Below, in pieces: positions 1 through 64,000 of a stretch of 64,000 nt of DNA. This stretch comes from Ceratodon purpureus. Taxonomy: Eukaryota > Streptophyta > Bryopsida > Pseudoditrichales > Ditrichaceae. The notes under the pieces were generated by a model that saw only the letters and a list, made by a program, of their open reading frames with translations, was not told the DNA's origin and made no database searches. Every line of letters begins with the position of its first letter. The first letter of the stretch is position 1. The position numbers were made by a program, and so were the translations under genes. The stretch is taken from contig CM026426.1 in NCBI GenBank assembly GCA_014871385.1, positions 57,514,089 through 57,578,088 on the forward strand, given 5' to 3'.

Positions 1-1
1 C

Positions 2-154
2 GCTTGGATCATGTTCGACCATGTGAGACAGGTAAAAGAGTGGTTGACGATGGCCTGTCATGTATACGACGCCACTTATTGCCGCGTGATGACAATCGCG
101 AGTTGCGACCTGCAATCCAAGGACACCGAAGCCCAGCTTGTATTACAGTATTAG
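2..154 (+). pseudogene. Fragment of MULE-type transposase (GCM/SWIM family)
   Basis: Reading from base 2, an open frame of 50 codons ends at TAG (152-154). It matches the central transposase domain of the two fuller copies at 42.9-46.6 kb and 61.2-64 kb. The shared segment includes IMFDHV, TMACHVYDATYCRVMTIA and CD(L/M)QS, so it contains the first catalytic-type Asp region (VYDA). Similarity stops after about residue 47, where the other copies continue into FWKNLNL. The upstream part lies outside the window. This is a truncated third relative of that family, and its downstream part has been replaced by unrelated AT-rich sequence. Confidence 0.8.
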
Positions 155-189
155 ATTTTGGCATTTGGCGCCAACGCCATTCTTCATAA

Positions 190-1402
190 GCAAAGTTTGC
201 CGATTGACTGTGCCTAATTTAAACACCGTTCTTGTTCTCTATTCAAAGAATGTGTTACCTTCAACTTAATTATTCACTATTGTTTGTTTCACTTGATTCG
301 TTAACTACTGTATCTATTGCACATCAAATTCAAAATAGTCTTGGGCATTCCATTGGGTTCAGAATATCAGTTACTTCAGTTTTATCATTGCTGACCTGGT
401 ATAAAAGGATAGAATTTTATCTGAATTTATCAAATCACGCTAGTGTGTATAGAATCAAACTTAAAGTTCTCGCCAGTCGGGCTTGCTTGACTTGGTTCCG
501 CAGCAGTGTTACTTCTTTCTAGAATGGATTTTTCACTATTTGGCTGAAAAAAAAACAAAAAATATATAAATAAAATTCAAAGTTCCCCAAAATATCCAAA
601 GTTTCTTTCAAGAGTGTTCACATGGTGGTTAAGGTGTTTAAACAATTTTGAAGGGCAATAATAGTTCACCATTTGTCTGGAAGAAAATCAATAGCACAAA
701 ACAAAAAATAAACTTTTAAAGAGAAAAGAAATGAAGGGTCTTCTCCTTCTCGATAATCGGACCACAATGAAATCTGCATCTGGGAAAAACTGTAAAATTG
801 AGGCATGTGGTGTAGATTCTTGTAGTTACAAATCGTAAAAGTGAGGCAGTGGTAAGCATTCTAGTGAAATTTGACGAGGCAGAAAAACTGTTGTGAGTAA
901 TGTAAACATTACACTGTATGGCTTAAATTAGTTGGAGTCCCGGAATAGTTATTTTCATAGTCCTTGTCAGACGTAATATATCGACTGACATCACGTAACT
1001 GTGACGGCTATTTAAATGTTGCATTTGAACAGTCATTGAGAACGGTTGAGTAACTCTAGTCTCGATGCACGCATCTTTTGTTTGCGTCGGCGCTAACAGA
1101 GGAGTCCAACTAAACATGATTGTTGGAGATCATGGTGGCCATCACATTCCTCTAAAGAATTGTTATGGCCTAAACGGCTGGATCCAAATTCAGTACAACG
1201 GAACTCTCAACATATGTACGGAACCATGTGGACATCGTATCATACAAGGTTTTGCTGTTAGTCACATATAAGTTAATGTCTTGAGCCATATATAGTTTGT
1301 CTTTGCACTTCCAGGTTAATGCATTGTGAGTGGATGCTTGTGTAGATTCACAGCAGAGGGTGATTTTCATAGGAAGAGTTCAGTGATCAACATATTGTTG
1401 CA
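190..1402. other. Non-coding AT-rich stretch, nothing recognised
   Basis: Only short chance frames occur here. A 68-codon frame at 1065-1271 has no motif I recognise. There is no tandem structure and no RNA gene that I can see. Confidence 0.4.
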
Positions 1403-1405
1403 GTG

Positions 1406-1903
1406 ATGGCTAAGAGAGCTGATGCACTTCCTTCCGATCAAGTAGTTCCGGAAGTATTTTCCCCAGACCGAGTCAGCGTCATGGGCAGCGTGAACCACGC
1501 GGAGAAGACAGCTGATACATATTGTGTTAAGGTTTTAGTTGAGCTCATCGCAACTTCGAAAGGTCCTTCAACACCGGAGTGTGCAGATTCTTCGATGCAC
1601 AAGGTGGCCGACGCTCATCCACCAGCACCAATCGCAAGCTCAGACGAGTGCTTGATCGTGCCAAAGTCTTTGAAGCGGGCATGTCCTAGAATTGTCTATC
1701 GACGATGTAAGCACCACCTGGTATTTTGAGAGTTTGCTGCTCCGACGACAGCTAAGCTTGCGGAGCAGCTTAGGTACAACTTTAGCAGAAATCTCTCGCT
1801 AGAGGAAACTAGTCCACCTGAGCCAGCGATAGCAGACCAAGTTATTAGATATCTTTGTAGGAAACCGGTTGAGGGCGGCGACAAGGACATAGATGATCTG
1901 TGA
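1406..1903 (+). pseudogene. Unrecognised coding-like remnant interrupted by TGA
   Basis: An ATG at 1406 opens a frame that stops at TGA (1727-1729) and then stays open in the same frame to TGA at 1901-1903, about 165 codons in all. The composition is protein-like (Pro/Ser/Ala-rich first part, then a charged segment containing KLAEQLRYNFSRNLS). A good donor-like GTAAG lies near 1706, so the internal stop could be intronic, but no matching acceptor is obvious. I do not recognise a family. It may be the disordered part of a transposon protein. Confidence 0.3.
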
Positions 1904-2330
1904 GAAGAGATTAACTCTCCTCCTAGGCAATCTGAATAATACTAGATAATCTCACCCGTGATTTGGCTTTCAAAAAGCTAGCGGAAAATGCTTTTCAATC
2001 TGTATCTTGAGTATGTGATACTTGCCTTCACGCAAATAGATAGTACTGAGTGATTTGCGATCTCAATATCTCTGCAGTAAACTTGTCTATGAGCTGGTTG
2101 TTGCTCTCCTTTCCGGGGCGTCATTGTTTGGCGCGGGCACCAATTGTGATTCAATCGTGATCAAAACCTTGGAAGCTCCGCATTCACAGGGGTGCACCAT
2201 TGAAATTGTTTTATTTTTCTGGACACGGTGCACATTATAAGCTTGTTCTATCAATCGCTGTCACGAATTTCTTTATATAAAATGTTGTGTTAACATTTAC
2301 CAAAACACAACATCGACTTTATATTTTAGG

Positions 2331-2503
2331 CCAGAGATGATGGGAAGGCGCCGGCGCCACTTGAAATCTCTTACAAGCCTCCATTGAGCAATTTTGAAGC
2401 GGGGTTTATATGGTACATAGATTACGACATGCAAACTGGGTCAAGAAACTTGAAACATCCACCTTGTAGATTTTCCACTAACATTGAAGGTTACTATCCC
2501 GAG
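2331..2503 (+). pseudogene. Single exon-like segment, unknown protein
   Basis: A consensus acceptor (TATATTTTAG) at 2321-2330 is followed by about 57 open codons of protein-like composition, including SNFEAGFIWYIDYDMQTG and HPPCRFS. A possible donor (GCA|GTATTA) lies near 2503. Nothing neighbouring completes the gene. I do not recognise the family. It is probably an isolated exon or a gene fragment. Confidence 0.25.
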
Positions 2504-5500
2504 GCAGTATTAATTTTTTTGTTTTCGTTCTTATTAGTATTTTTTATTTCATTGAATAGTATTAAATTAAAGCAGGAATTCTCGCTAGGCTAGCCTCTGA
2601 CCTCGGTTCCCGCAGCGTGTAATTTTTCATCTTTTCAATGGCATTTCGCCTTTTCACTCAAAAGTAAATAAATAAATAAAACACGAATTCAACTTGTAAT
2701 TTAATGCTTACTCCTCTATTCTAAACAATATGATTTAGCAGACCCAATTTACTTGAAAATCGTTCAACCGATATAAACGATTATGTTAATCTGACCAGAC
2801 TTTTAAAACTACTATTCAATTTCATTTCTACCAGTTATTTACAATAATTTTTCTTAAGATCTCTCAAGGTTTAGTAACTTATGTGAGAGGATCGCTTTTG
2901 GTTCTCCAGAAACTAGTTACATTCCTTCTCGGTTATGCGTAGATGTATATCTCAAACTTATAACTCGTTCTTTTTGTAGTAATAATCAACGATTACGTGT
3001 CTTCCAAAAAAATAACTTATTTTGTACTCATGTGCTTCAACCGATTCACATTCACAATTTCACCCTTACTTACAGGTTGTCTCTTGATTAGATCCGTGCT
3101 GATCCCTGCTTGGGGATCCGATCAATATAGTTTAAAAATATATCAAATTGGAAAAACTTTTATTGTTTTCCTGGACCTTCACATATTGCTTCCTTGGACC
3201 TTCAGGAATAGGGCAATTAATGCGTACCTCCAAAAATTATTATTTTAAGGTTTTTCTTTTAATTGTTTTACTTTAGCCAATGGGGACTATTGTAAGTGCT
3301 TTGAAATATATACACAATAAGGAAACATGAGCTTTTCTTCTCGTGGTTTGCTATCATACCTAGCAAACATCAATGTTCATGCTTTTTACATTTGAAATGG
3401 CAGCTTTGGAGCGCTTTTTTATGAAACATAGTCAAGGAGCTTTAGGTGTTAAATTTTCTATGATTTTTACAATGATGTTCATTGGTTCAGTGTATTATGG
3501 AAATACTCGCTTAGAAGAAGAGTCTCGACTCTCCAACGTGACATCAACAGAAAATTGTGTACGTGAAAGTATAATGCTCTAAGAATTGAGTAATGTGAAG
3601 CAATTAAAAGTTGGTAAATGTTTTTGGCGGTATTCCAAGAAAATTTGGACTTAGGACCAAGGCAAAATCAAATTTCTTTGACAACGAAGAGTGGAAGTAT
3701 TACTTCTATACTAGCTCATGTTACAAATACAAGAATTGGATATAAGAGCCAGAAGAGAAAGAAAAGAAAATTGAATAACAAAGACTTGCAGAACAGAGAA
3801 GAACAAATAATCCAATTGCCAAGACTGGGTGGTGGAATTGCCAAAGTCATGTTGAGAAGAATGTCTCAATTGTGAAGGACTTAATATATTCTATGACGGT
3901 AGAACATTCATTGAGTGTTACAATTGCCAATATGTTATTGCAAAAGTCGTGATAGAAATGCACTAGAGAAAGATGAATGTGAAGGTGAGCAAGATGTGGA
4001 GTTGTTCTTCAAGGAATTGAATATCAATTAAATATGTAGAAGCAAAGTCATATCTCTGTATAGAATATTAATATAACATATTATGCTTAATGCTTGTCAT
4101 TTACAATTTTGAATAATAAAAGTCCATGTAATGGTGGTTTTTACTACCATTCTATAATGGTCATTGAATGCAATTTCAAATTTTATGAGTTTTGAAATTA
4201 TTTATTATATAAATAAAAGAAAACACAAACGCATGTCTAATTGTTTCAATTAGATATTTTATGAAGAAATAATTGGTTTCAAAGATGATAGATCCAATGA
4301 GACTAATGTGACTAATGCCAACATGAATGATTAAGCACATTAGTCACATTGAAACTATCACCTTTGAAACTTTTACTTTTATAAAAATCATAGGGGGTTA
4401 AATAGAGATATTATATCTTTAATTCAAAAATAATGATTATGATAATTTGTATTTTAGTCATATGTAAAAAAAAATAAAAAAATTTGAAGAGTTTTTTCAA
4501 CTTAATTATGAAACTAAGTGTAAAAAATAAATGAGTAATTCAAGAGTGATGAAACAAAGAGTAGATAAATTATTATAGCATTGAAGTATGTGATCTAAAC
4601 CTAAATGAAATTAGAACTAAGAGTCCAGTTGTAGGTGGAATTTTTTTATTTTTTTTTTGAAGACACGTAATAAATTTGTAGGTGGAATTTCAAATAACTC
4701 TATTATGTTTCCAAAAAATGAGAATAAATTTAAAATGAATATTCATGTATTTTAATTTTAAGCATACAGTAGTTTATAAAATTCAAAATAAAAGTATTTT
4801 GGTCCATGCCGCATACCTCATCCACCAAGCAGTACCCCAAGTTGTACCATAATACTACTTCAAACCCTCTCCCAAGCTGGCCTATCCGGCTCAAGCTGCC
4901 CAAGCCCTCAGCTGCCCAACTGCTCAAATTACATGCCCATGGCTCCATGTCATCCATGCCCTCCATGATCATCATCTGTTGATATAAGCAGCCCACTCCC
5001 CGGGCCCACCCATAATCACAATGAACGTCCACGATCCACTAGTTGAGATCAACGGCCTCGATCGCCCTAGCGAGACGAGGGTGGTCGCGAGGCTATGGCA
5101 ATGTCAAATCAGGTTTTCATCCTGACACATTGTTTCCGTCCCTTACAAGGAGCACCCATGTGGTCTACCTTGGAGCAAAAGAAGCCTAGTAATTCCCTCA
5201 CACATCCTAAATGGCACACTCTAAAAGCACTACCTCAAACTTTCACACTCTTGCAATCACGCTGCAACAAACTAAGTTAGTTATTTTATTCTAGGTAAAG
5301 ACAAACAATATAAGTTAGATACATTTGGAAATACTTTTTTCATAAATGTAGACTAATGAATTTCTTGCTGTAGAGAATTTAAAATAAGTAGAAACAAGCA
5401 TTATTTGTGATAAAAATTGTCATTTACATCAAGTACGTAGGTGAGCTATATAACCAAACACTTATCGCCCTTACTAAATTTATGCACACTCGCAGTGACA

Positions 5501-5859
5501 CACTACAAAAGCACTACCTCTATGCCGAGGCAGAAGATATAGTAATTGAAAGAAGGCCAAGAGAAACATAAAGAATGTGGCGATTGTAGTGCTAATAAAC
5601 AAACATTTTCCATCATACAATAAATTGTTCGTTGCTTTTCCATAATGAATTGTTTAATGACACTTTGCTTGCAAGAACATGTAATTTTGTGGAGCAACAC
5701 GTGAAATCTGTACACAACGCTACTGTTCATGTGAATTTAAATCTTGGTCAATAATATTGTTTGTATCTAACATGGATTTTATAATGAATTCTAACTCTCT
5801 CATTATAATAAATTTTAAGCATTGTTTACTATTAAAAACTTATAGAATACATTTCTTTT
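2504..5859. other. AT-rich intergenic DNA without a supported gene
   Basis: Short frames such as 3373-3582 and 3618-3875 lack motifs and splice context. The Lys/Arg-rich stretch near 3730-3850 could be a decayed gag-like tail, but that is a guess. A short sequence (GTAGGTGGAATTT) is duplicated near 4632 and 4679 on either side of a T/A-rich insert. Confidence 0.35.
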
Positions 5860-7310
5860 GAATAAAGACCATTAATTTTCCATAGTTAATAGGTAAATTC
5901 GTTTATATTTTTATAATAAACGTGTTGAGTCGTTTATTTTTCTATAGTAAATAGGTAAAGTATTTTATTTTTCTATAATAAACACTAATTAGATGAAGCT
6001 TCGCATTTGATTTGTGGCAGTGAGTTGTAGTTGGTTGATAGGGAAAATCAAGGATCAACTCTGAGATGTCAAAAAGAGAATCTCGCTCTAAAATGATTCG
6101 GAACAACAAACACTCCTTTGACATCAATAGAATTGACAAACACGCTTGTAAATATACAGTGATGCACAACATTGGAATGTTGTACCTGAGTAACGCATAT
6201 GTAATCCTTCGTTCCACCGTCTTACCCGAAATTGATTTGTGGCACTCATTGACACGATTGATGCAGCGTTTGAATACCTTTGTTGAAGTTTCTACTGCCA
6301 AGGGAAAGCTTCATATGTGTAATCTATCAATAGTCCTCATGTTTGCAAAGTTTAGTTTGCAAAACAAGCTTCAAGTTTTTCATATTCTCGCGGCGTTTCT
6401 GTGGCATGGCTGCGGATTGAGGCTAATTCGAAGTTGAATCGAGGTGAAGTTAAAGTCTGGGAAATTCACTTCGAGTCCTCGTTTCGAATAGCGAGACTCT
6501 CTTGGAGTGAGGATTTCAAGGCCTCGGCGAGGCTCTATTTTTGGGCTAAATGGAGCAATTTTATGAATGAGAATAACCTACACTTGAGGCAATGGCTCCG
6601 CTTCACATTGACTGCTGCTTCATTCTTTGCTGTTCGAAAAGTTTGAGCAAACTGTGCCCTATCACACGAGTTGGAACTACATAAATTTTTTTTAACTTCA
6701 CCGTACGCAGTATTTATGCAATTACGCTAAGAAAATGAGTAAAGAAAATTAATTTTCCATAGTTAATAGGTAAAGTCCTTTATATTTCTATAAACATGTG
6801 TTGAGTCCTTCAATTTTCTATATTAAATAGTTAAAGCCATAAATATCTTATAATAATTAAATAAAGTCTTTTTTCTTTATAGTAATTGTTCAAAGTATTT
6901 TATTATTCTATAGTAAATGTCTTATAGTCACGAGGTGCCAATAACTATAAGTTAATTATGTGCTTCTAAAAGAAATAAGAAAATTGCAACAAGGCCATCA
7001 GCAACATGATGATATCGCAGTAGGAATGATAATCAACCCCCTTAACGTCATCTGCAAATATGAAAACCTGTATTGCAAGAACACCTACTACCACAAATCA
7101 TACAGGATTATGAGGAGGACTGATAAAAATGTTATATATTATTCGTAAAAATTTATGTGAAAATAAAATCTGGTTTATTAAATTAAATAAAATATGTTAA
7201 ATTATTTTTAATAATGTTAAATCCTATATTTTTTATAATATAAGTCTCAAGTTTTTTAATTTCCTATAGTTAATGTATATAGTACTTAATTTTCTGTGAT
7301 TAAAGCGTTA
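5860..7310. repeat. Degenerate AT-rich tandem repeats in three blocks
   Basis: Blocks at about 5860-5992, 6743-6925 and 7240-7310 consist of diverged copies of a roughly 35-bp unit built on TTTTCCATAGTTAATAGGTA followed by AAGTCCTTTAT. The spacer (about 6000-6650) holds open frames on both strands with no family I recognise. The layout could be the decayed, repeat-flanked remains of an element. Confidence 0.5.
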
Positions 7311-8400
7311 AAACTGTTACTTTTTTAATGATAATCTCCGTGGTATGAGTGGAAAATACCTTAGACATGCCAAGCTACTATGGTTTTATCACATTTCATG
7401 AACCAGAAAGCACCGTACTTAAGACAATTCACCATATCGGAGTATACCAGACTTCTTATTAAAAGACATTGGTAAAAGCAAACATCAATTAATTTGTATT
7501 TTATTCCCAACTTCTTTAGCATCTTTGACACTTTGTACTTTGTTGTGGGCTAATTGTTGGCCTCATGTAATGTTACTTATAAAAGCAAAGTAAAAATCCC
7601 ACTATTCAATACAAATGATGTACCATGCATTCGCATGCAGTTACAAAGTAAAATAACAATATTCAAGACCAACAACTAAGAGCTTTGAATAATCAATTTT
7701 TCTTCTGGTAACTTCCTTTCTAGATTAACTTTCAATTCTTTTGTGAGCTATACTACATGCAATGATTTTGCTTAGATATCACGTTCATGCAATAACTTTT
7801 TGTGGTACTCATTTGTAACTTTAGAAGTTTGGAATTTGTTCAACTTCTAATTGACGCTACAACAAAGTCTATTTACATCTATTCTACCCTTAGTTAAGGC
7901 AAAGTCAGAGCTCTAGATTTTTTGTAAATAAATGTATGTAGTTGTCTATATAATGTTGATGACAATTTTCCTTCCTATCACATTTAAGAAAAATAGACAA
8001 CACTACATGTTCTTGAGGTGTCTAAATTGTCATTATTTGTTTTATTTATAGATGTGCATGTTGAGGTTTACATTTTGTACATTTGAATTGACAATGTCTT
8101 TGAAATGTAAGGTTTCATGGACCATCTTTGTATACCACCAAGCAATTAGGCGTCTGTACAGCCATCCAGAAAACCTCTTTTATACTTCTAGGCTGGAAAA
8201 TTTACACACTTTAATGGCCAGTTTAGACTACAATGGAGAAGTGCACCAGTCATGAAAAAAAGGGTGTTACTCAATTGTAATTGACCAAAAATGCAACTCT
8301 TGACCGGAAGGTATTTACACTAGGTGAAGACAACAGTGGTGGGGAACTTTTCTAATGGATGATAAAATGACATGGCCGCCTACATGGCAACACTTTTTGG
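7311..8400. other. AT-rich DNA, nothing recognised
   Basis: No frame has recognisable motifs. The frame at 8052-8255 is short and without context. Confidence 0.35.
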
Positions 8401-8472
8401 ACTTGGGCTTCTTTAGAGGAAGAGTTTCTTGTCTGGCCAGACAAGAAACTCTTCCTCCAGAGAAGCCCAAGT
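8401..8472. repeat. 72-bp near-perfect palindrome (hairpin)
   Basis: The 36-bp arms meet at TGGCCA (centre 8436/8437) with only two mismatched pairs (CTTTAG against CTCTGG in the arms). The outer ends read ACTTGGGCTT and AAGCCCAAGT. As RNA this would fold into a long stem with almost no loop. It may be a foldback MITE or the compact remnant of inverted insertions. A small-RNA precursor is possible but would normally have a larger loop. Confidence 0.75.
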
Positions 8473-9164
8473 ATATTAAGAATTAATTTTTAAAAACAGA
8501 TCTAGACCATGGATTCAACCACGAAGAATTGATACATGCATCTTGTGCTTGGCAAAGCCTCTCTGACTTGCGGTCCATCCACCTTTTCCTTGTGTCTCCA
8601 CCTTCTTAGAATTAGATTTATACACTTCATACTTTAGCTTTACATGCTTTTTTTTTTTTTCAAAGCCATTTTGAAGGCTTAGAGCTTATTTTTTGGGCTT
8701 TTTATCATGTTTCGTAGACATGAGCATATAAGGTACTATTGGTATTGTTGTTATTGATTAGATGTTGATACATGGGCCAAAATTGACAATTTGCAATTTG
8801 GCAATTTTAATTATCTTTTGAATAAAAATGAATATTATATTTCCATGAGATGTTTTTTAATTATAGAAAGTGAAAATCAACCAAAAACATTAATATTATA
8901 CCGCACAATTTGATACTAAAATAATTTGAAGTTTAGTCAAATTGTCATACACATGCATATTCAATTTTTATAAACCCAATTCTTATATAAATCTTTTTGA
9001 TACAATAATGTAGAGAATAATGGTTTTTAATTAAAAAAAAACTTCACCATTTGGTGAGCTTCTCTTCACCGGTACACTTCCCTGGTGGACTTCCTCGATA
9101 AGCTTCTCCTCTAAGTGTTTAGACTACAATCCGTCGAGACTCCTTTTAAAATATTTTATTGCCT
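8473..9164. other. AT-rich DNA, nothing recognised
   Basis: There is no supported gene. A T10-plus run lies at about 8648-8660. Confidence 0.35.
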
Positions 9165-9362
9165 TTAATTCTTCTTCGACACATCCATCATTTGCCTCAT
9201 ATGACTATGTCTTGGCCAAACATTCTTAACCGACCGGAGGAACTTGTCCACCGCAATGTAAATCGGCCCTAAGTGTGTAGCCGCAAGAACAAAAACCTCC
9301 TCTAACAATGTTACAATGTCAACATGTGATGGCGTCCATGAAGAGAGAAGCTACTGCTCCAC
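9165..9362 (-). pseudogene. Coding-like remnant next to the left inverted repeat
   Basis: Read on the minus strand, a frame with one TAG (9351-9353) gives about 62 open codons of convincing composition, including THLGPIYIAVDKF and VWPRHSHMRQMM, ending at TAA (9165-9167). It abuts the left terminus of the large element and may be host or older transposon sequence broken by its insertion. I do not recognise the family. Confidence 0.3.
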
Positions 9363-9375
9363 CACATTATGCTTC

Positions 9376-9401
9376 AAACACCATATTCATTAATTTGGGA
9401 C
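9376..9401 (+). repeat. Left terminal inverted repeat
   Basis: 26 bp identical to the reverse complement of 30979-31004. Its inner part begins a small local hairpin (TAATTTGGGAC…GTCCCAAATTA, to 9420). Confidence 0.8.
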
Positions 9402-9964
9402 TTTTGCCAGTCCCAAATTAGTTTCGTACTAAATTTAGACCATCAATTGTGTCAATTATAATGGGACTTTCCTTATATTGGGATTAAATATGTATAGAAA
9501 TTTGACCAAATGAGCAATAATTGCCCAACATGTAATTGAACATCAACACTTTTTTGGACACTGAATTACGAAGTCCCATATATTGATGATTATCATACAT
9601 GTGATTATCTATGAAGGTCCATGGTTTAGTTGACAGTGAACAAGTCAGTGTAATTACCACCTCAAATATTCCTCAAATTATGTTATAGGTGAATAGACTC
9701 ATATGAGCATATATATGTGCAAAGTAATTTTCTGACAAAGACGATGGAGACTTATAAAAGACAAACGCCATTCCAAATTTCGAAGAATACATTTGTAAAA
9801 TTCAAGTGAGTGATAATTTGCCAGAAATTTTATTCAATAACAATCTTTCCAAACTTGAAAGCGTGGAGGGAACAAAGTACACAAAAGTAATTTTACCTCA
9901 ATACACCATATTCTGGTATGCGTGATGATCACACCATGAAGAATTTTATCCTACTAAACTATAA

Positions 9965-11036
9965 ATGCCGCAGCACTATCTATCTATCCTCACAGAACAC
10001 AAAACTCTGACGGTACTAATACACTATCTAAGTATTTAGCTCACATCAAGCCAAATAGATGGACACATTAAATTTTATAAAACCTCACAATTGTTGTGGT
10101 AGCATTATCTCCCTATCCTCATATGCTAACTTGTCGCTACGGTTAAGACACTCTAAGTATTTAGCTCACATCAAGCTAAATAGATGGACACATTAAATTT
10201 TATAAAACCTCACAATTGTAGTGGTAGCAGTATCTCCCTATCCTCATATGCTAACTTATCGCTACGGTTAAGGCAATCTAAGTATTTAGCTCACATCAAG
10301 CCAAATAGATGGACACATTAAATTTTATAAAACCTCACAATTGTAGTCGTAGCAGTATCTCCCTATCCTCATATGCTAACTTGTCGCTACGGTTAAGACA
10401 CTCTAAGTATTTAGCTCACATCAAGCCAAATAGATGGACACATTAAATTTTATAAAACCTCACAATTGTAGTGGTAGCAGTATCTCCCTATCCTCATATG
10501 CTAACTTGTCGCTACGGTTAAGGCAATCTCAGTATTTAGCTCACATCAAGCCAAATATATGGATACATTAAACTCTAAAAACATCACAACAGTAGTGACA
10601 GCAGTATCTAACTATCCTCACATGCTAAATTTTAGATATTAGGAAAACATCTAAGTATTTAGCTCACATCAAGCTAAATGACAACAATATTAACTATATA
10701 AAACATCACAATAGTAGTGGCAGCTGTATCTACCTATCCTCGAATGTTAACTCGTTGTTAGTAATACACTATCTAGATATTTAGCTCACATCAAGCCAAA
10801 ATGATGGACACATTAAATTCTTTAAAACATCACAATAGTACTGGCTGTAGTACCTACCTATCCACACATGCTCACTTGTCGATACTAATACACCATCTAA
10901 GCTAAACGATGGCACATTTAACTTTTTGAAACCTCACAGTAATACTGACAACAATCTCTATTTATCCTCACACATGACTAACTTGTCAATATTAAGTATT
11001 TAGCTCACATCAAGCTAAATCAGGGACACATTGAAC
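9965..11036. repeat. Tandem array of 125-bp units (left subterminal)
   Basis: AGTATTTAGCTCACATCAAG recurs at 10031, 10156, 10281, 10406 and 10531 (exact 125-bp period), then with 121-123-bp spacing at 10654 and 10775, and in a degenerate form near 10995. Every unit holds TTAGCTCACATCAAGCYAA, an imperfect version of the element's palindrome. The array sits directly 3' of the transposase-like gene, the position where En/Spm- or Ac-type elements carry subterminal transposase-binding repeats. The inner five units are nearly identical, suggesting recent expansion. Confidence 0.9.
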
Positions 11037-11039
11037 TCA

Positions 11040-13859
11040 CTAAAACCTAACCAGAGTAGAAGTTATAACGTTTCTTTGGATCACTGGAATACGAACTTTT
11101 GAATCGACAGTTCCGGACTTTATCTTTGATTTCCAACTAGTCATAAGAGAATCAGTATCAATCCACTCTGGCGTGTGCTCTTCATCAGCTTCCCATTGCA
11201 GGGATCTTCCAGAATTCCACCCAACATAGCATTCAAGGACATCTTCATTGGAAGAGCACGGTTTCCAGTATTGGACTTTAATACAATTTGGATGATTAAC
11301 AGGGTCATCAAATGGATTTGACATAGCCCTTGCTACCCAAAACGGCCGTGAATCGTCATCAGCAGGCCGTACAATGAGAAAATATCCCTCGTATACATCC
11401 CGAGCCACACGGAACGAAGGATTTGGCCGATCACGATGCTGCCCAATGAATGGCTCGTCTCTAGCAAACGCATCCCGCATCGTCCCATCATCAAGGTATT
11501 CGTCCTCCGGAGCTGCAGAGAACCGAGATCGTGGCCAAAATCCATCCCTTAAAACTGAAGGCAAAATGATATCATCAGAGAGGGCTTGATGCACCCCCTT
11601 CCAATATCGTGATATGCCTTCATTCCTTCTTCGGTACTCGCCCGACAAATCTTCATTTGCCATAGTTTCCCAATGGTTGATGAATCCTCCAATACCCCTA
11701 ATGATTTCCTCTTTATTCTTCATGCTTTGCGCTGGTAAAGCATTTGGAGACCCTGAAGGCAAGCTTGGCCTGCCGTCACTTAACTCAGTCCACAACTTGA
11801 TGCCACCATTCTCTTTTGGAAGCCACTCGCTATCCGTGCAAACAAGTTTATATTGCATCATTGGCCATCCGTTTGCATGCTTATAGAATTTAAATTGCTG
11901 GGCATTGGTATGCCCTTCCAGAGCTTCATCTCCAGAAGCAATATGACCATCTATAAAGCCCTTAAAATCTGGCACTTCCTCGATAAAATGTGGAATAACA
12001 GGCTCAGATTCAGCATCCATGAACGATTTCATAAGCAAAGGTATTGTGGGATAGTCATTTTTCCCAAGCTTCATACTCCATTGCCCAAAGAGGGCATCAA
12101 TATCATCATGAGTATGACCAACTAGCATAAAGTTCACATACACTTCCCGAAAGATACCTCTAGCAACAAGAAGTGAAAAATAACAGAGCATGTATCTGTT
12201 CTTGTTATCCGAGCACGCATTGTCCAGTTGGACATTTAGAATTGGAGGGAGTGGTTTTGGTGTAATCATATTTCTAGGAATAGGGGGAAGAGACGTGGTA
12301 CATATATCGCCTCCACTCAAAACAGCCTCAAAAAGAGGTGCTAGACGACCACCCGGAAACAATTCCCGTGAACATGTTTTTGGTACTGACTCAATATCAC
12401 GTAAAAGTCTGGCAATACTTCCAACGGTGTGGTTGGAGTCACTGGGAAAAACATCAAGTCCATAATGCGCGTAGCGTTGATCTCCGTGTCCATGAGCTAT
12501 CATGCCCGTGACTTGCAATGGCAACTTGAAATAGGACTCTGTTGCCTTGTTCTTGTGCGAGTATGCAGGCGAAGCTGTCTTCGAGTGGTCCATTTTATCG
12601 TGAATCACGGTTACAACATTGTCAGGCTCAGTTAGAGAACTATATCGATTCGCGTAGTATAACTCCCGATGCGCCCGTTGAGCGGCAAGGTGCTCGGTAA
12701 GCTTCATCTTCCACAGATCTTCTGCTCTAGAACCTTTCGTGCTAGCAGCTCTCAAGGATTTCAATCTGTCACACGTGCCGCACCGAGCAAAATTATCTCT
12801 AGGTTTCTTCACAGAGAACTCTGGAAATGAACGCCTCCTAATATTGCTGATCCCAGAGACTAACACTTTCTTCAAACCCAGCTGCCCGTTCACTATATTG
12901 ACTTGAGATAATGAATCCTTCCATTTCCAGGATGGAGGTAACGCCATCGATACTACCTTCTCACCGTTTTCCTGGGTCTTCGATCTATGAGGCATCTGAT
13001 CTGCAATACTATCCAGCATGCAACCCAATGTTGCTTTCGCTTGAATGGTGTACGTACGTGGCTTCTTACTGCCCAAATTCCCATGATGATCTGCTCTAAC
13101 ACCTTGATCAGCCAGGCCTTGGTGACGGAAGAAGCTAGTCCGTGATACTCCTAGAATTTTGTACCATGCAACAGGACATACTTCAAGTCCTTCTAATGTG
13201 ACGACTCGATTTCCAGCTGCGTCAACGTGCATTTGCCGATGCTCATCTAGCTGGGTATGTTTTTTAAAATAAACAGTCCCATCTCTCCAGAACTGATTTC
13301 TGAGAACTTCAATTTTTTCACGGGGATAAAATTGAACACAATTTATCCTACAACAGTTCTCGCTAGAAACTGCGGAAATAGACCTTGAAGATAATTTTTC
13401 TTCTGCTTTAGGCGTACTCGCAGGGAGGCGCGGTACTCTTGAACTCTCATATGGTCGCACTCCCACGCGCTTCCTCCCCCTCGACAAAGCTATGGCAGCA
13501 TTATATTTTGCGACTTCGTCGTGGTCATACAATGACGCTCCATTCACGAATACGTTTCTTATATGCCATGCTCGGAGTGAAAACATCCATTCGGACGGAA
13601 CGTCATCTTCACATAGGGACTCTGCGATCTGCACGGCCACTCGATCATCACGAAGAGCTGTTCCATCACTTCCAATCACAAGGTCGGAGTCGACGCTGTG
13701 ACAGATGCCCTTTGCAACAATGGAGCCATACTCGTTCACAAGAGTAACACACTTAGTAATCCAAGATGATCTAGACATACCATCGCAATGAACCACGTCG
13801 TCTGGCAGAGTAGGCTCCTGAGGAAACAGAAGATCTTCCACTTCAGAGAAGTTCTCCAT
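11040..13859 (-). CDS. Intact transposase-like protein, GHTH-DID (DUF7869-like) type
   Basis: A single uninterrupted 939-codon frame starts at ATG (13857-13859) and ends at TAG. An N-terminal segment (about residues 30-90; KCVTLVNEYGSIVAKGI, then DDRVAVQIAE) resembles the DUF8039 domain of plant En/Spm-type proteins. The central part carries the RNase-H-like signature of the DUF7869 family: IHDKMDHSK (about residue 420), QLDNACSDNKNRY (about 545) and VGHTHDDIDALFG (about 581), supplying the acidic residues expected of a DDE-type site. A CxxC pair (RCGTCDRLKS, about 360) may bind zinc. The C-terminus (about 810-880) contains YEGYFLIVRP and PFWVARAM, a BAH/chromo-like reader fold by appearance. 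By position it is the element's transposase. It is flanked on both sides by palindrome arrays that could be its binding sites. Assignment is by motif only. Confidence 0.75.
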   Translation of the reverse strand: MENFSEVEDLLFPQEPTLPDDVVHCDGMSRSSWITKCVTLVNEYGSIVAKGICHSVDSDLVIGSDGTALRDDRVAVQIAESLCEDDVPSEWMFSLRAWHIRNVFVNGASLYDHDEVAKYNAAIALSRGRKRVGVRPYESSRVPRLPASTPKAEEKLSSRSISAVSSENCCRINCVQFYPREKIEVLRNQFWRDGTVYFKKHTQLDEHRQMHVDAAGNRVVTLEGLEVCPVAWYKILGVSRTSFFRHQGLADQGVRADHHGNLGSKKPRTYTIQAKATLGCMLDSIADQMPHRSKTQENGEKVVSMALPPSWKWKDSLSQVNIVNGQLGLKKVLVSGISNIRRRSFPEFSVKKPRDNFARCGTCDRLKSLRAASTKGSRAEDLWKMKLTEHLAAQRAHRELYYANRYSSLTEPDNVVTVIHDKMDHSKTASPAYSHKNKATESYFKLPLQVTGMIAHGHGDQRYAHYGLDVFPSDSNHTVGSIARLLRDIESVPKTCSRELFPGGRLAPLFEAVLSGGDICTTSLPPIPRNMITPKPLPPILNVQLDNACSDNKNRYMLCYFSLLVARGIFREVYVNFMLVGHTHDDIDALFGQWSMKLGKNDYPTIPLLMKSFMDAESEPVIPHFIEEVPDFKGFIDGHIASGDEALEGHTNAQQFKFYKHANGWPMMQYKLVCTDSEWLPKENGGIKLWTELSDGRPSLPSGSPNALPAQSMKNKEEIIRGIGGFINHWETMANEDLSGEYRRRNEGISRYWKGVHQALSDDIILPSVLRDGFWPRSRFSAAPEDEYLDDGTMRDAFARDEPFIGQHRDRPNPSFRVARDVYEGYFLIVRPADDDSRPFWVARAMSNPFDDPVNHPNCIKVQYWKPCSSNEDVLECYVGWNSGRSLQWEADEEHTPEWIDTDSLMTSWKSKIKSGTVDSKVRIPVIQRNVITSTLVRF

Positions 13860-14023
13860 ATTGTTGTCGTCAAATCACTTTGAGAGCTGGACCAAAACAG
13901 AAAATTAACATTACATATAATAAGAGAATTTAGTGATAACAAAAATCTTCAGAATTAAAGAAAATAAACAATACCAATTTCTATGACAGTGAGAAACCAT
14001 TTTAGGTCACAATCAGCTAAGTA

Positions 14024-14990
14024 GAATAAGTTCCATTGGGCTTAACTGAGTTAGCTCATTATGAGCTAAATAGGTTTAGCTCAGAATGTGCGTGTTTGGT
14101 TACTCTCATAGTGACCTCTACCATTTCAAAGATATGGAGCATAATCTTCTACGACGCAAGGAGCCATACAGGTTTGAGTAACGGTGACCGTGACCACATT
14201 ATCTTAACTTGCACTATTTCAGGAGAGTCAAACAGAAAATGATAATTACATTTTAAGCTCTCAATGAACTAACCAGTTTAGCTATTTGTGAGCTAAACCA
14301 TTTTAGCTCAATGTGAGCTAAACCAATTTAGCTCATAGTGAGCTAAACTAATTTAGCTCACTATGAGCTAAACCAATTTAACTCAATGTAAGCTAAACCA
14401 ATCTAGCTCTTTGTGAGCTAAATAAATTTCACTCATTGTAAGCTAAACCAATTTAGCTCATTGTGAGCTAAACTATTTTAGCTCAATGTGAGCTAAACCA
14501 ATTTAGCTCAATGTGAGCTAAACCAATTTAGCTCAATGTGAGCTAAACCAATTTAGCTCATTGTGAGCTAAACTAATTTAGCTCACTATGAGCTAAACCA
14601 ATTTAACTCATTGTAAGCTAAACCAATCTAGCTCTTTCTGAGCTAAATAAATTTAACTCATTGTAAGCTAAACCAATTTAGCTCATTGTGAGATACACCA
14701 ATTTAGCTCAATGTGAGCTAAACCAATTTAGCTCAATGTGAGCTTTACCAATTTAGCTCATGTCATTGAGCTAAACCGTTTTAGCTCATTGTGAGCTAAA
14801 CCAATTTTGCGTATTGTGTGTTAAAACAATTTAAATTATTGTGAGGTAAAATCTACTTAGCTCATTGTGAGCTAAACTGATTTAGGTCGATCTGAGCTTA
14901 ACCTATTGATCACGTTCTGGACTATACCATTATTGCTAATTGTGAGACCAATTTAGCTCACTGTGAGCTAAATTCGATAAATCGACCTAA
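14024..14990. repeat. Tandem array of about 24-bp palindromic units
   Basis: About 35 head-to-tail copies of a unit reading TTTAGCTCA-NTG-TGAGCTAAACCAA. Each unit contains a near-perfect inverted repeat of TTAGCTCA. The array lies immediately 5' of the transposase-like gene, so with the 125-bp array it brackets that gene. It may act as a binding platform, a promoter region or both. Variants with single substitutions are interspersed, which suggests repeated slippage expansion. Confidence 0.9.
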
Positions 14991-15980
14991 TATAAGTTCC
15001 GTAATTAGTGGACCGGAAAATTAGGAGGAATTGCAAGGGCACTCTCCGATTATCCTCGTCCCAGCATCTGGGCCTACGAGACATCCCACGCAACTGCCAA
15101 AACAGAAAATATTCTAAAGGGTTTGCCCAATCCAAATAGGCGCAAAATGAACACGACAATGTTCATAATCACGCTAATGTAACAAATCAAGAATTCATAT
15201 AAGAGCAATCATGACAAATACTCACCAGACAATTTGTTGTCGATTCTTTCAAAGTACTTGCTTTATCTCACTGACTCCACGCACAGCTTCACAGTATACG
15301 GTACGTAGAGGTTTCTTCCAGCTTAGAATGCAAACTCAAAAGCATCAAAAATTCAGTAGGGAACTAAGAATCCACCGACGCTGCATACCTCTATCAAAGA
15401 CATAAGAAGGTGAAACCCTAAAATCTCTAAGCAGCGCAATACACCTACACTCTCTGAAGGAACTAGAAAAAAAGACCTGATAATGAAGACTCAAGTTCTT
15501 ATATCCTGATTCGAAAGGATCCTAAAACGGCTCTCAAAATTGAGCGGGAAATCATCCACCACCAGTCTCGGCGGGAAATAGAACACTTTACAACAACATT
15601 TGCTATAGACCATTCAGGAGATGGAATGATAAGAATGCTAGTCGTATTTTTCATCTCAGCTAATAGAAAGTTGACACGAGTTTCGGTGGCTGCGGCATGG
15701 GCATGAACATAGCAATAACTATGTCAACGAATACGGCTGTTTTTGGAAAGAGTTAGATATGAGCAGTGAAAGAATAGTGGTTCATAGTTGTTCTCCTCGC
15801 TTTTCCACTTAAATCCAGCACCTCCTCAGAATCCAATTTCGACTTTCATGAAGGAACGACAAAAGAAGGAAATGCTTTGACAATGTGTATCAGGCGGGAA
15901 TTACTGGATCAAATACATTTGGCGGGAAGAACAATATTCTTTGTTTTGATTTATTTGTATATACTTTAATAAAATTCAAA
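14991..15980. other. Upstream region of the transposase-like gene
   Basis: This is ordinary-composition DNA without a supported frame. Motifs such as GGCGGGAA recur (near 15548, 15568, 15892 and 15930), which could be E2F-like promoter sites (TTTGGCGGGAA near 15928). If the transposase gene has a 5' untranslated exon, it would lie here. Confidence 0.3.
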
Positions 15981-16018
15981 AAAAAAAACTAATGAAACAT
16001 AAAAATCTTTTTGAATAA

Positions 16019-16019
16019 C

Positions 16020-16085
<66 letters not shown>
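16019..16085. repeat. (TA)n microsatellite
   Basis: An uninterrupted run of TA dinucleotides for about 65 bp. Confidence 0.95.
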
Positions 16086-16089
<4 letters not shown>

Positions 16090-16997
16090 TTATATAAACA
16101 CAGCACATTTACGTAAGTAGAAATATTACGCTTAATAGTGTCAGATATATTACATAATCATACATGTATAATACAAGCATATAACAACGTATGATAGGTG
16201 TATATATGTATATACATTCAATACATGTTTAGAAATATCGGTAAAATTTTGAATAAGAAATAAAGGTGCTAATCATAATCATATTAATCCTCTTCATTTG
16301 GTATTAAGTTTGAAAAATTAACTTACGTACATTACTTTTTAACTGAACTTGGCTTCGTATGCTAATTTATTGAATCTTGCATTCTAAAATGTACCTTACC
16401 AAAATAAATAAATCGCAATATTTGTTCAAAAACAAATTAACAATTTATTTAAATGAAGTAAATACAAACATTGGAATGATATGTTTATATATACATACAA
16501 TACGTAATTTGTTTTTACAAGTATTACGTTTATATATGCATATATATCAAGTATATAAACTACTGTAATATGTACTTCAATATACATATAATACATATAT
16601 AAATAAATATGAATACATATGCATATAAATAAATATGAACATATATACATATAAATAAATGTTTAAAATAATATTTAATTTTTATTTTAGAGCTAAGACT
16701 TACATATTAAATTTGCAATAGCAACATTTGTAGTTACTCAAAATAATGTCCTTAAGTTTAAAAAGAAAAAAATCAAACAACATTTCATGTATTGTCTACT
16801 ACAACTACACTTGGTAAACTATTTTTAAAAATGCTATCATAAATAAATACATTTTAGGTAACATACACCTAGATTACAACATTATTAAAAAATTAGAGGA
16901 AAGAGCTAAGTATTCTAAAGAAAATATGATGAATACATGTAACTAAAACATGTATATTACATCTCGATTTATTCAAGTATTTAATGTACTTACAAAG

Positions 16998-16999
<2 letters not shown>
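16086..16999. other. AT-rich spacer
   Basis: Low-complexity TA/ATA-rich DNA. Its frames are Tyr/Ile repeats of no coding value. Confidence 0.7.

Positions 17000-17088
<89 letters not shown>
17000..17088. repeat. (TA)n microsatellite
   Basis: A run of about 88 bp of TA dinucleotides. Confidence 0.95.
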
Positions 17089-17092
<4 letters not shown>

Positions 17093-17829
17093 CAAGTACC
17101 TAAATAGAACATATATGCATCTAAATAATATCTGTATGTCTGTGTCTAATACAAACTTAAAAATACATCTAAAATACAAATAGGCAAAATGGGAAATAAG
17201 TTCAAATAAGCATACACTACTAGCAGTAAATCCAATAACCATATATATGTAAATATACATTAGTATATGTAATGAATTGTACATATGATATTCTAAGCGT
17301 ATTATTTTTTAAGATATCGTTGTATATTTAAATATTGAAATATATATATATATATATCCTACAAATCTATATGTTCTCTAAAAAAACTTTATATATAAAT
17401 ATTAAAGACATATGTACCTATAATATGTATATCTATTTGCTTAATAAACATGTTTATTTTCATAAATATAAATATATATATATATATATATATTATATAT
17501 ACAAAGACATATATAAATGTACATATATATGCATGTGTATACGTGTGTGTTCAAACAACCTCATGTATAAGCAAAAACGTATATGTGTATATAATATATA
17601 TAATGTATATTATACAGGCTATATCCATCATTCACTATAATATATAATTTCAAATTTTTATATTTTTATATATATATATATATATTACCTATGTGGTCAT
17701 ACTCAATATCCATATTTTCAAGTTTCTCTATTAGTATATATATTTATATATATACTGATGTATATGTGTGCATATAATGTATATTTATACATATAATACC
17801 TACATGTTCATACTCATATTACATATTTT

Positions 17830-18990
<1,161 letters not shown>

Positions 18991-19371
18991 TGAATATAAG
19001 CATATTGTATTTAGGAGTTTAAAGATACGGACGTCAAAATGTTTATATATACATATTTTAAAATGTACGTATTATATATTGTATACGTATATACCATATA
19101 TTTATGTATATGGTTATATAAAGTATGATATGGATTGAAGTTATATGTTGTTAACGAGCATATATTCCTTGGAACATGAAGGAACATAAGAGATACTTTT
19201 GATCATGGGTACTTCACTAAAAACCACAGAATACATATTATTCGTAAATGTGTATATTTATTTCTCTACATTTATATTATATCTATATTTGAAAAAAAAA
19301 TTATATAATTATGTCAAATCAATCTAAATTTATTTTGCAATTTAGGAAAGTATGCTAATTAAGAATAAAAT

Positions 19372-19372
<1 letters not shown>

Positions 19373-19447
<75 letters not shown>
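19373..19447. repeat. (TA)n microsatellite
   Basis: About 75 bp of TA dinucleotides. The DNA from 19448 to about 19970 is AT-rich and shows nothing else. Confidence 0.95.
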
Positions 19448-19449
<2 letters not shown>

Positions 19450-19974
19450 TTATATTGCAGTATATATATATGTATCTATATATTTACATGTATAATTGTT
19501 CTTATCCACAATTCCATAAATACTTAGACATTTATATATATTAGCATATATAAATATATATATATATAAATAATTTTATCGATAATTATATAATTATATA
19601 AATACTTATACATAAATATGAGTATAAATACCTATACGTAAGTAGGGAATGAAAAGGCATCCTATGATAGTTTTATTTCTTCAATTTTGTACCCGTAGAT
19701 GATTTTTTTTTTAACGTATTCTAGTGTATTCATATCGCTTACGGATTTCATGGTACGTTCAATAAATTTTTTTAAGTTTATGGCAAGGCAAATACTATAA
19801 AGTAGTTATAAAATGAATTCATACTACAAAAAACCCTTCAATTTGTAGACTTTGTAAACAAATTTAATGTTTAAGGAATGCCTCGAAAGAATGACAATAA
19901 AAAGAAAAGGATAGAGGAGAAAAAGGTTTGTATATTTGTATAACTAATTTTTGGTCACAAAAGAAGAAGTTTTG

Positions 19975-20562
19975 GTTACTGCTGTAGATATTGCTTTCCC
20001 GGAAATATAAATTTTGAATGCATTAAATTCTTTCCATACGTGGCACCACCCCTATGGCTGGACTCGCTGCCCGCAGCCGCCATTTTGTTTTTTCCCACTG
20101 CCCTGCCCGACGTGTCGTGAACAGTCCACGACGTTGTTTCTTTTTTTTTACTCTCTCCGTGTATGTCGCCGACTCCCGAGACTGCCTCGCTCCTCCTTCC
20201 TGCATCGGATTTCCAAGACTGCTTCGTACTGTCTCTCTCCACGTGAAGCTCAAGGTTGTTGTTCTGTCTGCGAAGTTGGAGGTGTGAAGATGTAGGGTTT
20301 TCAGCGAACAACATTGTGTTTTTAGGTTGGGTTTTAAGCAGTCTTGTTCTTCATTTGGGTTGGTGCTCATGGGTTTGTGGAGGCGAGCATGGAGATGGAA
20401 TTGTCGATAGTTTATCTAGGGAGGTTTTAGCTATTCTAGAAACCCTAGGTCAACATTATCTTTGGCGCCGGAGTAACCTCCGTTGAGGCTGTGGTTTGTG
20501 TTCATGCATCGACTGGTTTCGATAGAAATCGGAGAGTTTATGTGAGCGGCGCTGCATTTGAA
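19975..20562 (+). promoter_or_regulatory. Probable promoter / first exon of the ParB-methyltransferase gene
   Basis: The base composition changes abruptly from the TA-rich block to a much more GC-rich stretch. A donor-like site (GAAG|GTACGT) ends it near 20562. Open frames exist on both strands but none has a motif, so I read this as promoter plus 5' untranslated exon. The transcription start cannot be placed from the sequence. Confidence 0.35.
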
Positions 20563-20900
20563 GGTACGTTGTAGGGTGTAAATTGTCTTGTTTTCTGCTC
20601 CGAAGTACGTCCTCTTGTGCTATTATTGTTACTGCTTTATACTATCCAATTTCTAGGTATTCTTGTTGCTCCTTTGTTTCTTTTGTTGCTCCAAAGTAAC
20701 GTTTGATAGTCAGTGAAGTTGTTTCTGTAGTTCCGAAGTTCTGTAGAGTATGATACTGAGTTTCTCTATGTGGAAGAAATGATTCCTTTTGTTTAAGGTT
20801 TGAGAGTCGCTATGTTTCCATTTTCGCGTCGTTGTTTGTGTTCTACGACGACCTAAACTGTCCCATTAATATATTCGGTCTCTTTCGTGTTTTGTGCAGA

Positions 20901-22520
20901 TCTGTTTTCTTCATCGTGTAGCCACAAGTTGCGTGAAACCGTACTAGGCAGCCTTTTGACATACGAGGTAAGAGTGACCTTGCTTGAATTCTGTCATCGT
21001 CATTGTGATGCACACAATTTGCTAGTTCTGTCTAAGTTTTACAGAACTTTACTGAATCTGATTTGTTAGTTTGATTGAATATAGATCTAGTAAACCTTTG
21101 AATTAGATGATATTGAAATGGTAATGTATATGTGTTAGGGTATTGGTATAGGAGTGCCGAAGCGTAAACTTTTGGAAGGGAGGAACATAGCTTATTTCAA
21201 CTCCGCACCCAAAATTACTGTTTTTGCAGTACTGGACCCTGGTACGCACATTTTCTTTTGTCTAAACAGATGTTGTTGTTAAATATTCTCTCTTCTAAGT
21301 GTTCCTCTAGGTCTCCGAAGGGAGTTCATGATGTGTTCTATATGTTTCATGTTTTAACATTGTACTACTTACCAGTATTAGATATGTCTATGTTGTAGAT
21401 TCAGGAGCGATCGCTTATAGTTTTCTGAGAGTGCACATAATTTTTATCCAGATTTGTAGGGAGTTTCAATTATCAGGATGTTTTGCATCTAATAATTTCA
21501 TATGTAGAGCTTCTTATCTGTACAGTTGAATCCATAGTTCCCCAAAGCAGAATGCAACCGAGTTCAAATTCTATCCAACTGTTGTATCAGTTTTGTCGTT
21601 TGCAGTTTATGGTATTTCTACATTTGTGTCTTTGTATCCTCTGTTTTCATTTTCTTTTGCATTTGCCATACTTTGGAACTCACTTTGATATTAACTGGTA
21701 TAGAGAAGTCTATAAATTTACAGGTTCATATGTTTCATATTGATGTGTAAGATATAAAGTACATTTAGCTCACAGTTACAAATTAATATAAATAAAAGTT
21801 TAGCTCACTGTGAGCTAAACTCTAACTAATTAGATGCAAAAAAGCCAGAAAAGCCTTGAGAAGCAATAAGTACAAGAGATATTTAGCTCACAGTGAGCTA
21901 AAGTCGTAAAAATTTTCAATAATGTATCTAGAGGGTTGCAGTATAATCCCGAGGCCAAGTATTATTTTGCTCACTGTGAGCTAAACCTCGATGCGATATA
22001 GCAGAATTTAGCTCATAGTGAGCTAAATGATAGTAGCATTTGAAATTACTTAGTTCAAAAAATAAGAACTTCTTGACAGGTTAACACCTCTTTTGCTCAC
22101 AGTGAGCTAAATTCTGCCAAATCAAATATCAATTTAGCTCACATTCAGCCAATTTGTCTATAAAATTAGTAACATACTACGTTTACTTCAAGCATTTGGA
22201 CAAATTAAGATGTGGTTTGAAGAAAGAGGATCATCATGAAATTAGAATAAGGCTCTAATTTAGCTCATTGTGAGCTAAATACATTAACTTTCAAGACAAC
22301 AATAGCCATCTTTAAGCTGTTACATTATTGTAGATAAAATACAATTTAGCTCACTGTGAGCTAAATTATGTTTCGATTGTAGTCTAATAACCAGGGAACG
22401 TGCTGAAAGTGTCCCGTTGGATTCGAATCTAATTTACCTTTGTTTTCTGGATTCAGGTTCTGATTTTCATCTACAGTCACTCCAAATAATCTTCGAGTAT
22501 CTTGCAGAAGATCCACAAAG
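20901..22520 (+). other. Putative 5' exons of the ParB-methyltransferase gene
   Basis: Three segments have good flanking splice sites. They are about 20901-20967 (GTGCAG| to GAG|GTAAGA), about 21140-21241 (GTTAG| to CCTG|GTACGC) and about 22459-22520 (ATTCAG| to AAAG|GTAAAA). The second and third join in one open frame (GVPKRKLLEGRNIAYF, then SDFHLQSLQIIFEYLAEDP). The phase does not continue cleanly into the ATG exon at 22707, so they may be untranslated, alternative or mutated. Introns between them hold many TTAGCTCAC palindromes. Confidence 0.4.
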
Positions 22521-22706
22521 GTAAAAGGTTTAGCTCACAGTGAACTAAATCAATTAGAATGTCAATGAAGAAATTGTGATATCAATAAGATGATTCTATA
22601 GTGTACTTAGACGATTGTGATCATAGCTTACTAGAAATGTAGAACCATTCCTATTTAGCTCACTGTGAGCTAAATAATTTAACTGAGTTCATTATGTTCA
22701 TTGCAG

Positions 22707-25700
22707 ATGACGAATACACCTAAAGTTCTCATGCCGGACGGATATGATATGAGTCACCTCGAGCCCTTCATCGAGCCATTCATAAATCCGGATCCTGATG
22801 AGCCGTTTTTTGAAGCCTCACTTGAACACTCCTACGGATCGCTTTGGAAGTTCAAAGACCTTGTCGAAGGTTGGTCTATCGCTGTCTCAAGGTACCAGAA
22901 GTTTGTGCAGATACTACACAAGGAGAAGAATTCGCCTCGGTATCTAGATCTATGTGTCGTCGAGAGAGTAAAGGTAATTGAGGAGCATCACGGGAGTTAC
23001 ATTGTCGTGGTTGTTGGGGCCGTTGATATAGAGTCTGAGTGTGACCTTACACACGTCCACTCCCTGGTCATCGAAGTCGGGAAGCAGAAGATAACCTTTG
23101 ACCCAGAGCCATTGATTGAGAGCTTGATAGGAACCTCGGGCGAAACCTTGATGGACGAAATTCAGGAGGTGTCGTAGAAGACTGCTGATGGTGGCCCACT
23201 AAAAGCAGTTGCACTTGGGCGAAGACTGTCACGGGTTTTCCTAACGCTTACCCACTTCATCACAGACTCAGTTGTAGCGAAGGCACCACCCGTGCCGTTA
23301 CAGAGTGCACCTGTTGTCTCTACCCGCGACGACTCTGCTACACCATCTCGGGGAAGTGTTCAACAACGAACTTCCTCAGCAGTTCCCACTCCTGCAAAAT
23401 CCAGGGCTTCAAAGCGCCTGAGAGTAGAAGCAGATGAAGACGGTCCTTCCAAGAAGAAAAAGAAGCAAACAACAAAGGCGGGGAGTTCCGGATCAGTGCT
23501 TACGCAAACAGAGGAGACGAAGAAGACTAAGAAGAAGGATAAGGAAATCCCAGATTACGAGAAGTTTACGGAGATTCAGAAGACCTTCTGGGATGGCTGT
23601 ACCGAGGCCTACGTATTCAATATGAATACAACAATCCCGGTGAATGTGAAGCAGTGCCACATTGCAAAAGATGAATATATCATCAGAAACTTAGAGAGGG
23701 ATATAGTAAAGTCCGTGAAGGAGGAGCTCGTACACATGGGTGACATTAATCAAAGGCAGAAAGTTTGCCTTATGCCAGTGCAAGAGAATATGGAGCTGCT
23801 GCCAGAGAAGCCAACGACATGGGATCAAATCAAGGACGGGAAGTTCATGATAATTAACGGACAACATAGTATTGTTGCATCGCAGGAGCTCCAAATCGAA
23901 GGATGTGGAGAAAAACGAAAGAAAGAACTCGAAACTTGGGATGCATACATTGTGTGGTCGAAGGATCCTCTTATTCTTGTCAGAATATCAGAATTTTACA
24001 ATATGTGTAACCATCTCAACCATGCTCAACCTACGTGGGGGACAAATATCTTAAGCGCCTGTAATGTCTGGATCAGCCAGGGGAGACCAACGAATATAAA
24101 GGATGGTACAAGAAACAATGACGCAGTTTACAATGTAAAGAAATTTCAGGTAATCTACTCACCCATAGAAGGATACAAAAATGTATATGTCGTGAGTTTA
24201 GCTCACAGTGAGCTAAATTCACATCTTCTGTTCTCTCACCGTGAACAAATCCTGACTGTAGTGCATCAATTTCTGCTACATCAAACTCAATAACACTGGA
24301 AATTAAACGTTACTGTCTTAAACATTTTTCTAATATTCTTTATCATTTAGTTTATATTTACCTTACTAATACAGTGTTAGTCCCATTGTTTATGCCGTAT
24401 TTGCAATCTTCGCTTTGATCTATGTGTGCTGAAATCCATAAGTAATAACATCTTTCAACGACCTGTTTTTCTCCAGAAATTTCTCGAGCTTCTGATCAAA
24501 CGGTTTCAGAACATCGACCCCAATAAAGACGGTAAGAGTGTACAAGGGCCAGCGGATGTGAAGAACGAGATGGTGATTATCACCGCAGCCGAGGATCATT
24601 TCATGTTGTGGAGGGAATTTATAACAAAGCATAGCACTGGTGAACTGATTGACCCAGAGACTTGCGAGTGCTTCAATCAGAAGAAGGGGTTTAAGGGTGG
24701 TAAAGCATTCCAGCTTCAGCGTAGCTTCTTTCGCGGGATGGGTTTCATGACAGAAGAAGAAACGAAGGCATTGGTTCGACATCTGTTGAAGCTTACCAAG
24801 AATTGGAAGTTTAGGTACCCTAAAGTTTCTGTGCACAAGACACGTGGTACAGTGTTACCGCATCACTACTCTTCTGGGGATTGGATGGCGAGGAAGAAGC
24901 GTAAAAGGATATGCATCCAAGAGCTTCACGATGTGAAGCCCAGTCTTGGGCTCTGCAATCCTGACTATACAATTAACAAGAAGAAGTGGCACGACTGGAA
25001 AGCCAAGCACGGTGTTTCGAATGCGACTTTTAATATCCTCCTAGATCGGCCTGACAAGGGATTCTACGGATTTCGCGCCGAGAAGAAGGGTATGTTCAAG
25101 AGGGCCCGGAATTTGACGGAGCGGTGGCCAGAAGTTTTCCCATTCTTTTCCAGATTCTTGGAGGTGAAAGGAAACTTTGTGCCTCCAACCGGTCGAATCC
25201 GAACTCGGCTCTTCAACGCTGTGAAGATGGAGTTTGGAGTACAGTGGACCTATGACAGCATCCCTCACCTAAGCCTAGCTTTGTTAGATTTTCGTGGCAC
25301 CCCAAGTTATTCAACGAAGGACGACACGGTGGACAATCCTTTCTTTAAGGCATTCCTGAAGAAGCTAATGGCGGTGAAGGGGCCTTCGATCTCGGACCCG
25401 GAAGTGTGGGTTTGGATTTCTGCTACGCAGAAACGAAATGCTCAAGCGATCGCGTACGCAGAGAAGCACATGAAAGGGTATTCAGTAGTTCCTTCCAGGT
25501 ACATACCTGCTAAGAATGAACGCCTCAACGACCACACCACCCGAAACTCTGGCAAGGACGAACTGTACTTGGTGTTCTTGTTGCGTGCTGGTGGTAAACA
25601 TGACAAGAAAAAGGTGAAGGCGTCTTATACAGCTCCAAATACGAACTACTATACAGTATATGGGCTGTACAAGGAAGCTCATCTACGGCTCAACGCTCGG

Positions 25701-28061
25701 GAATTGCGAATGGAGTTCTACCTGGAGTTACTGAATACGTTTTCTTTGCCGGGTGAGAACTTCTAGGGGGTCTTCAGTGGAACCAAGTGCATGTTGGCAG
25801 CTCGGGTAAGCTTCTTTCTCCTTGATTTTAGAAATGTATTTGCTCTAATTGGGATGTGTTTGGCTTTTCTTATATTGTTCAACGTGAGCTTAATCAAATA
25901 TGCTTCGCGTAGGTTATTCAGTTTCTGTCACAACTGACTAAGTATTCTCTAAACAGTTTAGCTCACAGTGAGCTAAACGTGATAAATAGATTATTGAATT
26001 TAATATTACATTGTTCTACTACACGCTAATACATAATATTAGGTACCATTTTATTGTATGGTGGTGATGTGCGTTTCTATCTAATAAATATATTATCCCG
26101 ACAGTGAGCTAATTCATAAAAGCACTAAGAGTTGTTGGCATCTTAGTAAATCATTCGATGAACTGAGATCTTGCTTAACCATTTAGCTCATAATGAGCTA
26201 AATGTTTTATCCTAATCTTTAATGTTATATTTAACTGCTTAGACTACTAGACTAGAACGATTTCCTTCTGTTCAAATATTTGCGGATTTACAATATGAGG
26301 GAGCGTCAGTTGTTTTTTGGCGGTTTAGTTTCTTAGCACTTCGAGTGGATTGTAAAACAGATGTGTAGCTCCTCAGTATGATACCTATTAATTTAGCTCA
26401 TTGTGAGCTAAGTCGGCCGGATTTGAAGTTTACTAACAGTGTTAAGACATGTGTATGTGTTTCAGATATATGGTATGTTCTACTATGGAATCATTGACCA
26501 CAACTTTGATGAGTGTTACAAGGATATGTCAAAGCTTGTACCATCCCTGGATATCAATGATTCCGTCCACGAGAACTCTGTCTATGATTCAAAAGAGACA
26601 CATCCGGCACTAGAGAGGCAACAGTTCCTTGAGAGCGACGAGTTTGATCGTCCTGTTGGTTTAGACTTGTCCACCGACGACGAAGACGAGGAGTCACCTG
26701 ATGACATCGATGACAATGCTGATGCTGCTGAGGACCTTGGTGAAGACATAGGAGCTGGCTTTGATGAAGAAGATGCACCGCCCCCTAGCCCACGGACAGA
26801 GCCTCGGCAACTGCTATTAGCTCACAGTGAGCTAAACATGGGTGCACCGCGGGCTCGAGGCTCTTGCCCTCTAACTGAATCTCGCTTTAGAAGTCAGAGT
26901 TCTAGATTGGGTCGACGGTTAGTGAGGAAGTTCAATCTTGAGCAAGACCTCCAAGCTGATCTCGTAGGATCATCATCTAGGAGGAGGACCGAAGCGGAGG
27001 AGGAAGACTCCAGGGATAATGAAGAACAGATGGAAGAAACAGTTGTCGTGCAACTCAAAGACGGGGTTTTAATGGGGGTTCCCCTAGTACCACTAAGCGA
27101 CTCCGAAGACGATGATGAAGATGTGCCCTCTCCCAGTGCCAATTGCCAGGGCGAATCGTCGAGACCGGTTATTCCTACTGTCGCTGTGCGTCTCGAATCG
27201 GTTCCAGAGGATGAGGATGAGGTATTTAACGCCGCGGGTAAGGCTCCACATCCTGGGGAACCAATCGTCAAGAGAGACATCGATTGGTTTGATTGGAACA
27301 TGAAGCGGAAAAAGCAGAAAAAGGAAAAGAGTGAGAGAGAAGCGGAGGCCACTCGGATTCTTGTGGAGGAGGCTCGGCTGGCTAAGGAGAGGGCAGAGAC
27401 TCAACTCATGGAACAGCAGGAGAGAGACAAGCAACGCGACAAGGAGATTGCTGACATGAAAGCCATGCTCGCTCTTATGGTTGCTCACAACTCTGGTTCC
27501 ATCTCTGCTCCAGCCTTGGAGCCTAGTCCGAGTATCGACCAGCCGTTTTTAGCTCACAGTGAGCAAACTAACCTGGATGTACCGGGGAGTGTAAACTCCG
27601 ACAGCGCTAGGGCTGTAAATCCTCCCCCTTTAGAATTACTTGTAATTACCCCTGATTTGGCTGAAACAGCCTCGGAGGAAGATTTGCAACCGCCGGTTCC
27701 CAAGACCACCTGCAAGCCAGACACCCAGGTGCCTCAGACGCCGGATGAGGATGATGACATGGATAGAAATGTTGGTGGTGACCGAACCTCGATGGAGGTT
27801 GTTAAAAACAGTTCTAATGTGTCTGAGCAGGGGCAGGGTATCTCAGTGAACACGGAGAGCTTGAAGGAAGGGCCTTCAGATTGTCACTTGGATACAAATG
27901 CACCTACAGATGGCGAAGACGAGGAGTTGTTAGATTATGAGAACTCCCCGGAGATATCACTGTCGCTCCCAGATGCTTTGCCCATTGTCTTGGAGAGCCA
28001 GAAGGGTGCAGACGGTCATGAGGTATGCGGTTCTGGGATTTACGTGAATCTTAACCTCTAA
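22707..28061 (+). pseudogene. ParB-like / DNA-methyltransferase-like protein, acidic tail (copy 1)
   Basis: Exons: 22707-24149, 24477-25805, 26466-28022 (the last alternatively to TAA 28059-28061). Splice sites are canonical and in phase. The N-terminal part (about 150 codons) is unrecognised. A basic linker (KKKKKQ) is followed by a ParB/Srx-type box, KFMIINGQHSIVASQEL, in exon 1. Exon 2 contains a region aligned with the methyltransferase motif IV strand, but reading LALLDFRGTPS (no DPPY), followed by VFSGTKCMLAAR plus YYGIIDHNFDE across the intron, a Rossmann motif I/II. The order IV before I matches beta-class amino-methyltransferases, as in the copy at 35.5-40.2 kb. The tail is acidic and disordered with a Lys/Glu coiled coil (near 27300-27480). 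In-frame TAG codons at 23175 and 25764 interrupt it, so it is decayed or read through. The lost DPPY suggests no catalysis. Confidence 0.65.
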
Positions 28062-28463
28062 GTGTAAGGACTGCATAGTTATCTGCTTAAATAGTTTACC
28101 TTTTCTGAATGATAAGTGATTGTACAAACAATTTGAAGTGTGACATCATTTATAAAGCTTAAAACTTCTCATCCGGGTTTCCATTTCAGCCTAATACAAA
28201 TATTGTATTCACTGTAGTTATTGTTTCACATTAGAAATGTTTTGACTTTTACAAGAACTTGACTTGTTTAAATTGTTGTTCTGAATGGATGGCCAGCTAG
28301 AAGCAACTGACTATGTTCATCGCCCGGTTGCTGTTAAATCTCTGGTTAGCGAGGTGGAATTGCGTTCAAATTGTTCAAATCAGAAATTCAAGTTGTCCTC
28401 GCCTTTTTGTCCTTCTGCATTTCATCAGGTAACGGTTTTTGTCTTGTTTCATTGCTTTTCTAG

Positions 28464-29257
28464 GCTGAAGCGTCTACAAAGGTCTCACGAGGTCTTAAGG
28501 GTGTAGCTCCCAAGAAGTGGCTGAACGTTGTATTGGACATTAATGGAATTCTAAGTAAATGCATCGACAGGCGGAGTGGATTGAAGGACTTAGTGACGAA
28601 CCACGTTAACCTAGGAGTTCTAAGCCCAACATTCTCCACTCTTATAGGTCCTAAGTCTGTGTATGTTCGGCCGGGATTTTCAGATTTATATCATTAGTGA
28701 ACACTTTCGCTCATGTCGTCGTATGGAGTTCGATGAAGTGCATGACAGCGATGGATGTTGTGAATTACCTGTTCAATGGCTTGCCAATGCCTTCGCTTAT
28801 ACTTAGTCAAGAAGATTGCGACCGTATTGAAACATCTCGTCGTACTATCTTGAAGTACCCGGACGGAGACAAGCCGATTTTTCTCAAAACTTTGTCAAGG
28901 GCCCTTTTCGAGAAGAGTTCCACCTACAGCAGTGCAAACACAATCCTGATTGATGATAGTTCAGAGAAGAGTATATGTAACAACACTGGAAATGCGGTTT
29001 TCTTAAAATCATGGGTTGAGAAAGATGCGGATGATTGCGTTCTTATGTCAATATTGGCCCCATGGTTGTCAACGTTGGACAGGAATGCGGGAAATGGGAA
29101 ACTAGTAGAGTACGTTGATGCAAATAGAATCGGAGTCCCTCCTCTGTCCCAAGACGATCCACTATTTCATCACATTTTAGAAGGGATGGCGCTTTCAACA
29201 CGGAATATGGGTGTCAGATTTAATGTTTGCGGCGTTGGCAAACATAAGGCTTTTTAA
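28464..29257 (+). pseudogene. FCP1/NIF-like HAD phosphatase domain exon
   Basis: The acceptor TTCTAG| (28463) joins in phase 0 to a donor at 28022 (GAG|GTATGC), so this can be the 3' part of the ParB-methyltransferase gene. Motifs in order are KKWLNVVLDINGIL (HAD motif I, normally DLDGTL; the second Asp is Asn here), VRPGFSD, AHVVVWSS, LSQEDCDRI, KTLSRALF, TILIDDSSEKS and a C-terminal DDCVLMSILAPWLSTLD. This is the order of the NIF/FCP1 family, whose members dephosphorylate the RNA polymerase II C-terminal domain or related substrates. A frameshift near 28687-28697, just after RPGFSD, disrupts the frame. The DxN change would be expected to weaken catalysis. Confidence 0.65.
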
Positions 29258-29450
29258 ACATTATTTAGGGCAAATTGAACTTGCTCACTGTGAGCTAAAC
29301 TGTTGACTATTTTGTAAATGTTTTCGTAATTGTCTTTCTACAGAGAACATGGGTTTCAGAATTCAATGTTTGTGGTGTCGGCAAACATAGGGCTTTTTAG
29401 GACGGACTAAATTGGCTCACAGTGAGCTAAACTGTTGACTATTTTGAACA
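29205..29450 (+). repeat. Tandem duplication of a 3' exon end plus palindrome
   Basis: About 29208-29312 and about 29346-29447 are diverged duplicates. Each contains FNVCGVGKH(K/R)AF, a stop, a TTAGCTCAC-type palindrome (29281 and 29412) and CTGTTGACTATTTTG. The duplication includes both coding end and palindrome. Confidence 0.8.
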
Positions 29451-29601
29451 TGTTTTTCTAAATGTATTTCTTAAACTTGCTTAAATGTTTTTCTAAATGT
29501 ATTTTTGAACTTTTTACCACCTGAGTTGCCATTTATATTGATTGTCATTTCCGATCTTTTATCTAATGGATCCAATTGCTTTTTTTTGTATCATTTCTCC
29601 A

Positions 29602-30406
29602 GGTTCCACCAGTACGCTCCGTTTCTGGTGGCCTTGATTGCAGGTACGGTCATTCTTTGGAAGCGCCATCCATACATTCAAGTGGGGAGGTGGTCGGTAC
29701 ATGCTCCACATCCGAAGGTGAAGCATTAAGAGGTCAAGAGTACTCCAAACCGTTTTTACTGTTCTCAGCAACTGATGCTGCTTCTGCGGCTATAGATTTC
29801 TCACGAGGGGACTTGGAGCAAGATGTTGTGAATAGTCCTCCTAGCAGTGGAGGGGGACGATTTGAAGCTAACTCACCTTTTCCTCTGAAGTTGGTTGGGA
29901 GATGCACTCCGAGACGGGAGCGTTCTACCTCTCCAACGCACCAAACAGCATTGACCCCTCAAAGGCAATTATACGGGGCCCTTGGGTTAGAACGTGAACC
30001 TCCGGTAATCGAGACATTAGCTAATCCTGTTGTTAATACTAGTAAAGACGATGTTGTAGAAAAAAAATCCTTAGTTAGTATTATTTCTTTGCCTACGCCA
30101 ATTAGTGAGCAACGTGATCGAGATCGTGGTGTTTCGAAACACTTAATGCCGACAATGTCAAGTGGTGCCCCTAAACCTCCTCGAATATCTAGATTTCAGC
30201 CAACCCGTTCCTGTTCCTCTACAGGCCCGGATCTAGCGACCCTGAAGAGGCAAATGAGAGTCTCTTTAGCGCACCCAATTCTTCGACTTCAGACGAAGAC
30301 TTCTGTTTTTGCTGAATCCCACCCTAGGACAGTTTCGCGAAGGGGCGCGATCATGAAGGCCATGGAGGAACTCAAGGCAAGAGAGGAGATGAAGTCCCGT
30401 GTGTGA
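29602..30406 (+). CDS. Terminal exon-like frame, low-complexity basic protein
   Basis: An acceptor (TTTCTCCAG|, 29601) is followed by about 268 open codons to TGA at 30404-30406. The sequence is Ser/Pro/Arg-rich (PPSSGGGRFEANSP, RRERSTSPTHQTAL) and ends with a short helical segment (KAMEELKAREEMKSRV). There are no recognisable domains. It is likely the 3' exon of the gene upstream, or a separate small accessory protein of the element. One segment (SLAHP) is again encoded by a TTAGC-type sequence. Confidence 0.4.
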
Positions 30407-30978
30407 AATTCTAGTGGCTAATTACTTCACTTAATTTATTTCAATGTTTCATTTTTCCCACATCATGCAATAAACATGCGATACAATGTCGTACCAGTTC
30501 CTATTATTTTCCTTTGAAAAATAATGATAATGCCATGATGTTGGACGCTACAGCTTTCATTTGCCATTTATATTAGCTCAGAGTGGACTAGATGCATACT
30601 TCACTATCGAAGAGTATTGATGATGCGATGATGTTAGATGAAACTGCTTTCTATGGTTGAATTTTAGCTCTTTTTGGACTAAATGCATACTTTAATGTGT
30701 CGTGTAATTGTTTATCTAACGAAGTTATTATATCCTACATGCCTCACATAGGTTTCCTGAATAATATAACCCTACACATACATCACACAAGGGAATTTCC
30801 TCAATGGTCCCTATAATAAACAACATTATTAAGAAGCAGATATAGTAGCTCATAATGAACAATATTTATTTAGCTCAATAATTGAGGTAATTTAGCTCAT
30901 TGTTGACTTAAATATGGATTTAGCACATGGTTGAGGCTCCCGGAAAACTAGGGTTTTAAATCCCAAAGTCACCATTTT
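30407..30978. other. Right subterminal region of the element
   Basis: Decayed TAGCTCA sites cluster at about 30575-30910, followed about 70 bp later by the right inverted repeat. No gene. Confidence 0.6.
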
Positions 30979-31004
30979 GTCCCAAATTAATGAATATGGT
31001 GTTT
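30979..31004 (-). repeat. Right terminal inverted repeat
   Basis: 26 bp, the exact reverse complement of 9376-9401. Confidence 0.8.
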
Positions 31005-31481
31005 TCAGCATCCTATCAAACAACTAGGTTCACATTACAATGTAACCATTTGCTTATAGTTAGAAATTATCTTTGATATTCAGCCAAAGTTGATGTATAG
31101 TCGCTAGGAAAGAGAGCACGTGACTTTGCTAGCTTGTCCACAACACCATATTTGTTATTTTGAGAATATATCTATATTTGGCAAATAACCATGGCAAGAG
31201 ACATCTTATATAATGTTGTTCAATTTAGCTCTAGCGAACCTAAAAACTTTATTGATGCATTCAGGACATTGGATAAGTAGAATAATGATTTTCTTGTAGC
31301 TCTATCCAACCTAAAATTAGGTATATGCATGTACGAAATGTAAAATACAATGATCATGTACAAGCATTTATAATTAATAACATCCATTACCATGCTTTGC
31401 AATTTAGCTCTACGTAATCTAAAGCCAAACACAATACAAGATCTATTTACACGATAACATTTCTGTTGGATTGAAATGCAT

Positions 31482-32140
31482 TTACTCCAGTTTTTTGGCT
31501 TGCATAGCTGCCTTGGATGGTTGAGGCTGTCTTGGCTTGTTAGTACAAGGAGTGTTATTAGCGAACCAACATCGTCCACTATGAATTTTTCCACATGTGT
31601 TACACGGCCCGGAGTTGCACCTACCGTTGGAAAGGAATACTAGTAGGGATATTAGCGGTGCTTGTATACTTTGCAACGCTTCCAACTCTTGGCTGATGTC
31701 ATTAACAGAGTTGAGGATATCTTGTAACGTCTTAACTCCTTGGATAATAGTTCTTTATTTAATCTAAGGAAGTAGACCTTTATTGAACCATTCACAAAGA
31801 TAATGTTCCTCAGGAATTTGATTGAGTTTATCCTCTAGTTGCTTAAATCTATCATAAATCATGTCAACATGCTCATCTTTTTCTTGGATGACGCCGCCAA
31901 GGGCCCTTAGGATCTTCAAGCTTGTTTTTCGTTTCCAAAACTTCAGTTGAAAACTAATTTCCATTTCCTCCAAACTGGAATGGATATGCTCAGTTTCAAA
32001 GTTGATGTATTAATTGATGTGGTTATCTTGTAGCGTGGTGCCACAAATGTTCTCTAAATCAGCGAGACTATTGACGCCGTTGGTGCTAGCAATAACTTTA
32101 AATCGCCATATGTGCCAGTCTTAGTTTCCTGAATCGTTGA
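31482..32140 (-). pseudogene. Decayed retrotransposon gag with CCHC-type knuckle
   Basis: On the minus strand the order is a capsid-like segment (LKILRALGGV, YDRFKQLEDKLNQIPEEHY, CEWFNKGLLP) ending at TAG (31764-31766). After a frame change comes GVKTLQDILNSVNDISQELE and then the knuckle CNTCGKIHSGRCW, the CxxCGKxHxGxCW form common in Ty3/gypsy-type gag. Further upstream (to about 32140) short gag-like pieces remain (YPVLNDSGN, a stop, WHIWRFKVI). No pol or LTR was recognised. A long-decayed insertion. Confidence 0.6.
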
Positions 32141-33289
32141 GCACAGGGTAGAGAATCTTAGGTAGTTTAGTGTGGATGTCATGGCTACCTACGTTATATG
32201 AAGTGGTTGCCGTAGGGTTTTTGCATGGAACCGTGGCGGACCTTAAAACTCAATGAGCAGTCATTTATTCTTTCATCCATTGTAAGAATTTTTGTGACTT
32301 ACCTTGAAATTTCATCATGGTCGATTTGGTTAGTGGGTTCCTTGGCATCATTGTTCTAAGCACTCTCGGCGGCCACTTTTCTTGGAGGCATAATGATGTT
32401 GGTCTTTGGTTCCTAAATTTATCCTCGTTCAAAAATCCATCCCCAACATAGTTGTTAAAATATTAGTGGAGTTTATGCATAGAGTTATTTGAAGGAAGGA
32501 AGGTCAGGAAGAAGGTCGTGGTCACAAAAAAAAGGGCAAGGTATGGTTATGGGAAATGAGCAGCAGGAAGGTTGGAAGCCGCTTACCGTGGTCTAGAAGT
32601 GCGAATGATGGAGGATGTCCTCGAGTTGGTACATCAACAACCTTGGGTTTGGGACAGTGATGTAGATGAGAGTTTTAAAGAGCTTTTCGAAATTCTTTCT
32701 TATTGGGAGATTTGGTGACTTTGGCATCCATGAGCTATGAGCTCGACAAGAAGGAGAAGGGATGTGAGCAAGAGTACCAAAGTAAAGGACACACATTTGG
32801 ATTTAGATATACGCGGGCATGGCAGGTAGAGGAAAGAGAAATTAAAGTCAATTAGTCTAGGGCCCACGAGGGCCGTCAGTACAAAAGAATGTCGCTTATT
32901 GTGATTACAGTTCAACAGAGTACAAGCTAATCAAAACTGATTGCTCTTTGTACTTGTTCTATAGCCTTATGTCACGCTGTCCATGATTCTTGCGTAGCAC
33001 TCCTAGTCTTCATCGTTAGCAACTGCTTGTCATCGGAGACTGCAGTGGCCACTGCGAGTTGTAAAAAGAGGCGTAACACTGTCAGACTAGAGACATATTG
33101 CACGTCATGAAAAGAGTGATGATATGGTATGCTTGGCAGAATTACTGGAAGTGAAACATGATCTTCGTCATATGTAAGATCAACATACGACGGTCTTTCA
33201 TAAAGACTCAAATTCAATTGCTCTAGGAGCATAGGACAACCACTCTCATCCTTGAAATCAACACTATTGGAATTGCAGTCCCAGAACAC
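32141..33289. other. No supported gene
   Basis: Probable continuation of the decayed retrotransposon flank. Frames are short and without motifs. Confidence 0.35.
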
Positions 33290-33480
33290 AAGAGTATAGA
33301 CCAGGCACTACACACAGCGTTGGTGTACACATGCGGGTGTACTGGAAGGCGTCCCCGGTGTAACCCGACACAGTCAGAAACTATGCAGTCTATAATTGAC
33401 GGCAGTCTGGATTCGAACCCGAGGCCTATTTCTAGGTAAAACAATATCGAGCGCACATGCTGGGCTCGTGGGCTAACTTT
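33290..33480 (-). mobile_element. tRNA-derived SINE-like element
   Basis: On the minus strand a perfect pol III B box GGTTCGAATCC (33409-33419) follows an A box TAGCCCACGAG (33465-33475) that fits TRGYNNANNNG. The boxes are 45 nt apart. The intervening sequence does not fold into an obvious tRNA with a 7-bp acceptor stem, so this is not a functional tRNA. The downstream 100 bp or so (GGTGTAC-rich) would be the tRNA-unrelated body. Ends are approximate. Confidence 0.5.
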
Positions 33481-34096
33481 GTCGAGGCTTAAATTGGAAG
33501 CGCCTCACCAGTGATGACAGCGAGCTGACTCAGCATGCGTCTCGTGTTCCTCCAGGTATGGAGCATTAGTTCATGACCTGATCGTACACGATGTCCGGTT
33601 GATAACTGAGATTTAGGGTTCATATCCGGAATTTTGTACATAACCGACTCAGGACATGACGTCGCGTTTGGTAACCGGTCTAAGATGGTATTCGGAGCGT
33701 GGAGGTTTGATATCCGGTTTTTAGGGGTGTGGAACATTCGGTCAAAGTATCCGACCAAACGGATGATCACCTGTCGGCAAGGGCCGCGACTATAAACGCG
33801 AATACTATTTTTTGATGGCCAATTGTGGGGCAGATTAATGTCGAGTTGAATGTATTTTTGAATTATATGGTCGGTGGTTTGACCTGTGTTGTCGGTTGAA
33901 TTGTGCTGTTCGTTGAGTTCTGTTGTCGGTATGCTCAAGCTATGGTGGGTTCTAGACGAATGGTTCGTCTGTTTCATGCGCATGCGATCTTTTTTCAGGG
34001 TATGTATGTGTTTGAAAAGTTGGAATAACACTTACAGAAAGTGCACCTCCAAATATGATTCATTCTCAAATGCACATGTTGGAGAAAGTTCGTATG

Positions 34097-34560
34097 TGAG
34101 CGGAGAGCGTACAGCGGAGAGCGGAGAGCACAGAATGGAGAGCACAGAAATGACATTTACCCAAAGTTTCAAAAGCAAAGTAGACCCTAAAACCGTGGAA
34201 AATTACTAAAATAAGGCATGATTGTGTTACTTTTTTTAAGGAAAAGAGTATATTACCGTGGAATTCAGGGTTATCGCTGGTAATAATTTCTTACGTTTGT
34301 TTATTGAGGTACAAATTAGGGCTGATGTCATGATGACGTCATGCATTAAATCCTTTAGATTTGGTCCCTTATTGGATCTAGATACGAGTATTCCAGCATG
34401 ATGTTTTTAGATAATATAGATAATTCTAGGAATAAGAAAATTTGAAACCAGCAAAAAGAAATGGTCTTAAAAGTTCGTGGAATATTTCAAAGTTCGTGTA
34501 CAATAATGGAGTAGCTATAACCAAGATGTATACCAAGTCAGACTGCTTGCGTTCGTCGAA
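34097..34560 (+). repeat. Dispersed repeat family, copy A
   Basis: Diverged match to 52000-52440 in the same orientation. Shared blocks are GGAGAGYACAGAA, CCCTA-AA-CCGYGG, ATTAGGGCTGATRTCATGAT followed by GACGTCATGCAT, and GAATATTTCAAAGTTCGTGT followed by ACAATAA. The TGACGTCA palindrome is a bZIP/CRE-type site. In both places a short gene-like frame lies 150-250 bp downstream, so this could be a shared promoter or an element terminus. Confidence 0.7.
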
Positions 34561-34707
34561 GAATTCTCCGTCTTTAGATAAGACCAGTCCTAGCTTAAGT
34601 GTCAAGCAATGATCTATTTAAACCTTAGCAGACGTCCTTGAAGTTGTATTAGTTCAATGATTTATGTAGAACTTAAGCTTGTACTTGCTAGGGAGTTGTT
34701 TGAAGGT

Positions 34708-35220
34708 ATGGGAGATTCATTTGAGGTCGTGGCCTGTGAAACAATTTTACAGGATTTGCTTAAGCGGATGGCGGATGGGCCTAACCCCTAGGATCATATA
34801 GATCGTAGTGCAACACAGGGTTGGACTCCTGCGACTGTTATCACGTTTGTAGACGTCGAGAACGCTCGTGCTGTGTCGAAGAGTTGGAAGCGTGAGATTG
34901 ACAGCAGTCCTGAATACGCATGCCTTCGGCTAGCGAGGTGGGATTACTTTTCGTACGAGGGTCGCCATTGAAGTCCAAAGGACAAATACGAAGTTAATCG
35001 GTTCAACATCAACTGGAGTGTTTTTAGGAATTCTTGGAAACTTGCAACTCCAATTTACAACGAGAGGTTAGAGACAGCGGCCCTTGGAGAACTTAGTTGC
35101 CTTGAGTTAGATCAGTTGAGGACATTGCTATTGGCCAATGGGAATGAGGTCTTGGATGTGCCGGAAGGAGAGAAAATTTCTCTAAGAGCTGGTATCTGGA
35201 TCTCTCCCAAGAATAGGTAA
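34708..35220 (+). pseudogene. F-box-like gene remnant
   Basis: An ATG at 34708 opens a frame of 171 codons to TAA (35218-35220), interrupted by TAG (34789) and TGA (34969). The segment VENARAVSKSWKREIDSSPEY, followed by CLRLARWDYFSYE and FRNSWKL, has the look of the second half of a plant F-box (…VSKSWK…) and the following region. The later leucine-rich stretch (LSCLELDQLRTLLLANG) is unassigned. Identification as F-box is tentative. It lies downstream of the repeat that also precedes the frame at 52673. Confidence 0.4.
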
Positions 35221-35504
35221 CATGACTATGGGTTAGGGCGAGATATTGAATGATTAAGAAAGTAATTACAGCATTATATATATTTTTTGAGCATTTGAGT
35301 TGTAACATTTCATTGTGCATGTTACATTTTGAGCATTACAGTTGTGACATTTCATCCTTTACATATCCCGAGGTGAATTGGAAATGAGAATCATAACTAC
35401 TTTAGGGTGTTTGCAGTAGAGTAGACGAAGGAATAGGCAATCAACTCCAATTAAATCAAATCAAATCAGATGAAAACAATGAAAGACCGAAGCCTCCTTC
35501 AAAC

Positions 35505-38500
35505 TCACAACATGCAACAATCGCTACTTCCACTCTCACAACTAGATGACTCTGAATCTCCTTCTACCGCCTCGTCATCGACGAATATAAGGGCCCTGGG
35601 ATCAAAAGTAGTTGGCCGACTAGGAACATATGTAAGGGCTCCAGATTGAAACGCCTGTGCTAAGCCCTCTGCGTAGTCCGGAAGTATAAAAGGTTGAATC
35701 GGGCTGGAATGAAGACGCCACGATGGAGTGGACACTGCTGTTGGCCCACGTGGCGGTGTTGCCGAAACTACTCTGCAATAGAAAACCGATTGTGGTTAGA
35801 TCCAGTACGTAGAGCTGCGAAGAGAAGCAACGCTTGGATAATTTGAACAAAGAATAGAAGACTTACACCACTTATCAGGTCTTGCTCTCTTTTGAGGCGC
35901 TTCGTCTGCTGCTGCCGGCCTAGGATGTTTAGGAGGGCCCATGGCAGATGACGTAGCCATATACGGTTTGAGAAGGGCGTTGAATATGGCTTCGTCCTCC
36001 TCACAAGCTATAATATGACGACCAATACTCTGGCAAGCCATGAGGGAGGCACCTGAAAACATGTAGCACAGAAAAGAAGTGAGTCCCTTCGGAGAAAATC
36101 AGAGGGTTGGAAATGCAGAAACTGCTAATGGAGGATTACCTGTTCCTGCCGACCACTCGATAACTATGTCACCGGGCTTGGTCATCTCCTCAATTATGCC
36201 CTGCATCATCTCAGGGGCTTTCTCCCTTGGGCCTCTCCACGACACCTCCCCATTCATGTGCTGCGATTCCACATCGGTGAAGTTGAGAATGGCATCACTC
36301 TTGGTAATGTGGAGGTCGTTGTATACGACATTGGATTTCTTCGTTTGAAAAGAGTACTTGGATGGGAGGTGACCACCATGAATGAAGACGCGCACCCAGA
36401 ATCGAAGAGATTGCGAGACACAAAAATATGTGAGTGTAATGAATAAGAAAGTTTAGCAGAATGCAAAGGCAAGGAATGATAATTCTGTACATACCAAGGA
36501 GCCGGGCATCGTAGGGTGAGCCAAGCCTAGCGCATTGAAGCCCCACCAGTCTCGGTGCTGCACGAAGCCATCAACAGTAGCCACTTCGGAAATCTTTGAA
36601 GCTAGACTTTGGTCGTTGTTGTGGATGATGCAGAGAGCACCATCAAACTGCAAGAAATGTCTTGCAAATTAGAAGAGTTCCTCCAAATAATCCTTACCGC
36701 AAATGTTCCAAGACGGAGCGACGTAGGGTGGATTGGATATTGTGGGGACCGGAAGATTCTCAGGAATGTCGGCAATGATCAAGTCAAATCCCAAGTGATT
36801 CTGCTGTTTGCATCTATCAGGAACTCGGTTCTTGCGGCCTGCTCCAAACTTGAATAAACAAGTAATCAGAGTTAGAAAATATAAGGTTTACAGAATATAA
36901 GTATTCAAGGGAAAGCATGAAACAACGGATCATACCATTCGAATGATGTCTAGAGCCTTGTTCCATTCGAGATCACCACCAACGTCTTCAAGTTCCTTGT
37001 GTCGGGATAGAACTGAATCCAAGGAGCGGTTGATGACATAAACCTGAGAGGAATTGGGAGTTCTAGCGAAAGAGGTAGTACGCGGAAATTTCTTGGTTTT
37101 CCTCTGCTCGAGGAGACCTCTTGTGATCTCCGAAGCACTGATCGAGGAAGGAGCCAAGGATGAAGTTGGAGAAGGATTCGTAACGACATTACCTGGAGAG
37201 GGCTGTGGTTCCTTCCGTTTTGGCACGGAAGACGCCGCACCGGTTTGCTGTGATGCCTGTGATTGAGAACGCAAAGATTTAAGTCGCCGGCCTCTCCCTT
37301 TCTTCGGTGGAGGAGCAAAGGATTGATCCTGCTCTCCTCCGAAATCTTCTGCACCATCCACTGTGTCTTCGACCACCACCTTACCTCCATCGTGTAAAGT
37401 CTTGACGTCCACCTCCGAGTCAATAGTGATACCACGAGAGCAATCAAGATACCAGCATCCAGTGTCCAAGTGAGAATTTTTGTACCTTTTCAACTGCTAA
37501 GGGGAATAGATACACTGGTCCGAGGTTGTCTGCGTCCAAGCACGGAAGTAGTTGGGGAGCTGCTGAACGGTGATGGCCCCCTTCAAATCAAGCTCTCGCT
37601 TGAAGTACCTAAGGGAAGAGATTTAGAAGGTTAGTAGCATTAAAAAAGATAGAGCGAATTAGACAATGCAAATTCGAAGTTAATACACGTACCAGTAAGT
37701 AACCCGCTTGACAACTTGAGCGGTTATAGGGAATTTAGCGAAGTTGGACTTCTTGTCAAAGGGCTTCTCAGCCTTCTTTCCAATGAAAGTAGGGAAGGCC
37801 TTGTCCCACATAATCGCCCGGCTGTTGGACATCAGGAAAAGCCCTCCAATTGATATCGAGGTTCTCTGCCTTGCATATGTCCTCGACTTCGTTGATGACG
37901 GCTTCGTCCAACTGTAAAAGAGAATTCAAATAAGTAGCAAAATACAGAGGTCAGGAACATAATAAAGCATGTTGTAATTGGAAAGGTATATTTCAAAACC
38001 ATACCCCAGCCCAGAATGAAGCCCTGTTCAACCAAGGGTCGAAATCAATATCCTTGAATTTAGGCGGTGGGAATCTGTAAGACAGTCGGGAACTCAGAGA
38101 TGAGTTCCACCACCTCACCCACCGAGCCTTGTATTTGGCTTCTACAGCCGCTGGACAAATCTTTTGGAGCTTATCGAGGGACATCTCTGGTTTAGAGAAG
38201 TCACTGAAATGCCGATTGATCTGCAAGGAGTAGAGAAGTATTAGAAAAATAGATTGTATAATGTTGTAACAATTCCAAATACTGAACTGAAATTAAATGA
38301 AGGTGTCACCTCATTGAGGAAGTCGACTCCATTCCTGGGATTGGCAATTGCCAAGTACTTGGTGAAGTCCTTCCTCTTAATGGAGTCCACCATTTTATCT
38401 GATGCATCATTCATGACATCCCAAACCGCAGATGCCGTCTGTTCATCCCCCGGTGTCTTCTCAAGGTAGGCCCTAGCTGCTTCATCCGATGCCACTCCGA

Positions 38501-40207
38501 TTTCCCACTGTAAAAAGATAACAAAATCTTAGAGATTTCAGAAAGGAACAAATTATAAATTGCAAAGAGTGACAAATGATAAACTTACTCGGTATAGAAA
38601 TGCGATGAAAACTTTAGTTGTCAACGGAAACCATGATGGGTTAGGTGGCTTGTTCTTCAAACATGAGTCAAATTCTTCTGGACTGAGGAGGTCTTTAAAC
38701 TCCTCCAGCTTCATCATACCGAATGAGCGGATTCGAAACAATTTTGCTGGAATGTTAATCTTGACGTGGTCATTCTCTGTCGACCTGAATATTAAATAAA
38801 CAAATAAGAAGAAATAAATATAATCAAAATGGAGATCTATTTGGAAAACAAATACTCAATACTTTTGAACGTACCAGTTGATGTCGTGCATGGCGTGAAG
38901 GAGATTGCCCACATGTCCGCGGGGGTCAAGTACAATGCAATGCACAGAGATGTGCCATGATGGATCGTCCACATGATGCTTGTTGATATGCCGGAGCCAT
39001 GCGGAAAGGCGATGGTTACCCTCCCAGACAAAAAACATCTTGTGCGAGAACTGCATCCCGTCTTCGTCTCCACGGATCTCATCATCAAAACGATCACTCG
39101 CGGCCCTCCATAAAGGGCTCCAAGTAGCCATAATATCCGCCGTAACATCCTTCGTCTGCTCTTCATTGTTGTACATGGAGATGTACATGACGCGGTCCCC
39201 ATCTCTATATCCCTTAACAAACTCTCGCTCCAAGTGCTGTACCCCCATTTCGCCCACTGGTCTAACCTTGGCCATTGGGATCATCCTGCATAGTGGCACC
39301 AACATTCCGGACTTCTGCGACGGTTTGATTGTGAGGTTGTTGATGACGGCTATAGAGTCCACCTTGTATTGTTTTCGATGCTGCCATTTCCCTTCTATAG
39401 CACTCTTCAAGTCTATCGGACAAGGTGGTTTTGACAACACATCTTGTGTTTGCGTAACCTGCCAAAAGGTGTGGAAATTAAGGGAAGAATCACAATCAAA
39501 GAAATCATGCGAAGAAGACAAGTATGTAAAAGAAAGTAACAATATATCTTCATACTGTCATCTCTCTTTTAACAACTCAATCATCATCTGTGATTGATAA
39601 AACTATCTACGTGATTATCGACTATAGTATTCCTTAGACTGTCTACAGTTCCAGTGACGGCGCCTCCTCCAAAACCTCCTGGTTTGCTGAACCGGGCACG
39701 ACAGAATTGCCGGTATAGCGAACACCACATGGGCTGGCCTTCTGACTCTAATAGGCCAGGAAGGAGAGGGTGGAGACATTGGTGGTGAGCCCTGTGCAGG
39801 GGAAGTGGGCATGTAGGCCGAGGACGTAGGCTCATACACTGGGGACGTAGGCATGTACACTGGGGATGTAGGCATGTACACTGGGGAAGTAGGCATGTAT
39901 TGTGGAGAGTGGACCTCGAAAGGTCCACTATCCACACCTACAGGGCTGGCTACATCACAGGTACAAGAAGGCTGATCAAATGAATCCGAGAGATCGGAAA
40001 CATTGATAACTGAAATGAGGGAGGTGGCGGACATCTCAGGAGCATCTAAATATACCTAGATTTAAAGAAACAGACATACGGTTATCTTCAATTTTAAAAG
40101 GGTCAAGGCCAAAGCTCAACTAAACTTTCATACAACTCTACGGGATTAAGAAAGTATTCACCTACCTCGGTCTCTCCTGGAGTCGGGTCTTGACGTTGGC
40201 TCCCCAT
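35505..40207 (-). CDS. ParB-like / beta-class DNA-methyltransferase-like protein (copy 2)
   Basis: Starts [12 protein letters not shown] (ATG 40205-40207). About 13 exons have canonical sites; clear ones are 40207-40166, 39458-38875, 38784-38589, 38507-38310 and 38220-38005. Exon 2 encodes five CTD-like heptads (39795-39899). The ParB/Srx-type box is [16 protein letters not shown] (about 38990), followed by CIVLDPRGH. The middle is helical. A CWYLDC pair and a basic Pro-rich linker ([12 protein letters not shown]) precede the methyltransferase part: [10 protein letters not shown] at the motif IV position (about 36790), then [10 protein letters not shown] joined by splicing to [20 protein letters not shown] (SAM-binding motifs I-II, 36.06-36.17 kb). 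Order IV then I is beta-class. Canonical DPPY is absent. One in-frame TAG (37497-37499) and one frameshift (about 37840) show decay or recoding. It ends in TGA after an acidic Ser-rich tail. Divergent to the MULE-type gene. Confidence 0.65.
39795..39899 (-). other. Five RNA polymerase II CTD-like heptads within copy 2
   Basis: Codons read [35 protein letters not shown] in uninterrupted register (35 codons). They match the Pol II CTD consensus YSPTSPS at Y1, P3, T4, S5 and mostly P6. They lie in exon 2 of the ParB-methyltransferase gene, after HSPQ and before a Pro/Ser-rich segment. Confidence 0.85.
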
Positions 40208-40352
40208 ATTATCCTCGGAGGAGTCCTGATTCCATTAAAAAGTAATGGTTATTAGAAATCTCAGTAAACATGATGCTTAGTGTTTAATAACTTTATTTAA
40301 AATCCAAATAAACCACACAACTAGTTTTATAATCGTAAAACCAAATAAAAAT

Positions 40353-40865
40353 AAGCATCCTCGTCCCACCCTCAACGGGGTGAGCCTCCGCAAGCTCAAG
40401 CTCTCTAGGGCTCCCAGCCTACTATCAGTACACACAGTAGGTCCGGGGTCGCCTTTGAGTATTTTCCTTTTAAAAAAAATAAGCATCCTCGGCCTACCCC
40501 CGACGGGGTGAGCCTGCGCAAGCTCAAGCTCTCTAGGGCTCGCAGCCTACTATCTGTACAGACAGTAGGTCCGGGGTCGCCTTTGAGCATTTTCACTTTT
40601 AAAAAAATAAGCATCCTCGGCCCACCCCCAAGGGGGTGAGCCTCCCCAAGCTCAAGCTCTGTGGGGCTCCCGGCCTACTATCTGTACAGACAGTAGGTCT
40701 CGGGTCGCCTTTGAGCATTTTCCTTTAAAAAAAAATAAGCATCCTCGGTGCACCCCCAAGGGGGTGAGCCTCCCCAAGGTCAACCTCTCTGGAGCTCCCG
40801 GCCTACTATCTGTTCAGACAGTAGGTCCGGGGTCGCCTTTGAGCATTTTCCTTTCAAAAGTAAAT
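40353..40865. repeat. Four tandem 128-bp units with internal palindromes
   Basis: AAGCATCCTCG starts units at 40353, 40481, 40609 and 40737 (exact 128-bp period). Each unit contains the palindrome core ACTATCTGTACAGACAGT extended by CCT/AGG, a second inverted repeat CACCCCCAAGGGGGTG in units 3-4, and an A-rich joint. The array begins 146 bp upstream of the start codon of the ParB-methyltransferase gene (minus strand), between it and the divergent MULE-type gene. GC content is well above the surroundings. Confidence 0.95.
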
Positions 40866-41390
40866 AAGCAGTCTACCCAAATACCCTTCTAAAATCTACA
40901 ATCCGAATACCCAACCCTTCGAATCGCCAAACCCCAAACTCAACTCTGATATTGCGACTAACTATCAATGGACCAGCAATCCATCGCACTGAAAACCAAA
41001 TGCATGAGGGCAGGCAAGCACACCAACACCCATCCAATCCGCACGCAATCCTCAATACCGAAAACTCAAATCCCAATCCAACATGCCTCTTAATCAATGC
41101 ATGCGGATCAGCTCTTCCAATCTCTCCATCTCGCACCTCACTTCTTCCCTCATTCCCTCCACGTCCAACCCGCAACCAACAAAACATCGCAAGCCGCAAA
41201 AAGTCCTCTATTCACAACCCAGACAAGCAAACCCATAATCCTTTATCACCCAACACTTCAATTGCACATCACATCAACATCGATTGACTCCAAGTCAAAC
41301 CCAGTCAACCCGTACAACGAAATCCGTACAGCCTCAATTCATGACCCAAGATCCGTACAGCAAAACATTCCAACACAAGCTCCGTACCTC

Positions 41391-41663
41391 CTCCTCGCGG
41401 TCTTCCTCCCCATCGTCCCCGTCCGTCCTCTCTTGCTCCTCATTCCCGTCCACGGGAAGCCCGAGCTGCTCCACCTCTTCTCCTAGCTCCTCCGCGGCCA
41501 TCTCAAGATCCTGCCCTGCGGCCTCTTCTCCGTCCAGCTCAACGGGCCCGGCCCTCACCTGCTCCTCTCTTGCAGCCATAGCCTCGCCCCTTTCACCTGC
41601 TTCCAATATCTCACTCCTCGCCCTCCTTGCAATGGCAAGCAGATGGTCGAGCTCGCCACCCAC
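41391..41663 (-). other. GC-rich acidic exon-like segment
   Basis: On the minus strand, about 90 open codons (GGELDHLLAIARRARSEIL, then EMAAEELGEEVEQLGLPV and EERTDGDDGEEDREEE in part) end at a donor-like GAG|GTACGG. There is no in-frame ATG close by. It may be a first exon of the gene at 35.5-40.2 kb, or a captured host exon. The plus-strand frames over it are Ser/Pro shadows. Confidence 0.35.
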
Positions 41664-41845
41664 TGAACCTCTACTCGACTCTCCTAATACTCTTATCCTC
41701 TGGTTACTCTACGCATATTTTTAAAAAATTTACAACCATTTTAGTTCCGCGGCATTTACGTGAGGTTAACCAGATCATTCGGTACTTTCCCAAAATTAAT
41801 ATACATTTTGTAAATAGTAATGCTTCTACTCTTTAGAACACTTAA

Positions 41846-42313
41846 TTAATTTAAAGAATGCACAGCAGTCAAGACGGTGAAATATAGATCTGATTGAGAA
41901 TCTGGCTCCCCTGTCGAAAATTCATTGAAAGTAATAGAAGGTTGCGGTGACTCTACTCTTTGACTACAATTAAAGACTAATTCTTCCGTCATGGCCTCAC
42001 GTGCATCTCTACTTCCAAGTACCTCCTGTTCCTGCTTGTGATTACCGATTACGGTGTTCTCTAAAAACTCTTCCTTCTCCTCCACTATAGAGTCTAGAAT
42101 AACTTTGCGAATGCTAGAGAACTTCAAAGCTACAGGCAGACCTGCTCCTCTCCTTTTCACGGGTGCATTCAAATGGTCAACTTTCAAACATAACTTCTTA
42201 CGAGACTCTCTCCTCTTCCTCGTTCTTCTATCCATAAAATCTGTTCGACCTGGTTTTCTTCTAGGTTTAGAAGTGACATAAGTAGAGGGAGAGGAACCTC
42301 CACTCTGCTTCAT
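41846..42313 (-). CDS. Small basic hypothetical protein
   Basis: Starts MKQSGGSSPSTYVTSKPRR (ATG 42311-42313); 155 codons. The N-terminus is strongly basic (DRRTRKRRESRKKLC) and could be a nuclear-localisation signal. The rest is acidic and Ser-rich. No domain recognised. It lies between the 128-bp array and the MULE-type gene, on the opposite strand to the latter, and may be an accessory gene or part of a spliced transcript. Confidence 0.35.
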   Translation of the reverse strand: MKQSGGSSPSTYVTSKPRRKPGRTDFMDRRTRKRRESRKKLCLKVDHLNAPVKRRGAGLPVALKFSSIRKVILDSIVEEKEEFLENTVIGNHKQEQEVLGSRDAREAMTEELVFNCSQRVESPQPSITFNEFSTGEPDSQSDLYFTVLTAVHSLN

Positions 42314-42931
42314 GTGTCTAACCAAAAGGACTCTCTCACAAAAAGGCTCTCTGGAGAACTTCCTACCTGCTTAAATACCTATATCGTACAACTAATTTGA
42401 TACAACCCTAAGAACATATAGAATATTAACCACTGACACATTTTCTACACTCTTTATATTAAGAGTACCAATAACAATTCTACAATTGAAGTAAAGTTTA
42501 AAATATCATCCTTTAAATACAAAGAAGAAATCCAAGCACACTAAAAATTAAAAGTTTTGAATCAAGCACTTCAATGCATGCTCCTTTTTTTATTTATTGT
42601 CTTAAATGTAGAAAATAAAAGACGGCTCATTCTACTCTTATAATACATCATAACAAATAGAATCCGCTTCACGATTCAAATTGTTAAAGTAGAGTTATAA
42701 AAATCTGCCCTGATATTCTTAGACCTTCAAACAGTGACATTGTAATTAGTTATTGCCGTCTCTCTTAAATCATACATTCGTTACCTAACAGAATGAATCA
42801 ATCTCCAGCTGTTCACATGGACATTCCAACCTCAATAAAATGATCAACAGCGATGCATCATTCCTCTCACTTTGCTCTCGCGATATGGCATTGCTAATAC
42901 ACTCTCTCTTATACTCTTTGCGTCTGCAAAC

Positions 42932-45900
42932 ATGGGGATGGTCTGTCTGTACGCCCAAGGCATGGGCATCCCTCTTAGGTTTCGCGTAGATGACGATGGT
43001 CTAGCTACAGTTTCCTCTCTTCGCCTGAGTCTCAGATTCCATTTTCGTGAGGATTCCATCAGTATAGGGGAGGAGATCTTTGATGACAATACTGCCGAGG
43101 TTACCCACACCCTCGGGCAACCTTCAGTGACAGATGAAAACTATATGTTGCAGTGGAGACTCCTCCCTAGATCCTATAGAGTCTATGGTCTTACTGATTC
43201 TCTGATGGCTGCATCCACTGAGATCCTCACCCCCCGTCGCTCTTCTACTTGCACAATTCAAACTCGCTTACCTCGTGATGTCAAGGTCAAAGTCGAGCTT
43301 GGTACTAAGACTTCAGATGTAGAGAAACCTCCTCCTCCGACAGTCATTTCTCTCTCGTCTGATGACGAAGTCAGTCCCGTCAAGTTGGTGGCTAAGGTCG
43401 ACGCAGATGCTCCTCCTTCCAATGTGTCTCCTCCATTGTCCTTAGTCACAGTTAGCATTGTTCCGCTCCTTAAAGAGATTGCTAAGACGCGTGGGTCAAA
43501 TAACATTTTGAAAAAGATAGACTATTCCACTATTAGACACGAGAGAGTTGAGTACTTGCCTGCGAAGGTTGATGGTCCGGTTCTTTTTGAGTTGCCCCCA
43601 GCTGCTGCAGGATCCTCTAAGCTCGCGGCCAAGTCAATGCAGGGAATGGACAAACGATACGACGGGCACTTGTGGACCAAGACCATCACAACAAACATCA
43701 AAAACGACTTCGGACTCTCTTTTCGAAGTTCCACCTGCGTCGGATGGCTTCGCTGTAGCAACAAGGAGTGTGACTTCCTGAAGCGTGTTCCCAAGATCTT
43801 CGAGGTTAACGAGACTGAATTCGAAGGCTGTACCCTGCAAGCTTTTGTCATGGACCAGCCTCCTCCGTCTGACTCCACGCTAGTGTGCAAGGTATGTAAA
43901 GAACCTCCATCATGTGTAGCTACATGCGAGGCTAAGATTTATTACGTAGTGGGCAAAGCGAATCAGAGTAGAGCTTGTATTCACATAGGAACACATGATC
44001 ATCCAGTGAAAGTTGGAGACTACAGAGACTCTAAAGCAGAGATTAGTAGCTTAATAGAAGAGCAGGTAGAGATGAACAACAAAGCAACAAAGAGCGCCGT
44101 TGTCTTGGAGGCGAGCAAACTCCTCATCGGGAGCTACCTGCTACAGCCCGAGGATGCACCACCGAGGAAGCTGACGATGGAGGAGCTGGTTCCTGTTTTG
44201 GATCGTTGCAAAGACATGGCGTCACCAAACATCCGCAACAAAGTCGCAACCTTCAAAAAATTCAAAAGGTACGGAATCATGGACGGTATCACCAAGCTCC
44301 GTGGTAACAGTCTCTGGGCGTATGTCCAGGAGAATAGGTTTCCTGGTCAGGGATCTATGCGTGACAAAGTCTTTGTCTTCAAGATGTGGGAGGTCGGGCC
44401 GGAAGGTGGTGTCAACTTGGTCAGTCAAATGCAAGCTGGTGGAGACTTGGAGAACGCACGGATCATGTTCGACCATGTAAAACGCGTCAAAGACTGGTCG
44501 ACGATGGCGTGCCATGTGTACGATGCCAGCTACTGCCGCGTGATGACAATCGCCACTTGCGACATGCAGTCCGAGGATAGGAAGTCCCAGCTCGTCTTCT
44601 GGAAAAACCTGAACCTGGTCATGGAGATCAATGGCGTTGCAGCGCTGAACTTCAAGGGGTTCATGGCGGATAACGCACAGGCGAATTGGAATGCAGTGCG
44701 AATCCTTTACGGCAATGGCAACAAAGAGGACCCAATGGAGGACCGGGAGAGGTCGTGCTTGTTCCACTGGACTCAGAACATGGTGGCGTATACGCAGAAG
44801 CACTTCCCCGAAGAACTCTCGGAACAGCACAAGAAGATGTGCACTCAGTACAAGAATGCGACCAGCATGGCTGAGGCGGAAACTCTGTACCACGCGTTGC
44901 GAGCATGGTGGACATCCAGCGGGGTCGTTGGCGAGAGCGGGCTCATTAAACTCGATCAGTGGCTGTCATTCTGGCACCACCGCTTCCGGCAGTGGGGGGG
45001 ATTCATGACGGAGGTATGATCTCTGCACTCTGTTTTGATGTTTTTCATACTGGTTTCCTAGCCCTAAACTACAAAACCCTAATTGGTGAATCTAATGGCA
45101 CCTACTGTCAAATCTGCAGAAATTCACGGAAGAAGAACTCACAGAGATGCCGACCTGTAACCTCGCCGAAACAGTTCACAACAAGTGGCTCCAAGCTTCA
45201 GGAAACAACGGGAACGACCTGTACGTTGCTACCGTGGACGATTTTGTTCGGGCTTTTCTACAGGTTGTTAACTACTACCAGTTCCTCAAAGGTGACGTCG
45301 GCGGTACAGGACCGTCCAAGAAGGAACTCAGGCTTCGGATGGCGGAATGCAACGCGAAGAGATGGGGAAATCCTACACTGCTCGAAGACCCCATGCTCAA
45401 TATGCCAGGAGCGGATGAGTTCTGCACCCGTCAGCTTATCATGCCTGGAGCGGAAGTGTTTGGTTCACAGAAGCAAAAAGCTGACGTCCCCATCGGAGCT
45501 GACGAGGAGTCTCATCGCCCGGACAAGACAAACTTCTCACGCCCAAGACGTGCCGTCAGGGCTCGCCCTATGCAGATGCCCGTCATTGTGGAAGACGACT
45601 CCGAACACGACACCGATGTAGAAGGTACCAAATCTCCTGCCCAGGAAGTTGATTCCCCTTTACCTTCACCTGTAAACAAGGGCGGCATTCGTCATGTCAA
45701 CGCGGTTGAAGAAACCAAGGTTGACGTCAAGGAGTGGCACATTTCTAGACTTCACAAACTTTCTACGAAGTGCTGCTGGGCCCAAAGAGCTGAAACGAAA
45801 AAGAAGTGCACTGAGAGAATTGTCAGGGGGCCCCATTGCACAGCTGCACCGACCTACACTGGGCTTTGGACTAACTATCGCAGGAACACAGTTGAGAAGA

Positions 45901-46604
45901 CAGAGTTCTTCTTCTGCTCCGACGATATTGAGCGCTACGTGAAAGGCTCTAAGCGCAAGTGGGTAGCACACTACTCAAAGGACCAAGAATTCCCCTCCAT
46001 TCCAGAAGTCTGGCCAATGAAACTAGGTACTAACCTAAAACTCACGGAGATTCTTGCCCTCGAAGCAGCAGGGTTTCAACTTCCGCCGAAGAAGCCGGTC
46101 TCCCCAAGACGCCTCTTCTCCTCTGCCCCGCCTCCTGCAAATCTCAGCTCGGTGCCAGTCCCTGCAGACGATAACCGCTACCCAGGCAAGAGAGACGGCA
46201 AGATGGTGAAGCGCACTGCCACTCGTCCCAATCCGGCGCAACGACTCTTTATGGGCTCCTTCGAGTCTCTCAAAGCGCGCCTCCGTTCCGTCACCATGAT
46301 ACCTGAGCGAGGCCACGGTTGCATCATTGGGCTGGATTCGGGCGTCGCTCCACACATCACATGGTACCAGATTACCATCAGTTCTTACCCTGGTTGCACT
46401 TGCCCTGCATTCAAGAAGACGATGACTATGTTCCGTGGCAAGACTCAGTTCGCGTATTGTAAGCACCTATACTACATACTCTTGAAGGTCTGCAATCGTG
46501 ATCCCGAAGCCGAGCTTTTCATCCATGCGCCTACCTTTAGCTTCAACGAGGTCAAGCTTCTCCTAGAGAGTGGAATCTTGCGTCACCCCTTGGCGAAGAA
46601 GTAG
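42932..46604 (+). CDS. MULE-type transposase with GCM/WRKY-like and SWIM zinc fingers (copy 1, intact)
   Basis: Two exons, 42932-45013 and 45120-46604, with a 106-bp phase-0 intron (GAG|GTATGA…CTGCAG|AAA), give about 1188 residues. The ATG at 42932 is chosen because homology with the copy at 61.2 kb begins there. About residues 236-360: DKRYDGHLWTK, GWLRCSNKECDFLKR and ACIHIGTHDHPV, a GCM/WRKY-like zinc-binding DNA-binding module. About 530-615: VYDASYCRVMTI, FMADNAQANWNAV and CLFHWTQNM, the DDE pattern of Mutator-like transposases. About 1120: CTCPAFKK…YCKHLYY, a SWIM finger. The frame is fully open, so it may be autonomous. It is divergent from the ParB-methyltransferase gene. Confidence 0.8.
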
Positions 46605-46954
46605 GTAGCCTTCCTACTTGAGAACTGCCATTTCCACAATGGCCATTGATCACGTATTGAATGATTTTAGTAATATACCATGGACTAAGTCAGCAATACA
46701 GGAGCTGTATTGACTTTTTCATTATAAAGGCTTTGTCGTTCACATTCATTGCATTCTATTTCAATACATTTTATCTTGAACAAGTGCACTATATACCTCG
46801 TATCCCCTGACATGTACCCTTTATTACAGCAAACATATACTTGTTATTAGATGTCTTAATCTTGGAACCTAACACATTTAGGGTTGCCCACTACACTATC
46901 AGCAGGACTGCCAGCCGCTGACTGTACTATATGACAAACTACATTCGCGTTCAC
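46605..46954. other. 3' flank of the MULE-type gene
   Basis: AT-rich DNA with no frame of interest. Polyadenylation-like AATACA/AATAAA-type stretches occur but none is decisive. Confidence 0.3.
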
Positions 46955-47308
46955 TTACGGTCCCGCATTTATCAAGTGTCTCTGGTATGAACGTTTCAGC
47001 AATGGCCCACCTCCCCGCCTCCGATTCACTGATTCCCTGGAATAGGTTCCCCTTAGGATCTTTCCAACCTTAGAGTATGCATGAGGTTGCAAAGGCACAT
47101 CTGCGTCCTCCTCCAGGACTATGATATCATCCAAATTCTCTGAACGTGGAGGGTCAGCTCTTACAGCCCATTGTACATCAACATCCGTTGTCAAAGGATG
47201 CCCTTGGCTATTGGCCATGACCTCTTCTTCGTCCTCCACCTCAACATATGGTTGAAATGGGCAAACATCGTCAACAAGTGAAACAACAATATCTCTGACG
47301 TCTTCCAT
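46955..47308 (-). CDS. Small acidic hypothetical protein
   Basis: 117 codons from ATG (47306-47308). The N-terminal half is acidic (VEVEDEEEVM, ENLDDIIVLEEDADV) and the C-terminus basic (SRESVNRRRGGGPLLKRSYQRH). It is convergent with the MULE-type gene, ending about 350 bp beyond its stop. No family recognised. Confidence 0.35.
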   Translation of the reverse strand: MEDVRDIVVSLVDDVCPFQPYVEVEDEEEVMANSQGHPLTTDVDVQWAVRADPPRSENLDDIIVLEEDADVPLQPHAYSKVGKILRGTYSRESVNRRRGGGPLLKRSYQRHLINAGP

Positions 47309-47514
47309 AACCGCTGTCCGGCACTACAGAAAAGAGCTTCACAGAACACCAATACAAAAGAGGAAGAGACATTCCATAATCCTGTCTTAAATATCCCTGA
47401 AGAAGATGCTTCGCGCCCTTCAAAATCAGCTTTTCATTCGTTTAAAAGTTGTCATCCTCCTAAACTGAATAGAAAAGGATGAGGGTTTAGCAGAAGTCAT
47501 TTAGCATTTCTTTC

Positions 47515-47800
47515 AAAAATTGAAAAAAAAAATAAAAAATGTATAAATTGTAAAAGGAAAAAAGAAAAACATTTATAAAAAATGAAATTAAAAAAATATA
47601 AGTAAAGATAAGCAAAAATAAATATTAAGGTTGAAAATATTAGGAAGGAGATTGAGAAAATGAAAGAAAAAATAAAATGAAAGAAAAAATGAAATGAAAG
47701 GACTCTTTTGACCCCTTCAACAAGATAAATAGAATAAAGGAAGTTAATAAAAAAAACAAGACAATTATAATAAATTTAAGAAATAAAAAAGTTGAAAGGC
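47515..47800. repeat. A-rich / purine-rich low-complexity tract
   Basis: Long runs of A with GAAA and AAATGAAAG repeats (AAAATGAAAGAAAAAATAAA type near 47660-47700) on the plus strand. No gene. The DNA up to 48060 is likewise featureless. Confidence 0.7.
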
Positions 47801-48059
47801 ATGTAGACCATAGCAAATGATTTCTAGCAATGTTAAGAAAATGTTACGATATTAAATGTTACTTGATTCCTCTTAAGAGCTTCAATACCAATACATTTTA
47901 AGCAGTAATTTTCATATCCATGTGGGGGAATAAGGGGAATCAATGTATGCCTGAACTAGTTAGAAGGAGCTGGAGCATAGTAATTGGTGCACGTCAAAAA
48001 ATTAATCACCAAGAAAAGAGAAAACGAACTACAAATTCAATGAAAATACTGTAATGAGT

Positions 48060-48245
48060 CCACGGTTATAGGGTCAATTAAATTACTAAAATTAGTAACT
48101 TTCTAAAAATATACAAATAATATTCGAATCTTCTAATTTAATAATTTATTTTTAGTAAAAAATGTGCTATTTTTAGGTTCTGTCCCCCATTCTGTGCTCT
48201 CCGCTCTCCAAATGTGCGCTCACCGCTCTCCGCTCTCCGCTCACG
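48060..48245 (-). repeat. Dispersed repeat family, inverted partial copy
   Basis: The reverse complement carries GAGCGGAGAGCGGAGAGC, AGAGCACAGAATGG and CCCTATAACCGTGG, matching the start of the repeats at 34097 and 52000. It is inverted relative to 52000-52085, so the two could be the ends of the En/Spm-type remnant between them. Confidence 0.6.
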
Positions 48246-48301
48246 TACAAGCCACGTCCGATAGAGGCTACACAACGACAGTATGCCATACCGAATTCTG
48301 A

Positions 48302-51300
48302 CTACATCTTGAACGAGACTAGATGGCGAGAAGACCACATTACGGATTTGTGGCGTCCCTGCACAGGGGGTAATGCACTCTCGACGATGGTGCATCCTAC
48401 TTCTGGTTCCGGGAACAGTAAAGGCACCGAATGATTAAAAATCCGCTGTACGTGGATCCATTGATGTCCTTCAGAGCATTGTGCACTGAGCTTATTGGAC
48501 TTCGTTCTCCGCGCAACACCTTGTGCAACAGCTAGAAGAGGGAACTCGGGGTGTAAAATCCACACCAGTTTCCGTACCGAAATGGGGTCGCAGCCTTCGT
48601 CTCGGGGCACTATGGGTTCTGGTGGAGCCTTGTTACAAAGTGTCAGAGTTTTCCCCTTCTTCCTGCCACGAGTTTCCACCGGTACAATTGCACGTACTTG
48701 ATTGCGACGAGGAGGAGTTGGTTCGAAATCAGATGAATCCCAGTCTGTAGCAGATGGGAGTAGAACGTGCATTGTGTCCTTGTGGTATTTAGGGGCGGTG
48801 GTGTGCTAGATTCGGGACGTGTGGGGTAACCACAGGCCGCTACGTCAATCTCAGCTTCGGAAAATCCTGGATTGTCAGCAGGCAGAATTGGTGGCAGAGT
48901 CGGTGCGCGATCAAGACTCACTTGCGTTGTTGCTGCAGCTATGGTGGGCGGGTTCAGTGTCGGGATGCCGAGTGTCTCAACAATTGGTCCCGGAAGCGGT
49001 ATCTCATTGGCGACGGTAGAGATGCATTCGGGGACAGGGGATACTGTCTTCTCTATCGCATGCGCAATAGTTGTCACTGCAGACTGAGGCGAGATGATCA
49101 CGGTCCTATCGCTCCGTGACGGTGATGCTGAGCTAAAAAGGGGGATAATTAGAGATGAATCTATACGATGAAAATGCTGTGAGCTGCTGAGTGCGAATCC
49201 TAGGTAACTGATCGGGGATTTTGAGGCTTGAATTACCTGACATGTCTTGTGAACTCTTGTGTACCAGAGTCCGCTCTCGAGGGTGTAAGTCAGCTTCTTT
49301 GGTAGCGGCGGCAGATCTCTTGATCATCTGGATGAGTTGTTGCATGGCTGAGCGGGTGCTACTCACGTCCGCCTAAATGAAATCTAGACGGCGCCCCATA
49401 GCCATGTTCGAGTCTTCGGCCCTCATGAGCCGGGATTTGAGCCTCTTGATTTGCATCCGTTCTTGTGCTTGCATGTCATCGTGGAACCTTTTCAATTTGT
49501 AGTTGGTCAAGTTATTCTGTCGGCCACTGGAATCCTGTACATGCGTGAGATAATTTGGGGCGGTTTAGTCCATCCATAGATGTGCACACCGGCTATGTTC
49601 TAAAAGAGTTCAAAGAAGATTTGCATTAAAACATACCGTTGAGTGACAGAACTTGGCTTTGTATTTGTTTGAATTCTCTGTATGCGAATGGATGTGGCTC
49701 ACGTTCGCATACTTGGTCTTGGGGTCCAACAATGAATCATGGCCAAGTGGCCCTGAAGGCTCGGACCGTGTGCTCTCAAAATTGTTGAAGGGGGTCTGAG
49801 TTGTGAAAGTGTATGCATTATAGTCTTGCGAATTCCAACATTAGCCAGGACTCACAAGGTTAGAGCGCCATGACCAAGCATACTTATAAGTACTACGATC
49901 AAACCGTAATCACATGCCCAATCGGATTTCTGTAGCTCTCCTGCATGTGACTACATCACAGCACATCAATGTTCCTCATCATCTACACTGCATTATAGCA
50001 TATCCCATCCTATGAAAAATCTCGTAGGAAAGAGTGAGCATACACCGAACATTATTGTGAAAACACACCAATTGTAGAATGTAAATAATAGGCAGAGTGG
50101 AGGGCATAGCCATACAGGGGATAGGGGGTCATTCGAATTATCTGTAGCAAATTCCAAGTAGTCTTCTCGTTCTTCGTCGTGTCTGAGTTGTTTCTGTGAT
50201 GGCGAGTCATCACTGTAAGGAAGACTTCCGCTCGATGACGCACCAACTCGAGCGCGTTTCTCCTTCATCATCTCGCTCTCTCTTCCCAGCATCACTTCTC
50301 CAATATTTGTCAAGCATTACAAAGGCTTCATCAGGACATTCCTCATCTTTGTGGTGATCGTTCTCTGTCCAGAATTTCTTCCACTTCGACCTATCGTTAC
50401 TGATGAAACCAACAATGTACTCAGTAAGTACGTCTTCTCTCACTGGCACATCAAAAGAGAACACCTCGTGGAGCTCCCGTTGTGTTGTGTCCAGACTCCA
50501 TTTCCAGGAGACGGGGTGCTTTTTGTGCTTCCAAATCGCTCAGTCTAAGGTTAGCTTTGCGATTGCGCGAACAGCCCTATGCCACTTGGTTCGTTGTCCT
50601 ATGATGTCGCCGGCCAGGGTTGTAGCGATTAGGAATCGGGCTTGCCTGCTTGCAGCGTGTGCTGCCCGCATCTCTTCGTAGCCAATGTGGTCTATGTGCC
50701 TACTCTATCGACGGGCGACATTCGCGGCCTCCCGCTGGGCTGCACAGGGTAGAGGGCGTGGGCGTGGGGGCACTGCGAGGATGGCGCGGTCTTCCACTGC
50801 ATACAGCAGAGAATTCGCAGTTGGGGATCGGCGAGGGGGTGGTTTGGATACACAATGTCATGGTGGCGCTGGAGCTGTTGACGGTTGCAACGAAGGTACT
50901 GTGCTCACCATGGGTAGAGGAGCGTACGCTACGCGAGGGCGAATGGGGACATTTCTTCCGCGGTCACCTATAAAATGTGGAGGTGTATGCATGTAGGTTG
51001 GCGCATGCTGGAATGGCCCACGCAAATCAGACGCGCCACTCGGGCGGGGAGTCGGTGCGAAAGTGCTCTGAGGGGATGCTTGGGCGCAAACTTCATGAAG
51101 TCAGTAGCAAGCAATTAAACCATTGCAAGATGCGAGTGTGCGATACAGACTAGTATCGAGCCCTATGACATTGAGTGCAAAGAGAAACAAACGTGCATAC
51201 ATCATCGAATAGCATCAAAATCCTGTTGGGCTCGTAGAAAGTCACTGAGAGTATACGATGAAACAAACCTGGCTGGGTCGTGAAGGCACCTTCGAACCTC

Positions 51301-51495
51301 CGTATGATGGAGATCCCATGCCTGCTCGTCCGAACATCTCTGCAAACTGAGGAAATGAAACTGTGGTACAGTATAGTGGATCTCTGCCTTGTCTAATGAT
51401 CTTCGAATTGTGCCATGACTACAAGAGCGACGGCGCATATATAGTGGTCGACGGGGAGCTATCCGTGCTACACATGACTCTAGGGTTTTCATCAC
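48302..51495 (-). pseudogene. En/Spm (Ptta)-type plant transposon protein, decayed
   Basis: Minus-strand pieces in order: an N-terminal frame (51495-51202), then HKKHPVSWKWSLDTT and FSFDVPVREDVLTEYI, followed by ISNDRSKWKKFWTEND and ECPDEAFVMLDKYWRSDAG (50.55-50.25 kb). This is the plant Transposase_24 (Ptta/En/Spm) style KWKKxW…CPxxxFxxLxxYW pattern. Next, after a frameshift, come EMMKEKRARVG and a coiled coil (MQIKRLKSRLMRAEDSNM, 49.45 kb). Finally a C-terminal segment (AVAQGVARRTKSNKLSA, HVQRIFNHSVPLLFPEP, WSSRHLVSF) resembles DUF8039. Stops at about 50547 (TGA) and about 49374 (TAG) plus frameshifts make it non-functional. Family name is by pattern only. Confidence 0.5.
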
Positions 51496-51999
51496 GAGTC
51501 TCCACTAAAGCATCTAGATACGCCAGAGAGGAGAACGCGCCAGCCACTAACGGAGGGATGCTTTTGAAAGTCGTGGCGCACACGAAGGGACTAGATGGTG
51601 ACGGCGCCGATTAACTTTAAGAGACCGTTAGGTTTAACAGTGTCTTACGCAAGCATACTCCACGATTCCATCAACGCATAAGAGGATACATTCGACGTAG
51701 TCAGTTGTACAAAACATAAAACAAACTCGTCTAGAGCCGTATACACTAACCAAAATCTTATGCGCGCTCCCCCATTAGTGTTAGCACATTGCGAATCCTT
51801 CTGCGTACTTGGTGTAGACTTGTGACAGGCTAAGATTCGCCAGTCTTATTGAGTAAGCGCATCGATCAGGTATGTCATGCATAGCAACAAATGATGTTGT
51901 GTTCCTATGGGCAGCGCGTGTCGAGCATACGCGTGCTGAGAGAGGTTGCGTACGAGAGCTGTCGGTGTGGGAGAGGGAAGTTACCATGCGTGCTGCGAG

Positions 52000-52440
52000 C
52001 GGCAAGCAGAAAATGGAGAGTACAGAATTTACCTTTAACAAAATTTTCAAAACTAATAATACCCCTATAATCGCGGGAAAGTTTGGAAATCTGGCATGTA
52101 ATTCTGTGGATTTTAGGGTTAAAATCACTTCAGGATATTACATTTCTATCAAGAGGTATAAATTAGGGCTGATATCATGATGACGTCATGCATATATTTT
52201 ATTGGATTTAAAATGGGTTTAGGCAAGATACAATGATCAAGCGTTGAGTTCTAGATCAAGCAAATAATTCTTTCATAGGATTATGTAATTGCTTAAAGAA
52301 AAAAACAAATTTCACAGAATATAAAGGAGGCAAGGTCTGAAAACTTCCTGGAATATTTCAAAGTTCGTGTACAATAACTTAACTGCTGAAACCAAGATAT
52401 ACCTTGTCAGAGTCCTTGTCTTCTTCCTTCGCAGCGAAAC
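52000..52440 (+). repeat. Dispersed repeat family, copy B
   Basis: Diverged match of 34097-34560, including ATTAGGGCTGATATCATGAT plus GACGTCATGCAT and GAATATTTCAAAGTTCGTGT. It immediately precedes the gene-like frame at 52673. Confidence 0.7.
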
Positions 52441-52672
52441 TTCTTCATTTGAGTGTTACAAGTAAGAGATTCTCATCACAAAACAGCATTTGGGTTTCAC
52501 AGAAGAAGGCCGTTCTTTGTTTCTTGAGCTTATTTCTAGGTGGCGTATTAGGATAGTGACAAAGTCCCTGGCATTCTATGCTATATGCAAAGATAGCGTA
52601 CAACTTCGAGGAAGTAAATCTGCAAGCTTGCGTGCATCGTTTTAAGACAACAACAATTTAGTGTGTTGCGCG

Positions 52673-53059
52673 ATGCAGAAGGTGCGTAATGCGGCGTCGA
52701 GGAGGACGAGAGCGGTTGTGGGTTTGGCCCCCAAGGCACTGGCGAGTTATGAGGAGCTCCGGCCCTGGCTGCTCGAGGTGGAGCGCGCCAGGAAACGAGG
52801 CATGGACCTGCCGCCGTTTAGGCACATCGGAAGCCTCCATGTTGGTGATGGTGAATGGTGGTGGACAGTGCTCTGTACCAATGAGCTTCTCCGTATCATG
52901 GAGCAGTCCCTTATCCCGTATCCCTTGGCCTCCACCGCCGTTGAGAATCCAGTTGTTCAGTTGCACGAAGTGATCATATCCGATGGCAAAACTTGCTGGT
53001 TTGATATCGACAAGAGTTGGACTGTATATCCCCTGAAGGATTATTACTCTAAAGAATAG
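52673..53059 (+). CDS. Small hypothetical protein, possibly F-box-derived
   Basis: ATG at 52673, 128 codons, open to TAG. It contains LAPKALASYEELRPWLLEVE, GDGEWWWTVLCTNELLRIME and GKTCWFDIDKSWTVYPL. Just upstream a frame reads LFLELISRWRIRIVTKSLA, then FYAICKD, resembling a degenerate F-box, so the frame may be the C-terminal remnant of an F-box gene whose relative is at 34708. No firm family. Confidence 0.35.
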   Translation: MQKVRNAASRRTRAVVGLAPKALASYEELRPWLLEVERARKRGMDLPPFRHIGSLHVGDGEWWWTVLCTNELLRIMEQSLIPYPLASTAVENPVVQLHEVIISDGKTCWFDIDKSWTVYPLKDYYSKE

Positions 53060-53516
53060 GCAACTAGTGGGGTGTTTGAGTGCGGTAGAGGACTCCTGAG
53101 GGTTGTAGAGGAAAGGACCAGTCTTTGTGTGTTTAAGAAGGAGAGATATTCTTCCCAGACTTGATGTCTGGGTTTCTCTAAAGAATAAGTGAGCTTGGAA
53201 TTATAAAAAAAGATTACTGTTTGTAATGTAAGTTTTTATAGTTATGGGTCTCTTCGGTGAACAGATGATGTTTGTATTATGAAAACGGTTATTAACATTT
53301 AAAGAAATTTCTAATAGTTATAGGAGTCTCATAGATGAGATTGGTATCATAGGAGAGGTTATCAACATTTAAAGATTAATTGAAGTATTCATATTTACAA
53401 CCTATTATTAAGAGTGTTTTGAGTATAATTTTAAAATGAGAGGAATCAAAATAATTTGAAATGGTCAACGTTTTTCGTTTAGTTAATATATTAGAAATGT
53501 CTCTACCTCATAAATT
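53060..53516. other. AT-rich 3' flank, nothing recognised
   Basis: Two short near-repeats, TTATTAACATTTAAAGA and TTATCAACATTTAAAGA, lie near 53289 and 53359. No gene. Confidence 0.4.
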
Positions 53517-54548
53517 TCAAAGTTCCGTGCGCTGTAGTTTTGGACACTTTGTTGGTTGATCTTCATCGTCAAGTTCTCTTGTCCGCTTCCGTATTGGAAC
53601 CCATTCAAATCGTTTTTTCCAAATTGATCCGGTTTGTCCACATCCAACTCGATCCAGCCAAATCCCTTCATTATCTGCTTTCCATGCGCAATCTATACAC
53701 TCGATAGGCATTGAAACGTGGTTTAGCAGAGGAGGTGTCCATATTTTAATATCTCTATGATAAGCCATAGTCCCTAGGTCTTTAAAATTGCATATCCAAG
53801 TCAAACTTAGTAAATATTCATCAATGCTTCGATCTAAGGATATTCGAAAAAAACGTTCAGATATATGTACTCGAAGGCGTCCAGGAATTTTCACAGTGTT
53901 CCTTGTGCCATACACAACTCCATATGTAAGCATTAATTCATCATCCAGATCATTAAAAATAGAGATCCTGTACTCTGCCCAATGTTCGTGGTGGTCCTCG
54001 TCCTCCTTCCAATGCCCAAATAGCTTGAATTGATGTCTACCGCTAAAAGGATGGAACTGAGAAACATACAAACCATCACGTTCAATATTCCATCGACACA
54101 AATATGTATGAGGGCTGGGACCTTGTTCACAAATAGGACAATTGTCATTGTTGAAATTTGCATCTTCGTGCTGCGTATGACGAGCATTTGGATGCTCCCA
54201 GATGCACATGAAATCTATCTCATATTCTATGGCACAGTTCCATTCGCGGATTTTGTATTCAAAATCACAAAACAAATTATCTTCAAAATCGAGAAGACCG
54301 CCGCCGACTTCGACAGATGCATGAGCTCTGATTTGATCAAATACGACGTTCTGCTGTTTTGGCACACCAAGATCATAGACCTTTTCGAAGCACTGTAGCC
54401 ATACCTTCTTGTACATATTATTTGTAATTTCAACTGGCGACAATACATTTTGTGGAGTTTCCTCATCAAAGGAATGTACTTGTTGGAAAGTTGTCAAAAT
54501 TAAGACATACAATAGTGAAAAAACGCGTTTAAGTCTAAGATCTTCCAT
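53517..54548 (-). CDS. Secreted protein with two tandem S1 (S-protein homolog) domains
   Basis: One uninterrupted exon, 343 codons, ATG at 54546-54548. The N-terminus (LKRVFSLLYVLILTTFQQVHS) is a signal peptide with likely cleavage after residue 26. Domain 1 (about 37-160) shows VEITNNMYKKVWLQC, DLG, LFCDFEY, FMCIWEH and YLCRWNIERDGLY, the Cys/Trp pattern of plant self-incompatibility S1 proteins. Domain 2 (about 190-300) repeats it: YRISIFNDLDDELML, LTWICNFKD and IECIDCAWKADNEGIWL. S1/SPH proteins are usually single-domain and about 120-150 residues. They act as secreted signalling or incompatibility factors. A basic tail (RKRTRELDDEDQPTKCPK) follows. No transposon features, so probably a host gene. 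Confidence 0.65.
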   Translation of the reverse strand: MEDLRLKRVFSLLYVLILTTFQQVHSFDEETPQNVLSPVEITNNMYKKVWLQCFEKVYDLGVPKQQNVVFDQIRAHASVEVGGGLLDFEDNLFCDFEYKIREWNCAIEYEIDFMCIWEHPNARHTQHEDANFNNDNCPICEQGPSPHTYLCRWNIERDGLYVSQFHPFSGRHQFKLFGHWKEDEDHHEHWAEYRISIFNDLDDELMLTYGVVYGTRNTVKIPGRLRVHISERFFRISLDRSIDEYLLSLTWICNFKDLGTMAYHRDIKIWTPPLLNHVSMPIECIDCAWKADNEGIWLDRVGCGQTGSIWKKRFEWVPIRKRTRELDDEDQPTKCPKLQRTEL

Positions 54549-55361
54549 GCTATAAAGTAAATGTGAAATTTGATTGAATTCTAATAGTTATTTGAACAAT
54601 ATTTAAGTTTATGAAGATAGCTTTTTAATTCTTCAAATGTTCTGAAAAGGTGTAGTGAATTCTGCCTATCCATCCATATCACTTATGATGACTTTTCAGT
54701 AACAATTATACTTTTGGAATATAGAAATAGTTATAGCATAGCAGTTACTTATTCGAAAGATTCCTGGAACGAATACAAAATGATTTCTTATAAAAAATAG
54801 TCGATGAGCTTGTTAGCTATGGACAATGAATTAAGAATTGAAGTTTTTTAATTTGTTAAAATAAAACTTGAAAGTCTGAGTTTGATACTTATTGCAGAGT
54901 TTTAGATCAAACTTAGATCAGATCAAAAAAACTCCTCAAAAACTTATGAGACTTTGATATGCATTTGTTCGAACTTAGGACATTGATTTGATTGTTTAAG
55001 GGAAAGGGGTGCTTTAGTGTCGATGAAATAAGGTGATTAGATGTGCATGAGAAATATGGAAAGTTAAACAGCTTGAAAGATTTATAAGCACTTGCTATAT
55101 TTGAAAACAAAATCACACAGTAGAATCACATAAGTAATTCTTCTACCTAGTGTTAAAATCTAGATTCAGTTGTTACCGAAAACAGTCTATCAGAATCAAT
55201 GTCTCCTCAAATCCTCAATGTATTATTGCTCGCATGTATGAAGGTTTTGCACAAAAAAAAACGAAGTACATAAGGGATTCAACGGACATTGCGGAAACCA
55301 GAAACTTGAAGTGCTACAAAATTTTGGAAAGGATGACCATAAACCAAATCCAAAAGCAGAA
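54549..55361. other. AT-rich intergenic DNA
   Basis: No supported gene. The plus-strand frame at 55150-55479 overlaps the 3' end of the minus-strand gene below and is its shadow. Confidence 0.4.
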
Positions 55362-57787
55362 CTACGGAATAAACTCATCCTCGCTCTCTGAAGCACTGTT
55401 TAGAATGAACGGGCAGAAACTAGGATTATATTTTTTGCAAGGACTAGATGAGGCACTGGAACTAGTAGAAGAAATCTGAGCTAACTCCTCTGCCAGGCCT
55501 TCAATGTAGCAAGGAAGTCTATCAGATCTGCTCGGTGAGCGGTACTCTCTCCAAAGACGTCTCAGATTCTCAGTTCAACTGCCAAAAAAAAAACAAATAT
55601 TAGTTACAAAAAATAGAGTCACAAGACAACTCAAGAACAGTAGAAAAAGAATGATGCAATTGATAACGAACTTACTCACATAAATCTACAGCATCCTCCT
55701 CGGGAAGGACTTCGTCGTCGTCGGTAAAATCAGTAAGCTCAGATGGCGCAATTGAGTGGGACCGTGGTGCAGTCCTCTGAAGAGGCTCCAGAACCTCCTT
55801 GAAGATGTTCTTATCCCCTTCAAGTGCCACGATTGCCCTCTTCGTTGCCTGGGCGGCCAGCACTGCAACCCCTATACGTAGAGTCAAAGGAGTTAGAAAC
55901 AATCAATTTCAAAGAAAGTCAGAAAAGAAAAACCGAAGAATGTGAAAGTAATTTACTAGTTCACGGAGCAAGGTTACAAGCAATCCCATTTGCAGGGCAA
56001 AGGCCGCCAATCAGAAGCTCCATAAGGACCTGAGACTTCTCCTTTGGATCCCTCCAAAGGAAGTCGAAATCCTTTCTCTTTATGGCGGATTCCTGAGTCA
56101 CAACATTGAACAATACGTCATCCTTAGCAAGGTTGACCTTTGCAAATTGAGCCCCTGTGAGAATGGCAAGGTCCCTCGGTTTCCTAGCCATAGGTTTGCA
56201 GTAGTCTCAAACCAACAGGACGGCCTTCAACATCAAGGTCTGCATTCAGCATAGCCTTATCAATTGACTTGAGAATGTAATTGTCAGATAACCAATTAAA
56301 AATCTAACTCATAGTTAATTGCGAAGATTCGTAGCATAAAACTTACCAGCCGTGAAGGGTCTGTAGGGTGCATATCGTGAAGGAAATTGACAATGATCCA
56401 CTCTTTCTTCACAACCAGGTTGTTGTTCTTGAGAAAGCTTCCCAAAACTTTCATGATGTGGCTGCTGTCTGGAATAAAGAAAAGTAGAGCCCCGTCATCG
56501 TGAAGGAAGCCCCGACAAAAACCGAACGTCAGCTTGATGTAATCCTGCACCAACTCATTCCATAAAGGAACATGCTCAGGAAATTCCGAGACCCCCGGGA
56601 CAAACAATCCGTCCGGAAAGTCCGCAATCACCAAGTCCACTGCAGGTTTCTGATCGGCCAATCCTGAGAAATACAACTGCCGACTTCCTCCAACCTGCAG
56701 AATATAAATGCGTTAAAACCCAAAATGGTGCATAAAATTCAATATAAAAATGAGAACAAAAAATACAAGGATAATTTACAATTTTACCTTGGTAAGAAAT
56801 GCAATCATAGCCTCAAAGGATGGGGGGTATTTGCCTCGCTTGCTCTTGTAATCCACCATCATGTGAAAAGCCTCATCAAGGATGAGAGCCTTGGTCGGGT
56901 GTCGGATAAAGGACGCTGCCGCTGACATAGTCTTCATGGCTGGGGGAGTAAACTGGGAGGGAGCATTCTATGAAGAAGATGCATGCTGAGGGCGCTTGAA
57001 CTGTGGACGGGGAGGAGGAGAAGGATTGGGCTGAGTGACCGCGGGCTCGGTTTGCTGACCCTCAGTGCCTACATCGGTGTTTGCGGGAATGTCCTCCTCT
57101 GCTTGCTCATCAACTGGATCCTCTGCTTTTCGCTTTGCACCCCTTCCTTTCCTCCCCCTGGAAGTCGCCTTTCCCTTAGGAGAGCCTGCTGCTTGCTGGT
57201 CAGGAGAATCCGAGGGCGCAGCAGCTGGAATCTTGGCCAGAGCTGGCTGAAGAGAATCTCGAAGTGCAGCATCAAAATCCGGGCACTTCTTTAAGGGACA
57301 GTCCATATACCACCCACATCTCTCATAGTGAACTGGCTCCCAAGCCCTAAGCATCGCAGGCGTCTACATACACTCCGAATTTGAAGTGTCGAGGTAGTTA
57401 GGAAAAAAGGCCGGTACCTTGGATATTGCCTTCCTCGGGAGGAGAACATACTTGAAGTACTTGTAGAGAACCCTGCGAACAGCTGGATAAAAATTTGGTT
57501 GTTGATCAACGGTCTTGATCATGTGAACTTGGTCTCCAGCAAATTCCTTGAAAAATGCAGAGTCCCACAGCTGGCACCTCATGGCCTTGACATAGTCGAA
57601 AATATGCTAAACTGGATCCTCTTTGTCAGGGCAGTAGTTAACCTCCACTCCCTAGTCTAAAAGAACTCCCTTAAAGAGCTCCTTGACCTCCACTGCTAAC
57701 TGAAAGAGAATTCAAGTCAAACCATAATATCAGTAAAAAACCGAAACTTTAGTAACCATCCTAAATCAAAAATCACATGCGGGTCTT

Positions 57788-58245
57788 GCCTCGGAAAGCA
57801 CTGCCGTTAACGGCAGTGCTTTCTGAGGCCAGCCCACTCCACTCACTTGAGCCATTGAGCTCATGCGAGGAAGCAGCAGCAGAGAGATTCTGCTGCTCCA
57901 GGATAGACTGCCGTTAACGGCAGTCCTTTTGGAAGCAGCAGAATCTCTTTGCTGCCCCTTTGCCCACATGAGCCTTGGGCTCATGCGCGTGCGCAGAGGA
58001 ACTCCTCAATGGCACTGCCGTTAACGGCGGTGCCAAAGGAAGCGTGCCTTGCGCACCCGCATGAGCCCAAGGCTCATGCAAGGAAGGAGCAGCAGAGGGA
58101 TTTTGTTGCTCCAGAAAGGACTGCCGTTAACGGTAGTGCTTTTCGGAGCAGCAGAGTGTCTCTGCTGCCCCTCCTGCGCATGAGCCAACCGCTCATGCCG
58201 GACAAGTAGCTGCCCTTCTTAGCTGTGCCGTCAACGGTAGTGGTT
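57788..58245. repeat. GTTAAC-centred palindrome cluster 1 (intron of copy 3)
   Basis: The 42-bp palindrome 57788-57829 (core CTGCCGTTAACGGCAG) is followed by GACTGCCGTTAACGGCAGTC (57906-57925), sites at 58011-58034 and about 58121-58136, and a decayed one near 58224. Two other inverted repeats alternate with it: GCATGAGCCCAAGGCTCATG-type and GAGCAGCAGAGAGATTCTGC-type with its complement. Confidence 0.9.
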
Positions 58246-59624
58246 TTGAGGGGCAGTCAATTGAATTTCAGAAGCAAAACTGGAGAAGAATTAAAGCAAC
58301 TTACTTACGCCCACCAAGTGGCCTTATGGAGCCATGGAGGGAATACAATGTCAGTGAAGTTAGGCTTAAAAAATTATTTGCATCCCGAATAGCTACAAAA
58401 GAGTTCCACCTTTGGAGCCACTTGATCATCATCGGCGTGGGCATGTTGCCAACATCTAGAGCTTCTCCTGTTGCATCTTGGGCTTATCAAATTTTTCGTA
58501 ATGTAGTTTTACCTCCTCCAGGAATACTGCAATGTGTTTTGGATCTGCAACCGGCAAATACTTCTTTAGCTCTCCAATAAGCTTGTCCTCCTCTGCCTTT
58601 ACAGCCTGGGCAACCCAATCGCCGGCAGATCGTTCAGACCACTGCTCAGGTCTGGGTGTTTGATGTGAAATCTCTCCTAAGCAGCATGCGCGGCTTCTCC
58701 TAGCTCTTGATGCATTCGTACAAAATTGTTAAAGTTATTCAACATGAAAAATAAAACGATAATCGTTCAAAGACATTGCTGCGGCTGAGGAGGGCATACC
58801 TGATACAGCACTGAGCATAAGGCTTCAACCGAGAGTGTGTACCAAGTTCTCTTCTTTTCGGCCTGTTTCTTCTTTGCTGCCTTCAGAACCGGCTGTAGTA
58901 CTAGACCCTCAAAGTAAGAGATTGGCTGTGGAGCTATGTTTGGACGCGGTACAGTTTGTGGAAAAGATTAATCGACACATGCGATTTATGATTCCTCCTG
59001 AACAGGTAGAAAATCCGGTTAATTAGCACTCTCAAAAATAGAAGACAAATTATAATAAAGATTAGAGATTAAAGATCCCTCACCAGTTAACTTCGTGTAA
59101 CGCGGTCAAGGCGGAGGGTACGTACCCTCTCGGATCGAGAATTACACTCTCCACCCTGTAATGCCAGATAATATCTCCGGCATGATACTCCCCAATAATC
59201 GGCATCTAGGCCTGCAACCTATGGTTACCATCCCTGACCATGAACATCTTGTTCGAAAACATCATCAAGTCATCATCTTCACGCAAGCTCTGTTCAAAGT
59301 CTTCATTAACCTCCTTCCATTCCTTGGACCAAGAGGCTTCAATAGCCGGGGTAACTTCTGAAGTATGCCCAAGGTTGTCTTCAAGGGCACCGTAAAAATA
59401 ACCATTGCCCTCCATGTAACCATCCCTAACAGAATAGGCAGCAACGTTGTTTACATCATTCTTCAAAAAAGGGCAAACCACCGGCAGTGACCCCATACGA
59501 CAAAGAGGTATGAAGAGTCGACCCTTTGCCTTCCGCTACCACTTTAATCTCTCCAGTCGCGATCTGGTGTTCATTGATTCCTTGTTGACAAGGTCATACA
59601 ACTTTTGCTTGAGTCCTCGGTCCG

Positions 59625-60145
59625 ATAAGAGAACGTTAGCGGCACTGCTTTTGCAGTGCCTTCGGAATGGCATGGAGCCCATCTTCATCACCAAAGCTTG
59701 GTGATGAAGGTCGGGTACAAAGGTGGGCTCAATGCCATCCCAAAGGCATTGTAAAAGCAGTGCCGTTAACGACACTCCTTTTGCAGTGCCTTTGGGGTGG
59801 CACCTCAAAGGCACTGCCGTTAATAGCAGTGTCAAAAGGTGGGGGCCATCGGTCATGCATCAGCCTCCGGCTCATGGGGGCAAAGGAACAGCAGAATCTC
59901 TCTGCTGCTCTCATGCGCGCATGAGCCCGAGGCTCATACGGATGCCAAAGTCAATCCCTGAATGGGAGTGACGTTAACGGTAGTGCCAAAGGGTTAGGGT
60001 GATTGGTACCCGCATGAGCCCAAAGCTCATGCGGGTGGGGGAGCAGCAGAGAGATTCTGCTCCTCCGTAAAGGACTGCAGTTAACAGCAGTTCTTTTGGG
60101 AGCAGCAGAATCTCTGTGCTGCTCCCGCGCCTGCACGAGCCTAAG
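59625..60145. repeat. GTTAAC-centred palindrome cluster 2 (intron of copy 3)
   Basis: The same three inverted-repeat types recur. GTGCCGTTAACGACACT lies near 59760, CACTGCCGTTAATAGCAGT near 59812, GACGTTAACGGTAGT near 59970 and ACTGCAGTTAACAGCAGT near 60073. CATGAGCC/GGCTCATG and GAGCAGCAGA/TCTGCTGCTC arms lie between them. CTTCATCACCAAAGCTTGGT followed by GATGAAG (59686) is an extra hairpin. Confidence 0.9.
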
Positions 60146-60329
60146 GTGGGTTATGAGGAAGCGCGGCAAATTAAAAAAACCCTAGAAGCTTACCTTGAGG
60201 TTGTGTATTGGACGTGTCGCGGCTCTCCTCTTGGAGATCCTCCAATGTTGGTGTGTGTTGAGGCTGGTACTGAGTCTCGTCGAGTCCATCAGACCGAGCA
60301 GCAAAGTTAGCTTCGGAATGGCTTCCCAT

Positions 60330-61175
60330 ATCTTGAAGAGATCTCAAATTAGACTAGAGTTAACAAACAAGCTCCATGAAGCAAAAACCGAGAAGCTCCA
60401 ACAAAAACAACCCGTGAGATTGAGTTAGTGCAACAACAGGAAAGCGCAGCGAAGTCGAGGATCGATAGGAGAGCAAAGAGAGTTAGGTTGTTTCTGTGAA
60501 GTTAGAAGAAGGAATGGGGTCGAGAATTAAGGCACGTAAATTTGGCAAGGCTAGTTTAGTGATGCACATAATGAGAGGCTATGGATTGAAAATAGGCAAT
60601 TGAGCTGCGCTAAGTGCATATCAAAACCTAAACTCCAAAACATCCTGCCTCCGATCCGAGACAACAAACGCTGAAGTCGACATAAGGATGACTAAGTAAC
60701 AGGGAGGAAGAGAGACTATAATTCATAGACATTCTTTTACAAGTTGCACGAGGAGCCTCCAAAATTATAACCAATGTTCCTTGAAGCCAGTGCACTCAGA
60801 AAATTTATAGGAGTACCATCATTATTATTATAGCAAAATCTGATACTTGTAGTTGATATTTATCTTCCAATGACGGCTCAATCTAAGACAGTACAGATAC
60901 CCATCAAATCAAATTAAGACCACGATGAAGATTTTATTAATCCGTTAAATTTACATCTTTATATCCACGACCTAACTGAAACTGACGGCTTCTTAATTGA
61001 CTAACATTACTAATTCATTCTACTTTACATCTATACTAAAAGCATATTGTGCTAATCAACTAACAAATGAAACCTGGACATCTAATAAGTAGAACACAGG
61101 CAATGCACTAATCCTCTCAATTTCTTTTTGCTATTTCGTCTAGTCTCACTCCAATCTCTCTACACATAGTCGAGA
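60330..61175. other. Divergent intergenic region between copy 3 and the second MULE-type copy
   Basis: About 0.85 kb without a supported gene. It presumably held promoters for both divergently oriented genes. Confidence 0.4.
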
Positions 61176-64000
61176 ATGGCGCATCTCCCTGCGGACAGAG
61201 TGTTAGGCATGGCCGTCCTCAGAGCTCATGGCGTTGGGATTCCACTTACAGTACGTGTCGATGAGGATGGCTTGGCAACTGTTACTGCGCAGCGCCTCAG
61301 CCTGAGGTTTCACTTCAGAGAAGAGAGTATTAGTTTAAAGGAGGAGATTTATGATGATGACATGAATGAGATCACACACACTCTCGATCAGGCTTCAGAG
61401 AAAGACGATGACGATAACAGGTTGTAGAACCTGTATCCCGGTAGGTACAGAGTTTATGGTCTTACAGAGTCCCAGATGCAGGCATCCACTGAGATTCTAA
61501 CTCCTCGTCAATCCTCTACTATTCAGACTCCTCTGCCATGCGATGTAAAGGTCAAATTAGAGCCTGGATTAGATCCTCTGGATGTAACGCCAGTCATCTG
61601 GACTTTTCTTCACACGAGGAGACAAGTCCGCTGAAAGCAGCACCTGCTGTACCAAAACAGTCTGTAGAATCTAGAATGCCATCGGATTTTCCTGTCAAAG
61701 GCTCCAATACCTCTCAATCTCCAAAGGAGGAGTCTGCCTGTGTAGTCCCTCTCATTAGGAAACTTGCGGAGAGACCAGGGAGGAGAAACATTCTGAAAAG
61801 TATAGATTTCTCTTTAGTGAGACACAAGAAGGTTGAGTACTTATCTGCTATGTTCGACGATAGCGTAATCTTTGAGCTCCCTCCTGTTGGTGATGGAGCT
61901 TCTAGGACGCAGGCGAAAGCAATGCAGGGAATGGACAAGCGTTACGATGGACATGTATGGACCAAGACAATCACAACCAACATCGCTAACGATTTCAGCC
62001 TCGCATTCCGCTACTCGAGCTGCGTTGGTTGGCTCCGCTGCAACAACAAAGACTGTGAATTCCTCAACCGCCGACCGCGAATCGTTTAGGTAAACGAGAC
62101 CGAGTTTGAAGGATGTACCCTGCAACTGTTTCGAGTAGCTCAGCCTCCACCAGCTGATTCATCAATTGGTTGCAAGGTATGTAAGGAACCTACTGCATGT
62201 ATTGCTACATGTGGAGCGAAAGTTTATTACGTGATTGGAGAACCCAACCAGAGCAGGGCATGTATCCATATCGGAACACATGATCACCCAGTCAAGGTTG
62301 GAGACTGTAAGGATACAAAGGCGGAGATCGGAAGCCTAATTGAAGAGCAGGTCAAGATGACACCCAAGGCTACCAAGAGCGCTGTTGTCTTGGAGGCGAG
62401 CAAGGTTCTGATCGGCATCTATCTCCTTCAGCCTGAGGACGCATCACCGAAGAAGCTGAGTATAGAGGAGCTTATCCCGATCCCGGATCGCTGCAAAGAC
62501 ATGGCACCCCCGAACATCCGCAACAAAGTTATGACGTTTCGGCGACTCAATCACTAAACTCCGTGGAATTTGTCTGTAGGCGTTTGTCCAAGAGAATAAG
62601 TTTCCAAATCAGGGGGCCGAACGGGAGAAAGTCTTTGTGTTTAAGATGTCCGAAGTTGGTCTCGGGAGTGGTGTCGACTTGGTCAGTAGGATGCAAGCTG
62701 GCGGAGACCTTGAGAACGCATGGATTATGTTCGACCACGTGAAACGTGTGACGAAGTGGTCAACCATGGCTTGCCATGTGTACGACGCTACGTACTGCCG
62801 AGTGATGACAATTGCCAGCTGCGACATGCAATCCGAGAATACCAAAGCCGAGCTCAACTTCTGGAAGAACCTGAATCTCGCCATGAGTCGGAACGGCGTT
62901 GCAGCACCAAATTTCAAGGGCTTCATGGCGGACAATGCAGAGGCGAACTGGAATGCAGTGAGGATTATCTACAGCAATGGCAACAAAGAGGACCGAATGG
63001 AGGATCGGGAGAGGTCCTGCCTGTTCCATTGGACTAAGAGCATGCTGCAGTATACAGTGAAATACTTCCCTGAAGAACTCCGGGAGCAGCACAAGAAGAT
63101 GCGTAACCAGTTCAAGGCAGCTAAGAGTTTGACAGAGGCGGACACTCTGTACCACGGGTTGCGAGCCTGGTGGGTATTGACCGGGCTTCTGGGCGAGGTG
63201 GCACTAATCAAACTGGATTAGTGGCTGGCATATTGGCACCACCGCTACCGCCAGTGGGGCGGGTTCATGTCTGGGGTGAGTTATCCCCAAAACTGTGATA
63301 CGTTCCTTTCATACCTTATCTGATCACCCTAAACATCAGAACTTTTATCCATGACTGTCAATGAAGGCCCTTGAGTGTCAACGAAGGCACTGTAAAAGGA
63401 GTGGCGTTAACGGCATTGCTTTTGCAGTGCCCTTGTCTTCACTAAAGGGCCCTTCATCAAACTATCCTCGAATCTATCCTTTAGTGTCAACGAAGGCCGT
63501 CGAGTGTCAGCGAAGGCGCTGCAAAAGGAGTGTCGTTAACGACAGTGCTTTTGCAGTGCCCTCGTCTTCTCTCGAGGCCCTCATTTAACTATCTTTGATT
63601 CTAACTAATTCCTCTGTCTAAATTGCAGAAATTCACGAAAGAAGAACTTACAGAGATGCCGATCTGCAACCTCGCCGAAACCGTTCACAACAAGTGGCTC
63701 CAAGCTTCTGGGAACAACGGCAGCGATCTCTACGTTGCCAGTGTGGATGATCTCGTTCGGGCATTTCTACAGGTTGTTAACTATTACCAATTTCTGAAGG
63801 GTGACCTGGGCGGAACAAGTCCATCGAAGAAGGAACTGAAGCTTAGGATGGCCGAGTGCAGGGCAAAAATTACAGGAAATCCTGCGCTCCTCGAAGATCC
63901 CATGCTGGATATGCCAGGAGGAGAAGAGTTTTGCACCCGTGAACCTATAATGCCTGGAGCAGAATTGTTTGGATCACAAAAGCGTAAGGCCGACGTACCC
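61176..64000 (+). pseudogene. MULE-type transposase, decayed copy 2 (runs off the window)
   Basis: Closely related to the gene at 42.9-46.6 kb over its length: GVGIPLTVRVDEDGLATV, KRYDGHVWTKTITT, GWLRCNNKDCEF, ACIHIGTHDHPVKVGD, VYDATYCRVMTIAS, FMADNAEANWNAV and CLFHWTKSM. TAG replaces residues that are Trp, Glu, Trp and Gln in copy 1 (61425, 62087, 62577, 63219). Frameshifts lie near 61590 and 62545, where about seven codons (RYGIMDG) are also lost. Exon 1 ends at 63275 (GGG|GTGAGT). The intron (63276-63628, 353 bp against 106 bp in copy 1) contains GTTAAC palindromes. Exon 2 starts at 63629 and leaves the window before the SWIM finger. Confidence 0.85.
63360..63590. repeat. GTTAAC-centred palindromes in the MULE-type intron
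   Basis: Two diverged units of about 125 bp (starting TGTCAACGAAGG and TGTCAGCGAAGG) each carry a palindrome, AGTGGCGTTAACGGCATTGC (about 63400) and AGTGTCGTTAACGACAGTGC (about 63528), flanked by GCACTG/CAGTGC arms. The same core occurs in introns of the ParB-methyltransferase gene at 57.8-60.1 kb. Confidence 0.9.

Follow-up and report, generated by a model that had tools for sequence, protein, structure and literature searches.

Within the 64,000 nucleotides analysed here (the window), a transposase gene stands three times beside a gene for a protein with a ParB-like and a DNA methyltransferase-like part (ParB-MTase), and each pair is accompanied by palindromes of its own. The question raised by this locus is what such a protein does for the element that carries it. 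The elements are best read as DNA transposons of large size in the genome of a moss-like plant, probably Ceratodon purpureus, where they would reside on a 110.5-Mb sex chromosome. Taken together, the comparisons described below suggest, with a probability of roughly 0.55, that the two-part accessory protein reads the palindrome of its own lineage near both genes of the element, most likely in the service of anti-silencing.

Three elements in the window

Element 1 occupies positions 9369-31011 (21.6 kb) and is bounded by 33-bp inverted repeats (9369..9401 on the plus strand and its partner 30979..31011 on the minus strand; 94% identity of the former to 31011-30979, E 1e-7), with no clear target-site duplications at its ends on inspection by eye. 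The preliminary description had placed here a minus-strand GHTH-DID transposase, a plus-strand ParB-MTase gene and palindromes, and all are present. The DUF7869 (GHTH-DID) transposase ORF (11040..13874, minus strand) is open over 944 aa and matches PF25273 (E 1e-43), so that this window element has the PF25273 transposase inside terminal inverted repeats that characterizes DUF7869 transposons. The type-1 ParB-MTase gene (22707..28061, plus strand) comprises three exons: the first two span 22707-24149 and 24477-25805, and the third starts at 26466 and ends at 28022 with a donor or at the stop at 28061. All are in phase 0 with AG/GT borders, and two in-frame TAG stops interrupt the gene. A second cargo gene, NIF/FCP1-type phosphatase-like, follows at 28655..29254 (plus strand; PF03031, E 1.1e-7). 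A 25-bp tandem array of TTAGCTCAnnnTGAGCTAA (14271..14972) lies immediately 5′ of the transposase ORF, and palindromes of the form TTTAGCTCAC-W-GTGAGCTAAA, with variants, are scattered 5′ of the ParB-MTase coding exons (21797..22676), with others in the introns (24198, 25958, 26183, 26393) and third exon (26817, 27549) of that gene. A 125-bp tandem array (10027..10885) contains a degenerate version of the palindrome, TTTAGCTCACATCAAGC[CT]AA. Allowing up to 3 mismatches, TTAGCTCAnnnTGAGCTAA has 55 sites in the window, all in the range 10.0-31.4 kb and 54 of them between the 33-bp inverted repeats, versus 0-2 sites in each of 20 Markov shuffles.

The probable ends of element 2 are a GAGCGGAGAGC-rich inverted repeat at 34092..34149 (plus strand) and its partner at 48190..48248 (minus strand), which agree at 78% over 59 columns and at 88% in a 42-column core (34092-34149 versus 48248-48190). 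Beside this inverted repeat of about 59 bp no convincing target duplication was seen by eye; terminal inverted repeats and target duplications of 8-11 bp are given for Mutator-like elements in the part of the published account available. The predicted arrangement of a minus-strand ParB-MTase gene, an intervening palindrome array and plus-strand transposase ORFs was recovered in full. The type-2 ParB-MTase gene (35871..40207, minus strand; first ATG placed by eye) is interrupted by a single TAG stop and a single frame change; it has a ParB exon at 38875-39458, MTase exons at 36698-36848, 36495-36647, 36140-36410 and 35871-36052, and YMPTSPV heptads resembling the Pol II CTD near 39.8-39.9 kb. 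Between the two genes, a 128-bp tandem array (40347..40870) holds 4.1 copies of a unit with an CCTACTGTCTGTACAGATAGTAGG-type palindrome. The transposase ORFs (42839..46604, plus strand) have at least 150 matches in the genome.

Element 3 likewise has its ParB-MTase gene on the minus strand, its transposase on the plus strand and palindromes in the introns of both, as first described. Its probable left end region (51957..52209, plus strand) shares direct repeats with the left end of element 2 at an offset of about +17.85 kb. The type-2 ParB-MTase gene (55362..60329, minus strand) is degraded by TAG stops and frame changes and is 28% identical to that of element 2 in the MTase part and 39% in the ParB part; CGTTAACG and further palindromes occupy its introns (57782..60142). 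The transposase (61170..64000, plus strand) has internal stops and is cut by the end of the window. The eight CGTTAACG sites lie at 57805, 57912, 58019, 58125, 59764, 59972, 63405 and 63534, the last two inside an intron of the transposase gene. The transposase ORFs of elements 2 and 3 are present, and their assignment to the MULE class comes from the preliminary description and a SWIM-like C/H spacing recognized by eye; the MULE Pfam profile matched neither the window nor other copies of this transposase, and a PDB search gave no match.

All three window copies are damaged: stops interrupt the genes of every module, and modules 2 and 3 have shifted frames as well. Open-frame copies of such genes occur elsewhere in the genome. 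Since the in-frame stops are mostly TAG, use of TAG as a sense codon was considered and rejected: ORFs of 944 and 726 codons have no internal TAG, and many open copies also rule against it.

Recurrence of the pairing across the genome

Whole-genome searches identify the three modules as samples of large families, two first-look searches giving 1891 and 1643 candidate copies in overlapping sets. A DUF7869 copy lies within 35 kb of 106 of 144 type-1 ParB-MTase copies, head-to-head in 106 of 106 (chance 5.7) and of the matching class in 99 of these pairs; the other 38 have no DUF7869 partner among the matches listed, and the DUF7869 ORF itself has at least 150 matches. For type 2, a MULE-like copy lies within 30 kb in 34 of 150 cases among the matches listed, 32 of them head-to-head (chance 3.3, maximum 9). 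In 16 of the 20 type-2 copies retrieved the gene has a large tandem array before it; at the remaining four loci the array is absent and at most one palindrome of that kind is found. Other genomic copies have a consistent transposase partner together with lineage-specific palindromes.

Palindromes change with the protein lineage

Most lineages examined carry many copies of one palindrome, and its sequence shifts as the ParB-MTase protein shifts, a covariation of the two. Lineages A and B have TTTAGCTCACwGTGAGCTAAA in common; others carry TTATCCTCGAsTCGAGGATAA, TTTAGCTCGAsTCGAGCTAAA, CTACTGTC(6)GACAGTAG, AGTGTCGGCCCCGACACT or variants around GCCGTTAACGGC, and the palindromes of C, D and A/B are distinct. 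Five palindrome patterns have 439, 145, 2154, 1011 and 751 sites genome-wide, and their reversed-pattern controls have 0 in all five cases. Lineage L047 lacks a clear set, having only two palindromes, within the shuffled range. In L035 there are 7, where shuffling gives at most 6, and one motif makes up six of the seven.

The clear amplification of the tandem arrays, and the location of 33 of the first 50 class-C palindromes away from any class-C copy among the matches listed, might mark the palindromes as small repeats within the elements, mobile or amplified by slippage, that no protein reads. We regard this as quite improbable: the palindrome is common to array units with flanks that are no more alike, or barely more alike, than shuffled sequence, A and B keep one palindrome despite a synonymous divergence too high to estimate, and the sites are inverted half-sites around a variable 3-bp centre.

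Transposases of Ac and En/Spm bind subterminal or internal motifs. The palindromes could likewise be binding sites for the transposase, with the ParB-MTase gene as cargo that has a different job; transposase classes accompany ParB classes and hence palindromes too, and the degenerate-site 125-bp array is close to the left end of element 1. This explanation seems rather unlikely, as the palindromes are mostly internal rather than terminal and stand 5′ of genes, which in classes A, C and D holds for the transposase and the ParB-MTase gene alike, and two different transposases, DUF7869 and MULE-like, share an identical layout and the same kind of partner gene. 

A natural chimera, whose MTase half is 97-100% identical to that of L022/L024 and whose N-terminal half and palindrome differ, ties the palindrome to the N-terminal half of the protein, although the array adjoins the gene at its 5′ half and could accompany the N-terminal half through linkage alone.

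The two halves of the protein

The MTase identity of the C-terminal half holds for type 2 by the element 2 copy, which matches PF01555 (E 3.1e-7, 31 bits versus a cut-off of 26.7) and DpnA (E 2.8e-5), with DpnA and CcrM as relatives; type 1 and the element 3 piece gave no PF01555 match in the Pfam profile search, and the type-1 profile had no significant match in the PDB. Among phage proteins the MTase part matches DNA methylases in 160 records, with 26-37% identity among the 15 matches listed. Catalytic motif IV of beta-class DNA amino-methyltransferases, the class of PF01555, is DPPY, SPPY or NPPY. In type 2 it is replaced by D[IV]PEN (D[IV]PENLPVP) at 20 of 20 loci, and in type 1 by D[FL][RG][NDH] in 7 of 8 copies compared by eye (DFRD, DLRD, DLRN, DLRH, DLRN, DLGN and DFRN; not found in L038); the window copies read DIPEN, DFPDG and DFRG. 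Because the motif is not DPPY-like, we do not classify the protein as an active enzyme.

These observations bear on possible self-marking, in which adenine or N4-cytosine of an element's palindromes would be methylated by the element's own protein to protect or license it. The type-2 homology, the SAM-motif stretch PGD...EWS[AT]GT (10 occurrences in 20 type-2 loci under a strict search) and a published proposal of the same for algal proteins, in the part of that source available, favour self-marking. The replacement of DPPY in every readable copy makes it unlikely, the motif I glycines of type 1 also appear altered by eye, and in the chimera the palindrome does not track the MTase half; we therefore consider it very improbable, and the earlier suggestion that the element protein perhaps once methylated its element's palindromes is unsupported.

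The ParB fold proposed for the N-terminal half was not confirmed by sequence or profile searches. There was no match to the ParB/Srx family (PF02195) in Pfam searches with single parts and all members of alignments A4 and A5, nor to the ParB family in NCBIfam (A5 only), PHROGs (A4 only) or the PDB (profiles A4 and A5); one of nine sequences gave a stray sub-cut-off match to DUF6551 (E 0.0068). Where a GxHR-type motif would be expected, type 2 has GNHRLSAW and type 1 has NGQH followed by S or C instead of R, and the two N-terminal domains match at the G[NQ]H motif only (hhalign probability 0.7%, E 0.08). The type-2 ParB exon has dN/dS of 0.12-0.25 (15 pairs). Homologue searches in viral contigs gave nothing related to the DUF7869 ORF or to either ParB query (the type-1 part and the type-2 exon), and protein searches with a type-2 ParB exon in phages and a type-1 ParB part in plasmids gave no matches.

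A proposed role and its precedents

We propose that the gene standing head-to-head with the transposase in each element specifies an accessory protein of two parts, with a putative ParB-like G[NQ]H motif in its N-terminal half and a C-terminal half apparently derived from a DNA amino-methyltransferase. Recognition of its own palindromes would be particular to each lineage; of the preliminary proposal, the consistent transposase partner and the lineage-specific, covarying palindromes are supported, and methylation is not. As both genes of the element have groups of palindromes beside their 5′ ends, the protein would bind there and control both. We infer this binding by the accessory protein itself, and its effect, from the comparisons above. 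By analogy with Arabidopsis VANC, bound protein may keep the element transcribed against host silencing; such a role is the most likely one, with autoregulation of transposition a close alternative.

Bacterial ParB binds dispersed palindromic parS sites. A fusion of ParB-like and adenine-methylase domains exists in bacteria (PMC5512222, as available in part), and the present elements resemble these systems in both respects; they differ in having no ParB profile match, eukaryotic intron-containing genes and a lost catalytic motif. The only direct precedent found in the literature on ParB/MTase transposons or DUF7869, as far as the accessible text goes, is Sola1-1_Ec32 of Ectocarpus, a 21.5-kb DNA transposon with a ParB-MTase accessory gene on the strand opposite its transposase. 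It is like element 1 in size (21.5 versus 21.6 kb), in that orientation and in its ParB-like and DNA amino-MTase architecture, and self-recognition has likewise been proposed for it. Here, unlike there, the genome is that of a moss-like plant and the transposases are two others, and the accessible part of that account has no mention of lineage-specific palindromes, arrays, covariation or a lost catalytic motif.

Arabidopsis VANC, in the accessible portion of its description, has private motifs within tandem repeats (PMC5735166). VANDAL/VANC and the present elements share a transposon-encoded accessory protein, short lineage-specific motifs in tandem repeats of noncoding regions, fast co-divergence and, in type 2, a MULE-like transposase (PMC5735166, PMC10398659, as available in part); lineage-specific motif arrays in noncoding element DNA are indeed present here. 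The MTase-derived and ParB-like protein parts, the long palindromes and the second, different transposase set our elements apart from that system as so described.

More tentatively, and with less than even odds, the system may be a eukaryotic, transposon-borne counterpart of ParB-parS, in which a ParB-like protein with a dead MTase co-evolves with a private palindrome, loads onto arrays at both promoters and sustains the activity of the family that encodes it and of no other, across two transposases and hundreds of copies. If so, the degenerate methyltransferase would be a ligand-gated DNA clamp and not an enzyme. A single genome offers protein and palindrome pairs of graded divergence, including a natural half-swap, so that transposon self-recognition and escape from silencing become directly testable, and the families may be a source of proteins that read long, specific DNA sites. 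These findings would extend ParB-MTase transposons from algae to an apparent moss and would replace the proposed methylation by binding.

Transposase partners of the accessory genes

All three modules of the preliminary description, each joining a transposase to a ParB-methyltransferase (ParB-MTase) gene, were found in the window (C6 57,514,089-57,578,088), and searches over the 362.5-Mb genome place them in large families. Element 1 spans 21.6 kb between 33-bp inverted repeats (9369-9401 and 30979-31011) and contains a DUF7869 ORF, an oppositely oriented gene with three or more exons and a second gene of phosphatase type. Inside it lie 54 of the window's 55 palindrome matches, those at 26817 and 27549 within the third coding exon; well-matching sites conserve both half-sites around a variable 3-bp centre. 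The second cargo gene (28464-29254) encodes a phosphatase domain of NIF/FCP1 type (NLI interacting factor-like; PF03031, E 1.1e-7), and its preceding exon reads DING at the place where such phosphatases usually have DxD. A stretch of some 3.6 kb within element 1 (16022-19619) is made up of (AT)n and similar AT-rich tandem repeats. Outside the elements, a 72-bp foldback at 8401-8472 has a perfect 42-bp palindrome in its centre. A further MULE-like transposase remnant occupies 1-144 (82% identical to 44460-44598), and a 356-aa ORF at 53517-54587, which may belong to the left part of element 3, resembles plant self-incompatibility S1 weakly, at a score below the cut-off (PF05938, E 0.0044).

The type-1 N-terminal part has at least 151 genome matches (150 scored of 532 candidates) and DUF7869 at least 150 (150 scored of 982). 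The transposase partnership recurs in other copies: among the matches listed, DUF7869 lies within 35 kb of 106 of the 144 type-1 copies entered, head-to-head in every case, and in 200 random placements the number of pairs averaged 5.65 and never exceeded 12. With type-1 classes delimited by identity (A 88-100%, B 66-83%, C 50-56%, D 36-46%), ParB and DUF7869 classes in these pairs were A-A in 16, B-B in 25, C-C in 12, D-D in 46 and otherwise combined in 7. The 38 copies lacking a partner among the matches listed may be broken, or may have one beyond those listed.

At least 150 genome matches each were obtained for the type-2 ParB exon of element 2, its element 3 relative and the MULE-like core (scored from 1891, 1643 and 2128 candidates, respectively). 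Among the matches listed, 34 of 150 type-2 copies pair with a MULE-like core within 30 kb, 32 of them head-to-head (random mean 3.3, maximum 9). Thirteen of the 20 fetched 10-kb type-2 loci have a MULE-like gene on their 5′ side: six within the locus, all five extended loci, and L014 and L021 through the genome matches listed. Sixteen of the 20 have a tandem array 5′ of the gene, with a period of about 128-211; the longest exceeds 5 kb, and several run past the locus end (L009, L011, L012, L015 and L024 stop within the array); L017 and L025 had neither array nor transposase within reach. The type-2 ParB exon is under purifying selection (dN/dS 0.12-0.25 in 15 pairs).

In all 20 loci (L009-L028) the type-2 gene has a period-21 tandem repeat close to its 5′ end. 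In the window, the protein read by eye at 39799-39899 has YMPTSPV-type heptads like those of the RNA polymerase II CTD, for which the heptad is YSPTSPS; a common Pol II link between these heptads and the phosphatase-like gene of element 1 is possible. In-frame stops in window copies are mostly TAG. Among the matches listed, stops in decayed element 3-family copies number 34 TAG, 9 TGA and 2 TAA, and the element 2 family is hardly TAG-biased (17, 14 and 3); the excess perhaps reflects context-dependent C-to-T decay.

Private palindromes follow the accessory protein

Palindromes were surveyed in the 3.6 kb 5′ of the type-1 ParB exon, at one locus per class. The A-type TTTAGCTCAC-W-GTGAGCTAAA recurs in class B (L036), which carries it in a 41-bp array of its own (of 14 palindromes, 11 are exact and 3 variant); TTATCCTCGA-S-TCGAGGATAA accounts for six of seven in class C (L035), three of them shortened or varied, and TTTAGCTCGA-S-TCGAGCTAAA for nine of ten in class D (L034), one being two bases shorter, plus one variant. 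Markov-shuffled versions of these regions gave means of 1.0-1.5 and maxima of 3, 6 and 2 (L036, L035 and L034). Variants of ACTGTC...GACAGT dominate 15 of the 16 type-2 loci with arrays and AGTGTCGGCCCCGACACT the remaining one, L026; the four without arrays have at most one such palindrome. Relatives of element 3 carry GCAGTGCCGTTAACGGCACTGC (L045, 85% identity; 9 of 11 palindromes exact) or GTACTGCCGTTAACGGCAGTAC with near variants (L046, 70%; 11 of 11), and L047 (61%) has just two palindromes, not above shuffles, and no clear set. Thus, across the classes and loci compared, palindromes are related where the proteins are and differ between distant proteins, L047 excepted, and the covariation at issue in the preliminary description is seen.

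Each pattern was counted genome-wide against its reversed pattern, which gave 0 sites in every case: 439 for A/B, 145 for C, 2154 for D, 576 + 435 on the two strands for type-2 CTACTGTCGTCACAGACAGTAG and 751 for CTGCCGTTAACGGCAG. By hand, a listed A/B gene copy was located no more than 20 kb from 49 of the first 50 A/B sites and 21 kb from the remaining one. Among the matches listed, 99 of the first 100 type-2 sites are within 13 kb of a type-2 copy and 32 of the first 50 CTGCCGTTAACGGCAG sites within 5 kb of an element 3-type copy (both by hand), 20 of the first 50 D sites are near a class-D transposase, and 17 of the first 50 C sites have a C copy no more than 20 kb away, none of the 50 being near A, B or D copies. 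None of the 50 D sites is near a listed ParB copy, because the four places concerned have none in the list. The other 33 C sites are mostly single, with no listed class-C gene near, and are unexplained; perhaps they mark a small non-autonomous element. One class-C palindrome lies inside the type-2 locus L018.

In the L015 array unit, the 24 bases cctACTGTCGTCACAGACAGTagg are identical in L013, L014, L009 and L024 at flank identities of 0.60-0.64 (shuffled maxima 0.52-0.61), and L022 and L027/L028 keep cctACTGTCGTCACAGACAGTagg with the centre alone changed at 0.48-0.64 (0.52-0.65). Classes A and B have one palindrome in common at dN 0.10 and a synonymous divergence above the method's limit. Because palindromes are common to units with diverged flanks, and to A and B despite their divergence, chance copying alone is unlikely to be enough. 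The L026 unit resembles those of L022 and element 2 in its backbone (0.65-0.67 vs 0.55-0.58), yet carries a different palindrome.

L026 is a natural chimera. From locus position ~8250 on, its MTase half is 97-100% identical to L022 and 93-98% to L015 and L009; at 5250-8000, L026 shares 67-89% identity with the nine other loci compared, and its palindrome is unlike that of L022. L014 is among the copies with the other MTase half, which over 8250-9500 is 64-76% identical to L026; these copies have the same palindrome as L015, L009 and L024, and in its N half L014 differs little from L022 (dN 0.03). A caveat to linking palindrome and N half is that the array adjoins the 5′ half, so physical linkage could account for it.

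One palindrome group lies 5′ of the transposase and another 5′ of the ParB-MTase gene. They occupy window positions 14271-14972 and 21797-22676 in class A, and in class C C5 1,878,840-1,879,325 and 1,888,278-1,888,538, between DUF7869 at 1,876,000 and ParB at 1,890,184. In class D, a group at C1 301,920-302,317 lies 5′ of DUF7869 (299,626), and a separate copy, L034, has palindromes 5′ of the ParB exon. This placement points to control of both promoters.

A probable binding role rather than catalysis

The methyltransferase assignment held for the type-2 protein of element 2, which matches PF01555 above cut-off (E 3.1e-7) and DpnA at 2.8e-5, the latter alignment putting DIPEN on DPPYN. It was not confirmed for type 1 by profile searches (Pfam, PDB), and homology there is suggested by motif order and resemblance by eye. 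D[IV]PENLPVP is kept in all 20 type-2 loci; the type-1 motif at that place is D[FL][RG][NDH] in seven of eight copies, with motif I glycines altered (by eye). Because the catalytic motif is replaced in type-2 and readable type-1 copies, the sequences favour a binding role over catalysis. No search of Pfam, NCBIfam, PHROGs, PDB, or phage and plasmid proteins bore out the proposed ParB domain. Type-1 and type-2 N-terminal parts have F[MF][IV].[NE]G[QN]H alone in common; this motif, together with an algal transposon in which the same architecture was reported as ParB-like, is the reason for retaining the label.

Such an accessory gene is already described from Ectocarpus, with reference to green and red algae (PMC12477816). 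The literature consulted, mostly outside subscription papers, yielded no land-plant example of a DUF7869 or MULE-like element with such a gene, no private palindromes with covariation and no catalytic-motif loss in such genes. VANC, for which motif arrays, lineage specificity and fast co-divergence are described (PMC5735166), is the functional model proposed for the moss ParB-MTase accessory proteins.
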